From Ruminococcus flavefaciens AE3010 (GTDB lineage Bacteria; Bacillota; Clostridia; Oscillospirales; Ruminococcaceae): a DNA stretch of 64,000 bases. Numbering within the stretch: the stretch's first letter is position 1; every line of letters begins with the position of its first letter. A model generated the notes under the pieces. The model did not search any database and was not told the DNA's origin. It was given only the letters and a program-made list of their open reading frames with translations. The stretch covers positions 1,077,001 to 1,141,000 of the forward strand of contig NZ_JAGT01000001.1 in the NCBI RefSeq assembly GCF_000526795.1. Direction: 5' to 3'. The position numbers and the translations under genes are program-made. Shown in pieces: positions 1 through 64,000 of this stretch.

Positions 1-668
1 AAAGTATTTTTATTATTATTACCAATACTGTTCCATGAGATTCCATCTGAACTCCACTGCCACTGATAGCTTGTTGTTCCTTCAGCTGCTACTGTCATTA
101 CAACTGAATCGCCTACTGCAGCATTTACATCTTCAAGATCTTGTGAAAGCTCATAGCCAGACTTCAATGATAATGTAGCAACTCTTGATTCAATAGTATC
201 AGTTCCATTATTCAGAATGCAGCGATATTTTCTTCCGGCAAACCGCTCTGCCATTGTAAAGCTGAAAGTATTTTTATTATTATTACCAATACTGTTCCAT
301 GAGATTCCATCTGAACTCCACTGCCACTGATAGCTTGTTGTTCCTTCAGCTGCTACTGTCATTACCACTGAATCTCCAACTGCAGCATTTACATCTTCAA
401 GATCTTGTGAAAGCTCATAGCCAGACTTCAATGATAATGTAGCAACTCTTGATTCAATAGTATCAGTTCCATTATTCAGAATGCAGCGATACTTTCTTCC
501 GGCAAACCGCTCTGCCATTGTAAAGCTGAAAGTATTTTTATTATTATTACCAATACTGTTCCATGAGATTCCATCTGAACTCCACTGCCACTGATAACTT
601 GTTGTTCCTTCAGCTGCTACTGTCATTACAACTGAATCGCCTACTGCAGCTTTAACATCTTCAAGATC
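1..668. repeat. 264-bp in-frame tandem repeats
   Basis: The same 264-bp unit (88 codons) begins at 1, 265 and 529. The third copy diverges near 668, where the signal-peptide end of the gene begins. The copies differ at only a handful of positions. In the stretch starting ATTAC-ACTGAATC the first and third copies share bases that the second lacks, which suggests gene conversion or unequal crossing-over between units. Confidence 0.95.
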
Positions 669-812
669 CTGAGTCAAGCTATACGAATTCCGTTCAATGG
701 CATAAGCATTCAACAAATTCATTGAGTCTCCAGCTAAAAACATGGGCACATTAGCACTTATTGTTGTTAAAGCAGTAAGGAAAGCAATGATTTTTTTATT
801 AGCTTCTTTCAT
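1..812 (-). CDS. Secreted Ig-like repeat surface protein (partial, C-terminus off the window)
   Basis: The reading frame is open from the ATG at 812 to the window edge, about 270 codons. The start is supported by AAGGAG seven bases upstream. Residues 1-38 form a signal peptide (Lys-rich start, hydrophobic core, likely cleavage after NAYA). The rest consists of 88-residue units, each with SYQWQWSSDG near its start and a later segment reading GRKYRCILNNGTD. The Trp, the Tyr-x-Cys and the alternating strand pattern resemble bacterial Ig-like domains, so a cell-surface adhesion or matrix role is likely. It is the last visible gene of the polysaccharide operon, reading the same way as GNAT upstream. 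The number of units and the anchor lie outside the window. The Ig assignment is by pattern only. Confidence 0.8.
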   Translation of the reverse strand, partial: MKEANKKIIAFLTALTTISANVPMFLAGDSMNLLNAYAIERNSYSLTQDLEDVKAAVGDSVVMTVAAEGTTSYQWQWSSDGISWNSIGNNNKNTFSFTMAERFAGRKYRCILNNGTDTIESRVATLSLKSGYELSQDLEDVNAAVGDSVVMTVAAEGTTSYQWQWSSDGISWNSIGNNNKNTFSFTMAERFAGRKYRCILNNGTDTIESRVATLSLKSGYELSQDLEDVNAAVGDSVVMTVAAEGTTSYQWQWSSDGISWNSIGNNNKNT

Positions 813-968
813 AATCAATCTCCTTATTATAATATTAAATAACCAAACTAATAAAGTAAATTCAAATTATCATCGGAAACGCCCCCTATCAAACATACAA
901 AAGATTAATTTTCCATATAAATGTTTTAACGTTTGCGGTGATTTTATTGAACGACTGTTATTTATTAC

Positions 969-1394
969 TTATATTTCTTTAATAAAATGGGTAGTTTTTT
1001 TCTTTGTATATCCTAATTTATCATAAAAAATATGAGCACCAATTCTAAAATCTGCACTAGTAAATTCAATTGCAGAACAATGCTTTTTACAACACATATC
1101 TTCTACATATTCAAACATTTTTCTACCAATTCCACATTGACGATAATCTTCATTTACAACCACATATGTAACATAAATTATACGACTAGGCCTTATATAA
1201 TCCTCTTGAATTTCAGTAAATATACATCCAACCAAATCATTATCTTCAGTCACAGCAACATGTATTCTTCTTTCACTTGTCAAATACTTTTCTTCAAGTG
1301 TCTTTTGATCTGTTTTGGAACCGTATACTTTGTTTAATAATGATATTAATTCAATATAGTCAGACGAGCAATAATCCCTTACTGTTATTTTCAT
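969..1394 (-). CDS. GNAT-family N-acetyltransferase
   Basis: 141 residues, the normal length for a single-domain GNAT protein. The acetyl-CoA binding motif A is visible as QCGIGRKM after the VVVNEDYR strand, and the C-terminal AHIFYDKLGY is the usual motif B region. The ATG overlaps the stop of the upstream cytidylyltransferase-oxidoreductase gene by four bases (ATGA), so the two are translationally coupled. The context suggests N-acetylation of an amino sugar or amino-alcohol precursor for the surface polysaccharide, for example the product of the aminotransferase two genes upstream. The substrate cannot be read from the sequence, and a general GNAT unrelated to the glycan remains possible. 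Confidence 0.85.
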   Translation of the reverse strand: MKITVRDYCSSDYIELISLLNKVYGSKTDQKTLEEKYLTSERRIHVAVTEDNDLVGCIFTEIQEDYIRPSRIIYVTYVVVNEDYRQCGIGRKMFEYVEDMCCKKHCSAIEFTSADFRIGAHIFYDKLGYTKKKTTHFIKEI

Positions 1395-2716
1395 AAAAGT
1401 TCTCTCTTTCTATCCTTAAATGTTTCGAATTCATTCATTACACCTGCAATACTAGCGGTTATTTCCCTGCTAATGTAAAAATCAGCATTTCCTTCTCTAA
1501 TTGCATTTGCAAGAGCAACAAGTTCATATCGAATACCTTCTCCATTAACCTGGTAAAAAAAACGCTTATTATCAGATGGATTTTCATATCTAAGTTCAAA
1601 ATAATCTGTTTTCCACCAAGGCGCTGGAACAAATACATATCCTTTTGTACCTGAAATTATTAATTCACCTTCAGACTTAACGCCAGTACCAACTTTTATT
1701 GATGCTGTGGCAGAAGAAAATGTCAAATCTATTTTCGTAAACAAATCTTGTTTATCATCATCACTCATCATCGAGAATATTCTTAAATCCTGATACTCTG
1801 TTCCCAATATCTGAAAAACTGGAAGCATTGTTGTTGGTCCCCACGATTCTAAAGATCCCCAATTAGTATTTGTAGATAAACTAAGACTTGTACAGGTTGC
1901 ATCAACAGAAACTACCTTACCTATTTTTCCACTTTTCAAAAGCAAAAGCATACGCTCATAAGCAGTAATATAAGCAGTACGATTTGCTTCCATTACTGTA
2001 ACCCCATTTATCCTTGCCAATTCAAATAGTTTCTCACACTCTAACTTTGACATAGCAAGTGGGCTTTCACACAATACATGCTTTCCCTTTTCAAGAGCAT
2101 ATTTACACTGTTCAAAATGTTGTTTGGGGTGAGAATGAATATATACAGCATCAACAGCATCCAATAACTTGTCATAATCCGTATTATACACTATCAGATC
2201 ATCTTTCAAGTCATGCAATACACCATCATAAGGAACACAAATACCGATTACATCCACAGCATTTACATATTTAGATTCATTATAAAACTTCTCCAAAAAA
2301 GGAGAATAACCAACCATTCCTAATTTAAGAGAAGACCTCTCAGCACGAATTTCAGAGCTTGAAACCCCCTCAGTTCTAGGAAGATAAACAACTTTGCAAT
2401 ATTCATTCAAATAATCAAAATATCCAATCCAATCCGATCCAACTGTAAATATATCAACACCGTATTTTCGAACATCATCTATTTTCTGCCCCTCATATTC
2501 TTCGACAATTACTCTGTCTGCAATTCCAGTAGCTTGTACAGCCGCAATTCTTTCTTCTAAACTCTGCTGGACATTTATCTTTCCACGAGTTTTATCAAAA
2601 TCATCAGCTGTTACTCCAACTATCAAATAATCTCCCAGTGCTTTAGCTCTTTCCAAAAGTCTAATATGACCATGATGCAATAAATCGTATGTACCATATG
2701 TAATAACTTTAATCAT
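1391..2716 (-). CDS. Cytidylyltransferase (TagD-like) fused to Gfo/Idh/MocA oxidoreductase
   Basis: 441 residues in two parts. Residues 1-128 match the glycerol-3-phosphate cytidylyltransferase fold: GTYDLL near the start, the HxGH nucleotide motif (HHGH), and RTEGVSSSEI where TagD-type enzymes carry RTEGISTT. From about residue 130 (LKLGMVGYSPF) it continues as a Gfo/Idh/MocA oxidoreductase with a Rossmann-like start and HVLCESPLA, close to the family's conserved EKP/ESP loop. The start has AGGAGATT seven bases upstream. The likely job is to activate a small phosphorylated alcohol as a CDP-derivative, with the second domain making or reducing its carbon skeleton. Downstream and upstream neighbours (GNAT, aminotransferase, LicD) fit a pathway for a phospho-substituent. 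The exact alcohol is unknown. Confidence 0.82.
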   Translation of the reverse strand: MIKVITYGTYDLLHHGHIRLLERAKALGDYLIVGVTADDFDKTRGKINVQQSLEERIAAVQATGIADRVIVEEYEGQKIDDVRKYGVDIFTVGSDWIGYFDYLNEYCKVVYLPRTEGVSSSEIRAERSSLKLGMVGYSPFLEKFYNESKYVNAVDVIGICVPYDGVLHDLKDDLIVYNTDYDKLLDAVDAVYIHSHPKQHFEQCKYALEKGKHVLCESPLAMSKLECEKLFELARINGVTVMEANRTAYITAYERMLLLLKSGKIGKVVSVDATCTSLSLSTNTNWGSLESWGPTTMLPVFQILGTEYQDLRIFSMMSDDDKQDLFTKIDLTFSSATASIKVGTGVKSEGELIISGTKGYVFVPAPWWKTDYFELRYENPSDNKRFFYQVNGEGIRYELVALANAIREGNADFYISREITASIAGVMNEFETFKDRKRELL

Positions 2717-2746
2717 ACGTAATCTCCTAATAATAAGATTATAACT

Positions 2747-3820
2747 TTATAGCATTCCTCTGCTCTGCATATCTTTCAATGCATTAATCAGTGTTGTATT
2801 ATCATCATGATTCAGATGCCCGATATGACCGACACGAAAAATCGTACTCTTCATATCGCCGCCGTTCGGACAAATCCAAATTCCATAATGATCTTTTAGT
2901 TCCATAAAGATCTCATACGCATCTGCATTCAGCGGATGAACGGGTGTCACACCATTTGCCGGAGATTCAGAAACGAATTCAAACGGCAACTCCTGTATCT
3001 TGTTTCTGAAATCCTGAGCCTGTGCAGCAACACGAGCAATTTCAACATCTGCACCGCCTGCGGTTTCAATTTCCTTCAACCTGGTGTTAATCTGCCGAAG
3101 AATGCCAACAGCAGGCGTAAACGGAGTCTGTCCACGCTCCATATTTCTTAGCACATCTGCGAGATTGAAGTACATGGACTTGACCTTCGCGCTTGTGACA
3201 CGCTCCACTGCTCTCGGAGCAAGAACGATCATAGACACACCGGGCGGGCACGCCAGTACCTTCTGAGAACCGGTAATCATCACATCAGCACCGCAGTGCG
3301 ACATATCAAAAGGATCTGCAAGGAATGCTGAAACGCAGTCGCAGACAAAGAATATGTCATTCTTTTGACAGAATTCACCAAGCATTTCAGAATCATAGAG
3401 GACACCGGTTGAGGTTTCATCAATATTGACCAGCAGACCGGTATATCCCTTGCTGTCATACTCGTACAGTCTTTCCTTGGTGAGCTTCTGTCCATGATTC
3501 AGCTTTAGAACATCGTGCGGTACATCATGGATCTCGCAAAGCTCAACAAACCTCTGACCGAAGCTGCCGCCGTTGATGACCAGCACCTTATCGGATGCTG
3601 TAAAACAATTCATTACAGTCGCTTCCATAGAACCCGTTGAAGAATTGGTCATAAACGCAACTCTCGAACCAGCAGGCGCTTTGGAAAACTCCAGCATCAG
3701 CTTTTCATTTTCAAGCATCAGCGCAGAAAACTCCGGCGTTCTGAAATATGGTACCTGCTCTGCACCGACGGAACAAACTTCCTCGCTTGCCATAACAGGA
3801 CCAACTGTAAAATTAAGCAT
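2747..3820 (-). CDS. Class V PLP-dependent aminotransferase
   Basis: The frame is open to 3886, but the ATG at 3820 has AGGAGG well placed and gives the family's usual beginning ([10 protein letters not shown]), so it is preferred (357 residues). This is the alanine-glyoxylate/2-aminoethylphosphonate aminotransferase group. The PLP lysine is in [13 protein letters not shown], preceded by the conserved VCDCVSAF strand that carries the cofactor aspartate. Gene order (LicD, this enzyme, cytidylyltransferase fusion, GNAT) suggests it aminates a small carbonyl compound that is then CDP-activated and attached to the glycan. The DNA is visibly richer in G+C than its neighbours, which hints at a separate origin. 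The substrate is inferred, not seen. Confidence 0.85.
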
Positions 3821-3908
3821 AACTATTCCTCCTAGTTTTCGTTTATAACAGTTAATAACAATGTATTTACATTTATCAAATGCCATTTAAGTATTTCCCT
3901 TAAAATGT

Positions 3909-4751
3909 CTACTTATAAAAAGCTGTATATGAATGGTCAGATACGCGCTGATCTTCAGGAGGTAATTTTAAATAATCGCCATAAATTCGACGAAGAATAC
4001 GGTCATATCCTGAAGGGACTGGATATAGCTTCGATTCAAATTCCAATTCAATTGTACTATTAAAATCATCAACTTCGAAAACCCATGGAATAGATGCACA
4101 TGGACTAGTAGAGAAAAAGCTCTTATTACAAGATGTATTATTAAATTTACACATATCGTCATATTTTTCAATGATAGAACGAACTGAGCCAAACACAAGT
4201 GATGCTAAATTAAAATAGGCTTTCTTTATTTGTTTCTTCCAAAAAGAATCAATTCCTTTATAGCCACCAGTATATGGTCTAATTCGACGCAGTTGTTTTT
4301 TATACTCTAAATTTATTTGTTTAAGTTTTGAATCAGCCTCTTCAATTGAATTTGAATGAATAATATCTAACGGGAAAATATCAATTGAACATCCATAAAT
4401 AAATCCATTATTAAATCGTGATGGCCAAACAATAGTTGGAGTAAAACAAAGTTTGGTCCATGGAAATAGATATTCAGATGAGTTTTTATAGGAAACTAAT
4501 TTCCAACCATCACCAATCAACTTATTACTCCAATCGGAAAGCATTTTTTCATAATCATTTCTAGGCATCCATAAATCAATATCATCATCCCACGGTATAA
4601 ACCCTTTATGACGAACAGCTCCAATGAGCGATCCATAAGCTAACCAAAACCTATAATTACTTGATTCGCATAGTTTTTGAAATTCAGATAACCCTTTTAA
4701 GCTAATTATTTTTTGATCTTCAAGAGATATTTCTTTATTTTTATTATACAT
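3909..4751 (-). CDS. LicD-family phosphotransferase
   Basis: About 280 residues. The LicD signature is clear: LAYGSLIGAVRHKGFIPWDD followed by DIDLWM, a nucleotidyltransferase-like metal-binding Asp cluster. LicD proteins transfer phosphocholine or similar phospho-alcohols from CDP carriers to surface sugars. The frame is open from a TTG at 4757; the ATG at 4751 is preferred, although its ribosome site (GGATGATT) is weak. It lies between the flippase and the aminotransferase. Together with the CDP-alcohol genes downstream, it is the likely transferase for the modifying group. Confidence 0.88.
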   Translation of the reverse strand: MYNKNKEISLEDQKIISLKGLSEFQKLCESSNYRFWLAYGSLIGAVRHKGFIPWDDDIDLWMPRNDYEKMLSDWSNKLIGDGWKLVSYKNSSEYLFPWTKLCFTPTIVWPSRFNNGFIYGCSIDIFPLDIIHSNSIEEADSKLKQINLEYKKQLRRIRPYTGGYKGIDSFWKKQIKKAYFNLASLVFGSVRSIIEKYDDMCKFNNTSCNKSFFSTSPCASIPWVFEVDDFNSTIELEFESKLYPVPSGYDRILRRIYGDYLKLPPEDQRVSDHSYTAFYK

Positions 4752-4991
4752 ATACAATCATCCATTCATGTTTATTTGTTAATTAGCGATAAATTATCTA
4801 TAATCCTCAAATCATTTTTATTGACAAAAACAACAAGAAGCTTTATCGATATTTACTTTCCGGAGTAATCTTTAAGTCAACATTTAATTAATCACAAATA
4901 TAAGTACATATTTGCAAATAGATCTTAGATAATTTATCTTGCTTATAATCTTAAGCAAATTGCTTTTCAAATGTTAAAAATATGCTATTTC

Positions 4992-6512
4992 TTAGCCTTT
5001 TGAAACCATTCTTTTTACTAATTTTAATGCATTCATCAAATCTGATTTATAAAAAATTCCTCCGCTAATAATGCACACAACTAAAGAAATCAAAAACACT
5101 AGTCCTGCCATTTCTGCCCAAACTAACCACTTGTCAAATTCAACATTTTTTAAAATAATTGTATTTACTACCACTATTACAGAAAAGGTACCTATTAACC
5201 ATAAAAACCTCTTTAACAAATTTATATTTTTAATTTCTTTTAACATATTCATAGCCACATACCATTGATAATGTATTGTTCTAAAAATATTCGCTACAAG
5301 TGTACCTATTCCAACACCGATAATACCACAAAAAGTAGTCAATACTATTGAAAGACTCAGGTTGATAATTGCTTCCGAATATGCTGCTTTTTTTGTTTCC
5401 TTATAATGCCCAGCCGCATGAACCACAGTAAGAAAAGGTATACGTAAACAGTATATCGCCAAAGATAATATCGCAATATATGCATAAGAAGGAATAATAT
5501 ATTGAACATCAGTTACACCCTTTGTATAGATCTTGACAAATGGTATTACAAGCACCAATGCGCATGAAAACGCCACCATCACAAAGCAATTCATTAAAAA
5601 ATCAAAAAGCCTAAGGTTTTTATATAATGACTCTCTCTGTTTTTTTACTATCATATCCCCAAAAGCAGATTCTAAACCAGAAGTAAAAATGTTTGTCAAC
5701 TGCTTTAAACCATTGATTACGAGATTATACACCGCATAAACAGATACAGTTTTCATATCAGTCAAAACTGTTAAAACAGTAACATCAGTATTCTCATGAA
5801 CAATATTCGCTATTGATTGCGCAGCAACATCTCTTTTTTTGGATAAGGCTGTATTATCCGGAGTAACTTTTTTGTTAAGATGATAATGTTTTGAAACAAC
5901 TATATTCAATACAATAGGACTTAATGTATAAATCATTGCACTACCAAACTTTACTATCTGAATTGAAAAACCACGATATATAAGAGCACAAGCAATTATT
6001 GTGTTTAACACTGTAGCAACAATTTGAATAACATTATATATATAGAGTTTTTGATCAGCTTGAAGAAGCGTTGAATAAGTTAAGCCAAAGAAGTATTGTG
6101 CAAACGTACCAATTGAAATAATAATTACTAACGATGCAACTTCAAGATATGAATACTGGCTGTTTATAACAAAAGGGTATATAATCGAGAGTAAAATAAT
6201 ATAGCCTAAGAATATTGCAGCAATCTTCCTCATGTACAATTCAGTAGCTTTAATAATAGCACTTGTTTGGTTTATGTCATTATTTCCAAGTGACTTATAA
6301 AGCTCTACCCTTGTTGCTCCTGCAACGCCAATTCTTAATAAACCAACAAAATTTAAGAATTGGGTAATAGATGAAACCATCCCATTGTATTCAGATCCAT
6401 ATTTAGAGATGATAAGCCTCGGAAGAATTAAATTACAAACAAATACAGTGATTTGATATAAAGCTAGTGCCACAATACTGTATGTGGCTTTTTTTACTCG
6501 TGAATTACTCAT
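4992..6512 (-). CDS. Wzx-like polysaccharide flippase (MOP superfamily)
   Basis: 506 residues, almost wholly hydrophobic with 12-14 predicted membrane spans and short charged loops, typical of Wzx/RfbX transporters. It starts with a short basic segment (MSNSRVKKATYSIVALALYQ) and keeps the central NIVHENTDVTVLT loop commonly seen in Gram-positive members. It would move undecaprenyl-linked repeat units across the membrane for polymerisation by the EpsG/Wzy protein encoded just upstream. It follows the TagB-like gene by two bases. A 240-bp AT-rich gap separates it from licD. Confidence 0.88.
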   Translation of the reverse strand: MSNSRVKKATYSIVALALYQITVFVCNLILPRLIISKYGSEYNGMVSSITQFLNFVGLLRIGVAGATRVELYKSLGNNDINQTSAIIKATELYMRKIAAIFLGYIILLSIIYPFVINSQYSYLEVASLVIIISIGTFAQYFFGLTYSTLLQADQKLYIYNVIQIVATVLNTIIACALIYRGFSIQIVKFGSAMIYTLSPIVLNIVVSKHYHLNKKVTPDNTALSKKRDVAAQSIANIVHENTDVTVLTVLTDMKTVSVYAVYNLVINGLKQLTNIFTSGLESAFGDMIVKKQRESLYKNLRLFDFLMNCFVMVAFSCALVLVIPFVKIYTKGVTDVQYIIPSYAYIAILSLAIYCLRIPFLTVVHAAGHYKETKKAAYSEAIINLSLSIVLTTFCGIIGVGIGTLVANIFRTIHYQWYVAMNMLKEIKNINLLKRFLWLIGTFSVIVVVNTIILKNVEFDKWLVWAEMAGLVFLISLVVCIISGGIFYKSDLMNALKLVKRMVSKG

Positions 6513-6514
6513 AT

Positions 6515-7657
6515 TTATACACTCGACCTTATTTTTTCTGTTATATAATTCATAATCGTTTCAGCACCTTTACCATCTTCTCTCAAACCAACTCTCCTCT
6601 GAAAGTTTATTAAATTCATCTTGTATCTTTCTTCATCAAAATTAGTAATTATAGCCTCTAATTCCGAATTATTTTGAGCTAAAGGGTAAGGTAATTCGTT
6701 TATATTAAAGACAAAATCCCGATCGTTCATATATTCTTCAACATCTGAAGCGTAAAGCACCGCAGCTTTTCCTAAAACAGAAAAGTCAAACATCGTTGAT
6801 GAATAATCAGTAATCATAAAGTCAGAAATAAGATATAGCTCCGTCATGTCGGAGTATTGAGTAACATCTATCACATCCTGTGGTATCTCTAATTTTAATT
6901 GTTTAATGTTAGGATGCAGCTTTATTATAACTTTCCATTCTCCGCCAAATCTTTTCTCAAGCGAACGCTTTAATAGTTTATAGTCGATATTATAGACCTT
7001 CAAACTGCTGTCTCTCCGAAACGTTGGTGAATATAATACTATCTTCTCAGTCTTTTTCACACCAATCTTTTGTTTAATGATATCTACAAGTTTCAAATCA
7101 TAATCAAACAATAAGTCTAGCCTTGGAGATCCACATTTTAAAATTGGACCTGAATACCAAAAAAACTGTTTAAAATACTCTTCTCCCCAATCATTTGTAA
7201 CTAAAAGGGTATCAATATTTTTAGAATCATTTATAGCTGTTTTAACATAAGATTCTGCTAAATTTCTCTCAACATCTCTTTCAGCTCTCTTTAAACTAAT
7301 TGTGCCATGCCACGTTTGAAAATAAAACTGGCCCTTACGTTTTAAAATATGGGGTTGTTTTCTTGTATTATCAATCCAAACCTTAGCCGTTGCCATTTCA
7401 TATAAATATCTGATTGAATTATACTTTACAACAGTTATTTCTTTGGGAACGCTCTCACTTTTAGGATTCTCTAAAACAAATACGCAATTATAAGGCAATT
7501 TGTGTTTTACAATATACTCAGCAATATATTTAGGATTATCGCCATAAAAACGTCCCGAAAAAGCTGAAAAAACAATCTTATTACTATTAATAGGAATAAT
7601 CCTAAAAAATACCATTATCCATCTGATTAATATTTTTACCATTTTTTTGATAATCAT
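6515..7657 (-). CDS. CDP-glycerol glycerophosphotransferase-family protein (TagB/TagF-like)
   Basis: The frame is open to 7681, but AAAGG sits nine bases before the ATG at 7657 (about 380 residues), which is the better start. The family is recognised by FSGRFYGDNPKYIAEYI near the start, FQTWHGT in the middle (the conserved catalytic His region) and SDFMITDYSSTMFDF near the end. These enzymes transfer glycerol- or ribitol-phosphate from CDP carriers. In a capsule operon with its own cytidylyltransferase and LicD, it probably adds a phospho-alcohol to the repeat unit rather than making wall teichoic acid. It overlaps or abuts the end of the polymerase gene. Confidence 0.88.
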   Translation of the reverse strand: MIIKKMVKILIRWIMVFFRIIPINSNKIVFSAFSGRFYGDNPKYIAEYIVKHKLPYNCVFVLENPKSESVPKEITVVKYNSIRYLYEMATAKVWIDNTRKQPHILKRKGQFYFQTWHGTISLKRAERDVERNLAESYVKTAINDSKNIDTLLVTNDWGEEYFKQFFWYSGPILKCGSPRLDLLFDYDLKLVDIIKQKIGVKKTEKIVLYSPTFRRDSSLKVYNIDYKLLKRSLEKRFGGEWKVIIKLHPNIKQLKLEIPQDVIDVTQYSDMTELYLISDFMITDYSSTMFDFSVLGKAAVLYASDVEEYMNDRDFVFNINELPYPLAQNNSELEAIITNFDEERYKMNLINFQRRVGLREDGKGAETIMNYITEKIRSSV

Positions 7658-7671
7658 ACAATTCATACCTT

Positions 7672-8844
7672 TCAAAAGCACATAATTCTATATTGATAAG
7701 AAAGAAAATAATAACCTACATGAACTAAAGATACTAATGCTAATACATATTGTTGATAATCAGCCCTATCATTTGTTTTAGTAGTATAGTTATTATCTAA
7801 TTGAAAAACACTATTTTTGTTAAACAATATAATCATTAAATATGGAATAAAACTAGTCATTCTTATAAACAAATAATAATTCCAAACTGCACCTAAACAA
7901 AAAACAACATATATTTTTGAAAAATTAATTATCCTGGAATACTCATTGTCTTTATTAGATTGCCTTACTTCTGGTCTAGAAAATAAATATACAATAGTTA
8001 AAATTTTTATCAAGCTAATAACAATTATTGGTATCTCATAATACTCTGATTTTGATCCTTTTGTATAAAAATCAATTTTATAAAGGATACTAAGAATGTA
8101 AGAACCATTTCCTAATTTTTGAAGAAATTCTGTTGCAGCAGAAACAAACACACCTGAAAATAATACTAATATATATATCCATACTTTACTAAATTTATTA
8201 GTCAAATACGCTAACAAGCGTATTAGGATAAACAAAGCAAACACTGAATGAATTGTTAATAATGCAAAGTAACATGCAAAACAAATTAAAGGGCTTTTCT
8301 TTTTTACCATATCATAATATAGTATTAGACAAAATAATGTCATTCCTATAGGCATTCTAATATTCGTAATAGCCACCTTAAAATTTTCCATTGCTATAAA
8401 CATAAACATTCCGGTGGAGGCAAATCTTGCATCACGCATTTCGTCGCATTGTATATCACATAATAATTTGCCAAAAAAACCATATACTATTAAGCATGTA
8501 ATTAATGACAAAAATCTAAAATTGCCAAGCAAGCTGATAAAATACAGAAACATTTTTACCAATGGAAGATTATTGTATGTTGTGCTAAAGTATTCCCTAT
8601 CTCCATTCCATCCATATACTCGGAATGCTTCCATATCCTGAAAAAATCTGTATAAATCTGTATAATTACCATTTTCAATCCATGCTTTAATCGGATCAAA
8701 TAAATAGGCAATTACCGATAATAAAATAACAGCAGTAGCAACATACATTTTGGAATTCTTTGCAGTTTTGGTTTTCATTAATACATATAAAAATGCTGTT
8801 ACAATAAGTAAACAAGCTGAATAAGATGAAAAGTTTATTCTCAT
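7672..8844 (-). CDS. EpsG/Wzy-like polysaccharide polymerase
   Basis: About 390 residues with ten or more hydrophobic segments. The sequence NGNYTDLYRFFQDMEAFR after the second span is the EpsG-type DxxRYY-like loop, and GMFMFIAMENFKVAITNIRM resembles the conserved F-x3-R-x2-A/I-rich span of EpsG proteins. The GTG at 8853 is less likely than the ATG at 8844, which has AGGTGG six bases upstream. It would polymerise lipid-linked repeat units outside the membrane. The family is fast-evolving, so assignment relies on topology, loop pattern and position between glycosyltransferases and flippase. Confidence 0.78.
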   Translation of the reverse strand: MRINFSSYSACLLIVTAFLYVLMKTKTAKNSKMYVATAVILLSVIAYLFDPIKAWIENGNYTDLYRFFQDMEAFRVYGWNGDREYFSTTYNNLPLVKMFLYFISLLGNFRFLSLITCLIVYGFFGKLLCDIQCDEMRDARFASTGMFMFIAMENFKVAITNIRMPIGMTLFCLILYYDMVKKKSPLICFACYFALLTIHSVFALFILIRLLAYLTNKFSKVWIYILVLFSGVFVSAATEFLQKLGNGSYILSILYKIDFYTKGSKSEYYEIPIIVISLIKILTIVYLFSRPEVRQSNKDNEYSRIINFSKIYVVFCLGAVWNYYLFIRMTSFIPYLMIILFNKNSVFQLDNNYTTKTNDRADYQQYVLALVSLVHVGYYFLSYQYRIMCF

Positions 8845-9226
8845 GGCTTCCACCTAACAATATAGAATTTTTGAAACTACCGTTAACAACATTTTGCAAT
8901 AATCATAAAAAGCTCTTCTTAAATCATATTAGTATAGGCTATGATTGATTTAATATTTTGTTCACCTATCACCAGACTTCAATAACCACTCAAACTGAAT
9001 TTAATAATACGAAAAATGAGTTTATAAAATTCTATTCGACTTAGAAAAGAATTCAATTTTCATCAAGTCTACGCACCAGAAGTATTCAAACCATTCTGAT
9101 TTTTATGTCGAGTCATTATAAGAATATATCCTATCGTTTATAGCGCAAATGTGTTTGAGTTGACACAATATTACCGAAGTTTATTTTGTGGCTGAATCGA
9201 TTAAGGGCCAATTATTATAGTTGTTT
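8845..9226. other. AT-rich intergenic stretch inside the polysaccharide operon
   Basis: About 380 bp without a convincing ORF between two minus-strand genes. A TATAAT hexamer is present on the minus strand near 9117-9122 but no -35 stands at the right distance. No terminator hairpin or repeat was recognised. It may be the scar of a lost gene. Confidence 0.5.
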
Positions 9227-10327
9227 TTATAGTAGCGATTCATACTTTTTTAATACAATATTTGCTGTATCTCCCATATCATATCCTTTATCTTTAAGAA
9301 TTAAATAATCATTCCTATTTCTATCGCTACTTAAAACAATGCTTGAAATAGCAAGTGCCCATTTATTATCATCATCTTCAAGATCTACTCTATACACAAG
9401 ATCTGTAAGATCTATTTGCTTTGAAACAGTGTTCGATACAACTAATGGTAATGATGCTGCCTGAGCTTCCACAGTTACAAATGGCAACCCTTCATACAGC
9501 GAAGGTAGTAAAAATACATCAAATGCTTGAAGTATTTCATTTACGTCATTTCTAATGCCTAAAAATTTTACGCATTCTTTTAAATTACATTCTTCAACAA
9601 GAGATTCTATTGATTGCTTTAGATGCCCTTCACCAACTAATAGTAAAACACTATCAGGATTTACACTATGATACTCATTAAATACACTTATAATTTTGGA
9701 ATGATTCTTCTGATGCTCAAATCTAGCAATACTTCCAACAACTACAGAATGGGAAGAAATGCCAAATTCTTTACGTTTCCTATTTCGTATATCTAATGAG
9801 AACGAATATTTATCTAGATCTATTCCATTATGTATTAAAGAATATGTTCTGTTATCAGCAACACTTTTTCCAAACATCCACTGTGCAGCAACATCTGAAC
9901 ATGCCCACATTGCATCAGTACGATAGTTTTGGATTTTCCTAAATAATTTATGAGAAAACACATGAGCAGAATCTCCATTATGACTATGAACAATAAGCTT
10001 AGTTTTTCTCTCAAAAAGAATCGGAAATACATAGATGAAATAAGATGCTCCACATTCATTAAGATGTATAATATCATATTTATTATGCGAAAAGAAACTG
10101 ATAATGTCCACTAAATATTTTAAAAAGTTCTTTTTAATACCAGTAATCTTATAGATTCTTCCGTTACCATAGTTTCTGATAGTTTTTAAATAACTATCCG
10201 CTATTTTTTCATGAACCAGGAAATCCATTTGTACTTCTTTAGAGTCTAAATGCTTATACAAATTCGTCATGAATGTCTCAACGCCACCAATTCCCCCCGT
10301 CATCCCAACAGCAAGAACTTTTATCAC
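9227..10327 (-). CDS. Glycosyltransferase family 4 (GT-B)
   Basis: 366 residues from a GTG start with AGGAGG seven bases upstream. The N-terminus MIKVLAVGMTGGIGGVETFM is the standard GT4 glycine-rich acceptor-side loop. The donor domain carries VVGSIARFEHQKNH and, near the end, VFLLPSLYEGLPFVTVEAQA, which contains the E-x7-E motif of retaining GT4 enzymes. It is probably cytoplasmic or membrane-associated and adds one hexose of the repeat unit. The sugar and linkage cannot be told. It is separated by 29 bp from the next glycosyltransferase upstream. Confidence 0.9.
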   Translation of the reverse strand: MIKVLAVGMTGGIGGVETFMTNLYKHLDSKEVQMDFLVHEKIADSYLKTIRNYGNGRIYKITGIKKNFLKYLVDIISFFSHNKYDIIHLNECGASYFIYVFPILFERKTKLIVHSHNGDSAHVFSHKLFRKIQNYRTDAMWACSDVAAQWMFGKSVADNRTYSLIHNGIDLDKYSFSLDIRNRKRKEFGISSHSVVVGSIARFEHQKNHSKIISVFNEYHSVNPDSVLLLVGEGHLKQSIESLVEECNLKECVKFLGIRNDVNEILQAFDVFLLPSLYEGLPFVTVEAQAASLPLVVSNTVSKQIDLTDLVYRVDLEDDDNKWALAISSIVLSSDRNRNDYLILKDKGYDMGDTANIVLKKYESLL

Positions 10328-10356
10328 TTCAAAACCTCCTTTTTTCTAACACTCAA

Positions 10357-11583
10357 CTACTCATTCTCTATCAACGAAATAAACGAATCATAGTACATCG
10401 TACTACTGAAAAACGCAGCTCGTTCTGATGCTCTTAAGGCATATTCATCTCTAAGTGAATGATTCTCAATTAACTTTTCCAAATTTAGTCTGATACTACG
10501 TACTACATGCTCATCCTTATGAATTAAAATAGCACCGTTTTTTACATATTCAGGTATTCCACCAGAGTAGGTTGTGATCACAGGGAGTCCACATGCCATA
10601 GCCTCTATTATAGTCAATCCAGCAGGTTCTTCCCACATGGACGGCAATACTGCAATATCTGCACTTCTGTATATATCTGGCATGTTGTCATAATCAATAT
10701 AACCAGTAAATACAATACGTTTTCCCATTCTTTTTGATTCTTTACAAAGTTTGTCTTCATATGGAGAATGCGTTTTCATACCATAAAAATCCGCACCTAC
10801 AATCAAAAGCTTAACTTTTTCGTTTCTGATTTCAGATACCGCCTTAATTACTTCTAATACACCTTTTTCATAACTAAGCCTTCCAGAAAAAATAACAACA
10901 ATATCGTTTTCATTGAAACCTAACTGCCTTCTTAATTGCAATTTTTTCGAATATGGATTAAATTTATTAATATCAATGCAGTTATATAAAACCTTTGTGT
11001 CTTTATGTCTATACTTACCAATTTTGCTGTCAACAGAGCAAATATTATTCTTTACAAACTCACTTACACATAAAATTCGCTTACAACTTTGAATTTCCGC
11101 TTTACATCCTCCAGCAGTACGAGGAATATTATGTAAATGGAAAAATACTCTTCCATCATATCTTTTTTTATTACCAAATAGTTTAATCCCCCAAAACAGT
11201 CTAACATTGTTTTCAACAACAACACAATCATACTTTTTATTTTTAATATGTTTCCCTGTTTGAAATGCATAGTACAATATTTTCATGTTATTTCTAAAGG
11301 AAATTGCTTTTGTCTCTTTAAACAACCTCTTTATAATATTATATATCATATTATCGATTAAAGATATTATCTTAGGTATCTTTATCCAAATAAAATCATT
11401 ATTTTTATACTCAAGATTCGCCTTTGAAACTGCATCCACATCATATGGGCAAATGATACTTAGATGAATTTTATTTTTGATCTGATTTTGTTTTATGATA
11501 TGCTCAATCAAATTTTGCACTGCACCACCTTTTACAGAAGGAACAGGAAGGCCCCCTGGCGTTATAATGATTACATCTTTCAT
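10357..11583 (-). CDS. Glycosyltransferase family 4 (GT-B)
   Basis: About 408 residues if begun at the ATG at 11583, which has TGGAG six bases upstream and gives MKDVIIITPGGLPVPSVKGG. The earlier in-frame ATG at 11595 has no ribosome site. GT4 features: the N-terminal GG-rich loop, VVIFSGRLSYEKGVLEV in the donor domain, and ADIAVLPSMWEEPAGLTIIE with the E-x7-E pair. It presumably extends the lipid-linked oligosaccharide. It starts 15 bp after the end of the F420-beta-like gene upstream. Confidence 0.9.
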   Translation of the reverse strand: MKDVIIITPGGLPVPSVKGGAVQNLIEHIIKQNQIKNKIHLSIICPYDVDAVSKANLEYKNNDFIWIKIPKIISLIDNMIYNIIKRLFKETKAISFRNNMKILYYAFQTGKHIKNKKYDCVVVENNVRLFWGIKLFGNKKRYDGRVFFHLHNIPRTAGGCKAEIQSCKRILCVSEFVKNNICSVDSKIGKYRHKDTKVLYNCIDINKFNPYSKKLQLRRQLGFNENDIVVIFSGRLSYEKGVLEVIKAVSEIRNEKVKLLIVGADFYGMKTHSPYEDKLCKESKRMGKRIVFTGYIDYDNMPDIYRSADIAVLPSMWEEPAGLTIIEAMACGLPVITTYSGGIPEYVKNGAILIHKDEHVVRSIRLNLEKLIENHSLRDEYALRASERAAFFSSTMYYDSFISLIENE

Positions 11584-11597
11584 CTCAATCTCCATTC

Positions 11598-12734
11598 TTA
11601 TATCTTTTTTATGAAGTATTTAATCCTCTCTGGCATGTATATGCTAGCAATATCTTTTATTGTAACCTTAGGAATTAATTCTTCAATCACAAAACTCTTA
11701 ATCTGCTGCTTTCTACTTACACTAGTTATCAAACTGACATTATGAGCAATAATCTTTTCCCAAGTACTCTTTTGAATATCAAGATCTCCTTTAATCTCTT
11801 CTAAAAATTGTGTTCCTTTTTCGGAAGCGCAAATAACAGCAGAAGCACCTCGCTCCCCATGGAATTTAGAATGTTCTTTTTCCCACCCCCAAAAGTCAGC
11901 CAAAAGAAGATCACCTATACGCTTATTTGCTTTGTATTTACAATTGTAACATGTTTCTCTTAATGACTTTCCAGATAAGAAAGCTGAATAATAAGGATCC
12001 AATTTGGAATACCTATACTCATCAGTTCCATCTTCATATTTTATTCTTAATTGATAATGCTCTCCTTTTTTATGCTTATATCGATTTCTAAAAGAATACT
12101 CTTTAACTTTCTTCTTTTTTTTACTCTCTATCCATTTAATATACTCTTGAAAAAGGCCAGGAGAAGGCACTCCATGACAAGCTAATTCTACCAAAATGAG
12201 TCCATCATCATTTCCGATAAACATTTTTATCCCCGCAAGCTGACATGCTGTCCCACTATACAATACTCTTCTGCCATCTGCCAAGTCTTTTTTCACTTCA
12301 TAAAACGTGTGCTCTGTATTTGACTGAACATATTTTGACTGTCTCAGATAACCTATTTTATTTTCAGATTCAATTCTAACATGATGTGTCAATAACTCTC
12401 TATCCCAAGCGCATCCATATACCACTCCACCACTTCGAATGGTTTTATTCGCTAACAGTGAAAATACTCCGCCTGATGTGCTTTGTAAAACAGTCCCCTC
12501 ATCTTTAGCTTTAGCAATAAAGCACTTTTTAATACTATTTTTTTCAACATCATTAATCTCAGGGCAAACATTGCAACACATTCCGCAATTTATACATAAT
12601 TGCTTATCAACACTTGGTAATAAAAAGCCTCTTTGATTTCTTACCATTGCAATACAACGCTTTGGACATTTTTGGTAACAAGCACCACACCCACAACAGT
12701 TTGATTCTAAGACACCGCTAATACTATTATTCAT
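11598..12734 (-). CDS. Ferredoxin-like/F420 hydrogenase beta-subunit family protein of polysaccharide loci
   Basis: About 378 residues from the ATG at 12734 (AAGGTGAG upstream; a GTG at 12743 is the alternative). Two 4Fe-4S clusters are evident near the N-terminus: CCGCGACYQKCPKRC and CINCGMCCNVCPE. The remainder matches the FrhB_FdhB N- and C-terminal domains, with GTACQLAGIKMF and a later C-x2-C in RETCYNCKYK. Such proteins are regularly found next to polysaccharide pyruvyltransferases, as here, but their reaction in glycan synthesis is not settled. A redox step on a nucleotide sugar or lipid-linked sugar is a reasonable guess. Confidence 0.85.
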   Translation of the reverse strand: MNNSISGVLESNCCGCGACYQKCPKRCIAMVRNQRGFLLPSVDKQLCINCGMCCNVCPEINDVEKNSIKKCFIAKAKDEGTVLQSTSGGVFSLLANKTIRSGGVVYGCAWDRELLTHHVRIESENKIGYLRQSKYVQSNTEHTFYEVKKDLADGRRVLYSGTACQLAGIKMFIGNDDGLILVELACHGVPSPGLFQEYIKWIESKKKKKVKEYSFRNRYKHKKGEHYQLRIKYEDGTDEYRYSKLDPYYSAFLSGKSLRETCYNCKYKANKRIGDLLLADFWGWEKEHSKFHGERGASAVICASEKGTQFLEEIKGDLDIQKSTWEKIIAHNVSLITSVSRKQQIKSFVIEELIPKVTIKDIASIYMPERIKYFIKKI

Positions 12735-13854
12735 TACACTCACCTTGAATACATGTGACTATCCATTTCTTCGAGACTGAACTATTCTTTTTTATAAGAT
12801 CGTTCTTGTTTGTACTTAAATTCTCAAAATCAAAATCACTCAATAATCGTTCATCGACTAAATGCTTTTGCAACCCATATTGTTTGATCAATGTATATAT
12901 TCTCGAGTTTTGAGAGTTTTTGTCTTTATCATTGAAACGTTTAAATACTAAAAATTTCTTTTGATATAATAAAGAAAACACACTGCCGTGAAACGAATCA
13001 GTTAATACCATTTTAGAGTATTTAATTAAGCTAATCCATTGTGCTGGTCCCACATCTTGAATAATATCTCCTTGTATTTGATATTCTTCTTTTGTTACTG
13101 GAACAACTACTAATTTTACGCCAAGCATTTTTGATACTTGCTGAGCAAAGTCGAAATACTCCTTATTATATGTTAGAAAATAAGCAAACACATACTCCCC
13201 ATCGACCAATCTTTCAGATGCTATTTCATCCCACTCATTAGTGTTTAAAAGGAAAACCGGGTCAACCATTACCGGAACTTCTTTTCGAATTAGTTCCTTA
13301 ACTATTTTCTTACCAGAATTCTCTCTTACAGAAATATAATCAAAGTCTTGTAGTAATTCTGCTATTATCTTTTTTTTGTTTACTGGTACTCTACTAACGC
13401 CAAAACTGCATGAATAGGCAATTTTTCTTTTCTTAGAAGATACAAAATCAAAATAATATGGGGTGTTTAGCAACGCAGGAGACCAAATCTGATCACTTCC
13501 ACAAATGTATATATCAAACGTTTCAGAATACTCAGTTAACTTTATATAAGAATCAATTTGTGCTGTAAGATTAAAATTCTCATTCAGGAAATTCGAAAAC
13601 CTTTTCTTTTTCTGGAACAGTTTTTCCTTATCCGCTTTCTTTTCCGTCAAATAGTTTTCCATTTTTTCCATAAACAGTTTTGGAGAATTCTTACGTACTA
13701 TAAGATTTTTAATTTTTTGTTTTGTACTTGCATTAAAATTAATGTTTTGCACGTTATATCCCATATTTCTCAAGAAACGTTGCAAAGCATATGCCTGAAG
13801 TACCGTCCCATAATTACCATTATGAAGCCACGTTAATATTCCAATTTTCGGCAC
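12727..13854 (-). CDS. Polysaccharide pyruvyl transferase family protein
   Basis: 375 residues from a GTG start with GGGTGG upstream. The N-terminal GILTWLHNGNYGTVLQAYA is the standard opening of the PS_pyruv_trans family (CsaB/PssM/WcfO group), and IYICGSDQIWSPALL and LTDSFHGSVFSLLY are its conserved middle and C-terminal motifs. It would add a pyruvate ketal from phosphoenolpyruvate to a sugar and so give the polymer a negative charge. Its end overlaps the F420-beta-like gene by eight bases, indicating coupled translation. Proteins paired in this way may form a functional unit. Confidence 0.88.
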   Translation of the reverse strand: MPKIGILTWLHNGNYGTVLQAYALQRFLRNMGYNVQNINFNASTKQKIKNLIVRKNSPKLFMEKMENYLTEKKADKEKLFQKKKRFSNFLNENFNLTAQIDSYIKLTEYSETFDIYICGSDQIWSPALLNTPYYFDFVSSKKRKIAYSCSFGVSRVPVNKKKIIAELLQDFDYISVRENSGKKIVKELIRKEVPVMVDPVFLLNTNEWDEIASERLVDGEYVFAYFLTYNKEYFDFAQQVSKMLGVKLVVVPVTKEEYQIQGDIIQDVGPAQWISLIKYSKMVLTDSFHGSVFSLLYQKKFLVFKRFNDKDKNSQNSRIYTLIKQYGLQKHLVDERLLSDFDFENLSTNKNDLIKKNSSVSKKWIVTCIQGECNE

Positions 13855-13868
13855 ACAACCACCCTATC

Positions 13869-14981
13869 TCAAAAAACTTTAACACTTTCTGTTACTGTTC
13901 TATTTACATCAAATAGCTTTAAACGTTGCTTTCCTTTTTCTATAACACGACTTTTTAATTCATTATCTTTATACAGACGTATTACTGACTCTGCGGCTGA
14001 TTTATAATTATCAATATCTACTAAAAGTCCAGCATCACCAACTACATACGGAATCGCATCAGCTCTGCTTGCGACAATTGGTTTACCCAAAAGCATATAC
14101 TCAGGAAGCACTAATCCAAAACCCTCCCATCTACTAAGTAAAGTCGCAACGTCAAGACATCCAGCATAATCAAGTGGATTATCAACCCATCCTGTAATAA
14201 GAAAAGATTTAGACAGTCCCAATTCCTCAACTAGCTTTTCTATTTCTTGCCTATGATTGTCTTCACCTATATCATCACCAACAATAATAAAAAAAGCTTC
14301 AGGAATCCGTTTTTTTACTATTTCAGCCATCTTAACAAACACATCCGGTGCTTTTTGAAGCGTGATACGTCCAATCATACCAACTACAAATGCCTCTTTC
14401 GGAATATCCAACTCATTTCTATTCTTAGGTTTTAAGTCCTTGTACTCATCTAAATCAATGCCATTATTAATAACCACCATTTTTTTAGCTTTACAGATCT
14501 TATGCTCTAAAGCACTCTTTTTCTCATACTCAGATATACAAATAATCTTGTCTGTCATAGGAACAAGAATTTTCTCAATCATCTCATAGATGAATAATTT
14601 CTTCCTGCTTGCACCTTTAATGTTGAACGCCCAACCATGTGGATTATAGATAAGCTTGTTCTTTAAGCCAATATCAGCAACTCGTCCAATTGCGCCTGCT
14701 TTAGAACTATGACAGTAAACCACATCTGGCTTGAACTTCTTAATTTGTTTTCGTACAGCTAAAACGCTTTTGAAATCATTACTCAGATTAATCGCATTAT
14801 GCATCGTATGAATAACTGCAATATCTCTCACAATGTTTTTGAACTTATTCAAATCAAGAGAATCCGAACATACAAGAATATGTTCAAACTCTGGATATTT
14901 CTTCATCTTGGTCAGTAGTGTAACCAAGTATCTTTCTACCCCTCCGTGGGCTTCAACAACATGCAGAATAATCTTTGACAC
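13869..14981 (-). CDS. Glycosyltransferase family 4 (GT-B)
   Basis: 370 residues from a GTG start with AGGAG nine bases upstream. The N-terminus MSKIILHVVEAHGGVERYLV, the middle KLIYNPHGWAFN and the donor-site VVGMIGRITLQKAPDVFV are typical of GT4 enzymes. The retaining motif lies in LLSRWEGFGLVLPEYMLLG. It resembles the group that adds the second sugar after priming (EpsD/Cps glycosyltransferases). It is the first gene after the hairpin-containing leader that follows the priming transferase. Confidence 0.9.
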   Translation of the reverse strand: MSKIILHVVEAHGGVERYLVTLLTKMKKYPEFEHILVCSDSLDLNKFKNIVRDIAVIHTMHNAINLSNDFKSVLAVRKQIKKFKPDVVYCHSSKAGAIGRVADIGLKNKLIYNPHGWAFNIKGASRKKLFIYEMIEKILVPMTDKIICISEYEKKSALEHKICKAKKMVVINNGIDLDEYKDLKPKNRNELDIPKEAFVVGMIGRITLQKAPDVFVKMAEIVKKRIPEAFFIIVGDDIGEDNHRQEIEKLVEELGLSKSFLITGWVDNPLDYAGCLDVATLLSRWEGFGLVLPEYMLLGKPIVASRADAIPYVVGDAGLLVDIDNYKSAAESVIRLYKDNELKSRVIEKGKQRLKLFDVNRTVTESVKVF

Positions 14982-15091
14982 TCAAGTCACTCCTACCTTT
15001 TGGTATTTGCATTACTCATTCGTATTCCATACAACCATCATTATAGTCAAAACTATAGTATTCGAACTTTCATATCACCTTAACAATAAAC

Positions 15092-15114
15092 AGCCTCTGC
15101 CTTATGCAGAAGCT
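15092..15114 (-). terminator. Hairpin in the leader before the glycosyltransferase genes (possible attenuator)
   Basis: On the minus strand AGCTTCTGC pairs with GCAGAGGCT (9 bp, one G-T) around the loop ATAAG and is followed by GTTTATTGTT. It could be a weak intrinsic terminator or attenuator 110 bp before the glycosyltransferase start. The rest of 14982-15321 shows no ORF and no convincing promoter. Confidence 0.4.
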
Positions 15115-15321
15115 ATCTATTCTATAACATTAACAATCAAGAACACCTGTTCTCGTTCTATACCTATCTATTATTTTTACACATTGAAAAACTGTACATA
15201 TCTCAACTATGTAACAAAAGCACTCTCAAAAACGTCTATTTTACGTCGTTTCCAGTCCATCTTTAATTTTATAGGTCTATATCTCCGCCGACCGTAGTCT
15301 TTGTTACGGAATAAAAACAAA

Positions 15322-15405
15322 CGCCCGCCCTTAATGGTATTCACACAGGCATTCAGAATCACTCTGAACGCCGTACCACTGTAAAAATAACCTTAAGGGC
15401 AGACG
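15322..15405 (-). terminator. Nested multi-stem hairpin after the priming transferase gene
   Basis: Three nested pairings are perfect if G-T is allowed: a 13-bp outer stem (15322-15334 with 15393-15405), a 5-bp middle stem (15335-15339 with 15374-15378) and a 10-bp inner stem (15348-15357 with 15363-15372). On the minus strand it is followed by TTTGTTTTTATT. It lies 43 bp after the stop of the sugar transferase, inside the operon. It may be a terminator, an attenuator or a target of an antitermination factor. Confidence 0.65.
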
Positions 15406-15447
15406 CATTATTCATTATTTTGCAACAAGTTATCATCGCAAATTTCA

Positions 15448-16092
15448 TCATTCATTTTTACCGCTTAATACTTTAGTGAACGTCAAAAAGACGATCTTAG
15501 TATCAACGATAATTGAACGCTCTTCTATGTATCTACGATCTAATTTGATCTGCTCAGGTAAAGGTAAACTGTTTTTCCCGCTGATCTGCCAGTAACATGA
15601 AAGCCCCGGCTTAACGAGAAGCCTGTCACTGGGTAAGCGCTTCTGCTCTTCCTCAATGAAAGGACGCGGACCAATGACTGCCATATCACCTTTAAGGATA
15701 TTTATCAGCTGAGGCAGCTCGTCGATAGAAGTCGCACGAATTATTCTGCCTATCCTTGTTACTCTCGGATCATGGTCCATCTTGAAGTTTGCACCCTTAT
15801 CCTGATTTTGCTTCATAAGTGAAGCTTTTACTTTTTCTGCATTTCTCTTCATAGATCTGAATTTCAGTATCTTGAAAGGTTTATTATCCTTGCCGATACG
15901 TATCTGTCTGAACAGTATCGGACCCGGATCGTCGATGAATATCGCTATCGCAGTTATCAGCATCAGCGGAGACAGCAGCACCAGCGCGATCAGAGAACAT
16001 AATATATCCAGACAACGCTTAACTGCTCCGTAAAAAGGTTTGCGAACATAACTTGCTGAAAAAGCTGAACTATTTTTTTTTTCTGCTACCAA
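15448..16092 (-). CDS. Priming undecaprenyl-phosphate sugar transferase, 5' end out of frame with its best start
   Basis: The catalytic frame (214 residues from a TTG at 16092) is a bacterial sugar transferase. It has KRCLDILCSLIALVLLSPLM (membrane re-entrant helix), DDPGPILFRQIRIGKDNKPF, and later IDELPQLINILKGDMAVIGP. It transfers the first sugar phosphate to undecaprenyl phosphate and thus starts the repeat unit. The TTG has no ribosome site. A far better start, the ATG at 16141 with AGGGGG eight bases upstream, opens a frame that runs into TAG at 16070 straight after an A10 run (16073-16082). With nine A residues the two frames would join and give a normal N-terminus starting MDLTYVNNDE. 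So this copy is frameshifted, phase-variable, read by slippage, or a sequencing error in the homopolymer. Confidence 0.85.
   Translation of the reverse strand: MVAEKKNSSAFSASYVRKPFYGAVKRCLDILCSLIALVLLSPLMLITAIAIFIDDPGPILFRQIRIGKDNKPFKILKFRSMKRNAEKVKASLMKQNQDKGANFKMDHDPRVTRIGRIIRATSIDELPQLINILKGDMAVIGPRPFIEEEQKRLPSDRLLVKPGLSCYWQISGKNSLPLPEQIKLDRRYIEERSIIVDTKIVFLTFTKVLSGKNE
16073..16082 (-). other. A10 homopolymer in the 5' end of the priming transferase (slippage site)
   Basis: Ten consecutive A residues on the coding strand, directly before a TAG in the upstream frame. Loss of one base would fuse the well-initiated upstream frame (ATG 16141) to the sugar transferase frame. Homopolymers of this length are classic sites of replication or transcriptional slippage and also of assembly error. 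Confidence 0.85.
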
Positions 16093-16345
16093 TAGAAAAC
16101 TTTACTGATTTTTCATCATTGTTTACATAAGTTAAATCCATTGTATTTTCCCCCTAACTAAAAATATAGTTCATAAAAAGTAAAATCAAATATACTTTTT
16201 GAGATTTAGCACCAAAGGCTAAAAGAAATTTTTTTGTCTCAGCTACTGCTGCATATCTTCTTTCTGCATTGCTCTCATATCCTTTCAGTTTAATAACTGT
16301 TATCTCATATCAGTATCTACACACCATTTAATGCTTCCCTGCTCA

Positions 16346-17023
16346 TCAAAGCATATATCTGTCAAGTATACCATCAGATAAAGCAATGACATCAGGTTTC
16401 GCTTTCTTTTGAAGCAAGTCCCAATTAGGCTTGCGGTCATTTATATTATGCGCGTCGCTGCCGAAAGCAAATCTCTTTTCATCAGCTATCACACGCTTGA
16501 CCAGCTTTTTTTCTTTCCAGCTTGAAAAAGCTTCGTTATTTATCTGCATCACGGACTTTGTGGAAAGTATCCCCTCCAATTCGTCCTTACTGTAATACTC
16601 AAGGTAACGGTGAACATGAGCAAGCATTGCTTTAAGCTTGAACTCTGCGCCGATGTTGTATATCTCCTCCGACATCCACTTTGAATATGCCCTGTACGGC
16701 AGCTCCAGAAGTATCAGTCGTGTACCTTCGATAGCAAGCTTTTCTATATCCTTGAGCTCGGAAATACCATGTTCAATGGCGACCTCTGCTCCAAGATAGA
16801 TATTCTTGATAGGCGACTTGTCCTTTATTTTTTCAAAGGCAGCCTGCCTTTTTTTCATGAATTCAGCCACAGACTTTTCACGGTGAGCGTAAAAATGCGA
16901 GGTAGCAACTATACGTTCAACGCCCTGCGTCTTCATCATTTCTATCATCGCAAGAGACATTTCAACGTCCTTGGCGCCGTCGTCAATACCGGGAAGTATA
17001 TGGCAATGATACTCAGTTCTCAT
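16346..17023 (-). CDS. cpsB: CpsB/CapC-type protein-tyrosine phosphatase (PHP fold)
   Basis: 225 residues. The PHP metal-binding motifs are visible: EYHCHILPGIDDGA at the start, IVATSHFY, LLELPY, and FAFGSDAHN near the end. The family is manganese-dependent and dephosphorylates the tyrosine-rich tail of the capsule kinase. Its ATG overlaps the stop of the upstream kinase gene (ATGA), so kinase and phosphatase are made together. This arrangement is the usual regulatory module of Gram-positive capsule operons. About 200 bp of AT-rich leader with a weak TATATT -10 lies between it and the priming transferase. Confidence 0.92.
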   Translation of the reverse strand: MRTEYHCHILPGIDDGAKDVEMSLAMIEMMKTQGVERIVATSHFYAHREKSVAEFMKKRQAAFEKIKDKSPIKNIYLGAEVAIEHGISELKDIEKLAIEGTRLILLELPYRAYSKWMSEEIYNIGAEFKLKAMLAHVHRYLEYYSKDELEGILSTKSVMQINNEAFSSWKEKKLVKRVIADEKRFAFGSDAHNINDRKPNWDLLQKKAKPDVIALSDGILDRYML

Positions 17024-18636
17024 TTCTTGCCTTTCCTTTTGCCTTTGTTGTTCTTATTATTTTTGTTAGACTTGTTTTGTGACTGATTCTTGGGAGTCTC
17101 CTTTTTTGGAGTCTCCTTCTTAGCAGGCTCTTCCTTTACTTCCTCTGCTGTTTCTTCTTCACTTGTCTCAGGCTTTGCGCCGTAATAGCCATAACCGTAG
17201 CCCGACTTGTAGTAATACTTGTCCTTGTACTTGTATTTACTGTAGTACCCGCTTCTCTTTGTCTTGACGTCATTCATAATGAAGCCAAGCATATTCATCT
17301 TGGCGAACTCTATCTTCTTGATAGCGTCCTCAACGTCCTCGGTAGTAGTTTTACCGTATCTGAGAACAACAATGATACCCGAGATGTACTTAGCAAGCTC
17401 CATACCGTCTGTAACGACGTTTACAGGAGGTGTATCAATGAGTATCATTGAGTACTCCTTGCCGAGTTCTTCAAGGATAGCGCCCATGTTCTCGGAAGCG
17501 AGAAGCTCTGATGGGTTAGGCGGTACAGGACCTGCGGTCATTACGTCAAGGTTGTTCATGACATTTTTCTGAACGCACTCTTCAAGCTTAGCCATTTTAC
17601 TGATAGCCGAAGAAAGTCCCTTTTTGTTTTTAAGACCAAATATCTTATGCTGAACAGCCTTACGCATATCAGCGTCTATAAGCAATACCTTATTGCCGCC
17701 CTGCGCAAGAGCAATTGCGATATTGGCAGATGTTGTTGACTTTCCCTCACCTGGATTCGGAGAAGATACTGCAAATACCTTCTTCTCTACTGTTGAAAGT
17801 GCGAAGGTCACATTTGTACGAATTGACTTGTAGCTCTCAACTACATTGAAAGGAACATCCTTATCTGTAAGCTTAACGTGATCATCACTGTCACTGTTGT
17901 TCTTCTTTTTCTTGTCAATTCCAAATGAAGCGATCTCGCCAATTATAGGCTTCTTAAATTCCTTACCGACAGCATCTGTGTCCTTGACAGTGTTATCAAA
18001 GAAATCAATAAGGAAGATTATCATACAAGCAAAAGCAAGAGCTCCTAATGCACCAAGTGCAGCATTCTTTTTCATATTAGGAGCTACAGGTGTTTTGTAA
18101 ACCTTAGCTGTATCAATTGTATTGATCTGACCTACGCCTACTGCTTCCTCAACATAATCGGGAGCAACTTCCTTAAGGTCATTGCAGACTGCTGCGGATA
18201 CCTCAGCGTTTTTAGTTGTGGAAACAACTGTGATAGCAGATGTATCGGTAACAGAGGTGATCGAAAGACTATTTCTAATTGATGAAGGACTTATCTTGCC
18301 ATCAACAAGACCAAAAGTTGAATTTAAAGTATATTCATCAAACTGTTCTTTTAATTTATCACCAACAGCATTCATTACTGCATCATCTTTCAGGACCTGC
18401 ATATATGTATTGACAAGCTGTTTAGAATTACTAATGTTATTCTGCTGATTTGCATTTTCGGAAATACCTGTATAGCTCTGAACGTACATCGAAATATGTG
18501 ATGAATATTTCAGCGGCAAAACAAACTTAGAAAAACAAAAAGCGGCTGCTCCACCGATTATTGTTACGATTATCAAAAGCCAGATTTTACTTAAAAGCAA
18601 AGATATAATGTCCTTAATAGAGTAGCTTTCGTTCAT
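17020..18636 (-). CDS. Wzz-domain/BY-kinase fusion (Wzc- or CpsC-CpsD-like)
   Basis: 538 residues from the ATG at 18636, which has GAGGGAAGG upstream; the in-frame ATG at 18663 has none. Order: short cytoplasmic start, membrane span (about 20-42), extracellular Wzz-type region, second span (about 190-213), then the tyrosine kinase with Walker A SSPNPGEGKSTT, Walker A' VLLIDADMR and Walker B MILIDTPP. The tail has a tyrosine cluster (SGYYSKYKYKDKYYYK) for autophosphorylation and then a Lys/Asn/Glu-rich end. It controls chain length and export with CpsB. In many Firmicutes these two parts are separate proteins; here they are fused. It is the first gene of the operon, about 170 bases after a promoter. 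Confidence 0.93.
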   Translation of the reverse strand: MNESYSIKDIISLLLSKIWLLIIVTIIGGAAAFCFSKFVLPLKYSSHISMYVQSYTGISENANQQNNISNSKQLVNTYMQVLKDDAVMNAVGDKLKEQFDEYTLNSTFGLVDGKISPSSIRNSLSITSVTDTSAITVVSTTKNAEVSAAVCNDLKEVAPDYVEEAVGVGQINTIDTAKVYKTPVAPNMKKNAALGALGALAFACMIIFLIDFFDNTVKDTDAVGKEFKKPIIGEIASFGIDKKKKNNSDSDDHVKLTDKDVPFNVVESYKSIRTNVTFALSTVEKKVFAVSSPNPGEGKSTTSANIAIALAQGGNKVLLIDADMRKAVQHKIFGLKNKKGLSSAISKMAKLEECVQKNVMNNLDVMTAGPVPPNPSELLASENMGAILEELGKEYSMILIDTPPVNVVTDGMELAKYISGIIVVLRYGKTTTEDVEDAIKKIEFAKMNMLGFIMNDVKTKRSGYYSKYKYKDKYYYKSGYGYGYYGAKPETSEEETAEEVKEEPAKKETPKKETPKNQSQNKSNKNNKNNKGKRKGKK

Positions 18637-18810
18637 TTTTTTAAAGGTCCCTTCCCTCTTCATGATACTTTGGTATTAAATATATTTGTTCCGAATATTC
18701 ATATATTTGTTGTATAATATTTATATATTTAGTAAAATTCGATCTTCTTTATACAATTTGTAATTTAAGTAGTTGATTTATACAATGGAATAATCTAAAC
18801 TATGTATGTG

Positions 18811-18839
18811 ATTATATCATAAAATGGTCAAGATTACAA
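18811..18839 (-). promoter_or_regulatory. Sigma-A-type promoter of the polysaccharide operon
   Basis: On the minus strand TTGTAA, a 17-base spacer and a perfect TATAAT. Transcription would begin near 18804 and leave a leader of about 170 bases before the kinase start. Confidence 0.6.
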
Positions 18840-19501
18840 GAACCATATCGAAATTTTGTGAAATTTATCTAATTTTCTCTTCCGACACATTAAATAATTC
18901 ACACATGAAATATTTACCGAATATACGGGCATTATACTTTGTATATAGCATATTAAGATTTACAAGTAGTATAATTTAGTTTTTGAATTACTCGTTTCTA
19001 AAATATTAAGTCAGAAATAATATGATAAAACTTATTCTTAAATAGCGCTTCGGAGCTCAGAGCTGCTTCTTTACATTTTAGTTATTGTTTATTCATAAAG
19101 CAGACACAAGTCAAAAGTCTCCAAGCAGAGATTGTAAATTATCTATGAACAGAAGCTGATATATTGTGCGCTAATTTACCATTTCAGGCTTTAAATCTTA
19201 AAAATATTTCTATCCATATCATAAGCATATAGGCTTATAAATTAATCTGATACAAATAGCCATTCTATGGCATTTATTTTTATGTTTTTACATTACATTT
19301 TGTGCCTGATACATAAAATATTGCACTTCTCCCGCAGTTAAATAATTTCATTTAACCATGATTTAGAATTTCTTATTTATCAATTCACGATTCAATAACA
19401 ATAGACGTCGTTATGCACATTATATGTTTCTGCTGATTGTACAAAATATACAGTGAGAAGAAGCTGAAATTAGCTTTTACACTGAAATTCATTCACGGTA
19501 C
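18840..19501. other. AT-rich divergent intergenic region
   Basis: About 660 bp between two divergent transcription units. No ORF with a ribosome site, no RNA gene and no clear repeat were seen. It probably holds binding sites that cannot be recognised by eye. Confidence 0.5.
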
Positions 19502-19529
19502 TTGAATTTTAAGTACTAAATGTTATAAT
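19502..19529 (+). promoter_or_regulatory. Promoter of the leucine-rich dockerin gene
   Basis: TTGAAT, 16 bases, TATAAT, ending about 46 bases before the ATG at 19576. Confidence 0.65.
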
Positions 19530-19575
19530 AAAACTGCAAGAGAACGTAAAGCTCTTACGGGAGGGTATATTGAAA

Positions 19576-21057
19576 ATGAAGAGAATAATATCGGCTGTTA
19601 TTTCGTTCACGCTTTGTTTCTCAACTTTTTCGGCAATTTCGGGTACAGCAGCAAGCCTGTCACCTGAAGTAAGCATTTCGGCTTCGACTCAGACTGATTC
19701 CGCATCTTACTGCGGTCCCAGCGCAACATGGTCATTATCCAACGGCACATTCACAGTAAAAGGCAGCGGTCCAATGAACTCATGGGAAATGGCAGACGAT
19801 ACCCCATGGTCAAGTCAAAAGTCTCAGATAAGGACTGTAGTCATTGAAAAGGGCATTACATCTATCGGTGCAGCAGCTTTTGCAGACTGCCCGTCACTAA
19901 GCTCCGTTTCTATCCCAGACACGGTCACTATAGTTGAAAGAGGCGCATTCGACACCTGCCCATCATTAGGGTCTGTGGAGCTTCCTTCAAGTGTAGCTAC
20001 AATTGGAATGGACGCTTTCAGAAAATGCTCTCAGCTCCGTTCCGTAACAGTATATAATCCCGACTGCTATTTCGGCGGCATAAAGGATACTATCTCAAAT
20101 ACAGTTGCAGACAGCCACGGCGGCGCTACGAGCTACAGCGGTGTTATCCGCGGCTACAGCGGCTCAACTGCCGAAAGCTTCGCAAAGAAAAGCGGATATA
20201 ACTTCAACAGTCTTGGAAATGTACCGAAGCCAACAACAACAACAACAACAACAACAACTACTACTACTACTACTACTACTACTACCACAAAGGCAACTAC
20301 AACTTCCACTGCTAAGAAAACAACCACTGCAACAAAAACTTCAACCACTTCTAAAACTACGACCTCGTCAAAACCAACTACTGCTGTAAATCCACCTGCT
20401 CCCGAAACATTCACTACCGTCAAGGACGGAAGCTTTACATACAGGATATACAGTGATCACGCAGAGTTTGAAAAGTGTGAGAGATTCTTCTGGGGAGAGG
20501 TCAATATCCCCAATGAAAAAAACGGCGTGCCTGTTACAGCAGTCCTCGCCAATGCTTTCAAAGACAGAATGATGGTATCTGCTGTTACTGTTCCCGAAAC
20601 AGTAAAAAGCATTGCTGCTTCATCATTCAGCGGCAGCGGCTGCAAGACCGTTACCATACTCGGTGCGAAATGCGATATAAACAAAGATTGCGGAATCAAT
20701 TGCAAGGTCCGCGGATATGACAACTCCACAGCACAGGCTTATGCTTCCGAAAAGGGTCTTGCTTTTGAATCGCTGGGGCCCTCACCTGCTCCTGCTCCGT
20801 CTGCGAGTCCCGATGTTACATTTGGCGATTCAAACTGCGACACGGCAGTCGACCTTTCAGACGCAGTCCTCATTATGCAGGCTTTTGCAAATCCAAATAA
20901 ATACGGTATTACAGGTACTCACGAAAGTCATATTACCGATCAGGGTCTTAAAAACGGTGATGTATTCATGCGCGGCGACGGTATCACTATGAACGACGCT
21001 GCAACTATTCAGCTTTACCTCCTTGGTAAACTGGATTCGCTCCCTGCTGATAAGTAA
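19576..21057 (+). CDS. Secreted BspA-like leucine-rich repeat protein with type I dockerin
   Basis: 493 residues from the ATG at 19576 (GGAGGG ten bases upstream; a TTG at 19570 is in frame). A signal peptide is followed by a leucine-rich repeat block of the BspA type (IRTVVIEKGITSIGAAAFAD and SVELPSSVATIGMDAFRKC). A Thr-rich linker of about 50 residues leads to a second short LRR block (VTVPETVKSIAASSFSG). The C-terminus is a dockerin with two calcium loops, GDSNCDTAVDLSDAV and GDVFMRGDGITMNDAA. Dockerins bind cohesins, so the protein should attach to a cellulosome-like scaffold or to a cell-surface cohesin. It is monocistronic, with its own promoter and a strong terminator. Its ligand is unknown. 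Confidence 0.9.
   Translation: MKRIISAVISFTLCFSTFSAISGTAASLSPEVSISASTQTDSASYCGPSATWSLSNGTFTVKGSGPMNSWEMADDTPWSSQKSQIRTVVIEKGITSIGAAAFADCPSLSSVSIPDTVTIVERGAFDTCPSLGSVELPSSVATIGMDAFRKCSQLRSVTVYNPDCYFGGIKDTISNTVADSHGGATSYSGVIRGYSGSTAESFAKKSGYNFNSLGNVPKPTTTTTTTTTTTTTTTTTTTKATTTSTAKKTTTATKTSTTSKTTTSSKPTTAVNPPAPETFTTVKDGSFTYRIYSDHAEFEKCERFFWGEVNIPNEKNGVPVTAVLANAFKDRMMVSAVTVPETVKSIAASSFSGSGCKTVTILGAKCDINKDCGINCKVRGYDNSTAQAYASEKGLAFESLGPSPAPAPSASPDVTFGDSNCDTAVDLSDAVLIMQAFANPNKYGITGTHESHITDQGLKNGDVFMRGDGITMNDAATIQLYLLGKLDSLPADK
20232..20284 (+). repeat. ACA/ACT trinucleotide repeat coding the Thr linker
   Basis: A run of ACA codons switches to a run of ACT codons without interruption and encodes about 18 Thr residues. 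It is a likely site of length variation, so linker length may differ between strains. Confidence 0.9.
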
Positions 21058-21064
21058 GTTTTAA

Positions 21065-21108
21065 AAGCGGATAAGCTGCTGTAAAGATGCTTATCCGCTT
21101 AATTATTT
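21065..21108 (+). terminator. Rho-independent terminator after the dockerin gene
   Basis: A perfect 12-bp stem (AAGCGGATAAGC with GCTTATCCGCTT) around a 12-base loop, followed by AATTATTT. Two further small inverted repeats (21166-21179 and 21180-21196) lie downstream without an obvious function. Confidence 0.85.
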
Positions 21109-21303
21109 GTGGTGATATGTAGTGCTCGATTTTTTTGTATTCTGTAGTTTATCATACCTACTTTTAGCTAATATTAGCTGAACGAAACAATCGTTCTTCA
21201 CGCAAGTGTTGAAAGTCGTTGTGAATGAGTACAGTTTCATCTAATGATTTTTATTCAATAGAGCCAATCAGAAGTTAGTTAACATTAATAATTAATGCGC
21301 CTA

Positions 21304-21329
21304 AAATTTCAGCAGACTTGTCCACTGAA
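21304..21329 (-). terminator. Probable terminator after the cotJC 3' part
   Basis: On the minus strand TTCAGTGGA pairs with TCTGCTGAA (9 bp, including G-T pairs) around CAAG, followed by ATTTTAGG. The U-tract is short, so the call is tentative. Confidence 0.45.
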
Positions 21330-21387
21330 TCACGTTAAATAGGGATATTCACATGTTAAATATTTTGTTCGGCAGCTCAGTTTTGTG

Positions 21388-21957
21388 CTACCTTGTACGA
21401 TGCGGTTCACCAAACCGCTGGTAATGAACTATCTCGCGCTCACGCAGGAAGCGTATGGGATCACGTACATCGGGGTCATCGGCAAGTCTGAGTATATTGT
21501 CATAGGTGGTGCGGGCTTTTTGCTCGGCTGCCATATCCTCGGAGAGATCGGTTATAATGTCGCCCTTGGACTGGAAATAGGCCGCAGTAAACGGTGTTCC
21601 CGAAGCTGCCACAGGATAGATGCCTGTGGTGTGGTCGACAAAATAAGTGTCAAAGCCGCTTGCCTTTATCTCCTCAATAGAAAGATCTTTTGTTAGCTGG
21701 TAAAGTATGGCTGAGATCATCTCGAAGTGAGCTAGTTCTTCAGTTCCAATGTCAGTAAGAAGTCCCTTTACCTCGCCGTATGGCATGGCGTATCTCTGGT
21801 TAAGATAGCGCAGAGACGCCGCAAGCTCTCCGTCAGGACCTCCGAGCTGCGAAATTATGACCTTGGCAAGCTTGGCATTGGGCGTTTTTATCTTTACAGG
21901 GTACTGTAATTTATTGGCATATCCATGTTGTACATAACCACTATAAGAACTCCACAC
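21388..21957 (-). pseudogene. cotJC: cotJC, 3' part (manganese catalase-like spore coat protein), separated from its 5' end
   Basis: From KLQYPVKI onward this is CotJC: GGPDGELAASLRYLNQRY, IGTEELAHFEMI (ferritin-like metal ligands), DMAAEQKARTTYDNIL and FLREREIVHYQRFGE. The family starts MW-x-YE-x-KLQYPV. Here the residues before KLQYPV are unrelated (SSYSGYVQHGYAN), start at a GTG with no ribosome site, and overlap the end of the recombinase gene by 17 bp. The missing start, MWQYE, stands at 37594-37608 directly after cotJB. Joining the two at the shared AA (21914-21915 and the A-run at 37588-37593) restores a 180-residue CotJC in frame. The C-terminus (PHRTR after FGE) is shorter than usual. 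CotJC is a mother-cell coat-associated protein in Bacillus. Confidence 0.9.
21896..21940 (-). other. Left junction of the cotJC element (attachment site half)
   Basis: On the minus strand the 17-bp arm TATGTACAACATGGATA (21920-21936) is followed by TGCC, the crossover AA (21914-21915) and then host cotJC sequence beginning TAAATTACAG. The arm is the inverted copy of the one at the right junction. Confidence 0.8.
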
Positions 21958-23404
21958 TCAGCGAAAGGTCCGAATCGGATTTGCTTCTGCTCATTCTTTG
22001 AGTTTTGGTGTACCATATCTTCCTGACGGCTGCATGGAGCAGCCTGTTTTTCTCAACAGCGTCAGAGCTCCTGAATTTATCGATAATATATTGAAGTCTT
22101 ACTGCTGCTTCATCAATTGACAGCTGCGGTGTTTTCTCTTCCTTTTCGAGCTCCTTTATGGAAGCTTCAAGGGCGCTTATCCTCTCGTTTACTATCCCTG
22201 AACGCTCAATAAAAGTATTTATATCATATACCTCCTGCTCCAGCAAGTCATAGAGCCTTGACAGCTGATGCTTCGATCTTTCAAGCTCTGCCGCAATCAG
22301 CGCCTTTTTGTCAGGCTGTTCCCTTTCATCGGTGCTGCCATTCCATTTCAGTCTTTTGAAGCTGTTCAGCCTATAGCGCAAAGCCGCCATTACAGCTTCG
22401 TCAACAGCTTCTGTATCAGAGCTGACAGTCTTTCCGTGGCACTCTCTGTACACGCACAGCATATGCTCATGTCCGCTGTTAGCGATGTATCTTCGTTTTA
22501 ACTGATGTCCGCAGTTCCTGCAATACAAAATGTGATTGTAATAGTTCCGCAGCACATGGTTTGTATGGAGCTGAGCAGCAGGAGCGGTCTTTTTCTTATT
22601 CTGCACCGACTCAAATATCTCTTCACTGATTATGGGCGCGTGAAGTCCCTTGTAAAGCGTATCGCCGTTTGACTTGGTTTTCCAGCCCACCTTTCCGCAG
22701 TAAACAGGATTAGCAAGTATCTTCTTAATGCTGGGCGGCTCCCAGTATGGGCTTTTCCGAGGACTGATGCCCATTCGGTTCAGCTCACTGGCAATGAATT
22801 TTGCACCGTGACCGTCAAGGTACATGCTATATATGAGCCGCACTGTCTCCGCTTCTTTGGGAAATATCTCAAGGGTATGCACTTTAGGCTCCGGATTTAT
22901 CTTCCGATAACCGTATGGAGCGGTCGTGCCTATATAGTTGCCCTCCCTGACGGAAGCAAGCCTACCTGCCTGCATACGCCGCTTTATGGTTTTGTACTCC
23001 CTGCGGCTCATAAACAGTGAGAACTCGAAGTATTCCTCATCGAATTCATTATCGGGGTCGTATGTCTTGGTCGGAGTGATTATCTTTGTTGAGGAATCCC
23101 GAAAAGCCTGCGCGACTACGCCCTGATCTATGGTATCTCCGCGGGCAAGCCGCTCTATCTCCACAACAAGCACTCCTGCGTATTTTTTATCTGTAACGTC
23201 AGCAAGAAGAGCCTGCATCTGCGGACGGACAGCAATACTGTCACCGCTGACTATCTCCTTGTAAATTCTAACAATATTCAGTTCCTGCTTCTTGGCAAGC
23301 TCCATTAGCATATTCCTGTGGCGGCTCAGTGTCTCTCCCTCGCCCCGTGCTTCTGCCTCGGCATCAGCTCTCGACTTTCGCAGATAAATGCAGTATTCTT
23401 TCAT
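21941..23404 (-). CDS. Large serine recombinase (site-specific integrase/excisionase)
   Basis: 487 residues. The resolvase domain starts MKEYCIYLRKSRAD with catalytic Ser11, and the helix region YAGVLVVEIERLARGD carries the conserved Arg residues. The recombinase domain follows (GTTAPYGYRKI and GISPRKSPYWEPPSIKKILA). The zinc ribbon shows CRNCGHQ and, about 25 residues later, CVYRECHG, and a coiled-coil C-terminal part (AAELERSKHQLSRLYDLLEQ) follows. This is the layout of phage-type large serine integrases and of SpoIVCA, which excises skin from sigK in Bacillus. Its last codons overlap the cotJC fragment. By position it is the enzyme that should act on the cotJC junctions. Confidence 0.93.
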   Translation of the reverse strand: MKEYCIYLRKSRADAEAEARGEGETLSRHRNMLMELAKKQELNIVRIYKEIVSGDSIAVRPQMQALLADVTDKKYAGVLVVEIERLARGDTIDQGVVAQAFRDSSTKIITPTKTYDPDNEFDEEYFEFSLFMSRREYKTIKRRMQAGRLASVREGNYIGTTAPYGYRKINPEPKVHTLEIFPKEAETVRLIYSMYLDGHGAKFIASELNRMGISPRKSPYWEPPSIKKILANPVYCGKVGWKTKSNGDTLYKGLHAPIISEEIFESVQNKKKTAPAAQLHTNHVLRNYYNHILYCRNCGHQLKRRYIANSGHEHMLCVYRECHGKTVSSDTEAVDEAVMAALRYRLNSFKRLKWNGSTDEREQPDKKALIAAELERSKHQLSRLYDLLEQEVYDINTFIERSGIVNERISALEASIKELEKEEKTPQLSIDEAAVRLQYIIDKFRSSDAVEKNRLLHAAVRKIWYTKTQRMSRSKSDSDLSLSVEFL

Positions 23405-23521
23405 TTCATCACGCCCTGTCAGTAAATATAGTCCCTTACATTATAGTATAAAAAGCCCGAAAAATTTACTGTCAAGCTGTACAAGCGATACTGCATACGT
23501 TTATGTAAAGGAGATGATAAT

Positions 23522-23779
23522 ATGGCTAAAAAACGCGGTGGGCTTTCTCTGTGGGAGCGTTCGGGATACGATGTTATTTCCGAGACAGAGACCGAAACCG
23601 AACTCATAGCTGTTCTGCGGACAAAATACAGCGGTGCAGCAATAACCTGTCATATTCCCAAGCATACCATGGAGGAAGAAGAAAGGCTGTCAGCTGATAT
23701 AACATATGCCCTCATGCAGATAGCATACACAGGGCATGATATCAGTCATATGAAGTCCATGGAGGTAATTGTGGACTGA
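23522..23779 (+). CDS. Small protein of unknown function next to the recombinase
   Basis: 85 residues with a strong ribosome site (AAAGGAGATGATAAT before the ATG). It starts basic (MAKKRGGLSLWERSGYD) and is then acidic and mixed helix/strand (HTMEEEERLSADITYALMQI). No known family was recognised. It is divergent from the serine recombinase and ends at a strong bidirectional terminator, so it forms its own unit. A small, partly charged protein beside a serine integrase could be a recombination directionality factor, but that is inference from position and size only. Confidence 0.75.
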   Translation: MAKKRGGLSLWERSGYDVISETETETELIAVLRTKYSGAAITCHIPKHTMEEEERLSADITYALMQIAYTGHDISHMKSMEVIVD

Positions 23780-23798
23780 AAAACATACACATAAAGCA

Positions 23799-23822
23799 AG
23801 CCTCGGGGATATCCCCGAGGCT
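23799..23822. terminator. Bidirectional terminator hairpin
   Basis: A perfect 10-bp GC-rich stem, AGCCTCGGGG with CCCCGAGGCT, and loop ATAT. It separates the convergent 85-residue gene and the PurA-like gene. Confidence 0.85.
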
Positions 23823-23829
23823 GTTTGCA

Positions 23830-25032
23830 TCAGCGCCTTGACAGTGCCTTTTCCATAACTTCCTGACATACTACATCGTCCGCTGTCTCACCGCTGACCT
23901 TGTAGAGCTTGTCTGCGATCGCCATATAGGCTATATCCTCGGGCATGAGCCTGCCTGTAGGACATATTATCGTATCCTCCGTCATATCAAGATGAGTTAC
24001 CGCTATGGACAGCCTTTCACCCTCTGCCATGTGCTTCCTGTCCAGTGCCAGTGAAGCCATGAATTCGGGAAGGTCGAACCAGCCATACCTGAAATTCCCT
24101 TGAAACTCATTTGGAGCATTAGTCTTGTCGTACAGCCCGAACTGCTTTGCGATGTCCTTTGATTCCGTATCGAACCTGCCTGCGCCGTGTCTTGTGAAGA
24201 AAGACCTTGTCACGTAGCACACCTCTGTGTCACGCTTTTCAAGTCTGTCCAGTATGGCGCGGATATTCTTCATGCCTGTGCTTGAGGGCGTAAGATGAGG
24301 AAAGTAGTCCTCCCTGTACTGATCCAGCATTAGTCCCTGTGCGCCCTCGAATACTGCCGTATCGTACTGCTCGATGACCTGCTCGTCTGCTTCGCGGCAC
24401 TGTGCTGCCATAGCGTAAAGGTCGTCAAGATAGTTTTCCGTGAGCAGCTCACTGCCCAGTATATCCATAAGATCATCTTTGGCTCTGCCTGTGATGCCGA
24501 AGTCATCGGCTCTCTTTGGACAGTATTCCATGTTAATGGAGTTTATCCGCGCAGCCAGTATTTTTCTGTCTGCTTTCAGCATATCCCCGTATCTGAGTGT
24601 ATATCTGCTGTCACGGTTTCGCACTATGGTCTCGAATATCCCCACTCCGCAGCTGCCGTGACGGCTCTTGCCCCGCATCGTCTCCACAAACTGATTAAGG
24701 AGCATATCGCAGGGGAGCGTCACTATGCAGCGGCTGTCAATGAAGATATTCCCCATATCCTTTCCGAGAACAGCAGCCTCCTTTGAAAAAAGCATAGGGT
24801 TAAGGATAAAATATTCGGAAAGATATGTGTCCGCGCCTGCAAAGCCGCCCGAACCTATATGTGAGAAAACGTGCCTTTTGCCATCGGCAGTACATACGGT
24901 ATGACCTGCCTGAGCGCCGCCGTTGCTGCGGATATTTATGACGTTATGGCTGAGTCGGCAGTAATAGTCCGTCATGAGACCCTTGCCCTCGTCGCCAAAA
25001 TTCGCTCCTATGACCGCATATGCTTTTTTCAT
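23830..25032 (-). CDS. Divergent adenylosuccinate synthetase-like protein (PurA/PurZ-like)
   Basis: 400 residues, a little shorter than PurA (about 430). Conserved: GANFGDEGKG with catalytic Asp14, AGHTV with His44, FEGAQGLMLDQ and a late THLDM in place of the guanine-binding KLD. Changed: the IMP-loop GTTGRGIGP is RHGSCGVGIFE, and the aspartate loop region reads FQGNFRYGWFD. The catalytic Asp/His pair therefore survives while substrate loops differ, so it may act on another nucleotide or base-like acceptor, as phage PurZ does on dGMP. It is the last gene of the J-domain, vWA, PurA-like set (9 bp after vWA) and lies inside the cotJC element. Housekeeping purine synthesis is unlikely to be its role. 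Confidence 0.82.
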   Translation of the reverse strand: MKKAYAVIGANFGDEGKGLMTDYYCRLSHNVINIRSNGGAQAGHTVCTADGKRHVFSHIGSGGFAGADTYLSEYFILNPMLFSKEAAVLGKDMGNIFIDSRCIVTLPCDMLLNQFVETMRGKSRHGSCGVGIFETIVRNRDSRYTLRYGDMLKADRKILAARINSINMEYCPKRADDFGITGRAKDDLMDILGSELLTENYLDDLYAMAAQCREADEQVIEQYDTAVFEGAQGLMLDQYREDYFPHLTPSSTGMKNIRAILDRLEKRDTEVCYVTRSFFTRHGAGRFDTESKDIAKQFGLYDKTNAPNEFQGNFRYGWFDLPEFMASLALDRKHMAEGERLSIAVTHLDMTEDTIICPTGRLMPEDIAYMAIADKLYKVSGETADDVVCQEVMEKALSRR

Positions 25033-25041
25033 ATTATCACC

Positions 25042-25950
25042 TCAGAATCTTATTATTCCGCTGAGTACTCCCCTTTTCCGTGCAGGAAGTCCGCTGAGAG
25101 CGTTCCTTACAGCAAGCTGTGTATCGCCGTCCCATGAGTTGATTATGTCCTCTTTATCACGTCCTGCGACGCTTTCAAGTAGGGATACCATTATCTCGGG
25201 GATAGCGTTAACGTCTGTTACCGCTATGGCTCTTTCGCCCATGAGCCTGCGCCATTTAGGCAGCTTTACCACCTGTTCGCTGCGTCTGTCCATTACCATG
25301 AGGTGGAAGACGTCGTACTTTCTGCTCACCTGCGCAAGAAGTGCAGCTGTGTCGATATCCTCTCTCACGTTGTCGCCGAATACCTTTTCTATCTCCTGCT
25401 TCAGAAGCTTTTCGGGGTAGCCGTCATCGCCGAGAGTGAAGATAACGCCCTTTTGCTTACGCTTTTCCCATGCGTCTGTCTTTGTCTTGTTAGCCGCGAA
25501 ATACCATACCAGCGGATAGCTCTCGAAGCCATTTCCGCCGCCGCCCTTTTCAAACCACAGGTCTGTGAGCTGGCTCGCTATGCGTATATCGGACTCGAAC
25601 TGTGTAGCCTGCAGCGGTGAACGGTCGCATCTTGAATCGCCCACTGCGCAGAACATTATCTGGGGACCCTCTACGGGCTGACGTTCAAGTATATCCTTGA
25701 CCATTTCGCCAAGCTTCTGGGCAGTAACATTGAGCAGGTCGCTCATTGAGCCTGTAACGTCAAGTCCTATAATGATAGGAGTTGTTACAGGGTGGTCTGC
25801 CGAATCGAAGCTTTCTCTCACCTTTATCAGGCGCGGATCGTACTTCGGATCGATCTTTGTTGCGCTGTAGATATCGTTAACCTTTTTTCCTGTGATCTTG
25901 GCAGATGAATATTTTTTCCAGTCTGCTGAGCTCCATGCACCGTATCCCAT
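25042..25950 (-). CDS. von Willebrand factor A domain protein
   Basis: 302 residues. After a short aromatic N-terminus (MGYGAWSSADWKKYSS) the vWA fold begins at about residue 58, with the metal-ion-dependent adhesion site DVTGSMS (residues 64-70). Further MIDAS positions lie near GGGGNGFESYPL and FTLGDDGYPEK. It has no signal peptide or membrane span, so it is cytosolic, like TerY-type vWA proteins that act with kinases or chaperones. Its neighbours, a J-domain/pseudokinase upstream by 26 bp and the PurA-like enzyme downstream by 9 bp, support a single operon. The function is not known; it may be a scaffold that binds one of these partners. Confidence 0.85.
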   Translation of the reverse strand: MGYGAWSSADWKKYSSAKITGKKVNDIYSATKIDPKYDPRLIKVRESFDSADHPVTTPIIIGLDVTGSMSDLLNVTAQKLGEMVKDILERQPVEGPQIMFCAVGDSRCDRSPLQATQFESDIRIASQLTDLWFEKGGGGNGFESYPLVWYFAANKTKTDAWEKRKQKGVIFTLGDDGYPEKLLKQEIEKVFGDNVREDIDTAALLAQVSRKYDVFHLMVMDRRSEQVVKLPKWRRLMGERAIAVTDVNAIPEIMVSLLESVAGRDKEDIINSWDGDTQLAVRNALSGLPARKRGVLSGIIRF

Positions 25951-25976
25951 AAATGTACCTCCTGTAAGTTTTATTT

Positions 25977-26948
25977 TCAGCCTGCAATATCAGGCAGTCT
26001 GACGTTCATATGTGTGAATCTTCTTTCACCGTAGCCCTTGATTATAGCTTCTTCCCACTTTTCCATCTCCTCGGAAGCCGAGGTGCTGCATATGCTCTCG
26101 GCATAATCCCTTATGGCAGACGGAGCTTCATCGGTCAGTATCCTCCTTGCAAGCGCCTTTACACTTTCAAGGTCGGTGATGTGACGAGCTATACCGTCGG
26201 TCATGGAATCCGCGGAGAGAGAATTGTACACGGTTGACTGAACTCCTGTCATCTTGTTTCCCTCTCTTGCGGCGAACCACCAGCCGCCCCCAACTCTCAG
26301 AGTATGCTGCTCAGGGTCAATGAGGAGATTTTCCTCTGCGAGACAATTCCAGACTATCCCTTTCAGCTCCGCGTAGCAGCATATCCCAAGCAGACGTGAT
26401 ATTATCCATGCAGCGTGTCGGTCGTCCAGCTTGCCGCCGTAGAAATCCAGCACCTTTGTCAGAGGAAGCTCCCCTGCACGCTTGCAGGTCTCTATGAGCA
26501 GTCCCTCATCGGTATCGAATATGCGCGATACTACGGGAAGAAAAACCTCTGCCTGCGCCAGTATCTGCTGTGGAAGATACTCCCTGAAAAACAGGTCTGA
26601 CCGCGCTTCGGAATTGTAAAAGCAGTCGGTTGAATTGCCGTCGATGAACAGATACACGTTCCTCTCGCCGATGTACTCCGCTCCGTACTCCTGCGTGATA
26701 TCCATGAGATATTTTACTCCGTAGGCGTGGCTGCCGCTGTGGAAAAGCTTTTCCTTAGCGGTATGAGCTTTTTTCAGCTTGCCGTACAGCTCGTTGATGA
26801 CTGCCGAAGCCTCGGGAGCACGGGGGTCGCTGCACTTATCGGGGTGGTACTTCACCATCAGCGCCATGTATATGGGCTGAGCCAGTGCCATATCATCAGG
26901 AAAGATATCGCTGCAGCACTTGCATTTCAATATCTCGGATATATCCAT
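25977..26948 (-). CDS. J-domain protein with a C-terminal pseudokinase-like domain
   Basis: 323 residues. The N-terminal 65 residues are a J domain: helix II VKYHPDKC contains the HPD triad (residues 35-37) that stimulates Hsp70. The rest is unusual. The order LPLTKVLDF, AAWIISRLLGICCYAE, GIVWNCLAEENLLID and LRVGGGWW follows the C-lobe of protein kinases. The catalytic-loop Asp is missing (WNCLAEENLLI in place of HxDxxxxNxLI) and the DFG position reads VGGGW. I read it as a pseudokinase, with moderate certainty. It starts at the divergent operator region, so it is the first gene of the cassette and probably recruits a DnaK-type chaperone to it. Confidence 0.78.
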   Translation of the reverse strand: MDISEILKCKCCSDIFPDDMALAQPIYMALMVKYHPDKCSDPRAPEASAVINELYGKLKKAHTAKEKLFHSGSHAYGVKYLMDITQEYGAEYIGERNVYLFIDGNSTDCFYNSEARSDLFFREYLPQQILAQAEVFLPVVSRIFDTDEGLLIETCKRAGELPLTKVLDFYGGKLDDRHAAWIISRLLGICCYAELKGIVWNCLAEENLLIDPEQHTLRVGGGWWFAAREGNKMTGVQSTVYNSLSADSMTDGIARHITDLESVKALARRILTDEAPSAIRDYAESICSTSASEEMEKWEEAIIKGYGERRFTHMNVRLPDIAG

Positions 26949-27218
26949 GTGTCTCCCTCCTTTTTTGTTAGAATCAAAATGATATTATCAAACTCCAAAA
27001 ATAAAAGACGTCCGAATTAATATCCTTTTGTTACTATCATAATAACATTATCAGTTTGATTTGTCAATAGCTTTGAGCACGTTTCTCCGTTTATCACAAT
27101 CAGATACTATCATTTTGATATCATCTATGTACATAGTCCACAAATCGCTGTCTCGCCGTATTGACACAGGCAGCTTATATGTGTTATTATTAATCAGATA
27201 TTATCGCTGGAGGTCACT
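26949..27218. promoter_or_regulatory. Divergent control region with three copies of a TATCATTTTGAT-type operator
   Basis: The motif GATA-N-TATCATTTTGAT occurs at 27103-27119 on the plus strand and at 26971-26989 on the minus strand (16 of 19 bases identical). A third copy, TATCAGTTTGAT, lies at 27049-27060. The region separates the J-domain/vWA/PurA-like operon from the NrtR-like gene. The repeats are good candidates for binding sites of that regulator, controlling both sides. Confidence 0.65.
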
Positions 27219-28010
27219 ATGGATTACGATATAACCAAATACGACAGGCCCTCTGTAGCTGCGGATATTGTGGTATTTACCGTCCGCAGGAGCAGCAGCG
27301 AAAGCTACAGACACCTTTCAAAGCCTGTGCTTTCCGTGCTCCTTATCAGGCGTACAGAAGCCCCCTTTGACAATATGCTGTCGCTCCCCGGCGGATTCTG
27401 CTGCCGTGAGGAGACTATTGAAGAAACTGCATTCCGCAAGCTGAAAGAGAAAACAGGTGTGGACTGCCCTCCCCTTTCCCTGCTCTGCAACCTTTCAAGA
27501 CTGGGCAGAGACCCACGCGGCTGGATAATTTCCTGCTGCTACTGGACTGTCATCGAGTACACTAAGGCGACTACGGAAAAAAACGCGGAATGGTATGAGG
27601 TCTCGCTGAAAGAGACCGACGGCAGATACACTCTTGTGCTCACCGACGACAACGGCAAGGAATACGTCTCAGAGGTCATGCTGAACAATCCCAACGAGCT
27701 GTATAACCAGTCCGCAGAGGCTGATATCCCTAAAAACAGCCTTGCATTCGACCATGCGGAAATAATCGTCAACGCCCTGCTAAAGCTGAGAAGCAGCCTT
27801 GAAAAGCCCTATGCCGCTTTCAGACTGCTTCCCGAGAAGTTCACCCTCACCGACCTCCAGCAGGTCTACGAAGCTATACTGGACAAGAAGCTGATAATGG
27901 CGAATTTCAGGCGCAAGATAGCTCCCTACGTTGAGGAGACAGGAGACATTGAGGGCGGTGCGGGACATCGTCCGTCGAAGCTCTTCACGAATAGATCATA
28001 TAAATTGTAG
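27219..28010 (+). CDS. NrtR-like Nudix/winged-helix transcriptional regulator
   Basis: 263 residues with GGAGG before the ATG. The N-terminal Nudix domain has LPGGFCCREETIEETAFRKL, but the Nudix box reads RKLKEKTG where active enzymes have REUxEExG, so two metal-binding Glu are Lys. Inactive Nudix domains of this kind serve as ADP-ribose sensors in NrtR. The C-terminal part (LLPEKFTLTDLQQVYEAIL, then NFRRKIAPYVEETG and RPSKLF) is the NrtR winged helix-turn-helix. NrtR controls NAD salvage genes elsewhere. Here it is divergent from the J-domain/vWA/PurA-like operon, with shared operator repeats, suggesting that the cassette responds to an NAD-derived or related nucleotide ligand. It is the best-supported regulator in the element. 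Confidence 0.88.
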   Translation: MDYDITKYDRPSVAADIVVFTVRRSSSESYRHLSKPVLSVLLIRRTEAPFDNMLSLPGGFCCREETIEETAFRKLKEKTGVDCPPLSLLCNLSRLGRDPRGWIISCCYWTVIEYTKATTEKNAEWYEVSLKETDGRYTLVLTDDNGKEYVSEVMLNNPNELYNQSAEADIPKNSLAFDHAEIIVNALLKLRSSLEKPYAAFRLLPEKFTLTDLQQVYEAILDKKLIMANFRRKIAPYVEETGDIEGGAGHRPSKLFTNRSYKL

Positions 28011-28036
28011 GGGCGGATATTATCCGCCCGAAGTGT
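28005..28036. repeat. Short GC-rich intergenic repeat (GTAGGGG family)
   Basis: TTGTAGGGGCGGATA leads into a near-perfect palindrome GGGCGGATA-T-TATCCGCCC. Its first bases provide the TAG stop of the NrtR-like gene. A related sequence (TTTGTAGGGGAGAACGCCCT) is at the right edge of the window. Confidence 0.5.
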
Positions 28037-28095
28037 AAGGGATGGCGTCCTCGGCGCCCCCTGCTTTATGCCGCCATTCATCAGCTGCCAAGCCT

Positions 28096-28127
28096 AAAAA
28101 AGCCGCGTCAGTCGACGCGGCTTTTTT
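28096..28127. terminator. Bidirectional terminator
   Basis: A 9-bp stem AGCCGCGTC with GACGCGGCT, loop AGTC, flanked by A5 and T6, so it can end both the NrtR-like gene and the convergent dockerin gene. Confidence 0.9.
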
Positions 28128-28186
28128 CGTTCAATATTCAATATCGATCGACAGGAATACACTGCTGTTCAGATAAAAGCATCATA

Positions 28187-30160
28187 TTAACAGTATTTTG
28201 TTTGATCCAGTCCGAGTAAGATCAGCTGTACGGCAAGTGCGTCAGTAGTTGTTATACCGTCGTTATCGCCTGCAATATCTGCATTTTCAATGCCCTGCTC
28301 GGTAATATGATTTTCATCTGTGCCGTTTATTCCAAATCTGTCAGGATTTGCAAGAGACTGCATGATAATTACCGAATCAGCCATACTCAGTTCATCGTCG
28401 CAGTTTGCATCACCTGAACGTTTTCCTTGAGGCTGTAATAAAGGTTCACTCTGAGCACCGTTTTTCATCACTACTCTGTCTATATAGAGTGCGGCTACCT
28501 GCATATCATACAGCAGGCCGCTTTTCCCGTCACCTGTAAAGTCACATTCAGTTTTTATTCTTTCCATTACATCGTCAGGTATCTCGGTATCTCCCATTTT
28601 GCCTGTTTCCAGGTAAGCTGCATATGACTCCGCATACTTTTTGTCAAGCTCGTCAACTGTTCCGTTTCCGTCAATATCGGGACGAACTTTCATCTTCATG
28701 GCAAGTCCTCTTAAATAGTTTTCATAATGGTCTTCCAGAGTCGGGAATTCGTATTTTTCGCCTGAATCATCATAGAGATGGAATGGGTCGTAAGATGAAT
28801 TCGGTTTTCCGTCAGGATCCATTTCCTTTAAGAAAAGAGCGTCTGCATAGGGCTTAATAAACTCACCTGTACTGTCGGTCGCCATTGCTGTCGTTCTTTC
28901 ATCGACCACCTTGCAGATATAGTCCAATATCAGGCTAAAATCTTCGTCATCGCCGCTTATGCCGTTATGGTCGTAGTCACAGTTCCGGGATATAAAATCA
29001 TACTCTTCCTTTGTGAGACTGCTTTCCTCTGCTGTTCTTCCGAACGCTCTGTCACCATGGTAAAGCTCGGCTATATACAGGTCTCTTCCGTCTATGATAT
29101 TATCAAAATTAAGGTCGGGAGCAGCTGCCTTACCTGATCCTATTTCATCATAAAATCTCTTTTTAGTTTCTTCCTTTTCCTGCTCCTGCTTTGTGAGCTC
29201 GTCCACCATTGGCTGAAAATTGCTGTCCTGTTTGATATATTCGCAGTAGTCCTTGACCATATCGCCTATTAAGTAATAGGGTGCATTCTCATAGAATTTT
29301 TCATAATATGTATTATCCGAATATTCGGGAAGAACGGGTTCTCTCAGGAACAGACAGTCAAGGAGCGCCGAAGGATCATACTCCTGTATAAACTTATAAT
29401 CGCTCTGCTCCAGTGTTATCTTCTTTGCTCTTGCTTTTATCTCTTCATCAAGAACTATCTTCTTATCGGGACGGCTTTTATACGTCCACAAGCCTGTATC
29501 AGGGTCCTGTTCGCCTATATACGGCTCATAGGTGGAAGCTATTGTAAAGTCCACAACATCGGCCATATCAAACTTTCCGTCATTATTTATATCGGGATCC
29601 ACCTTTCCCTCCTCTATCATTTTTTCGAGGAAGAGATAATGCACCCCAAGAAATATTGATCTGTCATTCAGACTGTCAACAAACTGCATACCGAATTTAT
29701 TACCGTTGTAGCTTGGTCCATGGGGAATCCCAAGCTCTTCGTCGTATGCTTCATATGTTGACTCGGCAAAAAACGAAGTATCGATATCACAGTAAAGAAG
29801 GAAGTGACAGAATACGCACCCTTTTTCTTTTGCATCTGTCTCTCCGTCACCGTCAAGATCGGAATTGGCTTTTATCTTTTCCCTTATATCCTCAGGCAGG
29901 AAGTCATTACTACCGGGATAATCATCATATCGTTTAAGGAGATAGCAGTCAAGATGATCAAACTTACCGTCTGAGTTGAAGTCGATATCAAGGTTTCTGT
30001 CGTTGATATACTGTACTGTTTCCTGTTCCAGTTCAAGAGGATAGTAGCTTGTAAGGTGCGGGATATTTTTTACATTCATTTCCTCTGCAGCTATAGAGCA
30101 GTAAGGTATGGCTGATGCTGCAGTCATAACAGCTGCTGCGAGAGATATTATTTTTTTCAT
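28187..30160 (-). CDS. Secreted protein with many EF-hand-like calcium loops and a C-terminal dockerin
   Basis: 657 residues with a signal peptide (MKKIISLAAAVMTAAS start, likely cleavage after IAA) and AAAGGAG upstream. About seven loops of the D-x-[DN]-x-[DN]-G type are spread along the chain: DFNSDGKFDHLD, DLDGDGETDAKE, DINNDGKFDMAD, DLNFDNIIDGRD, DYDHNGISGDDE, DIDGNGTVDELD and DFTGDGKSG. Each is followed by a helix. The last 70 residues are a conventional dockerin (GDANCDDELSMADSV and IAGDNDGITTTDAL). No catalytic domain is visible between the loops. It could be a calcium-dependent scaffold or binding protein presented on a cohesin. It sits in the cotJC element, downstream of the giant protease and reading the same way. 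Confidence 0.85.
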   Translation of the reverse strand: MKKIISLAAAVMTAASAIPYCSIAAEEMNVKNIPHLTSYYPLELEQETVQYINDRNLDIDFNSDGKFDHLDCYLLKRYDDYPGSNDFLPEDIREKIKANSDLDGDGETDAKEKGCVFCHFLLYCDIDTSFFAESTYEAYDEELGIPHGPSYNGNKFGMQFVDSLNDRSIFLGVHYLFLEKMIEEGKVDPDINNDGKFDMADVVDFTIASTYEPYIGEQDPDTGLWTYKSRPDKKIVLDEEIKARAKKITLEQSDYKFIQEYDPSALLDCLFLREPVLPEYSDNTYYEKFYENAPYYLIGDMVKDYCEYIKQDSNFQPMVDELTKQEQEKEETKKRFYDEIGSGKAAAPDLNFDNIIDGRDLYIAELYHGDRAFGRTAEESSLTKEEYDFISRNCDYDHNGISGDDEDFSLILDYICKVVDERTTAMATDSTGEFIKPYADALFLKEMDPDGKPNSSYDPFHLYDDSGEKYEFPTLEDHYENYLRGLAMKMKVRPDIDGNGTVDELDKKYAESYAAYLETGKMGDTEIPDDVMERIKTECDFTGDGKSGLLYDMQVAALYIDRVVMKNGAQSEPLLQPQGKRSGDANCDDELSMADSVIIMQSLANPDRFGINGTDENHITEQGIENADIAGDNDGITTTDALAVQLILLGLDQTKYC

Positions 30161-30371
30161 AATGATCTGACTCCTTTCATGCTTTCTTGATCATAATACT
30201 GCTTTTCAGCTTATATGAAAAGCAGATTTTCCCCGATCGGTCTACAGGCATATTATAGCACATCCCAAATAAAAATACAAGCTTTGAAGCCGCTGTTTTT
30301 TAGAAATCCCCACGAAAAAACAGCACGATACAGAACACTTACTGTCAATCCGCTCCGCTTAAATGCCTGAT

Positions 30372-30409
30372 AAAAAAAGATGTAAGAGTCAAAGACCCTT
30401 ACATCTTTT
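30372..30409 (-). terminator. Terminator of the subtilisin gene
   Basis: On the minus strand AAGATGTAAG pairs with CTTACATCTT around an inner GGGTC-GACTC stem, followed by TTTTTTTA. Confidence 0.92.
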
Positions 30410-30421
30410 CCGTATATGTTA

Positions 30422-33400
30422 TCAGCATTCTTCTTTTCTGCGTGATCTGCGGGAAGCGAATACTGCTGCTGCACCAATGGTGATGAAAGCAGCGGCTGCG
30501 GCTAAGCTGTGATCGATGATTCCTGTCTTCGGGAGATCAACTGCCTTGCCGTTTTCGTCGGTACCCTTACCCGAGAATCGGTCTACCTTGTATTCCGAAC
30601 CGTCATCAAATCTGATAGAGACTGCGCCGTCATCGGAGCTTACTGTCTCGGAGACCTTTACTTTCTTGCCTGCCTTTTTGCTGCGGTCGGCTGCTGCCAT
30701 ATCCGCAAGCTTCTTATCGCTGTAGAATTTTGTTTTTTCTAAGGTCTTTTCGCCTGCATATGTGAGCATATCCATCTGACCGTCAGCTCTTGTGAGTGCT
30801 ATCTCTGTATCGGAGATGGCTGCTGCCACAACTGTTTCAGTCTTATCGCCCGAGGTGAGCTCAACTGCCTGTGTTCCGATCCAGTTATACTTCATTGTCT
30901 CCTTTGAACCGTCCTCGGCATTGATAACAGTGATATTGCCCTTGCCGTCCGAGCTGTAGTACTTCAGGCTGTCACCGCTCCTGCAGCTCCAGAGACCTGC
31001 GGTAAAGAGATCCTTTATCTCTGGAAGTGAGATAAGATCAATTTCATTTCCGAGCATATCGAAGCACTTTCCGCCCAGTGGGTCAGCTGCAAAGCTGTGG
31101 CCGTCCATGAACTCCATACTGTATCTGTTGCTGCTGTCAAATGTTCCGAACATAAGCTCGGGACGAACGCCTGTTATGCGCTCACAGTAGTCTGCTGCCA
31201 TATCGCGGAGCTGAGATAATGTGTAGAACTTGACATCATCTGCATTCTGATCGGGAACGTATGTAAGACTGTACTTGCTTCCGTCAGCCATTGTCACTGA
31301 GAATTTTGAGAGCTTATTGAATTCGGCATTTAATGTCTTTTCATCGTCCCTGCCCTTGTTGCAGGTTATCACACCGCTGCCGTATTCTGCTGTGCATTCC
31401 CATTCAACGCCGTTCTCTGCGGAGTATACAACAGCCTTGCCGTCTGCATTGTAGAGTACATAATAATGATTTGAACTTATGTCGAAGCCCTGTGATACAC
31501 GGTAAACGCCCTCTCTGATATACTCAAATCTAACAGGCTTGCCGCTTGGATCAACTGCCTCATTCCTGAATCTGTCAAAAGCTGTATACTCAGCTATCTT
31601 GGTTCCGTTCTTGTCCATGAGGCGCACGATACCCATTCCGTTTTCGTCGTATGCTGCCTCGGCTGATGCAGCCTTGCTGTCGCTGTGGGCATTGTGGTAC
31701 TCAGTTACGATAGCTTTCATTTCAGGGGTGGTGATATAATCGGAAACGCCCAGTCCGTCGGAGCCTGCATAGAACAGCTTTTCGGAAGTGCCGTCATTCC
31801 ATGTGATAACAGCGTTTTTCTTATCAGTAAAGGATATCTTTCCTGTTCTGGTCTCAGTTGCTGTTCCGTCGGATATATTCATGGTAACGTTATCGCCGCT
31901 CTGCTCAAAGGTGAAGTCCTTTTCGTGAGCGCCGCTCTGGTAATGGATATTGCCTGCATTGCTGTTCAGGAAATTGTAGTAAACGTCGTTTTCTCCGCCG
32001 TTCTTTGACCACCATAATCCTGATTTCAGATGTGTGATATCATTGCCCTCAGACATTATCTCTGTTATATTGAATGCCTTGTCCATAGCTGCTACAAGAT
32101 AATCGTCAAGGTCGGTCACATCGTATGTTAAGGTGATTTTTCCGCTCTCGCTCTCATACTTGTATGCGGGAATGATATCGGAGAAGTCATACGAATCAAT
32201 GATATTCTGCTCATATGCGTCTGCGGTACCCATAACAGCATTGATAACGAGAGAGTCGGAGTTTACGGGATTTCTTAATTCCTCAGGCATGCCTAAAACG
32301 GGGGTATAAACAGAGCTTAAAGTACCATTGATGTTTTTCATCTCTGTGAGCTTGGGGCTTTCTGCTGTGTATTCTCCTGCGATTCCGCCGTTGCCCTTAC
32401 CCATGATGTAGATACCGTCCATATTCTCATCGGCGGAGGTGATCTCCAGAAGCTTTCTGCCGTTTTCTTCCTTGGTTTTGATATCAAGTGTAGGTGCTGT
32501 TTTATCTATTATGACGGGGACCTCATAGGTCTGAGGGTTCTTGTCGGCACCGTCATAGCTGATATGTCCTGTTATTACGCCCTTGTATTTTCCGTCAGGA
32601 TAATCGCCGGGTTTCAGTTCCGATACATAGCACACAGGAGTATATGCAGGGAACATCTCGTCGCCCTCTGAGTCTGCCACCAGATTGTTGTCGCTGTCGT
32701 AGATCTTTATGCCTGCAAGGTATGCATTTCTCCTTGTTGTCATAAACACTTCGACCTGTTCAGCCATTCCGTCTCCGTCGGGAGAGAGGTATACGCTGTC
32801 TTCCTTACACTGTGCAAGTGTATCATTGTATTCATCGTCAAAGTACTGAGTAATTGCCTGTGGGAACATTGCTATCTCTTCTGCTGCCTCAGCAGGAAGC
32901 CTTCCCATAAGGTTGTATAAAGCTTCGGCATTAGCTGCAAAGGAGCTTGAAGCAGGGAAAGTGCCGTCGCCTGACTGCTCATATAATGTGTAGGGTTCAA
33001 GGTCCTTTGTACCGTTGTGGAAGATAGGCACCTGTGCCCAGTCTCCGTAGAAGCCCATAACAGGGATAGAGATATCGCAGCAGTTTTCCGCACCGCTGAG
33101 AACGATATATCCCTCAACAAAGAAACCGTTGGGGAATACGGAGCTGTGAGCTTCAAGGTCGGCAGCTGAAAGCTGTGCGCTGACGTTTACTGTACGGGTC
33201 TCCTGTGCCTTTGCTTTCAGCAGTGACGAAAGATCAGCTGTGACGCCGATATTGCTTGCGCCGCTGATGGACAGCTCTCCCGATCCGTCGCCCTCTGCTG
33301 CGGCGCCGTCCTCGGCTGTAAGTACCAGCTTTGCCTCCTTGAATTCAACGTCCTCATCGGTGAAGTTCCTGATATCAATATCGAAGCTGAGCTGAGAAGT

Positions 33401-35389
33401 GAGCTTGTCTTTCAGCTCCACCTTTGCAAGACCGCTGCTGCCTGTAAGGATAACTCTGTCATTGAGCACGTTTTTCATGTTCACAAGTCCAGCGCCCTGA
33501 CGGCGTGGACTTTCGTATACATCTCCGTCTGAGAAAAGTACGGCTGAGTTCATCATAAGATTCTTGATGAAAGCTGTCTTTTCAGCACCTGTGAGCTCCA
33601 GACCGTTTTTCCTGAGATACTGATCGAATACAGCAGCACAGCCTGCAACATAGGGTGAAGCCATTGAGGTACCCTCCAGCTGCTTTATCTGGTTGCCGTA
33701 TGCGGCAGATGAAACTGAACCGCCGATGCCTGTGATATCGGGCTTGAGGGTAAGGTCCTCCGCAGGTCCGTATGAGCTGAATTCGTTGACGCCTCCGTCA
33801 AGGGGAGTGATAAGGCTCAATGTACTGTCAAAGCGTATCTTCTTAGATTCAGCCTCTTTCATCTTGTTTCCGTCATTCAATGAGATAAACACAGACGGGA
33901 AATCCATTCCGTCCATCATCATTGTTGCAAGACCATCCTCTTCAACGTTGTCGCATACCACCATAGCTATGGCTCCTGCCTGCTGAGCATTGAATGCCTT
34001 TTCCCAGAAGCTTATTTCACCTCTGTCAAGAAGAGCTATCTTTCCCTGTATGTCCTTGCCCTCGTAATCCTCGAATGCACCGAGACCGCAGTATACATAC
34101 TCGTATACGTCATCGCCGAGATGATCGCTGAGTGTAATGTTTTCGCCGCTGTTGTAGGGTATCTCGTCATCAAGTCCCTCAATAAGGAAACATGGATCAC
34201 GGCGTACAGAGTTATTGGCAGAAGCAACGCACATTGCCTCCTTGAAGCCTGCGGGTTCGCCTATGGTATGGGTATCGGGGTCTGATGTGCTGATATCGCA
34301 GTGCTCGCCCTGACCCATAAGGCTGTTGCTGTCATTGCCTGCTGCTGCAACTACCACGACGCCTGCATTGTTGAGAGCTGCTATAGTATCCTTGTACGGA
34401 GCGCTTTCAATATTCCCTCCTGCACCGCCGAAGCTGAGATTGATAACGTCTGCCTTGAGCTTTGCGGCGTCCTCCAGAGCTGCAAGAAGAGCGTCCGTAT
34501 CGACGGAGCTCACATATATACCGCTCATTTCGTCAATGGCAGTCTGTCTGAACACCTTCATCATTACGAGCTGAGCGTCTCTTGCAATGCCCGAGAGCTC
34601 CTTGCCGTCGGAATCGCTTATCATATCACCTGCCGCAATGCCTGCAACGTGAGTGCCGTGATATTCCTGAGGGTCAGTGTATTCATAGGGAGTATCATCG
34701 GCATAATCGATAACATAGGGCAGCTTGCTGCTGATATACGCCTTGTCGGGGTCTATCTTTACGTTGAGGTCGCCTGATACTGCTATGATATCGTCCTTTG
34801 TGAGCTTGTTTTCCTTATCGTCAATGGGAGCGAACATGCTGTGAGTGATGTCAAATTCAGTGTCCAGAACTGCAATGACCTCGCCCTCTCCGAAATAACC
34901 CGTAGTCTCTCCGAAATATCCAGCCTCGCTGAGCTCGGGTGCTGTGTAGAGCTCGGGCTTTACAGTATTCACAGTCTGTACCTTTGTTACTCCTTCTACC
35001 CAGCGGCAGGCTCTTGCTTCGTCCAGAAGCTCCTCGGGAAGCTCACAGGAAAAGCCGTTTGTGAGCACGTTATAGCGATAGCCTATCTCAAGGTCGGGAT
35101 AGAGGGTACGCAGTGATGCTTCCGCTTCGCTGCTGATACGGCTGAGGGCTGCTGCCTTTGCGTCTGATTCAGCAGTATCGAGATAGTCTGTTCCCATTTC
35201 TGCTGCTTCTTCTCCTGCAAGCACAGCTTCTCCGCTGAGACTGATTATGACGGGAACCAGATTTTCGGCTTTCGCTGCGTCATATTCAGCTGCTGCCAGT
35301 GCAGCCGAGAGTCCGCAGTTCATTACCGAGGTCCCTCCGAGCACTGCCGCAGCTGTCATGCTTAGCAAATGGCGTGTAAATTTCTTCAT
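30422..35389 (-). CDS. Cell-wall-anchored subtilisin-family protease (lactocepin/C5a-peptidase-like)
   Basis: 1655 residues. Signal peptide (1-33), propeptide, then the S8 domain with Asp176 (VIAVLDTEFD), His244 (YHGTHVAGIAAG), Asn352 (AAAGNDS) and Ser575 (GTSMASPYVAGC). A protease-associated domain is inserted at about 410-515. Fn3-like and other beta domains follow, then two related modules that begin SGLWWSKNGGEN and AGLWSCRSGDSL and end LFYAG and LTYAG. The C-terminus is a sortase signal: LPKTG (near 1619), hydrophobic span, RRSRRKEEC. It should be a surface enzyme that cleaves large proteins. It lies in the cotJC element, between the sigma/anti-sigma pair and the EF-hand/dockerin gene, and has its own terminator. 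Confidence 0.93.
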   Translation of the reverse strand: MKKFTRHLLSMTAAAVLGGTSVMNCGLSAALAAAEYDAAKAENLVPVIISLSGEAVLAGEEAAEMGTDYLDTAESDAKAAALSRISSEAEASLRTLYPDLEIGYRYNVLTNGFSCELPEELLDEARACRWVEGVTKVQTVNTVKPELYTAPELSEAGYFGETTGYFGEGEVIAVLDTEFDITHSMFAPIDDKENKLTKDDIIAVSGDLNVKIDPDKAYISSKLPYVIDYADDTPYEYTDPQEYHGTHVAGIAAGDMISDSDGKELSGIARDAQLVMMKVFRQTAIDEMSGIYVSSVDTDALLAALEDAAKLKADVINLSFGGAGGNIESAPYKDTIAALNNAGVVVVAAAGNDSNSLMGQGEHCDISTSDPDTHTIGEPAGFKEAMCVASANNSVRRDPCFLIEGLDDEIPYNSGENITLSDHLGDDVYEYVYCGLGAFEDYEGKDIQGKIALLDRGEISFWEKAFNAQQAGAIAMVVCDNVEEDGLATMMMDGMDFPSVFISLNDGNKMKEAESKKIRFDSTLSLITPLDGGVNEFSSYGPAEDLTLKPDITGIGGSVSSAAYGNQIKQLEGTSMASPYVAGCAAVFDQYLRKNGLELTGAEKTAFIKNLMMNSAVLFSDGDVYESPRRQGAGLVNMKNVLNDRVILTGSSGLAKVELKDKLTSQLSFDIDIRNFTDEDVEFKEAKLVLTAEDGAAAEGDGSGELSISGASNIGVTADLSSLLKAKAQETRTVNVSAQLSAADLEAHSSVFPNGFFVEGYIVLSGAENCCDISIPVMGFYGDWAQVPIFHNGTKDLEPYTLYEQSGDGTFPASSSFAANAEALYNLMGRLPAEAAEEIAMFPQAITQYFDDEYNDTLAQCKEDSVYLSPDGDGMAEQVEVFMTTRRNAYLAGIKIYDSDNNLVADSEGDEMFPAYTPVCYVSELKPGDYPDGKYKGVITGHISYDGADKNPQTYEVPVIIDKTAPTLDIKTKEENGRKLLEITSADENMDGIYIMGKGNGGIAGEYTAESPKLTEMKNINGTLSSVYTPVLGMPEELRNPVNSDSLVINAVMGTADAYEQNIIDSYDFSDIIPAYKYESESGKITLTYDVTDLDDYLVAAMDKAFNITEIMSEGNDITHLKSGLWWSKNGGENDVYYNFLNSNAGNIHYQSGAHEKDFTFEQSGDNVTMNISDGTATETRTGKISFTDKKNAVITWNDGTSEKLFYAGSDGLGVSDYITTPEMKAIVTEYHNAHSDSKAASAEAAYDENGMGIVRLMDKNGTKIAEYTAFDRFRNEAVDPSGKPVRFEYIREGVYRVSQGFDISSNHYYVLYNADGKAVVYSAENGVEWECTAEYGSGVITCNKGRDDEKTLNAEFNKLSKFSVTMADGSKYSLTYVPDQNADDVKFYTLSQLRDMAADYCERITGVRPELMFGTFDSSNRYSMEFMDGHSFAADPLGGKCFDMLGNEIDLISLPEIKDLFTAGLWSCRSGDSLKYYSSDGKGNITVINAEDGSKETMKYNWIGTQAVELTSGDKTETVVAAAISDTEIALTRADGQMDMLTYAGEKTLEKTKFYSDKKLADMAAADRSKKAGKKVKVSETVSSDDGAVSIRFDDGSEYKVDRFSGKGTDENGKAVDLPKTGIIDHSLAAAAAFITIGAAAVFASRRSRRKEEC

Positions 35390-35456
35390 TTTTCATCGGT
35401 CCTTTCTGATTATAATGCTGTAGTTGATATAACGTTTTTTGAATTGAGCTTTAGTA

Positions 35457-35478
35457 TTACATAAGCGTGACCTCCTTT
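35457..35478 (-). promoter_or_regulatory. Start-stop element (RBS-ATG-TAA) before the protease gene
   Basis: On the minus strand a strong ribosome site AAAGGAGG (35471-35478) stands eight bases before ATG (35460-35462), which is directly followed by TAA (35457-35459). It lies about 70 bases upstream of the protease start. It may bind or stall ribosomes in the leader, or be the relic of a lost gene. Confidence 0.6.
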
Positions 35479-35517
35479 GAAATTAGTTGTATATTGTTTA
35501 TTGCGTATTATCTGTGT

Positions 35518-36867
35518 TTAGTCTAAGCGTTTTAATTTCATAGCCGTGCCGTCGGCTGTTTCGGAAGTGGTTCTTAATACAACAGGCTTGAAATTGAAGT
35601 ATTCAATACCAAGTTCATACGGGGTATCTTCGCCCTGCTTTTTCAGGATTATCCTGTTGCTTTCAACATCGTATACCTCGCTGAAATCATCAAGGCTCGT
35701 GAGCTCGATGCCGTTTGCTTTCCCGAATTCCTCAAAATCACTGAGAAAGTCTCCGCACTCAATAACTCCGTTATTGTACCTGTATATCTTCACATGATTG
35801 TTCATGTTTTCCTGAGCTTCTCCGTACTGATAATTACAGATCAGTTCAAGTCTGTTGTCGTCTTCAAGATCGGTGAAAAAAGCAGAGGTTTTGTCCTTGT
35901 ATCCCGTATATTCAACGAATATCTCGTTGGTGTCCTCATTGATAAAGTAGGTGTTCTCTGTATCGGAAGACAGGCTTTCCGTGTAGATATGCCAGTTTTT
36001 AATGCCAAAGATACAGCCGAAATAAAAATTGGCATATATCGGGTACATGTATGCAGGTCCGAATGTATAATCTTCAAGTTCCAGTTCGTAATCCTTGTCA
36101 AAGTATCTGCTTTTAAGCAGCAGCTTGTTCAAGTCGGGAGAATACTCATCTGAAAAATCCACATAGGAGGATATATCAAGATCATGTGCGTCAGAAAAAG
36201 CTTCATAATGATCATAAAAATTTGCTGCCTCGATCACACCGTCCCTGAGCTTGAATACGATGGCATGATCGTTGGGTTTGCCGCCGACTACTGCGAGTAT
36301 GCGGTTGCATATGAGTTCATCAGCTCCGTCATTGTCAATATCCGCAAGATAAGCGATAGGCTTGCCTTCACTGCATTCGGAATAAGCAAATTCAAAGCCC
36401 GTGTCTTCGTTTATAAATGAGTATGACCAGGTATTGTCATATTCCAGATGCTTATCTATGTCAAGATGCCAGTTCTCTACCCCGAGAATAGGTCCATCGT
36501 AATCAGCTGTTATTGTTATGGGAGCATACGTGTTTTCATCGTCGTATGATACTGCATCGGAAGCATTGTTTCCTTCGATAGTCCCGCGGTCATTCAGCTG
36601 AGAATTAAAGTACACACCGCCTGTTACAGTTACGGCAGCTATTGCCAGCGTCGCAGCAGCTGACCATGCCTTGCTCCACATGGGACGGTGGTAGACCTCG
36701 ACTTTATGCTCCTGAGTTTCCTCATAATAGTCCTCGGTGTCATTTGTTATACGTCTGAATATCTTTTCAGCCTCTGCATCATCTACAGCCCTGTATTTAT
36801 ATGAGAGGGCTTCAAGAGTTTTCATATCGGCATTTTCGAGTATATTAAGATCCAATTTCTTTTTCAT
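35518..36867 (-). CDS. Single-span anti-sigma-like membrane protein with a duplicated extracellular sensor
   Basis: 449 residues from the ATG at 36867 (GAAGGAG seven bases upstream; the TTG at 36882 overlaps the sigma gene and is less likely). About 65 cytoplasmic residues precede one span (WSAAATLAIAAVTVTGGVYF). Outside, two homologous blocks of about 150 residues occur. Each has a GxxNWH start, FINEDT, a LADIDNDGADELICN/FTDLEDDNRLELICN segment like VCBS/FG-GAP calcium repeats, and a DFSEVY/DFSDEY near its end. It directly follows the ECF sigma gene, so it is likely its anti-sigma factor, although no zinc-finger anti-sigma motif is visible. The outer part would sense an extracellular ligand. 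Confidence 0.75.
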   Translation of the reverse strand: MKKKLDLNILENADMKTLEALSYKYRAVDDAEAEKIFRRITNDTEDYYEETQEHKVEVYHRPMWSKAWSAAATLAIAAVTVTGGVYFNSQLNDRGTIEGNNASDAVSYDDENTYAPITITADYDGPILGVENWHLDIDKHLEYDNTWSYSFINEDTGFEFAYSECSEGKPIAYLADIDNDGADELICNRILAVVGGKPNDHAIVFKLRDGVIEAANFYDHYEAFSDAHDLDISSYVDFSDEYSPDLNKLLLKSRYFDKDYELELEDYTFGPAYMYPIYANFYFGCIFGIKNWHIYTESLSSDTENTYFINEDTNEIFVEYTGYKDKTSAFFTDLEDDNRLELICNYQYGEAQENMNNHVKIYRYNNGVIECGDFLSDFEEFGKANGIELTSLDDFSEVYDVESNRIILKKQGEDTPYELGIEYFNFKPVVLRTTSETADGTAMKLKRLD

Positions 36868-36878
36868 AAATATCTCCT

Positions 36879-37442
36879 TCAAACAGATATGTCATTGTCT
36901 GAAATCAGTCTGCGCAGCTTTTTCAGAGCTCTGCTGCTGCGCACTCTTATCATTGCAGGTGAAAGGGAAACAAATCCTGAGATCTCAAATGAGCTCCGCC
37001 CATAGTAATACTTCTGTATTATTATGGTGGAATCAGGCTCTCCGAGACTGTCTATGAGCTTCATAAGCGTTCGTTGTGTTTCTTTTTTTTCGGCAGATTC
37101 GGAAATGTTTTCATCTGACGGAAGAGCAGCAGTATTTTCATCGTCCAATGAAATGCTGTTTGTGTTTCTGCATAATCTATGGTAATACGCCGCCGACTTT
37201 CTCAGGGCAATAGTTGCGATAAAGCCCTTTATATCATCATTTGCGGCTTGCTTGGATTCATATGAACCGAATACATCAGTAAAAATATCACTTACACATT
37301 CGTCTATATCCTCGCGGCTGCCGCAGCTTCGCAGGCGGTTGAATGCAATAGTATAAACGTAGTTAAGATACTCATCAAATATGGTGCGCTGAGCTTTGTT
37401 CTTATCAGTTTTCAAAAGCTGCTGATACTCACTGTGCTTCAA
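36879..37442 (-). CDS. ECF-type RNA polymerase sigma factor
   Basis: 187 residues from a TTG start with AAAGGAGGA well placed. Region 2 is visible as YVYTIAFNRLRSCGSREDIDE followed by CVSDIFTDVFGSYES. Region 4 is visible as LMKLIDSLGEPDSTIIIQKY, then a helix-turn-helix SSFEISGFVSLSPAMIRVRS and a basic end KALKKLRRL-like. It is the first gene inside the right end of the cotJC element and is followed after 11 bp by the anti-sigma-like gene. Its likely targets include its own operon and possibly the downstream surface genes. Confidence 0.88.
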   Translation of the reverse strand: MKHSEYQQLLKTDKNKAQRTIFDEYLNYVYTIAFNRLRSCGSREDIDECVSDIFTDVFGSYESKQAANDDIKGFIATIALRKSAAYYHRLCRNTNSISLDDENTAALPSDENISESAEKKETQRTLMKLIDSLGEPDSTIIIQKYYYGRSSFEISGFVSLSPAMIRVRSSRALKKLRRLISDNDISV

Positions 37443-37489
37443 TATCTGCTTCCTCCTTTCACTGAAAAGTATTCATTATATATATTTAC

Positions 37490-37498
37490 ATTATAACA
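37490..37498 (-). promoter_or_regulatory. Extended -10 promoter of the sigma factor gene
   Basis: TGTTATAAT on the minus strand (TG-N-TATAAT), about 48 bases before the TTG start. The -35 position reads TTATAT, a poor match, as is common for extended -10 promoters. It lies inside the element. Confidence 0.5.
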
Positions 37499-37565
37499 TA
37501 AAAGTGTAGCATATATAAAGATATTTTTTTATTTTAATCAAATCAACTACGGTTTCCGATGTGAT

Positions 37566-37608
37566 ATGTACAACATGGATACGAGACTTTTTTCTCATAC
37601 TGCCACAT
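37566..37608 (-). other. Right junction of the cotJC element (attachment site half)
   Basis: On the minus strand, host cotJC sequence ATGTGGCAGTATGAG is followed by an A6 run (37588-37593), GTCTCG and the 17-bp arm (TATCCATGTTGTACATA) starting at 37581. This arm is the inverted copy of the left-junction arm. Confidence 0.8.
37594..37608 (-). pseudogene. cotJC: cotJC, 5' part (five codons)
   Basis: ATG TGG CAG TAT GAG, with AGGAG at the end of cotJB as ribosome site, gives MWQYE, the conserved CotJC beginning. Read on into the element it becomes KKVSYPCCTYHIGNRS and stops. It is the missing start of the cotJC part at 21388. The resemblance of the first element codons (KKVSYP) to KLQYP may reflect similarity between attP and attB. 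Confidence 0.88.
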
Positions 37609-37611
37609 AAT

Positions 37612-37860
37612 TTATCTCCTTTCCCACGGCCACGGATCGTCTGTCCATGTCCAGCGCTCGTCGTTGTCTGCCTGCTCGGGAGTGAGCGGACCGTATTTTC
37701 TTGCATATTCCTGTACAGCATTCTCGCGGAGCTGTCTGTACTTGCGGAACATAGTCAGCGCCTGCCGACAGTTGGGGTGGGTATCAAGATAAAGGTTCAG
37801 CTCCTTGAGAGTAAAATCGTATTTCTTTATCTTGCTCAGAAGCATTCTCTGTTCATTCAT
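37612..37860 (-). CDS. cotJB: Spore coat protein CotJB
   Basis: 82 residues from the ATG at 37860 (GGAGGGG upstream). Family features: LLSKIKKYDFTLKELNLYLD near the start, THPNCRQALTMFRKY, and the aromatic end WTWTDDPWPWE. Its ATG overlaps the cotJA stop (ATGA) and its end carries the ribosome site of cotJC. In Bacillus the cotJ operon is read by sigma-E in the mother cell. Here the operon is cut one codon set later, inside cotJC. Confidence 0.93.
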   Translation of the reverse strand: MNEQRMLLSKIKKYDFTLKELNLYLDTHPNCRQALTMFRKYRQLRENAVQEYARKYGPLTPEQADNDERWTWTDDPWPWERR

Positions 37861-38120
37861 CTGCTGTCCCCTCCTCCCCAAAACGGCAGGTCAAGCTCGG
37901 GAAAGATAGTGCCCCTGCTCAGAGCCTCGTCATCGCCGTAGGTCTCGCCCCACTGCTGAAAGGGTACATACGCCATCGCAAGAGGAGTACTTGCAGGGAA
38001 ACGTGATACGGTATCGTTCGCTTTATTTGTAATGTTGAGCTTCATTTCCATTGCGCCGAGAGAGTTCTCACGCTCATGGAGTATCAAGCCGTCCATATCG
38101 TCAAAAAGATCCAATTTCAT
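37857..38120 (-). CDS. cotJA: Spore coat protein CotJA
   Basis: 87 residues from the ATG at 38120, which has AAAGGAGG nine bases upstream; the longer frame to 38171 has no ribosome site. The family core is clear: LAMAYVPFQQWGETYGDDEA, LSRGTIFPELDLPFWGG. It is the first gene of cotJABC, on the right flank of the element. No convincing sigma-E promoter could be assigned by eye in the 85 bp upstream. Confidence 0.93.
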   Translation of the reverse strand: MKLDLFDDMDGLILHERENSLGAMEMKLNITNKANDTVSRFPASTPLAMAYVPFQQWGETYGDDEALSRGTIFPELDLPFWGGGDSR

Positions 38121-38204
38121 TGATCTGTCCTCCTTTCCTGCGCGGAGAACAAGTGCAGATGCTCTCCGCACATTACATACTATGTGAAAGAGAGCACAGA
38201 GGTT

Positions 38205-38242
38205 ACAAAAAAGTCCGCATACGCAGCCGACGTATACGGACT
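38205..38242 (-). terminator. Terminator of the metallophosphoesterase gene
   Basis: On the minus strand AGTCCGTATACG pairs with CGTATGCGGACT (12 bp) around TCGGCTG, followed by TTTTTTGT. Confidence 0.92.
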
Positions 38243-38247
38243 CTTTA

Positions 38248-40242
38248 TCATTTTTCTTTTTTCTTCATGCTCAGAAGCAGTACAAATACCGCAGCAGGAA
38301 CAGCTGCAAAAACAGCTGCCGACCTGTCACCTGTATTCGGGCTGTCAGCGGATACCTTTGCTTTTGTCGTTGTCGCCGCTGCTGCCGCAGAAGTCGATAC
38401 AGAGGTAACAGCAGGCTCGGTGAAAGTGCTTTTTGCCGCTATTTCCCTGCGGCGTATAATATCGCCGTTAAGGTTCAGTATATCGTAGGAATAATGGTCG
38501 CCGTCACGGTATATGAAGCTGAAACGGGCACTGGCACTGCCTATGGTAGTGGACAGGAAGCCCGAATGGCCGTAGGTAAAGCTGAGTGTCTCTCTGTCGT
38601 AGGTGCCGTCGCTGTATTTTTTAGTGCTTATGAGTTCGTCTCCGTCGCTGAGGATAAACTCTGTCTCGGAACGGGAATGGTCGTGACCGAAGAGGTACAT
38701 TATGTCCATATCATACTTCTCTGCATAGCTGTTTATGAGCTTCGCCATCTCGTCGGAGCGGTCGATGTTATACTGGTTCTCGCCTATCCATTTTCCTATG
38801 CTTGTGCCATTTGCATTGACGGACTGTGGCTGGAGCCCGAGAACATGAAGTCCCGAATGAGCGGATATAACCACAAGCTCGCCGTTATAGCTCTCGGCAG
38901 TCTTTTTCAGGAAGCTTTCCAGCTCACCGAGCGTTCTGTCGTAGGAATATGTGTACTCATTGTTGTTGAAGTACAAGGCGCTCTCGAAGTTAAGTCCGTA
39001 GACAATTATGCCCTTTGCAAAGCGGCTGTTTCTGCCCTTGTTTTTCACACCGTCGGATAAACCGCGGAATATCTGTCTCCCTGCTCCCCTCGTATTGCAG
39101 TCGGCGCCAAGCCCTGCCCTGAGAGACATTATTGAAGCCGCTTCTCCCGAGTCGTGATTTCCCGAGGCAAATACAGCGTCCAGACCGCCCAGATGTGAGA
39201 CTATCTGAGGATAGTACCTGCTCAGCATGGTATCCTTATCCACTGTGGGACCGTTGGCAAGGTCTCCCGTACATACCACCAGTGACGGAATATAGCCGCC
39301 TGTGCGCTCCATTATCTTTTCTAAAGCGCGGTCTATGAACTCATACTGCTCATGGATATCGGAGAATGACATAAACGAATCTGGCATGACTCCCTTTGCA
39401 ATAACAAAAGCCCCGTCCGCAGAACGCTCCCTGTAGTGTACTCCCTCGGAGTCGTGCCCCTCTATAAGACAGCCCACACGATGGACTCCGGCAGGCTTAT
39501 CAGTCAGCGAATCCGCTGTGAATGTAAGCTTTGCGCAGTCCTGCTCCTTTCCGTCCACGAACCATTTTACGCTGTCCGTTACGATGTCCTTATCTGACAG
39601 CTCCACCGAAAAAACAGGCGCAGCATAGCCGCTGCCCTCCAGTACATAGCTCTCTGCGGCAGGGTGCCTGCTTATGCATCGGCTGAGCTGATCCCTCTTT
39701 GCATAGATGCAGACCTGAGCTGCCTCCCCCATGTTATCGGTACAGGAAAACGGCTCGTCGCTGCCCTCAGTATATCTGAGGTAGTGCATATTTCCGTTTT
39801 CATTATAGCTGAGAGCACCGCCGCTGTAGTCCCAGACGCTGTCGCCGTCATTCCACCAGTTTGAAACAGTATAGAGCTGTCCGTCGTGGTAAGTGAGGTG
39901 ATATGAATTGGACAGTGTGGTATACCTTGGAGCAACGCTGGTGACCATTGTTCTTCTGTAATAATGCCAGATGTACTCACGGTAATTATCATCAGCGGCA
40001 GTAAGTATCATCTGTCTGCCGTCGCTGCCCTTTACGCAGATGATGTAGTCGTTTTCGTCCTCAAAGCTGTTTACCTTATACCACTTCTGACCGTCGGCAA
40101 GAGTAAGAACTCCGTTTTTCTCACTTATTGGAGCAGTGACGGTGTAGTGAGCCTCACCTGCCCCATACGCATAAACAGGCAGGCTCAGTGAAAATACTGC
40201 GGCAGCAGCTGCTGCCGCAGCCGCTTTCTTGAATATGTCCAT
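38248..40242 (-). CDS. Secreted, wall-anchored metallophosphoesterase
   Basis: 664 residues with an Ala-rich signal peptide (MDIFKKAAAAAAAAAVFSLS start). The calcineurin-like phosphoesterase domain is at about 290-560: FSDIH, VVCTGDLANG, ASGNHDSG, VISAHSGLH and LFGHDHS give the five metal-binding motifs. Before it lies an Ig-like/beta region. The C-terminus has a Thr/Ala linker, then SPNTGDRSAAVFAAVPAAVF and MKKKEK, a sorting signal in which SPNTG replaces LPxTG. It is probably a surface phosphatase or nucleotidase. It is a single-gene unit between cotJA and the transpeptidase-like genes. Confidence 0.9.
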   Translation of the reverse strand: MDIFKKAAAAAAAAAVFSLSLPVYAYGAGEAHYTVTAPISEKNGVLTLADGQKWYKVNSFEDENDYIICVKGSDGRQMILTAADDNYREYIWHYYRRTMVTSVAPRYTTLSNSYHLTYHDGQLYTVSNWWNDGDSVWDYSGGALSYNENGNMHYLRYTEGSDEPFSCTDNMGEAAQVCIYAKRDQLSRCISRHPAAESYVLEGSGYAAPVFSVELSDKDIVTDSVKWFVDGKEQDCAKLTFTADSLTDKPAGVHRVGCLIEGHDSEGVHYRERSADGAFVIAKGVMPDSFMSFSDIHEQYEFIDRALEKIMERTGGYIPSLVVCTGDLANGPTVDKDTMLSRYYPQIVSHLGGLDAVFASGNHDSGEAASIMSLRAGLGADCNTRGAGRQIFRGLSDGVKNKGRNSRFAKGIIVYGLNFESALYFNNNEYTYSYDRTLGELESFLKKTAESYNGELVVISAHSGLHVLGLQPQSVNANGTSIGKWIGENQYNIDRSDEMAKLINSYAEKYDMDIMYLFGHDHSRSETEFILSDGDELISTKKYSDGTYDRETLSFTYGHSGFLSTTIGSASARFSFIYRDGDHYSYDILNLNGDIIRRREIAAKSTFTEPAVTSVSTSAAAAATTTKAKVSADSPNTGDRSAAVFAAVPAAVFVLLLSMKKKEK

Positions 40243-40310
40243 GTCCGATCACTCCGATCATTTTTATAAAATAAGCCATAGCACATTCAGCGCTATGGCT
40301 TGGTATTACA

Positions 40311-41780
40311 TTAATATGCTGAAAGCACGATGTTTACTATGCCCTGATAGAGCCCGCCTGTTTCGCTGGCAAAATTAAAGCCGAAATCCGCAGGGTTCTG
40401 GAGCTGCATTACGATTATGTATGAACCGTCCTGAGCATAATTGCTGTAGTCGCTGTAAACAGGCTTTTCAGCCGATCTGTCAGCAAAGTTCCTGAGACAG
40501 CCTGTAATGTAGAGATAATCTCCCGCACCTGTCTCGGCAGTTCCTGTCTTTGCGAAGAACTCGTAATTATCGGGAACGTAGATACCCAGATTATTGGCAA
40601 CTCCCCTCATGCCGTCAAGGAGATTCTGTCTGTACTCCGCAGGGATACTTGCAATGACCTCATAGGGTGAGCTGCCTTTTGCGCACTCCTTGGTGGGTTC
40701 GTTGGTATCCACCACCTGCTGTACCACAAAGGGCTTTACCATATCTCCGAAAACAGCCTCTCTGCCAAGAGCCGCAAGGTATATGGGGCAGGTCTTTACG
40801 TAAGCCTGACCGAATGCGCTCCTGCGCAGGTCGTCAAGGCAGTATATCTCGATATTGTTGCTGATAGTTCCGAAATCGCAGTCTATGGGGTCGCAGAAAT
40901 GGAATAAGCTTTCAAGCTCCTCGAGCACCTTATCAGTGCCGAGAGTGTCGAAGACCTTTGCGAAGAATATATTGCTTGAGCCCACAAATGCGGAGCTGAG
41001 AGTTCTCTCAGGTATGGGGTACATACCCGAATCGTGATCCCAGTTCACGATAGTAGCGCCGCTGTCTACCCACTCGCCGTCGTCATAGACGGTATGTATG
41101 CCGTTCTTATCTGCAATGACCTCGGACATTATCTTGAAGCATGACCCCGGTGAAGCGTTCTGGAACGCCTTGTTTGAAAGAGTCCCGCTGTACAGGTTGC
41201 TGCTGTACTCGGTATCTGAGTAATACAGCTCGGGATCGTATGTGGGATATGAAGCCTCCGCCATGATAGAGCCGTCAGTCCTCAGTACCACTACCGAGCC
41301 TGCCATGCCCATATTTGCCATATATGTACAAAGCTCGATCTGCTTATCTGCGTCAATGGTAAGTTTTACCGACTCGCCCACATTGTTCTTGTCATTAACA
41401 GGGGTGGGGTTCTTAGTGCAGAGCAGATCTTTCAGTGCATTGTCAAGTCCCGCCGAAGCCTCGCTGATGATATTTCCGAAGGAATATCCGCAGTCCTCGC
41501 CGTAAAGCCTCTGATCCTCGTTTTCGTTAGCATAGGTGCCATAGGTCAGAAGCCTGTTGTTTGTATCGTATATGTTCCCCCTATATACGAACTCTGTAGT
41601 TGTAGTTACAGTTGTTTCTTCTGTAGCAGCTGTCTCATCTGTAGTTTCTTGCCTTGCCGAGCGTGAGCTTGTATCATTGCGGACTTCAAACTGTCCTACC
41701 TCTGCTGAACAGGACGGAAACGACAGCGCCGCTGCTGCTGCTATGAGCATCGGCATTAGTCTTTTTCCCCCGATTATCAT
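40311..41780 (-). CDS. Penicillin-binding transpeptidase-like lipoprotein (copy 1)
   Basis: 489 residues. The N-terminus has a hydrophobic stretch ending FPSC, a plausible lipobox, then a Thr-rich segment. The transpeptidase motifs are present: SCFK (SxxK) in NASPGSCFKIMSEVI, SSN (SxN) in SSNIFFAK and KTGT in FFAKTGTAETG. No transglycosylase or dimerisation domain is recognisable, so it is smaller than class B PBPs. It is a paralogue of the next gene upstream. Roles could be cell-wall crosslinking in a special stage such as sporulation, or a beta-lactam sensor. About 200 bp separates the two. Confidence 0.85.
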   Translation of the reverse strand: MIIGGKRLMPMLIAAAAALSFPSCSAEVGQFEVRNDTSSRSARQETTDETAATEETTVTTTTEFVYRGNIYDTNNRLLTYGTYANENEDQRLYGEDCGYSFGNIISEASAGLDNALKDLLCTKNPTPVNDKNNVGESVKLTIDADKQIELCTYMANMGMAGSVVVLRTDGSIMAEASYPTYDPELYYSDTEYSSNLYSGTLSNKAFQNASPGSCFKIMSEVIADKNGIHTVYDDGEWVDSGATIVNWDHDSGMYPIPERTLSSAFVGSSNIFFAKVFDTLGTDKVLEELESLFHFCDPIDCDFGTISNNIEIYCLDDLRRSAFGQAYVKTCPIYLAALGREAVFGDMVKPFVVQQVVDTNEPTKECAKGSSPYEVIASIPAEYRQNLLDGMRGVANNLGIYVPDNYEFFAKTGTAETGAGDYLYITGCLRNFADRSAEKPVYSDYSNYAQDGSYIIVMQLQNPADFGFNFASETGGLYQGIVNIVLSAY

Positions 41781-41888
41781 TCTGATTACCGTCCTAAAAA
41801 ATTATGTGCGATTTTGCGCCGCGGACAGCGGCGTTGGAAAGCCTACTATTATTATACATTTAATTCCTTAATTCGTCAATACGTTTTA

Positions 41889-41964
41889 AAAAATATTAAA
41901 AAAATTAATATTTTTTCTTTGGACAGAAGGAGCTCCCCTTTCGCAGCTGCAAAATGGGAGCTCC
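41889..41964 (-). terminator. Terminator region between the two transpeptidase-like genes
   Basis: A hairpin GGAGCTCCC/GGGAGCTCC (41929-41937 with 41956-41964) is followed on the minus strand by TTCTGTCC. A second AT-only hairpin (AAATATTAA/TTAATATTT, about 41890-41914) ends in T residues. Confidence 0.6.
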
Positions 41965-41979
41965 GACGCATATAAACTG

Positions 41980-43443
41980 TTATCTGCCTGCAACGATGTT
42001 CATTATGCCATTGTAGAGCCCTGCGGACTGTGATGCGAATTCAAAGCCGTGGTCAGCAGGGTTCTGTATCTCCATGACTACTACATATGAGCCTGTCTCG
42101 CCGTAATTATCGTAGCTTTCATAGCTCTGGGAGCCGCTGTCGCTGTTGTTCTTTGCGCAGCCTGTGATATAGAGGTAATCTCCGCGCCAGCCCTCAGCTG
42201 TACCTGTCTTAGCATAGAAGCTGTAGTTGCCCGGAGCATATACTCCGATATCGGAGCCCACGCCTCTCATGCCATTGAGAAGATTGTCGCGGCACTCCGC
42301 AGGTATGGAAGCGATAACGTCGTAAGCCTTGGAGCCGTCACCTATTTTAGTATTTGGGTCTGAGCTGTCCACTATGTCCTTTAACACAAAGGGAGTGACC
42401 ATATCGCCGAATACAGCCTCTCTGCCAAGAGCCGACAGGAATATGGGACAGGTCAGCACCTTGGACTGACCGAAAGCGCTTCTGCGCAGGTCGTCCACGT
42501 CCTCTATCTCGATATTGTTGCTGAGAACTCCGAAATCGCACTTTATATCATCGGAATCGTCTGCACCGAAGTGGAAAATAGTCTTTAAGTCGCTGAGTAC
42601 AGTGTCCTCGCCTATATAATCGAAAGCCTTGGCGAAGAAGATATTGCTGGAGTTGATAAATGCCGAGCTGAGTGAGCGCTCCATAGGGTAGCTCGCCTTG
42701 TTGGTCTCGTGATCCCAGTTTACAATAGGGTGGTCGTTTCCGAAATCCCATGTGCCGTCATCATGAACGGAATAAACTCCGTTCTTATCGGAGATGACCT
42801 CGGACATTATCTTGAAGCATGAGCCCGGCTCATAGTTGCTGAACGCCTTGTTGCCCACATCTCCCCACGCAAGGTCCTCGTCGTATTTCTGGTCTGCAAC
42901 AGCATTTGGGTCATAGGACGGATAGCTGACCTGCGCCATTATGGAGCCGTCTGTACGGAGCACTACCACAGCACCCACCATATTGTTGCTTTCCATGTAG
43001 CCGTATATCTCGTTCTGTACATCGCCGTCAAGCGTAAGCTTTACAGACTGTGGAGCGCCGCTTGCCGAGGGAGTTGTAAGTATATCCTCAAAGGCTGTGT
43101 CGTAGCCCTCTGACATTGTAGTCAGGATATTTGCAAAGGATACCGCATAGTTTTCCGCAAAAACTCTGCGGCTGCCGTCCTCGGCAGTTGAAACGAGAAG
43201 ATTTCCCTTGGCGTCGTAGATATTGCCCTTTGCACCTGTCACCTTAGCCTCGGTAGTCTTTTCGGCAGCACCTGTAGTAGTGCTTTCGGCAGTCGTTGTC
43301 TCGGCAGCTGTTGTAGTTTCAGCGGCAGGGCCGTCCGCACCCTCTATCTTTCCAACGGATTTTGACGAGCAGGAAGCAAAGCCTGCAAGCATTGTTATTG
43401 AAGCGGCAAGTGCCGTTATTTTTCTTGTTATCATATTGTACAT
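41980..43443 (-). CDS. Penicillin-binding transpeptidase-like lipoprotein (copy 2)
   Basis: 487 residues. Lipobox-like FASC follows the N-terminal hydrophobic stretch, then a linker rich in Thr and Ala (about residues 40-70). Catalytic motifs: SCFK in NYEPGSCFKIMSEVI, SSN in INSSNIFFAK, KTGT in SFYAKTGTAEG. It closely resembles copy 1 along its whole length (for example LRRSAFGQ and GREAVFGDMV in both), so the pair arose by tandem duplication. It is divergent from the small export protein genes. I expect an extracytoplasmic D,D-transpeptidase or carboxypeptidase activity. Confidence 0.86.
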   Translation of the reverse strand: MYNMITRKITALAASITMLAGFASCSSKSVGKIEGADGPAAETTTAAETTTAESTTTGAAEKTTEAKVTGAKGNIYDAKGNLLVSTAEDGSRRVFAENYAVSFANILTTMSEGYDTAFEDILTTPSASGAPQSVKLTLDGDVQNEIYGYMESNNMVGAVVVLRTDGSIMAQVSYPSYDPNAVADQKYDEDLAWGDVGNKAFSNYEPGSCFKIMSEVISDKNGVYSVHDDGTWDFGNDHPIVNWDHETNKASYPMERSLSSAFINSSNIFFAKAFDYIGEDTVLSDLKTIFHFGADDSDDIKCDFGVLSNNIEIEDVDDLRRSAFGQSKVLTCPIFLSALGREAVFGDMVTPFVLKDIVDSSDPNTKIGDGSKAYDVIASIPAECRDNLLNGMRGVGSDIGVYAPGNYSFYAKTGTAEGWRGDYLYITGCAKNNSDSGSQSYESYDNYGETGSYVVVMEIQNPADHGFEFASQSAGLYNGIMNIVAGR

Positions 43444-43538
43444 TCCTTTGTAAGTATATTTTTCAGCCTTTAATATTATATACTATAGGCGTGATTTCGT
43501 CAACTGTCCGCAGAAAAATAAAAAAGTCCCGAAAAGGC

Positions 43539-43567
43539 TTGACTATTTCCTGAAAATATGAGATAAT
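43539..43567 (+). promoter_or_regulatory. Promoter of the small export protein genes
   Basis: TTGACT, 17 bases, GATAAT; the ATG follows about 36 bases later. Confidence 0.7.
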
Positions 43568-43603
43568 ATTTAGGTATGAAAAAATTCGAAAGTGAGTATC
43601 AAT

Positions 43604-44080
43604 ATGATAAAAAAGTACCTTATCACTTTTCTTATATCTATGGTGCCTATTGCCGAGCTCAGGGTAGCTGTACCTGTAGGCGTCCGCTTCGGGTTAAAGT
43701 GGTATTACGTTGTGCTCATGTGTATGATCGGCAACATGATACCCGTCCCCTTTATATATTTCTTTGCAAGAAAAATACTGGAATGGGGCGCAGACAAGCC
43801 CGTTATCGGCAGGTTCTTCACATGGTGTCTCAAAAAGGGACACAGCGGCGGTGAAAAACTCCAGGAGAAAGCAGGCAGGGGCATGTTCTGGGCGCTGCTC
43901 CTCTTCGTGGGTATACCGCTCCCCGGTACAGGCGCATGGACAGGCACTCTGGCGGCAAGTATCCTCGAGCTGGACTTCAAAAAGAGCATTTTCGCAGTAA
44001 CACTGGGGATAGTTCTTGCAGCTGCTATAATGACAGTGGGTTCGCTCCTCGGTATAAGCGCTATCAGCGCAATAAAGTGA
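43604..44080 (+). CDS. COG2426-type small membrane export protein (copy 1)
   Basis: 158 residues from the ATG at 43604, aligned with the start of copy 2; a GTG at 43592 is in frame. Motifs of the Sm_multidrug_ex family: ISMVPIAELRVAVPVGVRFG, IGNMIPVPFIYFFARKILEW and GIPLPGTGAWTGTLAASILE. Four to five membrane spans with a Gly/Pro-rich reentrant region, related to DedA-like proteins. The name multidrug export is historical and the substrate is not known. The ribosome site is weak (AAAGTGAG). Confidence 0.85.
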   Translation: MIKKYLITFLISMVPIAELRVAVPVGVRFGLKWYYVVLMCMIGNMIPVPFIYFFARKILEWGADKPVIGRFFTWCLKKGHSGGEKLQEKAGRGMFWALLLFVGIPLPGTGAWTGTLAASILELDFKKSIFAVTLGIVLAAAIMTVGSLLGISAISAIK

Positions 44081-44146
44081 GCTCCCATACATGACTGTTT
44101 ATGAGACATTAAGGTTTTATTAGTTTTAAGGAAGGCGATTTTTGTT

Positions 44147-44623
44147 ATGCTTAAAAAGTGCATTATTACTTTTCTGGTATCTATGGTGCCGATCATCGAG
44201 CTCAGAGGAGCTATCCCGATAGGAGTTGGCTTTGGTATAAAGTGGTATTACGTTGTACTCATGTGTATGGTCGGCAATATGATACCTGTTCCCTTTATCT
44301 ATTTCTTTGCGAGAAAGATACTTGAATGGGGCGCAGACAAGCCCGTTATCGGCAAATTCTTCTCATGGTGTCTCAAAAAGGGTCACAGCGGCGGCGAAAA
44401 GCTGCAGCAGAAAGCAGGCAAGGGCATGTTCTGGGCTCTGCTTCTCTTCGTGGGTATACCGCTCCCGGGAACAGGTGCATGGACAGGCACTCTTGCAGCA
44501 AGTATCCTCGAGCTGGACTTCAAAAAGAGCATTCTTGCAGTAACTCTGGGAGTTCTCCTTGCAGCTGCTATCATGACAGTGGGCTCGCTCCTTGGTATCA
44601 GCGCTATCAGCGCTATCAAATAA
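44147..44623 (+). CDS. COG2426-type small membrane export protein (copy 2)
   Basis: 158 residues with GGAAGG before the ATG. It is nearly the same protein as copy 1: both share FGLKWYYVVLMCM/FGIKWYYVVLMCM, the ADKPVIG segment, and LFVGIPLPGTGAWTGTLAA. DNA similarity extends through most of the gene, so the duplication is fairly recent or kept alike by gene conversion. The two probably work together as a hetero-oligomer or represent a dosage increase. It ends 9 bp before a strong terminator. Confidence 0.86.
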   Translation: MLKKCIITFLVSMVPIIELRGAIPIGVGFGIKWYYVVLMCMVGNMIPVPFIYFFARKILEWGADKPVIGKFFSWCLKKGHSGGEKLQQKAGKGMFWALLLFVGIPLPGTGAWTGTLAASILELDFKKSILAVTLGVLLAAAIMTVGSLLGISAISAIK

Positions 44624-44631
44624 CGTCTGAA

Positions 44632-44658
44632 AGTCACAGCTTATGCTGTGGCTTTTTT
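44632..44658 (+). terminator. Terminator after the export protein pair
   Basis: AGTCACAGC pairs with GCTGTGGCT around TTAT, followed by T5. Confidence 0.9.
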
Positions 44659-44806
44659 AGTTGAGAGTTGAGAGTGGAGAGTTGAAAGTTGTGGTGTCGC
44701 CTACGGCGACATTATTTAAATAATGTGAGCGCAGCGAACACATTAACTCTCAACTAAGTCCTCTCAACTCTCAACTTAATAAACAGCTCTCAACTTCTCA
44801 CAACTA
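44659..44806. repeat. Palindromic intergenic element, copy A
   Basis: Outer arms AGTTGAGAGTTGAGAG (44659-44674) and CTCTCAACTCTCAACT (44761-44776) are inverted repeats. Inside are a hairpin GTCGCC-TAC-GGCGAC and the perfect palindrome ACATTATTTAAATAATGT. The inner part matches copy B at 62495-62543 in arrangement. It is non-coding and looks like a MITE- or REP-type mobile repeat. Confidence 0.75.
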
Positions 44807-44807
44807 C

Positions 44808-44836
44808 TTTACAAATAACAGCAAAAGTAGTATAAT
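44808..44836 (+). promoter_or_regulatory. Promoter of thrH
   Basis: TTTACA, 17 bases, TATAAT, ending 34 bases before the ATG of thrH. Confidence 0.7.
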
Positions 44837-44870
44837 ATAATCATATCTTAATTTTACGGAGGAATTTATT

Positions 44871-45473
44871 ATGTATATTACCTGTCTCGACCTTGAAGGT
44901 GTTCTCGTTCCTGAGATCTGGATCGCTTTTGCTGAAGCAAGCGGCATTCCCGAACTCAAAAAGACTACCCGTGACGAGCCCGACTACGACAAGCTCATGA
45001 ACTGGCGTCTCGGCGTCCTCAAGGAGCACGGTCTCGGACTTAAAGAAATTCAGGACACTATCGCTAAGATAGAGCCCATGGAAGGCGCTAAGGAGTTCCT
45101 GGACGCTCTCCGCGAGCTTGGTCAGGTGATCATCATCAGCGATACATTCACTCAGTTCGCAGCTCCTCTTATGAAGAAGCTGGGCTGGCCCACTATATTC
45201 TGCAACTCCCTTGAAGTAGCCGACAACGGCGAGATAACAGGCTTCAAGATGCGCTGCGAGAAGTCCAAGCTCACTACAGTCAAGGCTCTCCAGTCTATCG
45301 GCTACGACACTATCGCAAGCGGTGACAGCTACAACGACCTTGGCATGATCGAGGCAAGCAAGGCAGGCTTCCTGTTCAGAAGCACAGAGCAGATCAAGAA
45401 GGATCACCCTGAGCTCCCTGCTTTCGAGACCTACGACGAGCTCCTTGCAGCTATAAAGAAAGCAATGGCATAA
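44871..45473 (+). CDS. thrH: ThrH-type phosphoserine phosphatase/homoserine phosphotransferase (HAD family)
   Basis: 200 residues with GGAGG before the ATG. The HAD nucleophile motif is CLDLEGVLVPEIW (Asp7 with Glu in place of the usual second Asp, as in ThrH). Motif II is IIISDTFTQF, and motif III/IV is ASGDSYNDLGMI. This combination is characteristic of ThrH, which dephosphorylates phosphoserine and can pass the phosphate to homoserine. It is read together with the nicotinamidase-like and NadE genes, with 48- and 16-bp gaps, although their pathways are not obviously linked. Confidence 0.9.
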   Translation: MYITCLDLEGVLVPEIWIAFAEASGIPELKKTTRDEPDYDKLMNWRLGVLKEHGLGLKEIQDTIAKIEPMEGAKEFLDALRELGQVIIISDTFTQFAAPLMKKLGWPTIFCNSLEVADNGEITGFKMRCEKSKLTTVKALQSIGYDTIASGDSYNDLGMIEASKAGFLFRSTEQIKKDHPELPAFETYDELLAAIKKAMA

Positions 45474-45521
45474 GCCAATTGCCGACATAAACAAAATATT
45501 ATCCCGAAGGAGGCTTAACCA

Positions 45522-46049
45522 ATGAAAGTGCTTATCGTTATTGATATGCAGAATGACTTCACCACAGGAGTTCTGGGCAATCCTCAGACTGCCGCTGTTA
45601 CGGCAAATGTTGTGAAGAAGATAAATGAATTCCGAAAGTCCGAAAAGGACGGACGCATCATAGCTACTCTGGACACTCATACCGAGGACTACATGAATAC
45701 TCAGGAGGGAAAGAATCTTCCCGTACCCCACTGTCTCCGCGGCTCTGAGGGCTGGAAGCTTGTTCCCGAGGTGGAAAAGGCTCTCGGCAAGGAATGCACC
45801 ATAGTGGAAAAGCCTACCTTCGGAGCTATAAATCTGCCCGAGATAATAGGCGACGGCAAGGATATAGAGGAGTTCTGGTTCATCGGCGTATGCACGGATA
45901 TATGCGTTATATCCAACGCCATGATAATCAAGGCAGCTTACCCCGAGATACCCGTTAAGGTCATCTCCGAATGCTGTGCAGGAGTTACTCCCGAAAGCCA
46001 CGAAAACGCTCTGAACGCCATGAAAGTCGTTCAGATGACAGTTGAATAA
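45522..46049 (+). CDS. Nicotinamidase-like cysteine hydrolase
   Basis: 175 residues, isochorismatase fold. Catalytic residues: Asp in VIDMQNDF, Lys in VEKPTFGA and Cys in GVCTDICV. The segment TLDTHTEDYM carries the DxH metal-site residues found in nicotinamidases. It lies 16 bp before nadE, which strongly suggests it converts nicotinamide to nicotinate for NAD salvage (PncA function). AAGGAGG precedes the start. Other amidohydrolases of this fold cannot be excluded by sequence alone. Confidence 0.85.
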   Translation: MKVLIVIDMQNDFTTGVLGNPQTAAVTANVVKKINEFRKSEKDGRIIATLDTHTEDYMNTQEGKNLPVPHCLRGSEGWKLVPEVEKALGKECTIVEKPTFGAINLPEIIGDGKDIEEFWFIGVCTDICVISNAMIIKAAYPEIPVKVISECCAGVTPESHENALNAMKVVQMTVE

Positions 46050-46065
46050 ATAGGAGCGGATAATT

Positions 46066-46815
46066 ATGAGCTACAGTTTCGACGCTGAAAAAGTCACAAA
46101 GGAAGTAGTAGAGTGGGTACGCGACCTCTTTGAGAGAACAGCAACTCCTCAGACAAACGCAGTTATCGGTATATCAGGCGGCAAGGACAGCTCCGTAGCT
46201 GCTGCGGTATGCGCAAAGGCTCTCGGCAAGGACAGAGTTATCGGCGTCCTCATGCCACAGGGCGAGCAGGCTGATATTTCCTACAGTCACCTGCTGGTGG
46301 ATACTCTCGGCATAAAGAGCTACACTATCAACATCGGCGATACGGTCTCTGCATTCATGGGTGAGCTGAAAAAGCACATGGAGCCCTCAAATCAGGCTGT
46401 TGTCAATACTCCCGCACGTATCAGAATGACCACTCTCTATGCAGTTGCAGCCTGCCACAACGGCAGAGTAGTGAACACCTGCAACCTCTCCGAGGACTGG
46501 GTGGGCTACTCCACAAAATTCGGTGACGCAGCAGGAGATTTCTCTCCCCTTTCAGACCTCACCGTGACCGAGGTATTGCAGGTGGGCGAGCTTCTGGGAC
46601 TTCCCAAAGAGCTGGTTCACAAAGTACCTATCGACGGTCTCTGCGGTAAGACTGACGAGGAGAACCTCGGCTTCACATATGCTATGCTGGACAAGTATAT
46701 CCGCGGCGAGGACGACCTCAGCTCGGTGCCAGAGATAAAGGAAAAGATAGACCGTCTTCACAGGGCTAATCTCCATAAGCTCCAGCTCATGCCAAAGTAC
46801 GAGCAGAATAAATAA
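46066..46815 (+). CDS. nadE: NAD+ synthase, ammonia-dependent type
   Basis: 249 residues, the size of single-domain NadE with no glutaminase domain. The ATP-pyrophosphatase loop is GISGGKDSSVAAAVC. Later motifs VVNTPARIRMTTLYAVA and NTCNLSEDWVGYSTKFGDAAG are typical of NadE, as is the C-terminal DGLCGKTDEENLGFTYAMLD. It amidates nicotinate adenine dinucleotide to NAD. It is the last gene of the thrH, nicotinamidase, nadE unit and is followed by a strong terminator. Confidence 0.94.
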   Translation: MSYSFDAEKVTKEVVEWVRDLFERTATPQTNAVIGISGGKDSSVAAAVCAKALGKDRVIGVLMPQGEQADISYSHLLVDTLGIKSYTINIGDTVSAFMGELKKHMEPSNQAVVNTPARIRMTTLYAVAACHNGRVVNTCNLSEDWVGYSTKFGDAAGDFSPLSDLTVTEVLQVGELLGLPKELVHKVPIDGLCGKTDEENLGFTYAMLDKYIRGEDDLSSVPEIKEKIDRLHRANLHKLQLMPKYEQNK

Positions 46816-46826
46816 TAATTTCAGAC

Positions 46827-46855
46827 AGGGAGTCCATTCGGACTCCCTATCTTTT
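46827..46855 (+). terminator. Terminator after nadE
   Basis: AGGGAGTCC pairs with GGACTCCCT around ATTC, followed by ATCTTTT. Confidence 0.9.
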
Positions 46856-46880
46856 CGACACACTGCCCTTTTTTCTGCTG

Positions 46881-46909
46881 TTGACTTTTTTTCCGCGATA
46901 GTGTATAAT
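46881..46909 (+). promoter_or_regulatory. Promoter of smpB
   Basis: TTGACT, 17 bases, TATAAT, 25 bases before the ATG. Confidence 0.85.
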
Positions 46910-46934
46910 TTTTACATGAACAGGAGATGATAAA

Positions 46935-47399
46935 ATGCGCTCAAAAGGTACTAAAACTATTGCCGAAAACCGCAAAGCCAGACACGATTATTTCGTACTC
47001 GAATCCTATGAAGCAGGTATCGAGCTTGTGGGCACAGAGGTAAAATCCATTCGTCAGGGCGGCGTGAACCTCAAGGACTCATGGTGCTCTATTGACAAGG
47101 GTGAGCTCTTCGTCCGCGGTATGCACATCTCTCCTTATGAGAAAGGCAATATCTTCAACCGCGACCCGCTGAGAGTGAGAAAGCTCCTCATGCACAAGCG
47201 GGAGATCAATAAACTATACGGAACTCTCAAACAGGAGGGACTGTCCCTCATTCCCCTGAGCCTTTATTTCAAGGACTCCCGCGTAAAAATGCAGGTTGGG
47301 CTCTGCAAGGGCAAGAAGCTCTACGACAAGCGTGCTGACATCGCAAAGCGTGACGCAAACCGCGAGATAGACCGCAATCTCAAATCACGCAATCAATAA
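46935..47399 (+). CDS. smpB: SsrA-binding protein SmpB
   Basis: 154 residues. Typical features: [60 protein letters not shown], and the basic tail [13 protein letters not shown] that enters the decoding centre. SmpB brings tmRNA to stalled ribosomes. Its partner ssrA lies 1.8 kb downstream on the same strand, the usual close linkage, here separated by a lipoprotein and an S66 peptidase gene. Confidence 0.97.
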
Positions 47400-47425
47400 C
47401 GAATTTCTGCGAGGCAATATTTTTT

Positions 47426-47974
47426 ATGAGAAAATCTTTTCTAACAATATTTATCGCAACTGCTGCATTATCGGTCGGTTGCGGACAAGATATAAAGCCG
47501 TCTGCAAATAACAGCAATATTGATACTACATCTGAAATAATCGGGACAACTTCTGCTGATAAACAGGATATTGTTCTCAAAATGCTTGATAATGTTATCC
47601 TTTACGGTGAAAAGCTCTCATTACCTTCGTCATTCGACTTGTTCTCAGATGATTATACTGCGGCTGAGCCTATCCCTTATGAAGGAACTGATATAGCACT
47701 ATATAAGCTATACTACAAAGAAAAGAATATAGGCTTTGCTGACCTCTCCGCAAACAACGAGCTGCACGGATTATACATTGACAATGATGTTCCAAGCAGC
47801 GATTTCAGTATCTGCGGTATCGGTTATGACTCATTCAAAGATGATATTCTTCAAGCCTATGGAGAACCGACTGACCAAACAGAAGAAACATTAATTTACG
47901 GCGAAAACTCAGATAAACAGGTCGTATTCAGTTTTAACGGTGACAAAATAAGATCTATCAAGATTTTCTGCTAA
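47426..47974 (+). CDS. Lipoprotein of unknown function
   Basis: 182 residues. The signal peptide MRKSFLTIFIATAALSVGC ends in a good lipobox (LSVGC), then a Ser/Thr/Asn-rich linker follows. The mature part is acidic and of mixed strand/helix, with GIGYDSFKDDILQAYGEPTD resembling the short repeat of some extracytoplasmic DUF proteins that compare predicted and measured conformations. No family was recognised with confidence. It lies between smpB and the S66 peptidase with short gaps, so it may be cotranscribed with both. Confidence 0.8.
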   Translation: MRKSFLTIFIATAALSVGCGQDIKPSANNSNIDTTSEIIGTTSADKQDIVLKMLDNVILYGEKLSLPSSFDLFSDDYTAAEPIPYEGTDIALYKLYYKEKNIGFADLSANNELHGLYIDNDVPSSDFSICGIGYDSFKDDILQAYGEPTDQTEETLIYGENSDKQVVFSFNGDKIRSIKIFC

Positions 47975-47989
47975 TGGAGGGGCTTCCCT

Positions 47990-49111
47990 ATGATATACCC
48001 GCAGCCGCTGAAAAAAGGCGATAAGGTCGCTGTCATATGTCTTTCAAGCGGAATTATCGGCGAACCCTACTGCGCTCACGAAAAAGAGCTGGGCTTGAAG
48101 AAGCTCCGCGAATTCGGTCTTGAACCCGTTTTCACAGAGCACGCTCTCATGGGTACGGACTACATCATGTCCCACCCCGAAGCCCGTGCCGCAGACCTTA
48201 AATCCGCCTTTCTCGATGACTCCGTAAAGGGCATCATCACTTCCATAGGCGGCATTGAGACATTCCGCACATTCCCATATCTTATGGAGGACGAGGAGTT
48301 CATAAATGCTGTTCGACAGCACCCTAAGTTCTTCCTCGGCTTTTCCGATACCACCAATAACCACTTTATGTTCCACCGACTGGGCTTGCAGACTTTCTAC
48401 GGTCAGGCTTTCATGTGTGACTTGGCGGAGCTTTCGGGAGATATGCTCCCCTACTCAAAGGCACAGTTTGAGAGCTGTTTCAAGCCATATCACGGCAGGA
48501 GGATAACTCCCTCAGATGTGTGGTATGAGGAGAGGACCGACTTCTCCGCAGCAGCTGTGGGAACTACACCTGTATCCCATAAGGAAGAACACGGCTATGA
48601 GCTTTTGCAGGGCGCTCCCGTATTCGAGGGCGAGCTGTTGGGCGGCTGTATAGACAGCATGGGCGAAATGCTCATGACAGGCAATGCCGAGCGCTATGGT
48701 GAGCTGCTTGCGGAAGAATTTGAGAAATGCCCCCGGCTAAAAGAGGACCTCGCAAACCAAAGCGAGATCACAAGAAGATACAACATCTTCCCAACTGCTG
48801 AGGAATGGCGGGGCAAGATACTCTTCGCCGAGACAAGCGAGGTAATGCCCACACCCGAAATGCTGAGGGAATACCTTGAAGTACTCAGAGCAGAGGGAGT
48901 TTTCGGCAGCATAAACGGTATTATCATAGGAAAGCCCATGAACGAGAAATACTACGATGAATACAAGTCTGTATGGCGGGAGGCCGTGGATAACAGTAAG
49001 CTCCCCATACTTTATAATGTCAACTTCGGTCACTCAGCACCGAGAGCTATCCTCCCCTACGGAGCTATGGCTCATGTTGACGCAGAAAAGCAGGAGATCA
49101 CCCTGCTGTAA
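47990..49111 (+). CDS. S66-family LD-carboxypeptidase / MccF-like peptidase
   Basis: 373 residues, start preceded by GGAGG. The nucleophile Ser is in FFLGFSDTTNNHFM (G-x-S-D), the Glu is expected in the GELLGGCIDSM region, and the His is in NFGHSAPRAILPYG. The N-terminal domain starts LKKGDKVAVICLSSG. S66 enzymes either trim L,D-linked cell-wall peptides (LdcA) or inactivate microcin C-like compounds (MccF). The MIYPQPLKKGD start and length fit the MccF-like subgroup. It is cytosolic, with no signal peptide. Confidence 0.88.
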   Translation: MIYPQPLKKGDKVAVICLSSGIIGEPYCAHEKELGLKKLREFGLEPVFTEHALMGTDYIMSHPEARAADLKSAFLDDSVKGIITSIGGIETFRTFPYLMEDEEFINAVRQHPKFFLGFSDTTNNHFMFHRLGLQTFYGQAFMCDLAELSGDMLPYSKAQFESCFKPYHGRRITPSDVWYEERTDFSAAAVGTTPVSHKEEHGYELLQGAPVFEGELLGGCIDSMGEMLMTGNAERYGELLAEEFEKCPRLKEDLANQSEITRRYNIFPTAEEWRGKILFAETSEVMPTPEMLREYLEVLRAEGVFGSINGIIIGKPMNEKYYDEYKSVWREAVDNSKLPILYNVNFGHSAPRAILPYGAMAHVDAEKQEITLL

Positions 49112-49133
49112 CAGATATCGACACTGTTTGCAG

Positions 49134-49162
49134 TTGACAAACCTCTGCAAACAGTGTATAAT
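49134..49162 (+). promoter_or_regulatory. Consensus promoter of the tmRNA gene
   Basis: TTGACA, 17 bases, TATAAT, all perfect. It lies about 45 bases before the mature tmRNA 5' end. Confidence 0.92.
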
Positions 49163-49207
49163 ACTATAAGAAGCATTTCAGCTTCCAACCTCTACCCTCA
49201 TAATTAT

Positions 49208-49574
49208 GGGGGCGTAAAGGTTTCGACGGGGGTCTTGAAGTGTGATAAGCGAGCGGAGAACGGCATGATCTCCATAACCTGTGCCACGTTTAAATATAAA
49301 CGCAAGAAATAACATTACAGTTTCTAGAAATAGCGAACTGGTAGCTGCTTAAGTCAGCTTCTGTCCACCGAGGGAGTACCGCGGCTCTCGCTTGGGCATC
49401 GATGAGCGGTGAACGATTGACGGAAGTGTCCGTGTCCGTCAGTTGTATACGGACTACCTGTGATAACAGCCCGTTTATCGGCGGTAATTGCAGGGAATCA
49501 TAATAGGTAAAATACGCTCGTAGAAAGTTGCATGAATGGGCTTTCGGACAGGAGTTCAATTCTCCTCGCCTCCA
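49208..49574 (+). ncRNA. ssrA: Transfer-messenger RNA (tmRNA)
   Basis: The 5' end GGGGGCGTAAAGGTTTCGAC and the 3' T-arm and acceptor strand GTTCAATTCTCCTCGCCTCC pair as the tRNA-like domain. The tag reading frame begins with GCA at 49302 and ends at TAA (49350-49352). It encodes A-R-N-N-I-T-V-S-R-N-S-E-L-V-A-A, with the usual hydrophobic -VAA end recognised by ClpXP-type proteases. The acceptor sequence is followed by A and then TTCC, so the CCA end is not encoded and must be added. It rescues ribosomes together with SmpB, encoded 1.8 kb upstream. Confidence 0.97.
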
Positions 49575-49635
49575 TTCCAAGCTGCCTCTTGGCTCACGCC
49601 AAGGGGCTGTAATATTATCAATATTATCAAACAAA

Positions 49636-49672
49636 ACGGACGTCCCCGTATTTGGGAACGTCCGTATTTTTT
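49636..49672 (+). terminator. Terminator after ssrA
   Basis: GGACGTCCCC pairs with GGGAACGTCC (one mismatch) around GTATTT and is followed by GTATTTTTT. A weaker hairpin (CTTGGC-TCAC-GCCAAG) lies directly after the tmRNA end. Confidence 0.8.
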
Positions 49673-49898
49673 ATCCAAGCGATTTCAGCTTCTTCTGGAG
49701 CTCTATCATGTGGTTACGGCAGGCGGTTATCTCGCCCGTATACTTGTTGAACCACTCTACGTCCATTTCATCAGGCTGCTCCTGCAAAAGAATTGCCTGT
49801 ACCAGCGCCGACTGAGAACGTGAACGCTTTCGCTCGATCTCTTTTATAGTGCTCATGCAGAGCTTTATTTCTTTTTTAAGACGTCTTTTTTCGCCCAT
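49671..49898 (-). CDS. Small basic coiled-coil protein, last gene of the AAA/SipW cluster
   Basis: 75 residues with AGGAGG before the ATG. It is almost entirely helical with heptad-like spacing: RRLKKEIKLCMSTIKEIERK at the N-terminus and HMIELQKKLKSL at the end. No family was recognised. It follows the single-span protein by 18 bp at the end of the seven-gene minus-strand unit. It may be a small partner of the membrane proteins encoded upstream. Confidence 0.75.
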   Translation of the reverse strand: MGEKRRLKKEIKLCMSTIKEIERKRSRSQSALVQAILLQEQPDEMDVEWFNKYTGEITACRNHMIELQKKLKSLG

Positions 49899-49916
49899 GA
49901 TAAAACCTCCTCTGCA

Positions 49917-50351
49917 TCAATTTCCCTGTTTATCGACTGCTTCCACAACAGCCGATACCTCATCGTAGCCCTTGTCCAGACCGTCAATAACATCGCTGAG
50001 AGCCGTTTTCATTTCTTCAAGCTTGTTCTTCATCTGTTCGGGATACTTCATAAGGCAGGTAGTTATTTCGTTTATTGCCTTTTTTTCTTCCTCGGAAGAA
50101 TCAATAAGGAACTTAAACGAATTGGCAGCGCTCATATCGCTGACTATACGCATATACCTCAGCTCCAGATCGCCCTCGCCGTTTGTATAGGAATCAATAT
50201 CCGTGATGACCTTGGTAAGATTCGTCCTGTACTGCTTGCGGTATGTTTCCTGTATTCTCTTGGTCTCGTCAATGTAAAGTGCGATGAATACAAGAAGAGC
50301 TATGAATGTTATCAGAAAGAGTATGATCGCACTAATCATTCTCCTTTTCAT
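49917..50351 (-). CDS. Single-span membrane protein with a helical outer or inner domain
   Basis: About 144 residues from the ATG at 50351; a TTG at 50369 is also in frame and neither has a strong ribosome site. It overlaps the end of the large fusion gene, so coupled translation is likely. One span, MISAIILFLITFIALLVFIA, is followed by a helical region of about 110 residues with Glu/Lys-rich heptads (YPEQMKNKLEEMKTALSDVI). No family was recognised. The overlap suggests that it works with the DUF2357-like/SipW protein. Confidence 0.75.
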   Translation of the reverse strand: MKRRMISAIILFLITFIALLVFIALYIDETKRIQETYRKQYRTNLTKVITDIDSYTNGEGDLELRYMRIVSDMSAANSFKFLIDSSEEEKKAINEITTCLMKYPEQMKNKLEEMKTALSDVIDGLDKGYDEVSAVVEAVDKQGN

Positions 50352-53286
50352 CAGTTTCTCTTGATTCAATCGTCTTCACCTCGTTTTCAGGATCGTATCC
50401 TATCTCTTCAAGACGTTTCTTCTCCTTTTCGATAGCTTCACGCATTGCAGCATTCCGCTTTTCTTCGGGAGTGAGCTTCTCCTTTTCCGCAGCCTCTCTG
50501 CCTATCTTCACCACTGTCTTTGCCTCATACATTGAGATAAACAGCATCGGTATCACTACCAGAAGCAGCAGAAGCTTCTTTACGTCCATAAAGGAGTTCA
50601 CCCATATGAAGAACCTCGCCTTGCCTGTGTATTTTCCGACTATCTTGTCCTGCGGAACACTTACGGTATCGGAAACAGGATTTGCGTCGCCCTTTGTAAT
50701 GTAGCTTCCGTCATCGTTCTTACCCACTATCCTGTGAGTAACGAGAAGTCCGCGTATATCGCTCTGCTCCGAATAGAAGGAGATTATATCGCCCTCCGAG
50801 AGAGCGTCGGTATCGGTCTTTTCCACGACTATATAATCGCCCACGTGTATCGAAGGCTCCATACTTCCTGTGACTACCTTCAGCACGCTTTTGCCGAATA
50901 CCTTTACTGCCTTGCCCTGTGCCGAGCAAGCCATTACGTATATTACGAATGCAAGAGCGATCGCCGTTATGACAATAACTATTATATTGGATATCCTATT
51001 GGAGTTATCCTCCTTTTCAGTATCCTTGATATCCTCATTGCTGATGCTTGCTTCGCTTTCGCGGATACTCTTTTCGATCTCCAGCTTGTCATTTTTGCGC
51101 TCCTGGACAGCACGGCTGATCTTCCTGATGACGCTTACGCGGTACTCTCTGTAGAGTCTCTTCATCTCAAGGTCGATAGCCTTCTGCTCCTCGGGAGTTC
51201 TCTTAGGCGGAGTATATGCAGGTCTCGGCTTGTTCCTGTCAGCCTTGCGCTTCTTGCGCTTGAACTTCATATCGCCGATGAATCGCATTATGTCGTATTT
51301 CGGACTGCGGGCGTACTTCTTGTAGTACACCTCCATATCCTGACGCTGCTGCTTTTCCTGCTCCTTGAGCTCCTGTTTTTTCTTCCTGTCGGCAAGTATC
51401 TGTCTGTACCTTGGATTATCCGTATCCTCGGGCACGATACCGAATACAACTGCCAGCAGGTGCTTTATCAGTCTTATGAGAACGTATATGGGATTCCACG
51501 AATATTCGCGGTATATCTCCTTGAAAGGCTTGCTTTCCAGACGTTTTCTTTCGGCTTTGAGACGCTGAGCCCGTTCTGCCTCGGCTCTTTCCTTTTCCAG
51601 TCTCTGCTGCTCCAGCTTCTTTCGCGCCGCAACAGCTCTCGGATCCTCAAAGGCTTCCTCATCGCCGTTCTCGTCCATTTCAGCCTTGACCTCAGCGATC
51701 TCCTCTTCGGTGACCTCACTGTAAGCCTGCTTTTCAAGCTCTGACTCGTCGGGCTCCTTGGTCTGGAGAGCCTCTTCGTCAAGGCCCTCAGCCTCGCCCA
51801 GCTCGTTACGAGCCATTTCCTTATTCTGCCTGATGCGCTCACGCTCGGCAGCGATACGCTCTTCTTCCTCGCGTTTCAGGCGCTTTTCTTCTTCACGCAG
51901 CCGCATCTCTTCCAGACGGGCAAGACGCTCTTCCTCCAGCCGCTGGCGTTCCCGCTCCTCTGCTTCCTGCTCGGCGCGTTTTTTCTCCAGCATTTCCTGA
52001 ACTCTGCGTTCTTCCTCTTCCTTTTCGATACGGATACGCTCCAGCTCTGCAAGCCTTGCTTCCTCGATACGCTTCTGCTCGGCAAGTCTTGCTTCTTCCT
52101 CCTGCCGTCGCTTTTCTTCCTCCTGCCTTGTCTGTTCAAGCTCGGCAAGATACGCCGTCTCGATCTTTATGACCTCCGAGAGCTGCTCGAACATTACATT
52201 AAGGTCAACAGGCAGTCGCTTTTCAAATCTGAACGTACCCTCAGCGGCAATATATCCTGCCGTAGTCTCGGAGGATACGCTGTAGTCCGCAGCCAGCTCC
52301 TTGTCGAACTTCTTGATGAACTTCGGCGCCAGAGGCTTTGAGGTACTTGTTTTCAGCTCTTTCATCTTGTCCGTACTGTCATTGTTATTATAAGTACGGA
52401 AGAGCAGAAGATTCAGCACAACCAGCTTGTAGAAGTCGTCAACGTACTCCGCCTGAGGCTGCATAGCCGTATTCTGCACGTTTATCTCGTAGCCCACCTT
52501 GTCGTAGCTCTCTATGTACTGCCATAGAGTAAGACAGGCTTTAAGGTCTACGTTTTTCATGATAGCATTGGTTCGCATTACCGGCGGACGGATATATGTA
52601 TTGCCGAGAGTTCGGCAGAGCTCCGAACCCTTGTAGCCCTCAATGGCTGTTTTCAGCTTTTCCACTCGCTGCCATACGGTATATCCGTTGGCGTCATAGG
52701 AATCGAGGCTGTCCACCGTTTCGATCTTTACGTCTATCTTCATTTTTCCGCCTGCGCCGTCGTCCACCTCGGTGTCGTAGCCGAGAGTGAACACCTCTTC
52801 GTCGCGGGACACCTGCGCAAGCTTCTCATATCTTGTGTTTATGAATATGTAAAGTCGGTCTACCAGTGTATTTACGAATTTATTCTCATACGTCATAAGG
52901 CTTTCTTCCTTATGGACGTTGAGTATCTTCGAGGGAGTTATCTTTCCCGTTTTTTTGTCAATGCTCTGTATAAGGTCGGTATGCTGTGCAAGATGCTTTA
53001 CCGATTCTACCGTAGTCTTTCTCGACAGCGCAATGGGCACAATCTCTTCCACGTCCTCAATGGTACGCCGCGGATTTCTCAGGAAATTGTCCACATGGAG
53101 GATACCCTTTTCGATAGCCTCTACCCATGATACGTCTATGGCCTTCTCCATTATCTTCCTGTTGAAAGCGAAGGTATTGCGGCTGGAATTCAGCAGAGAA
53201 TCAAGTGCCTGATATAGCTCATCACCGTCGAATACTTCGGTAAGTATCTCAAACTGATCGTACCATTTCCTGTATAAATCGTTCAC
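50332..53286 (-). CDS. DUF2357-like / coiled-coil / SipW signal peptidase fusion protein
   Basis: 984 residues from a GTG start. Residues 1-370 resemble the DUF2357 region found with McrB-type ATPases (LSRKTTVESVKHLAQHTD, SLMTYENKFVNTLVDRLYIF, QYIESYDKVGYEINVQNT). Residues 385-520 are a long charged coiled coil and 520-760 are Lys/Arg-rich. A membrane span (about 766-786) leads to an ER/SipW-type signal peptidase: Ser808 in VVTGSMEPSIHVGD, His851 in LLVTHRIVGKND, then TKGDANPVSD. A second span and a basic tail follow. The Ser-His pair and loops look intact. This combination in one chain is unusual. It is immediately downstream of the McrB-like ATPase gene. Confidence 0.82.
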   Translation of the reverse strand: MNDLYRKWYDQFEILTEVFDGDELYQALDSLLNSSRNTFAFNRKIMEKAIDVSWVEAIEKGILHVDNFLRNPRRTIEDVEEIVPIALSRKTTVESVKHLAQHTDLIQSIDKKTGKITPSKILNVHKEESLMTYENKFVNTLVDRLYIFINTRYEKLAQVSRDEEVFTLGYDTEVDDGAGGKMKIDVKIETVDSLDSYDANGYTVWQRVEKLKTAIEGYKGSELCRTLGNTYIRPPVMRTNAIMKNVDLKACLTLWQYIESYDKVGYEINVQNTAMQPQAEYVDDFYKLVVLNLLLFRTYNNNDSTDKMKELKTSTSKPLAPKFIKKFDKELAADYSVSSETTAGYIAAEGTFRFEKRLPVDLNVMFEQLSEVIKIETAYLAELEQTRQEEEKRRQEEEARLAEQKRIEEARLAELERIRIEKEEEERRVQEMLEKKRAEQEAEERERQRLEEERLARLEEMRLREEEKRLKREEEERIAAERERIRQNKEMARNELGEAEGLDEEALQTKEPDESELEKQAYSEVTEEEIAEVKAEMDENGDEEAFEDPRAVAARKKLEQQRLEKERAEAERAQRLKAERKRLESKPFKEIYREYSWNPIYVLIRLIKHLLAVVFGIVPEDTDNPRYRQILADRKKKQELKEQEKQQRQDMEVYYKKYARSPKYDIMRFIGDMKFKRKKRKADRNKPRPAYTPPKRTPEEQKAIDLEMKRLYREYRVSVIRKISRAVQERKNDKLEIEKSIRESEASISNEDIKDTEKEDNSNRISNIIVIVITAIALAFVIYVMACSAQGKAVKVFGKSVLKVVTGSMEPSIHVGDYIVVEKTDTDALSEGDIISFYSEQSDIRGLLVTHRIVGKNDDGSYITKGDANPVSDTVSVPQDKIVGKYTGKARFFIWVNSFMDVKKLLLLLVVIPMLFISMYEAKTVVKIGREAAEKEKLTPEEKRNAAMREAIEKEKKRLEEIGYDPENEVKTIESRETDEKEND

Positions 53287-53312
53287 TTGTTCTCACCTGC
53301 TCTTTATCCGAA

Positions 53313-54884
53313 TCAGAACAGCTTCTGGAGTCTTTCGAGATAAGCTATAGATTCGTTCATCTTGTTTTTACCGAAGGTCTTTGTCATGTAAGCGCAGAGC
53401 TCGCGGAGCTCCTCTCTCAGCATAGCAAGGTTGAGTGACTCGAACTTTCGGAATATCTTTGTAGCCAGTATGTAGTCGATGCCGTCCAGCTCGTCGCCGC
53501 CGCAGGCTACATATACGGGAACAAAGAGGTTCATCTGCTTGAGGATACGGTTACCGAAGGCAACTCTCAGCTTTTCTATTACCCAGAGGTCAAGCTGCTG
53601 TATCTTCTTGAGATTTTCCTGTGAGATAGGATACTTGTCGAATGCCTCTCTGAACAGCTTGTCAAGATGCTCAAAGCCCAGATTCATAGGCGGTGTATCG
53701 GGAGCGTCAAAGGCAACGCCCTTGCTGTCAAGGTTGATAGGCTGCGCACGGTCGTATACCTTATCGGAAATAGCAAAGGTAGAGTCGTCGTTATTAGCAG
53801 TACCTACGTACCAGATATTCTGCGGGATACGTATCTTGCCCTTGTCAAGGTTCACAGGGTCGGTGCTCCATACATTCGGAACGATGTCAAGCTCCCACTC
53901 GTCAGCATTTGGCATTTCGAGAATGGAGAGCATTTCCGCGAAGTAGTACTCAACACGGGCGATGTTCATCTCATCGAGGAGGATGAGGTTTACATCGTTG
54001 TTATAGCCCGAAGCATATATTCTCTTGAGGACTTCCGTCTCGTTGAAGTTCTTGGTAAATTCATTGAAGTATCCGAAGAGCTCCGTTCTGTCACGCCATG
54101 ACGGCTGAACGGAAGCAATGGTGGTATCGACCTGTAAGAACTTACCGAATGAGTATGGAAGCGAGGTCTTACCTGTACCTGAGATACCCTGCAGGATAAT
54201 GAGCTTGGTGGAAGCCATACCAGCAAGGAAGAGCCATATGATCTTGGGCTCGTAATAAAGATGCATTCTCGAGCAGGCAAAATTGCGGAAGTTCTCGCAA
54301 ATGCTTGGAAGATCTATCTCGTTATCATACTCGGGAGGAGTATAGGTCTTGTAGAAGGTATCCACCTCGATGAGCTTGGAGAATCTGTGCTCTGTGGTCT
54401 GCACAACACCGCTCTCAACAACAGCAGGAGCAGCTGCTTCTCCGCCCTCCCCCTCGGCAGTCATAGTGCCGTCCGCAAGGGAAAGAGCTCCCGAGCCTGC
54501 GGGAAGTCCCATCTGAGCCACCTTCATAGCCATGATCTCGTCCTTTTCCTTGGTCATCTTCAGCACCTTTCGCTGGAGCTCCGATATCTCCTCAAGAAGA
54601 TCCTCGTTGCTGACCAGAGAATGGCGGAAGCGGATATACTTCCTTATTCCGAGGAATATCATCATAAATATGAGCACATAGATAGCTATGACTATGATGA
54701 TGGCGAGTATGGACAGGACCCAGCTGAGAGCGCTGTAATCCTGGGAATGCTCTTTAAAGATATTTATATAGTTTTTGATATTGAATATCTGCTTTATTCC
54801 GTGTCCGAAGCCCTTTACGATGTCCGCATAGCCTTTCAGCATCTCGGAAATAAAAGCAAAAAACCATTTCAGAAATTCATTCAT
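53313..54884 (-). CDS. Membrane-anchored McrB-like AAA+ ATPase
   Basis: 523 residues. An amphipathic N-terminus, a membrane span (about 55-80) and a coiled coil (about 92-120) precede the AAA+ domain. Walker A is GISGTGKTS (residues 233-241) and Walker B is LILLDEMNIAR (299-309), with the McrB-like NxARVEYYF and the sensor segment VGTANNDDSTFAISDKVYDR. Soluble McrB moves along DNA with McrC. Here the enzyme is tethered to the membrane and is encoded between two SipW-type peptidases, which points to work on proteins or on a membrane complex. The DUF2357-like partner follows 27 bp downstream. Confidence 0.88.
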   Translation of the reverse strand: MNEFLKWFFAFISEMLKGYADIVKGFGHGIKQIFNIKNYINIFKEHSQDYSALSWVLSILAIIIVIAIYVLIFMMIFLGIRKYIRFRHSLVSNEDLLEEISELQRKVLKMTKEKDEIMAMKVAQMGLPAGSGALSLADGTMTAEGEGGEAAAPAVVESGVVQTTEHRFSKLIEVDTFYKTYTPPEYDNEIDLPSICENFRNFACSRMHLYYEPKIIWLFLAGMASTKLIILQGISGTGKTSLPYSFGKFLQVDTTIASVQPSWRDRTELFGYFNEFTKNFNETEVLKRIYASGYNNDVNLILLDEMNIARVEYYFAEMLSILEMPNADEWELDIVPNVWSTDPVNLDKGKIRIPQNIWYVGTANNDDSTFAISDKVYDRAQPINLDSKGVAFDAPDTPPMNLGFEHLDKLFREAFDKYPISQENLKKIQQLDLWVIEKLRVAFGNRILKQMNLFVPVYVACGGDELDGIDYILATKIFRKFESLNLAMLREELRELCAYMTKTFGKNKMNESIAYLERLQKLF

Positions 54885-54926
54885 AGATATACTCCGAAAG
54901 TCAAATGCTTTCCCCTATATCGCATA

Positions 54927-55832
54927 TTACTCAGCAGCTTCACCTGTTTTTTCTGCTGCCTCTGCGACAGACTCAGCGGTCTCCGCCGCATTTTCTGCAA
55001 TATTTTTGGCGTTATCGGCTGTTTTTTCTGCTGTCTCTTCTATCTTTTCTGCTGTTTCATTCTTTGCTTCTTCAATAAGCTTTTCAGCCTTATCCTTTAC
55101 GTCTTCAAACTTTTCAACTGCCTCTTTTTTAGCCTCTTCAAGGTTTTCGGCAGCCTTGCCTGCTGCACTGCTAACAGGCTCGGAAGCCTTTGCTGCCGCA
55201 GCTTCGGCGGATTCGCCCTTGCTTGCAAGGTACTCCTCGATAGCACGTCTTTTGATCTCCTCCTCGTCCAGCTGCTCCGCAGGATCGGGACGCTTTGCCT
55301 CGATAAGAGCAACGATGAACTTGTAGAGCTCGAACAGGAAGAACAGTGCCATAGGGAGAACGATACAGATGAAGAAGCCCTTCTTTGTACGCATGAAGTT
55401 GAGCGCCTTTCCAACTCCCGATATCTTGGTCTCTGTCCACTTACCGATAAGATCGCCCGAATATGCGGGAGATGTATCGTTTACGGAGTTGTTGTCGCCT
55501 CGTGTGATGAAGTTCCTTGAACCATCATTATCCTCGACCTCAACGATCCTATGGGTATTCTTTACTCTCTTACCGTCAATAACGGTCCAGAAAGTGATGA
55601 CGTCCCCCGCTTTAAGACTGTTCAGGTCGTCTATCTCCTTACAGATGATGAGATCGCCCTTGCTGAATGTGGGCTTCATTGAGTCCGATTCTACTGTCAT
55701 TGGGATAAATCCGAATATGTTGGCAACGCCGTTGTTCTTTCCCGATGAGAAAACTATTATAGTGACAAGGAATGCGATTATAAGCACGATCCATGCAAGT
55801 ACGTTTGCAGTCACTCTTAGTACCTTTTTCAT
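54927..55832 (-). CDS. SipW-type signal peptidase I with a long Ala/Glu/Lys tail
   Basis: 301 residues, AAGGAG before the ATG. Span 8-28, then the peptidase domain with Ser51 in ESDSMKPTFSKGD and His94 in KNTHRIVEVED, and the FITRGDNNSVND loop. This is the Ser-His ER/archaeal type used by Bacillus SipW for TasA. A second span lies at about 150-175. The last 110 residues are a low-complexity helical tail of AEK repeats (EKTADNAKNIAENAAETAES) that has no place in ordinary SipW and could bind the coiled coil of the downstream fusion protein. It lies 20 bp after the TasA-like gene. Confidence 0.88.
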   Translation of the reverse strand: MKKVLRVTANVLAWIVLIIAFLVTIIVFSSGKNNGVANIFGFIPMTVESDSMKPTFSKGDLIICKEIDDLNSLKAGDVITFWTVIDGKRVKNTHRIVEVEDNDGSRNFITRGDNNSVNDTSPAYSGDLIGKWTETKISGVGKALNFMRTKKGFFICIVLPMALFFLFELYKFIVALIEAKRPDPAEQLDEEEIKRRAIEEYLASKGESAEAAAAKASEPVSSAAGKAAENLEEAKKEAVEKFEDVKDKAEKLIEEAKNETAEKIEETAEKTADNAKNIAENAAETAESVAEAAEKTGEAAE

Positions 55833-55852
55833 ATTATTAATTCTCCTTTATA

Positions 55853-56566
55853 TTACGTAGATTCAGTTATCTTAAAGCTCATACTCAGCTTTAGTGTTCC
55901 GCCGATAATGTCGTCGATACAGTCGGGATCATTTCCCTCAAGCCATATCACGACTGTGTATTTGTCTTTATCCTTTGCCTTGAATCCCTCCGAAGAAGTC
56001 CTCATAACAACACTTGAGGTCAGGAATTCGCTGTCGCAGTCGCTCTCCATGCCGCCGCCGTTGGACTTGGTCTTGCCGTAAACAGTTTTGACTCCGTTTT
56101 TATATACGGCGACCCTGACGGCTTCATCAACGTTTTTAGTCACGTTTTCAATGAGCATCTCGCCTGTATACGACAGCGTATCGTCTCCCGAATTTATCAG
56201 ATAAAAGGTATAGGCGATGTAATTATCGCCGTTATGGCTTCCGTTTACCTTGTCGATATTTTCGGGGAGGTCTTCTCCGCTGATATTGGTCATATCGTAG
56301 ACAATATCCGCATTGAGGACCGCGATAGATTTATCATACTCGGGAGCTTCCGAAAGCGAAAGTCCCTGCTTGACCATATCGTATTTATTGACCTTGACCG
56401 TAAAGCTGCCGAATTTATCGTAAAAGTACGATATACCATAGGCTATGGCGACAATAAGTATAAGTATTATCGCAAGCAGTCCAAGGACGCGCATCAATAC
56501 CGTATGGCGCTTGACCTCTTTGGCGGTTCTTCTGAGTTCAAGGACATCAACTACCTTTTTATCCAC
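55853..56566 (-). CDS. TasA/camelysin-like SipW-dependent protein
   Basis: 237 residues from a GTG start with GGAGAG upstream. A cytoplasmic basic N-terminus of about 25 residues precedes one hydrophobic span, VLGLLAIILILIVAIAYGIS. The outer part ends KYTVVIWLEGNDPDCIDDII, GGTLKLSMSF, the hallmark of SipW-dependent TasA/camelysin-type beta-sandwich proteins. It lacks a classic Ala-x-Ala site and may remain anchored. Its gene directly precedes the SipW gene, so it is the probable substrate or a fixed subunit of the complex. Confidence 0.82.
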   Translation of the reverse strand: MDKKVVDVLELRRTAKEVKRHTVLMRVLGLLAIILILIVAIAYGISYFYDKFGSFTVKVNKYDMVKQGLSLSEAPEYDKSIAVLNADIVYDMTNISGEDLPENIDKVNGSHNGDNYIAYTFYLINSGDDTLSYTGEMLIENVTKNVDEAVRVAVYKNGVKTVYGKTKSNGGGMESDCDSEFLTSSVVMRTSSEGFKAKDKDKYTVVIWLEGNDPDCIDDIIGGTLKLSMSFKITEST

Positions 56567-56596
56567 ACTGAACTCTCCAATCCATTATAAATTTTT

Positions 56597-57355
56597 TCAA
56601 GAATCTGATCTCCTTCTGACATATCGTTCCGTCATATACTTTCCCGAAAGGCTTCCTGCGCAGTAAGAACATTCAAATGAATACAGCGTTTCAGCCTGCC
56701 GGCTGTTTGTAACTCCGTCAGCGACAGGCTCAGAGCCTATATCGTTTACGAAGGAAATTATTGATCTGACAGCGTTGTCCGAGCGCTCGCCCCTGCCTAT
56801 GTAATTTGTTACCTCGGGGCTTAGCATTACGAAATCAACGGGAAAATCCGAAAGGCGCATGAGCGGACAGTTGCTTGCACCGAAATTGGTAAGCATGAAG
56901 TGAAAGCCCAGATTGCGCATTACCTGTATCGTTGAGGGCACCTGCTCGTCAGTCTCCATGAGGAGCTTCTCGGAGAGCTCAAAACAAATGCGTGTTGTTG
57001 GTATCTGATGACGTGACGCGTACTCCGTGGCTATCTTCGAGGTGCGCTTTTCTCTAAGCATTCGCACGGGAAGATAGACCGAAAGCCAGCTGAAATTCAG
57101 ATCGCGCTCGTAGAAAACGGCGTTTGCTTCGAGAGCCTGTACCAGTTCAAGCCTGAAAAGCTGGTCTGCCTGATTGGTCATCTCGCAGACGTCACGGTAT
57201 TTATCGGGAGAAAGGACTCCCAGCTTGGGAGTATTCAGCATTGTACGGGACTGGTAAAATGCAGTCTGACCGCTTGCTATCTCCCTTATGTTGCGGTAAT
57301 TAAGCTCAACAGCTCTTAAACCGCCTACAGTGGTCTGAACACCTTTATCTGCCAT
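56597..57355 (-). CDS. Degenerate EAL-domain protein
   Basis: 252 residues, AAGGAGG before the ATG. The fold follows EAL phosphodiesterases, but catalytic positions are lost: the ExL motif is FYQSRTML, DDFGxG is TNFGAS, KIDxS is FVMLSPE and EGVE is ADGVTN; only the ExxE of CFELSEKLL survives. It probably binds c-di-GMP or a partner protein instead of cleaving it. As the first gene of the TasA-like/SipW/AAA operon, with a consensus promoter, it may couple the operon's products to second-messenger state. An intact EAL gene lies divergently 750 bp away. Confidence 0.82.
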   Translation of the reverse strand: MADKGVQTTVGGLRAVELNYRNIREIASGQTAFYQSRTMLNTPKLGVLSPDKYRDVCEMTNQADQLFRLELVQALEANAVFYERDLNFSWLSVYLPVRMLREKRTSKIATEYASRHQIPTTRICFELSEKLLMETDEQVPSTIQVMRNLGFHFMLTNFGASNCPLMRLSDFPVDFVMLSPEVTNYIGRGERSDNAVRSIISFVNDIGSEPVADGVTNSRQAETLYSFECSYCAGSLSGKYMTERYVRRRSDS

Positions 57356-57399
57356 ATTACCGCCCTCCTTTTACATTATATATATTTTATATTTGTTTT

Positions 57400-57428
57400 A
57401 TTATACCATAATTACTGCGCAATGTCAA
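57400..57428 (-). promoter_or_regulatory. Consensus promoter of the EAL/AAA/SipW operon
   Basis: On the minus strand TTGACA, 17 bases, TATAAT. The start codon of the EAL-like gene lies about 45 bases after the -10. Confidence 0.9.
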
Positions 57429-57517
57429 TGAAATAACTATTAATTATAACAAAAAAGCAGTGATTTTTAACGAAAAGCAGTATGATAAGGGAATTTCACG
57501 GCGAAATCATTTAATGG

Positions 57518-57726
57518 AAAAAACGTCCCCCTCTCGAAAAGAGAGGGGGACGCCATGTTAAAGAGGTTTTTATGAGCCATTGATGAAAACTACTTATTTT
57601 TACCCGCCAAACTGCTGCTTAGCGGAATAAAGCATACCCAAAGGCTTCTAAAAACTGGAATGGAGGAGTAAAAAAATGAGAATTTTCATTAGCACACTTT
57701 GCAAATCTGTTATACCTTTTGTTTAC
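57518..57726 (-). ncRNA. Small RNA, possible 6S RNA
   Basis: A perfect promoter (57733-57761) and a strong terminator frame a transcript of about 205 nt without an ORF. The terminator is a 12-bp stem CGTCCCCCTCTC / GAGAGGGGGACG followed by T6. Inside, GTTTTTA-GA-AGCC pairs with GGCT-CA-TAAAAAC, CCAT pairs with ATGG farther out, and CCGCTAA pairs with TTTGGCGG toward the loop. The long, interrupted rod with a central bulge and the length fit 6S RNA. A leader attenuator for the operon downstream is the main alternative, but that operon has its own promoter. Confidence 0.55.
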
Positions 57727-57732
57727 AATTAC

Positions 57733-57761
57733 ATTATAGCGCAGCTAACCCTTGATGTCAA
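57733..57761 (-). promoter_or_regulatory. Consensus promoter of the small RNA
   Basis: On the minus strand TTGACA, 17 bases, TATAAT, all perfect. It drives the 205-nt transcript. Confidence 0.9.
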
Positions 57762-57965
57762 CATTTTTCTGTATTATTCACATTACAGAAAAACTTTTTA
57801 GCATTATGCATAAATAATTGTACTGTGATTGTAGATTAAGTGCAAATCACGATAACTTATTGTATATTTATTTTCTTTTTTCTGACCAATTTTATTCCGA
57901 ATGCAGTAAAAAAATAATAATTGATATGTTTTCGCACTTTTCCATAAAATTTTGCGTCTCCTCTA

Positions 57966-57994
57966 TTGAAATATATGCATTTTTGTGATATAAT
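57966..57994 (+). promoter_or_regulatory. Promoter of the intact EAL gene
   Basis: TTGAAA, 17 bases, TATAAT. The leader (58018-58062) contains a hairpin ACGGA/CTGTC with GACAG/TCCGT and a G6 loop just before the gene. Confidence 0.8.
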
Positions 57995-58101
57995 ACATTA
58001 CAATAAATGTTTTTTAAGGGAACGGAGCTCTGTCATCAAGGGGGGCGACAGTTTTCCGTATTATGAGAAGTCACACCTATTTTATGAAAGGACAGATCTG
58101 T

Positions 58102-59289
58102 ATGACATATTCAGCAGAAGAAATCAGAGCTGCATTAAAAAATAACGAGCTTACCGCCTACTATCAGCCCCAGTACGACGCGCTGACCACTCAGCTGAAA
58201 TGCGCTGAGGCTCTGGTGCGCTGGATAAAGCCCGACGGCACTGTTATTTCGCCGTATTTCTTCATTCCCGTAGCTGAGGAATCCGACCTTATCATGGAGA
58301 TCGACTGGTACGTTATGGAGCTGGTGTGCAAAACACTGGAAAAGCAGAACATGATGCCACAGTTCCCTATATCAGTCAATTTCTCCCGAAAGCACATAAA
58401 GGAAGAAAATTTCGCCGAGAAGCTCACCGCTCTTGTTGACAAATACGACCTTCCCCACCCTCTCATCGAGGTGGAGATAACCGAGTCCGCTATGGTTGGC
58501 GAGCAGGATAATATCCTCAAATGGATAGTATCTATCAGAAATGCGGGCTTTTCCGTGGCTATAGACGACTTCGGCAGCGGTCTTTCGTCACTCCAGTTCG
58601 TCAAGGATATCCCTGCCGATGTGCTGAAAATAGACAAGTCCCTGTTCAGCCACAACTGCGAGGACGAAAAAGAGCGCATAGTTCTTGAGAGTATATTCAG
58701 CTTCGCCCACAGACTTCACATGAAAACTGTGGCAGAGGGCGTTGAGACCAAAGAGCAGCTGGGATTTCTCAGGACCTGCGACTGCAACAGGATACAGGGC
58801 TATCTCTTTGCAAAGCCCATGCCCGAGGAGGACTACCTCGCCCTATGCATGGTACATAAAGCAGTGGAGGAGCCGACCGACATACTCCAGCTCCAGAGTC
58901 CCGCAAGTGCGGTAAATCTGCTTCTTGAAGCTGTTTTCCGCCGCTATCCCCTTGTTATATTCACAAATCTCAGCAGAAATACATTCTATATGATGGCGTA
59001 TCAGAACTTCACCACTACCTCCTGCCCGTCAACTGGTGTGTTCGACGAGCTCATAGTCCACGGTACGAGCAGCATGCACCCCAAGGATCGTGAAGCCTTC
59101 GCCACCACCTTTGACCGAAGGAACCTCATTGCAAAATACAACGAGGGCGCACAGGAGATACGCCTTGTCACAAGGCAGCTTGGCGACGACGGTATCTACC
59201 GCAAGGTGGAGACCACCGACTACTTCGTAAAGAGCAGTTACACCGAGGACATAATCGCCATAACTCTCTGTGAGAATCTGCCCGATTGA
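58102..59289 (+). CDS. EAL-domain c-di-GMP phosphodiesterase with a C-terminal extra domain
   Basis: 395 residues from the ATG at 58102 (AAAGGA nine bases upstream); the ATG at 58063 is in frame but less well placed. All catalytic motifs are present: CAEALVRW, EITESAM, IDDFGSGLSSLQF, VLKIDKSLF, AEGVETKEQL and QGYLFAKPMP. It should therefore hydrolyse c-di-GMP. There is no GGDEF domain. Residues 280-395 form a separate PAS-like domain (YPLVIFTNLSRNTFYMMAYQ, then RLVTRQLGDDGIYRKVETTD). It is a single-gene unit, divergent from the degenerate EAL operon. Confidence 0.92.
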   Translation: MTYSAEEIRAALKNNELTAYYQPQYDALTTQLKCAEALVRWIKPDGTVISPYFFIPVAEESDLIMEIDWYVMELVCKTLEKQNMMPQFPISVNFSRKHIKEENFAEKLTALVDKYDLPHPLIEVEITESAMVGEQDNILKWIVSIRNAGFSVAIDDFGSGLSSLQFVKDIPADVLKIDKSLFSHNCEDEKERIVLESIFSFAHRLHMKTVAEGVETKEQLGFLRTCDCNRIQGYLFAKPMPEEDYLALCMVHKAVEEPTDILQLQSPASAVNLLLEAVFRRYPLVIFTNLSRNTFYMMAYQNFTTTSCPSTGVFDELIVHGTSSMHPKDREAFATTFDRRNLIAKYNEGAQEIRLVTRQLGDDGIYRKVETTDYFVKSSYTEDIIAITLCENLPD

Positions 59290-59302
59290 TATAAGCCCCT
59301 TT

Positions 59303-59328
59303 GCCCGCCGTTTCGGCGGGCTTTTTTT
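59303..59328 (+). terminator. Terminator after the EAL gene
   Basis: GCCCGCCG pairs with CGGCGGGC around TTT, followed by T7. Confidence 0.93.
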
Positions 59329-59663
59329 CGCAGTTTTTCAGGTACCCGCTGTACCTATGACAATTTTTGCGATAAAGCCCCGAAAAATACTTCACTGCTC
59401 CGTATACTATAAAGGGATAATATTATGTTAAAAATCCGTTACTGCAATAAAATAAAGAATATTCCGCATTTTTTGAACAAAAAACGTAATTTTTGAGTAG
59501 ACAAGCTATTACTATCGTGCTATAATAATAAAAAAAGATACCATAAATAAATATAAAAAGTAAAAACATATAAAAATCCTTACCTGTGCTCATAAGATAA
59601 AAGGCACATTTATTTTTTGAGAAAAAGCACTGAAAAAAATATAAAGTCAAACAGGAGGAAAAC
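59329..59663. other. Intergenic region upstream of the CotH-dockerin gene
   Basis: About 335 bp of AT-rich sequence. It contains the promoter at 59498-59526, and nothing else was recognised. Confidence 0.5.
59498..59526 (+). promoter_or_regulatory. Promoter of the CotH-dockerin gene
   Basis: TAGACA, 17 bases, TATAAT, about 138 bases before the ATG, so the leader is long. Confidence 0.7.
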
Positions 59664-62399
59664 ATGAAAAAGATTTCTATGCGCAAAGCGGCAGCAGGCA
59701 TACTATGCCTTGGGCTTGTCATGCAGTCGGCAGCCTTTATGCCCGCTAATGCCGAAAACACAAGCAAAGTGACTGTAAACGAAGTCTGCTCCAAGAACAC
59801 AACATACAAGGCAGCAGACGGCAACTGCTACGACTGGATCGAGCTCTACAACAGCGACAGTCAGGAGGCTGACATCTCGGGCTGGGGATTCTCCGACAAG
59901 GAAGCCGAGCCCTACCGTTACACTTTCCCCGAGGGTACAAAGGTGCCTGCAAAGGGCAGGCTCATGGTATTCTGCGACAGCGATGCAGGTGCAAACGACA
60001 ATTCTATCGTGTCATTCGGACTTTCATCTACAGGCGAGACCCTCACCCTCACTGACAAGCAGGGCAGCACAGTCCAGACCATGACATTCGGTGCTCTCGC
60101 AACTGACACCTCTTACGGTCAGTACCCAGACGGCAGCGGAGAGTTCTATGAGCTCAGCTCCACTCCCGACAAGGAAAACGCCGCTCCCGAGGGCTCTGCA
60201 GCAGTTCGTCAGCCCGTATTCTCACAGGACAGCGGATTCTACGACAGCAGCTTCACACTGACGCTGACAGCTGAGGAGGGCTGCACTGTTTACTACACCA
60301 CAGACGGCAGCGATCCAACTATCGAATCCGAACAATACGAATCTCCAATTACTGTTAAGGACATGTCCGATACAGCAAACCGTCTCAGCGCACGTACAGA
60401 TATAGCCCCCAGCGGTGTTGAGAAGCCCCGTGAAAATGTAGACAAGGCTGCTGTGATACGTGCTGTCTCCGTTGACAGCGAGGGTCGTATCAGCGAGCCC
60501 GTTACAAAGACATATTTCATCGGCAAGACAAATTCGGGCTACTATCCACAGATGAAAGTCATCTCACTGGTCACAGACCCCGATAATCTTTTCGACTATG
60601 ATACAGGAATATACTGTCTCGGCAAGGCTTACGAGACCGAGAACACAGGCGCGGGAAGAAACGTTCAGCCATGGAATCTCATTGCCAATTACTCCATGCG
60701 CGGCAAGGAGTGGGAGCGTCCCGCAAGCTTCACCATGTTCGAGAACGGCGAAAAGGTCATTGAACAGAATGTGGGTATCCGTATCAAGGGCAACTACTCA
60801 CGCAGTCTGCCCCAGAAGAGCTTCAACATCTACACTCGCAAGGATTACGGCACGCCCGAATTCGATTACGACTTCTTTGACGGCGAGGCTACCAAGGCAA
60901 AGAACGGCAAGGCTATCAAAAAGTATGAGGGCATAGTTCTCAGAAACGGCGGAAACGACAACGGCACAGCTTTCTTCCGCGACAGCATAAATCAGGAGCT
61001 CATAACCGACAGGAGCTTCGCATATCAGGCTGCAACCGAGTGTGTGGTATTCATTGACGGCGAGTACTGGGGCTTGTATCAGCTCATGGAAAAGATAGAC
61101 GACAGCTACATCAGCAGCCATTACGGCATCAAAAAGAGCGACGTTGCTATTGTCAAGAACGGCGAGCTTGACGAAGGCACAGAGCAGGACTTACAGGATT
61201 GGCTTCAGCTCCAGAACGGCGTCATAAACGGCACGGTAAGCTATGAGGAGTTCTGCAAAAAGGTAGATATCCAAAGCTATATGGACTATATGGCAGCTCA
61301 GATATACTGGTGCAATGCCGACTGGCCACAGCGAAATATCTCCATGTGGCGCTCCGACGCTATTGACGAGGAGAATCCCTACGCTGACGGAAAGTGGAGA
61401 CCTATCCTCTACGATACAGAATCGGGACAGGGGCTTTACGGCAGCTATGACAAGTCCGCCAACGCAGACTGCTACAGCCGTCTGAAACAGCTCCGCGAGG
61501 ACGGAGAGTTTGCACAGATGTTCATAAAGCTTCTCAGCAACGAGGAGTTCGCTATGCAGTACGCACGTACATTCATGGACATGGCAAACAACAACTTTAC
61601 TCCCGAAAAGACAAAGGCGGTGGCTCAGAGCTACCTGAACAGCTACAAGCAGCAGATACTTGATACCTTTGAACGTTTCGGCTCTCGCAGCAGCGGACTT
61701 GACAACGCTTATCAGACTATTATCAACTTCTACGCTCAGCGATTTACATATGCCGAGAGCACCACAAGGTCAGCACTGAAGCTCAGCTCAGCTGCCCGCA
61801 GTCTCACCGTTACAAACCGCTCAGGTCTGGGCACTATAAAGCTGAACACTCTTGACCTCGGAAATGCTGCAAAGTGGAGCGGCAAGTACCACAGCGATTA
61901 TGAGCTGGAGCTTTCTATCACTCCCGATGAGGGCGCGGAGTTCTCACACTGGAGCATAAGCGGTGCAACTATCACCGAGGGCGACGAGAAGTCGGAAAGC
62001 ATAAAAATAAAGCTCACCTCAAACGCAACAGTAAAAGCAATCTACGCAACAGACAGTGTTATCGGCGACGTCAATGCAGACGGTGACTTCAATGTTGCCG
62101 ACATCGTAATGATGCAGAAATGGCTTGGCGGCGACAAGAGCACAGAGCTTGCCAACTGGAAGGCAGGCGACCTCTGCGAGGACGGCATCTTAGACGTATT
62201 CGATATGGTCGAAATGCGCAGGGAGCTCCTCAGCAGCATGAGAACATCTGACGAGGAGGAGCCCGAAGAGACTCCTCAGGAAAATGATAAACCCGAGGAA
62301 AAGCCTGAGGATAAGCCACAGGAAACCGACAAACCGCAGGAGCAGCAGCCACAGGGCCCCGGCGGCGGCCCCCAGGGCGGCGGAAGACTGGGAAGATAA
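59664..62399 (+). CDS. Secreted CotH-domain protein with lamin-tail, chitobiase-C and dockerin domains
   Basis: 911 residues, AGGAGG before the ATG, signal peptide ending near ANA (residue 30). Order: lamin-tail-like domain (WIELYNSDSQEADISGWGFS), chitobiase C-terminal-like domain (YYTTDGSDPTIESEQY), CotH domain (VGIRIKGNYSRSLPQKSFNI, LRNGGNDNGTAFFRD, YWGLYQLMEKIDD, WRPILYDTESG). A beta domain (about 720-790) precedes a dockerin (GDVNADGDFNVADIV and GDLCEDGILDVFDM), then a Pro/Glu- and Gly-rich tail. CotH proteins in Bacillus phosphorylate coat proteins; in ruminal Ruminococcus they occur in cellulosome systems. It is probably a scaffold-attached extracellular kinase-like protein. The Pro/Glu tail after a dockerin is uncommon. 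Confidence 0.92.
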   Translation: MKKISMRKAAAGILCLGLVMQSAAFMPANAENTSKVTVNEVCSKNTTYKAADGNCYDWIELYNSDSQEADISGWGFSDKEAEPYRYTFPEGTKVPAKGRLMVFCDSDAGANDNSIVSFGLSSTGETLTLTDKQGSTVQTMTFGALATDTSYGQYPDGSGEFYELSSTPDKENAAPEGSAAVRQPVFSQDSGFYDSSFTLTLTAEEGCTVYYTTDGSDPTIESEQYESPITVKDMSDTANRLSARTDIAPSGVEKPRENVDKAAVIRAVSVDSEGRISEPVTKTYFIGKTNSGYYPQMKVISLVTDPDNLFDYDTGIYCLGKAYETENTGAGRNVQPWNLIANYSMRGKEWERPASFTMFENGEKVIEQNVGIRIKGNYSRSLPQKSFNIYTRKDYGTPEFDYDFFDGEATKAKNGKAIKKYEGIVLRNGGNDNGTAFFRDSINQELITDRSFAYQAATECVVFIDGEYWGLYQLMEKIDDSYISSHYGIKKSDVAIVKNGELDEGTEQDLQDWLQLQNGVINGTVSYEEFCKKVDIQSYMDYMAAQIYWCNADWPQRNISMWRSDAIDEENPYADGKWRPILYDTESGQGLYGSYDKSANADCYSRLKQLREDGEFAQMFIKLLSNEEFAMQYARTFMDMANNNFTPEKTKAVAQSYLNSYKQQILDTFERFGSRSSGLDNAYQTIINFYAQRFTYAESTTRSALKLSSAARSLTVTNRSGLGTIKLNTLDLGNAAKWSGKYHSDYELELSITPDEGAEFSHWSISGATITEGDEKSESIKIKLTSNATVKAIYATDSVIGDVNADGDFNVADIVMMQKWLGGDKSTELANWKAGDLCEDGILDVFDMVEMRRELLSSMRTSDEEEPEETPQENDKPEEKPEDKPQETDKPQEQQPQGPGGGPQGGGRLGR

Positions 62400-62403
62400 A
62401 CTA

Positions 62404-62452
62404 AGCGCTGTGACGATAAAAATCTGCAATGCAGGATTTTAGCGTCACCGCT
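62404..62452 (+). repeat. Long imperfect hairpin after the CotH gene
   Basis: AGCG, GTGACG and TAAAA-TC pair with CGCT, CGTCAC and GGATTTTA in order, giving an imperfect stem of about 20 bp. There is no U-tract after it, so it may be an RNA-stabilising structure or a repeat, not a standard terminator. Confidence 0.5.
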
Positions 62453-62494
62453 AAAAGAATAATGAATAAAGAATAGTGAATAAATAATAATTGA

Positions 62495-62543
62495 GGTATC
62501 GACCTTCGGTCGATGATTTAAATATCATCGCCGCGGTCGGTAC
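62495..62543. repeat. Palindromic intergenic element, copy B
   Basis: Hairpin TCGACC-TTC-GGTCGA is followed by GATGATTTAAATATCATC and closed by imperfect outer arms GTATCGACC and GGTCGGTAC. The order and spacing match the core of copy A at 44693-44740, with changes on both sides of the stems. Confidence 0.7.
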
Positions 62544-62558
62544 TTTTTCATTTTGTAC

Positions 62559-62606
62559 TTGACAAACTCAGAAATTTGTGTATAATATAATTAAACGCGT
62601 TTAATT
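62559..62606 (+). promoter_or_regulatory. TetR gene promoter with an 18-bp palindromic operator
   Basis: TTGACA, 16 bases, TATAAT. Directly downstream is the perfect palindrome AATTAAACGCGTTTAATT (62589-62606), placed where a repressor would block transcription start. It is a likely autoregulatory site. Confidence 0.85.
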
Positions 62607-62621
62607 AGAAAGGACATGACC

Positions 62622-63194
62622 ATGAAACGAGATATTGAGCGAACTAAAAAGCAGCTTCTTGAAGCTGCCGAAAAACTGATGACGGACTGCGATGATCCCT
62701 CGGAGGTCACTTCAAGAGCTATCACCGAAGCCGCAGGGGTGAACCTTGCCATGATAAACTACTGCTTCGGCTCACGGGAGAAGCTCCTTGCGGAAGTGTT
62801 CTCACAGCTTCTGAACAAAGCAGCCGCCGCAGACAAGCGCTTCGGTGAGGTCATGGGCTCACAGCTGTCTCCAAAGGAAAAGCTAATAGAGCTTCATGTG
62901 TTTATGATGTCACTCATGCTGAAAAACATGGGCATTGCAAAAGCTGTCACGCGGTATATACTGCTGGAGCGCGACCTGCAAACAGGCATGGAGAGTCTGC
63001 CCTTTGTCATGGCACATTACGGCGTACAAAAGTCCGAGGCTGAGTGCCGCCTGCTCACATTTCAGCTAACAAGTCTGAACGAGCTTGCCGTACTCAAATA
63101 TGCGGAGCTGAAACAGAACGCAGACACCGACCTTGCCGACGAGGAGCAGCTTCGCCGATTCGTCACCGATAATATTTCACGTTTTCTGATATAA
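62622..63194 (+). CDS. TetR-family transcriptional regulator
   Basis: 190 residues from the ATG at 62622, with AAAGGA seven bases upstream; the ATG at 62616 is too close to it. The DNA-binding domain reads KKQLLEAAEKLMTDCDDPSE, then VTSRAITEAAGVNLAMINYC and FGSREKLLAEVF, the standard TetR helix-turn-helix. The ligand domain is all-helical and cannot be assigned. It is cotranscribed with the cysteine hydrolase gene 11 bp downstream, which may be its target. Confidence 0.92.
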   Translation: MKRDIERTKKQLLEAAEKLMTDCDDPSEVTSRAITEAAGVNLAMINYCFGSREKLLAEVFSQLLNKAAAADKRFGEVMGSQLSPKEKLIELHVFMMSLMLKNMGIAKAVTRYILLERDLQTGMESLPFVMAHYGVQKSEAECRLLTFQLTSLNELAVLKYAELKQNADTDLADEEQLRRFVTDNISRFLI

Positions 63195-63205
63195 GGAGGA
63201 TAATT

Positions 63206-63721
63206 ATGAGCAAAAAAGCACTGCTTGTTGTGGATATGCAGAATGACTACCTATGGGATAAAAGAAAGGCCATGTTCAGCTATGACACGGAAGAACTGGT
63301 AGGCAGCGTAAACGAAGCCATACACAGCTACAAGGACAAGGGCTGGGACATAATCTACATCTTGCAGATATTCCCCAACATCATCACCAACAGGTGGTTC
63401 ATCGGCTTTTCCATTAAGGGCACTGAAGGCGCAAAGCTCTACAGCGGACTTGATGTGGTCTCAGACCTGTGCTTCGACAAGAATCTCCCCGATGCCTTTA
63501 CCGCCAAGAAGTTCCGCGAGCATTTCAGTTCTCAGAACTACGACGAGGTGGCGGTATGCGGTCTGGACGAGTGCGGCTGCGTGGGAGCTACAGCTCTGGG
63601 AGCTGCAAAAGCCAAGGTCAAGGTGTCCCTGCTGAAAAGCTGTACGGGCTGCCGCTTCAAGCCCGAAAGAATAGCCAGGCAGCATACAAAGCTCACCCAA
63701 AACGGCGTTGAATACATATAA
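63206..63721 (+). CDS. Isochorismatase-family cysteine hydrolase
   Basis: 171 residues, AAGGAGG before the ATG. Catalytic Asp in VVDMQNDYLW and Cys in CGLDECGCVGATALGA are clear. The Lys is expected in NLPDAFTAKKF. It has the small single-domain fold of nicotinamidases, ureidoacrylate and isochorismate hydrolases, but the loop for metal binding is not obvious, so no substrate is proposed. It is read with the TetR gene and ended by a strong terminator. It is only distantly like the nicotinamidase-like protein at 45522. Confidence 0.88.
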   Translation: MSKKALLVVDMQNDYLWDKRKAMFSYDTEELVGSVNEAIHSYKDKGWDIIYILQIFPNIITNRWFIGFSIKGTEGAKLYSGLDVVSDLCFDKNLPDAFTAKKFREHFSSQNYDEVAVCGLDECGCVGATALGAAKAKVKVSLLKSCTGCRFKPERIARQHTKLTQNGVEYI

Positions 63722-63753
63722 GAAAAGTCCTCAGCAATGCTGAGGACTTTTCT
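63721..63753 (+). terminator. Terminator after the cysteine hydrolase gene
   Basis: AGAAAAGTCCTCAGC pairs with GCTGAGGACTTTTCT around AAT (15 bp). It carries the T-run in its own arm and also works as a terminator on the minus strand. Confidence 0.9.
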
Positions 63754-63769
63754 GGTAAAGCTATGCGTA

Positions 63770-63841
63770 AGCAGATAACGGGAATCGAACCCGCCTCCTC
63801 AGTTTGGGAAACTGAAGTAATGACCACTATACTATATCTGC
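63770..63841 (-). tRNA. tRNA-Gly (anticodon CCC)
   Basis: Read on the minus strand, acceptor GCAGATA pairs with TATCTGC. The anticodon stem TCAGT/ACTGA closes the loop TTCCCAA (anticodon CCC, reading GGG), and the T-arm reads GCGGGTTCGATTCCCGT. The discriminator base is T and CCA is not encoded. Confidence 0.95.
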
Positions 63842-63935
63842 GGCTATGGTATAAATATACCACATCTGCCGCTGATTGTCAAGGCAGAAAAATGTCGGAA
63901 CAATAAATTGATTCCGGATTGTTGGAAATATAATA

Positions 63936-64000
63936 TTTGTAGGGGAGAACGCCCTCCCGCAAATATACAATATCACAGCAATCGGGAGCTCGTGGGCGGG
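63936..64000. repeat. GTAGGGG-type intergenic repeat, cut by the window edge
   Basis: TTTGTAGGGGAGAACGCCCT begins like the repeat at 28005 and runs on to GTGGGCGGG at the edge. It is non-coding and probably a member of the same repeat family. Confidence 0.4.

Follow-up and report, generated by a model that had tools for sequence, protein, structure and literature searches.

Why should a small spore-coat gene be carried in two pieces almost 16 kb apart? Developmental gene reconstitution in spore formers has so far been a matter of scattered single cases, and the use of cotJC, as a spore-coat gene, is tied to sporulation. In the window studied here, a 64,000-nucleotide stretch of the Ruminococcus flavefaciens AE3010 genome, the cotJC coding sequence is broken at codons 6-7, an insertion within a sporulation gene.

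The split cotJC locus and its element

The locus is organized as follows, in window positions.

21388..21912, minus strand: cotJC 3' piece, predicted crossover AA through stop codon (PF05067 in the joined protein, E 1.1e-54)
21913..37590, no strand: element of 15,678 bp, ends set by the predicted crossover (arm-AA spacing in relatives and free attP)
21920..21936, no strand: left-end attachment-site arm, TATCCATGTTGTACATA on the plus strand
21941..23404, minus strand: 487-aa large serine recombinase (PF00239 and PF07508 both exceed their cut-offs; phrog_95 integrase, E 5.7e-99)
23522..23779, plus strand: 85-aa ORF, candidate recombination directionality factor (homologues at related loci; conserved upstream block)
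23830-25032, minus strand: adenylosuccinate synthetase-like protein, cargo
25042-25950, minus strand: phrog_2971 protein, cargo
25977-26948, minus strand: kinase/DnaJ-like protein, cargo (DnaJ match under its cut-off)
27219-28010, plus strand: NUDIX protein with NrtR-type winged helix, cargo
28187..30160, minus strand: dockerin protein, cargo (PF00404; a relative with 84% identity lies in the cotJC element at locus L040)
30422..35389, minus strand: secreted subtilase, cargo (PF00082, E 5.6e-39)
35518..36882, minus strand: 454-aa protein, cargo, matching no family
36879..37442, minus strand: ECF-type sigma factor-like protein, cargo (Sigma70_r2/r4 under cut-offs; phrog_1740)
37565..37581, no strand: right-end attachment-site arm, TATGTACAACATGGATA on the plus strand, exact reverse complement of the left arm
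37589..37608, minus strand: cotJC 5' piece to the predicted crossover AA, ATGTGGCAGTATGAGAAAAA (uninterrupted equivalent start in G135/L004)
37612..37860, minus strand: cotJB (PF12652, E 8.3e-32)
37857..38120, minus strand: cotJA (PF11007, E 3.4e-20)

The 15,678 bp separate cotJA, cotJB, and the first cotJC codons (ATG-TGG-CAG-TAT-GAG, 37594-37608, minus strand) from the cotJC body, which runs on the same strand from a junction near 21912 to the stop at 21388. A first-pass annotation had proposed such a division into 5' codons and a distant body in a Ruminococcus-type host, and its coordinates and host assignment were both confirmed. Its expectation of an in-frame rejoining was borne out as well: removal of the element (AA core, 17-bp arms) restores a 180-codon cotJC frame, whose product has a Mn_catalase domain in the cotJABC order (Pfam PF05067, E 1.1e-54) and aligns with solved manganese catalases (PDB 6j42, 4r42, 1jku). 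No second cotJC was found in the genome, the next-best matches having E values of 0.5 and 0.7, and spoIVA was found there. Upstream regions of cotJA contained a sigma-K-like site in 7 of 19 cases (shuffles: mean 0.5, maximum 4).

Both ends of the element carry the 17-bp inverted arms in exact match, a feature absent from the earlier account. The large serine recombinase described there as adjoining the cotJC body is present, with Resolvase and Recombinase Pfam domains, and its gene ends 4 bp from the arm next to that body; it also matches the XisF model, far under that model's cut-off. PHROG matches among the 10 main proteins of the element comprised the integrase and some metabolic families only, with none to phage structural, packaging, or lysis families, and PADLOC returned zero matches for 6 element proteins. 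The adenylosuccinate synthetase-like, phrog_2971, kinase/DnaJ-like, and NUDIX genes make up a cargo block at 23830..28010.

Homologues of the 85-aa ORF occur in 13 of 29 Ruminococcus recombinase loci and in 4 of 12 viral loci, and the block upstream of the ORF is conserved. This upstream region has a CATAnnnT -10 in 11 of 14 cases and a sigma-K -35 in 0 of 14; the -10 is readable as TATAAT too in several, and the ORF may be expressed by a housekeeping sigma factor. Its structure model was weak (mean pLDDT 71) and gave no significant match against the PDB. Its role as a recombination directionality factor is a guess.

Predicted crossover point and relatives of the locus

Fourteen codon-5 loci, the window included, have the recombinase abutting the body, and 13 of these carry AA as the dinucleotide 7 nt inside the arm; the exception, L049, carries AG. 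Codon-5 loci of opposite orientation have TT at that position in 7/7 matched by script, and L053 and L054, which the script's motif missed and which stand outside these seven, have TT by eye. Given this spacing of the AA in 13 of the 14 same-orientation loci, the crossover is likely at the central AA, giving a predicted join of TATGAG-AAA[AA]A-TTACAG (EKKLQ), and the circle junction would likely be GGATATGCCAATAAAGTCTCGTATCC. Join and circle junction each differ by one base from the first-pass versions; in the window genome, GTATGAGAAAAAATTACAG marks the central-AA model and GTATGAGAATAAATTACAG the earlier join. The in-frame join at an AA thus stood, but codon 6 is probably K (MWQYEKKLQ) rather than the N first proposed (MWQYENKLQ). 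N at codon 6 was seen in 0 of 28 intact relatives, and the intact cotJC of the same-genus genome G135 (L004) starts with MWQYEKKLQ.

Other Ruminococcus genomes have cotJC split at the identical codon beside recombinases 60-80% identical to that of the window, so the split is more than chance. An intact cotJB-cotJC was present in all 28 relatives read, one of them of the same genus. The first-pass annotation would have given up its reading if all relatives shared the arrangement and had a second intact cotJC elsewhere; because no second copy was found and cotJB-cotJC is uninterrupted in the same-genus relative, this is not the situation here. Seven loci with arm or recombinase kin lay away from cotJ (e.g., L034, L041, L045, L052), and protein-based scans found free attP beside homologous recombinases on the viral contigs L186, L187, L188, and L190. 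The strict Ruminococcus attP pattern gave 0 matches in viral contigs, where the codon-30 recombinase had a single distant match, and the codon-135 recombinase had distant matches only in phage records.

Splitting of cotJC across the order

The window is one case of a wide phenomenon. Of 395 genomes sampled from the host's order, most of them MAGs, 116 or more carry cotJC in two to four pieces; this is a lower bound, as the 126 genomes examined were chosen by eye from the best scores among the positions listed for 340 genomes with a match. Not counted as split were 6 of 59 and 9 of 67 genomes (intact, one piece, second piece not printed, or ambiguous), and the 116 also take in G000, from direct reading, and G019, G124, G013, and G097. 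In a matched set of 197 genomes, cotJC was split in 51, and two matches were found for ribosomal S7 in 1 and for SpoIVA in 4; further control matches were one weak for S7 (G321) and four weak single ones for SpoIVA (G233, G266, G278, G297). In the same 197 genomes yabG gave 2 weak matches; to the extent that its model can detect it, this gene is missing from the order. sigK was discarded as a split-gene control, the model also matching sigma paralogues.

The breaks fall near codons 5, 30, 63, and 135, and one cotJC gene carries up to three elements. Such splits also occur in many other Clostridia and in named cultured species outside the order; a description of widespread cotJC splitting was not found in the literature. 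In the tree, the recombinases fall into four clades by cotJC break site. The codon-5 recombinases in the trees are that of the window and those of 8 of 29 relatives; the first tree lacked 7 candidate rows (5 recombinases and 2 other ORFs), and the 5 recombinases were restored in a fuller one. A nesting of the codon-5 recombinases inside the codon-63b ones was dropped, the order in the shared clade being unsettled in the fuller tree.

Proposed reconstitution of cotJC and competing explanations

The pieces join in frame without a stop in 43 of 46 fetched genomes; the remaining three are G027, which has stops and a frameshift and looks broken, and G472 and G393, with the first piece on an unfetched contig. 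The dN/dS values on the pieces were 0.014, 0.016, 0.010, and 0.035 in the four reported pairs with usable dS, and the pieces in split genomes are under strong purifying selection. Copies that look decayed were G027 (stops, frameshift) and G172 (stops), and the pieces were not collinear in G132, G404, and G505. A remnant, which the first-pass annotation had left as an option, is unlikely, because the recombinase is intact, the arms are exact, and a pair of genomes with cotJC split in both gave a dN/dS of 0.014.

With good confidence, the 15.7-kb element in codons 6-7 is predicted to be excised at the AA by its own recombinase, likely in the sporulating mother cell, and the rebuilt gene to yield the coat manganese catalase. 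The serine recombinase would act at the attachment sites with crossover at the central AA, possibly with the 85-aa ORF as directionality factor for excision. The element would be cut out during sporulation and probably in the mother cell alone, the forespore presumably keeping it, and the rebuilt cotJC would then encode the spore-coat enzyme. We also favour, with distinctly less assurance, a broader reading: cotJC of Clostridia may be a multi-exon gene at the DNA level, divided into up to four exons by as many as three mobile elements, each of which has a separate recombinase lineage directed at conserved codons next to the di-manganese site. Production of the catalase would then have to await every excision in the terminal mother cell, where element loss costs nothing, so that four clades could have converged on this gene, one having moved between sites.

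An unlikely alternative is active lysogeny free of developmental control: a few cells would lose the elements by chance or when stressed, and selection on cotJC would operate by way of these cells or lineages. In its favour are the existence of free attP sites and of phage-like carriers, the ambiguous type of promoter before the 85-aa ORF, and the population heterogeneity described for the yin element (PMC10747680). Against this, dN/dS values down to 0.010-0.016 in split genomes demand regular use, and where a gene carries two or three elements, all of them would have to leave together by chance. It is also established that cotJC is a spore-coat gene, its use bound to sporulation.

It is quite improbable that phages simply broke cotJC and left pseudogene pieces in species whose coat manages without CotJC: the strong purifying selection, the in-frame joining in 43/46 fetched genomes, and the confinement of breaks to a small number of codons, with a separate recombinase clade for each, argue otherwise, although a few copies do have stops or frameshifts (G027, G172) and the discussion in PMC12122855 notes no clear defect in B. 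subtilis without the protein. Least credible is a harmless cut in the window, with the cotJC body translated from a start inside the element end and no excision needed. An open frame with a GTG start (189 aa) is available there and the body lacks just six or seven codons, yet breaks near codons 30, 63, and 135, the kept recombinase, and the att symmetry would go unexplained, and the body would lose its position behind cotJA-cotJB.

Comparison with known elements and significance

By analogy, cotJC splits are best read as developmental gene reconstitution like that of skin and sigK, in a new gene and with up to three elements. One small coat gene has been struck repeatedly, by four recombinase clades and in about 3 of 10 sampled genomes of one order, and the preference of mobile elements for late mother-cell genes becomes a question testable by counting. 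Split cotJC loci supply many serine recombinases with their own att sites and explain why cotJC is called as truncated in genomes from gut and rumen; joined cotJC is predicted to be a readable DNA mark of sporulation in organisms seldom seen sporulating.

The skin element of Clostridioides difficile lies in sigK, with recombinase CD1231 and directionality factor CD1234, and its timing is set by production of this factor in the mother cell only (PMC5025042). Shared with the present element are a large serine recombinase and a split sporulation gene, excision of skin rebuilding sigK (PMC5025042). However, skin is a single element and, according to the same source, an exception in clostridia, whereas the cotJC split is common in the host's order and its excision here is predicted.

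In Bacillus cereus ATCC10987, the gin element is likewise of non-phage type and occupies a small gene of late sporulation, gerE, with serine recombination and a common core at its ends (PMC5595907). It has three recombinase genes, one acting on gerE, and a directionality factor (PMC5595907); the window's element has one recombinase and the 85-aa ORF as a candidate only, and elsewhere one gene can house several elements that have a recombinase apiece.

SPbeta in spsM, vfbin in spoVFB, and vrin in spoVR (PMC4191935), and yin in yabG (PMC10747680), also reside in mother-cell genes and are phages or phage-like. Each is known from one or a few species with a single insertion per gene, unlike cotJC with up to three. 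The sprB gene has a sigma-E/K -10 and an imperfect -35 (PMC4191935), which the 85-aa ORF may resemble.

In C. difficile R20291, the phi027 prophage lies beside a CotJC-like gene (PMC11222575, PMC12122855), so that there too a phage attachment site adjoins a CotJC-type gene. These accounts place that gene downstream of attR and do not describe it as interrupted, whereas cotJC of the window is split. The nifD, fdxN, and hupL elements of Anabaena (named in PMC4191935) share the logic of several excisable elements in a terminal cell, and the XisF match of the window's recombinase, far under cut-off, is a further parallel; they differ in genes and hosts and in having their own element per named gene, while here up to three lie in one 180-codon cotJC.

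Organization of the split cotJC locus

The cotJC gene of the window lies on the minus strand in two pieces, between which stands an element bounded by a 17-bp inverted repeat (hereafter the arm). G numbers below denote sampled genomes (C, contig) and L numbers recombinase loci.

From near 21912 to the end at 21388, minus strand: cotJC remainder (from sequence)
21920-21936: arm, TATCCATGTTGTACATA
21941-23404: serine recombinase, 487 aa, adjoining the cotJC body
23830-28010: element cargo, namely an adenylosuccinate synthetase-like protein (phrog_1211), a phrog_2971 protein, a kinase/DnaJ-like protein and a NUDIX protein with an NrtR-type winged helix
37565-37581: exact reverse complement of the arm
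37594-37608, minus strand: cotJC 5' piece, ATG-TGG-CAG-TAT-GAG (from sequence)
37612-37860, minus strand: cotJB (passes its profile cut-off)
37857-38120, minus strand: cotJA (passes its profile cut-off)

The rejoined protein is a CotJC-type manganese catalase (PF05067, E 1.1e-54), with which solved Mn catalases align. The coordinates and the 487-aa enzyme bear out the first-pass annotation, which had described a split cotJC adjoined by a large serine recombinase. An intact second cotJC, which it had named as counting against its reading, is absent from the window's genome, the next matches having E 0.5 and 0.7. Uninterrupted genes, which it had proposed to look for in relatives, are present there, including the same-genus G135. 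As a whole, that reading of split, recombinase and in-frame joining stands. The window's genome also carries spoIVA, and a CotJC-like paralogue at 34-40% identity was not found in it. The cargo at 23830-28010 is a phage-like metabolic block.

Attachment sites and the probable join

Scanning of named genomes with the window's recombinase left 80 loci, including the Ruminococcus set (L033-L061), in which the recombinase is placed in one of two ways: beside the cotJC body and sharing its strand, or beside the cotJB end and on the opposite strand. An AA dinucleotide stands 7 nt inside the arm at 13 of 14 body-adjoining loci, window counted (the exception, L049, has AG), and TT occupies the same position at 7/7 cotJB-end loci matched by script, as well as in L053 and L054 by eye. 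The element breaking at codon 5 thus occurs with its recombinase at either end, the core reading AA or TT from the recombinase accordingly. L034 and L052 have the arm without adjoining cotJ sequence and show neither dinucleotide. In the viral contigs L186, L187, L188 and L190 (L187 and L188 read alike), a whole palindrome with AA or TT in its centre stands next to a homologous recombinase, and no cotJC piece was found in the stretches examined. Judged by their sequence, these palindromes are free, unintegrated attP (mobile-element attachment) sites; both core versions occur among them.

Because the AA/TT spacing is kept in the relatives' loci and in free attP, crossover most likely falls at 21911-21912 and 37589-37590. 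Taking out the 15,678 bp gives ATG TGG CAG TAT GAG AAA AAA TTA CAG, and G135 has the uninterrupted ATGTGGCAGTATGAGAAAAAACTTCAA. The join proposed earlier, MWQYENKLQ, is likewise in frame, but its exact placement is less likely than the central-AA join; N at codon 6 occurs in 0/28 intact cotJC genes, these being the best-scoring relatives rather than a random draw.

Break sites and recombinase clades

Breaks in cotJC fall at four discrete sites, namely codons 5-7, about 30-33, 63 to 65, and 134-136. The latter three adjoin codons 35, 65/68 and 136, which align with the metal-ligand positions of solved Mn catalases. DNA conservation at the break sites, taken as the best 21-nt window within 3 nt, reaches the 88th to 99th percentile across 28 intact genes. 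In a tree of 63 recombinases, those of codon 30 (17/17), codon 135 (10/10) and one codon-63 group, 63a (20/20), cluster by site with support of 99-100, and the other, 63b (7), groups with codon 5 (9) at the same support; an earlier 58-row tree agrees. Deeper joins are flagged for long branches. One element of G482 holds recombinases from both codon-63 clades.

The recombinase of viral contigs L173, L174 and L175-L178 has a cotJC piece close by, whose break is at codon ~135, and viral-classed elements therefore integrate there too. Phages of Paenibacillus, Thermoanaerobacterium, Dorea and Terrisporobacter (KF010834, CP003186, OP172779, PP197245, with L194) encode recombinases 40-52% identical to that of the split cotJC of P. 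albidus, and these phages may use cotJC as attB (host site).

Distribution of split cotJC

Matches to cotJC were found in 101/148 genomes of the family, many as pieces, and in 340/395 of the order, whose partial-score genomes (59 and 67) were searched again. If a genome is scored as split only when it holds at least two complementary pieces, the 395 include at least 116 such genomes (53 + 58 + 5, the last being G000 by direct reading and G019, G124, G013 and G097 from the family search); three of these, G132, G404 and G505, have non-collinear pieces, whose order or orientation is not joinable by simple excision. A matched comparison over 197 genomes found 51 with a split cotJC; two matches were obtained for ribosomal S7 in 1 (matched in 186, one weakly) and for the longer SpoIVA in 4 (matched in 187, four as weak singles).

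Beyond the order, 103/156 genomes of the class match cotJC, with the same breaks in, for example, G518, G528, G544 and G662, as do 126/199 of a phylum sample, with the same breaks in a few (e.g. G684, G735). A cotJ piece accompanies the recombinase at 25/29 Ruminococcus loci (some kb off in L039, L042 and L052) and a cotJC piece at 46/51 more distant ones, mostly ending or starting near codons 62-67, together 71/80. Among the more distant loci, pieces join in frame across 34 kb in Paenibacillus sp. VTT E-133291 (the script's join is one codon longer than the longest-shared-stretch join by eye) and 46 kb in Sedimentibacter acidaminivorans DSM 24004. From these sequences, the window's split gene is one of many, and the finding is larger than first reported. 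Same-strand pieces lie ~157 kb apart in G544:C1 (2541492 and 2698411) and ~92 kb apart in G013:C1 (284205 and 375992), which would be very large elements if excisable.

In-frame joining and selection

Among 46 genomes fetched, all pieces were in hand for 43: four pieces in G482 and G318 (three elements, one strand, correct order), three in G176, G420, G395, G286, G401, G470 and G168, and two in the other 34. All 43 join in frame without stops. The shared cores at their 54 junctions measure 2-13 nt, and the exactness of join placement varies accordingly. A one-residue insertion within a piece lowers ungapped identity in G453, G475, G391 and G006; the smallest element is ~2.3 kb (G453). G472 and G393, with the first piece on another contig, were left out, and the cotJC of G027 looks broken, its pieces containing stops and a frameshift.

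In genome pairs of which both members are split, dN/dS comes to 0.014 for the window and R. flavefaciens MA2007, 0.016 for G281 and G513 (each a one-contig genome), 0.010 for G158 with G248 and 0.035 for G222 with G168; the remaining window-clade pairs with usable dS give 0.019-0.042, and dS is saturated in many pairs. By these values, pieces unable alone to make a whole catalase are under selection for the joined product.

Proposed mechanism

Targets named for known elements are sigK, spoVFB, spoVR, spsM, gerE and yabG; no cotJC-intervening element was found in the open-access papers searched, preprints and most subscription papers being outside the scope. The cotJC element resembles skin, the excisable element in sigK, in structure, and by that structure it is a skin-type element with predicted excision and timing. 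The C. difficile skin recombinase is described as constitutive, with release by a mother-cell recombination directionality factor, RDF (PMC5025042). By analogy, the mother cell would likely excise the cotJC element and then express cotJC, and the forespore would keep the element.

The best RDF candidate, its role a guess from sequence, is an 85-aa ORF at 23522-23779, which is conserved in an alignment of 28 of its 54 homologues and accompanies this recombinase at 13/29 Ruminococcus and 4/12 viral loci, within the limited stretches that these loci cover. Promoter counts serve only as guides, the sequences being related and the shuffles simple: CATAnnnT lies upstream of the ORF in 11/14 (shuffles mean 2.5, max 9), a sigma-K -35 in 0/14, TATAAT also fits several of these blocks, and cotJA has a sigma-K-like site in 7/19 (mean 0.5, max 4).

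Extra cotJC copies

Several partial copies (codons ~29-138 and ~71-176) lie near intact cotJC in G759:C2 and G851:C2/C3 and may represent cassettes, remnants or the outcome of repeated insertion. Additional 3' or middle fragments beyond the collinear pieces occur at G401:C1:1028281-1028478 and on C37 and C94 of P. albidus (G666), which has a separate intact cotJC-like gene besides its pieces. The sampled genomes commonly carry, in addition, an uninterrupted CotJC-like paralogue of 34-40% identity (G302, G168, G401 and others).
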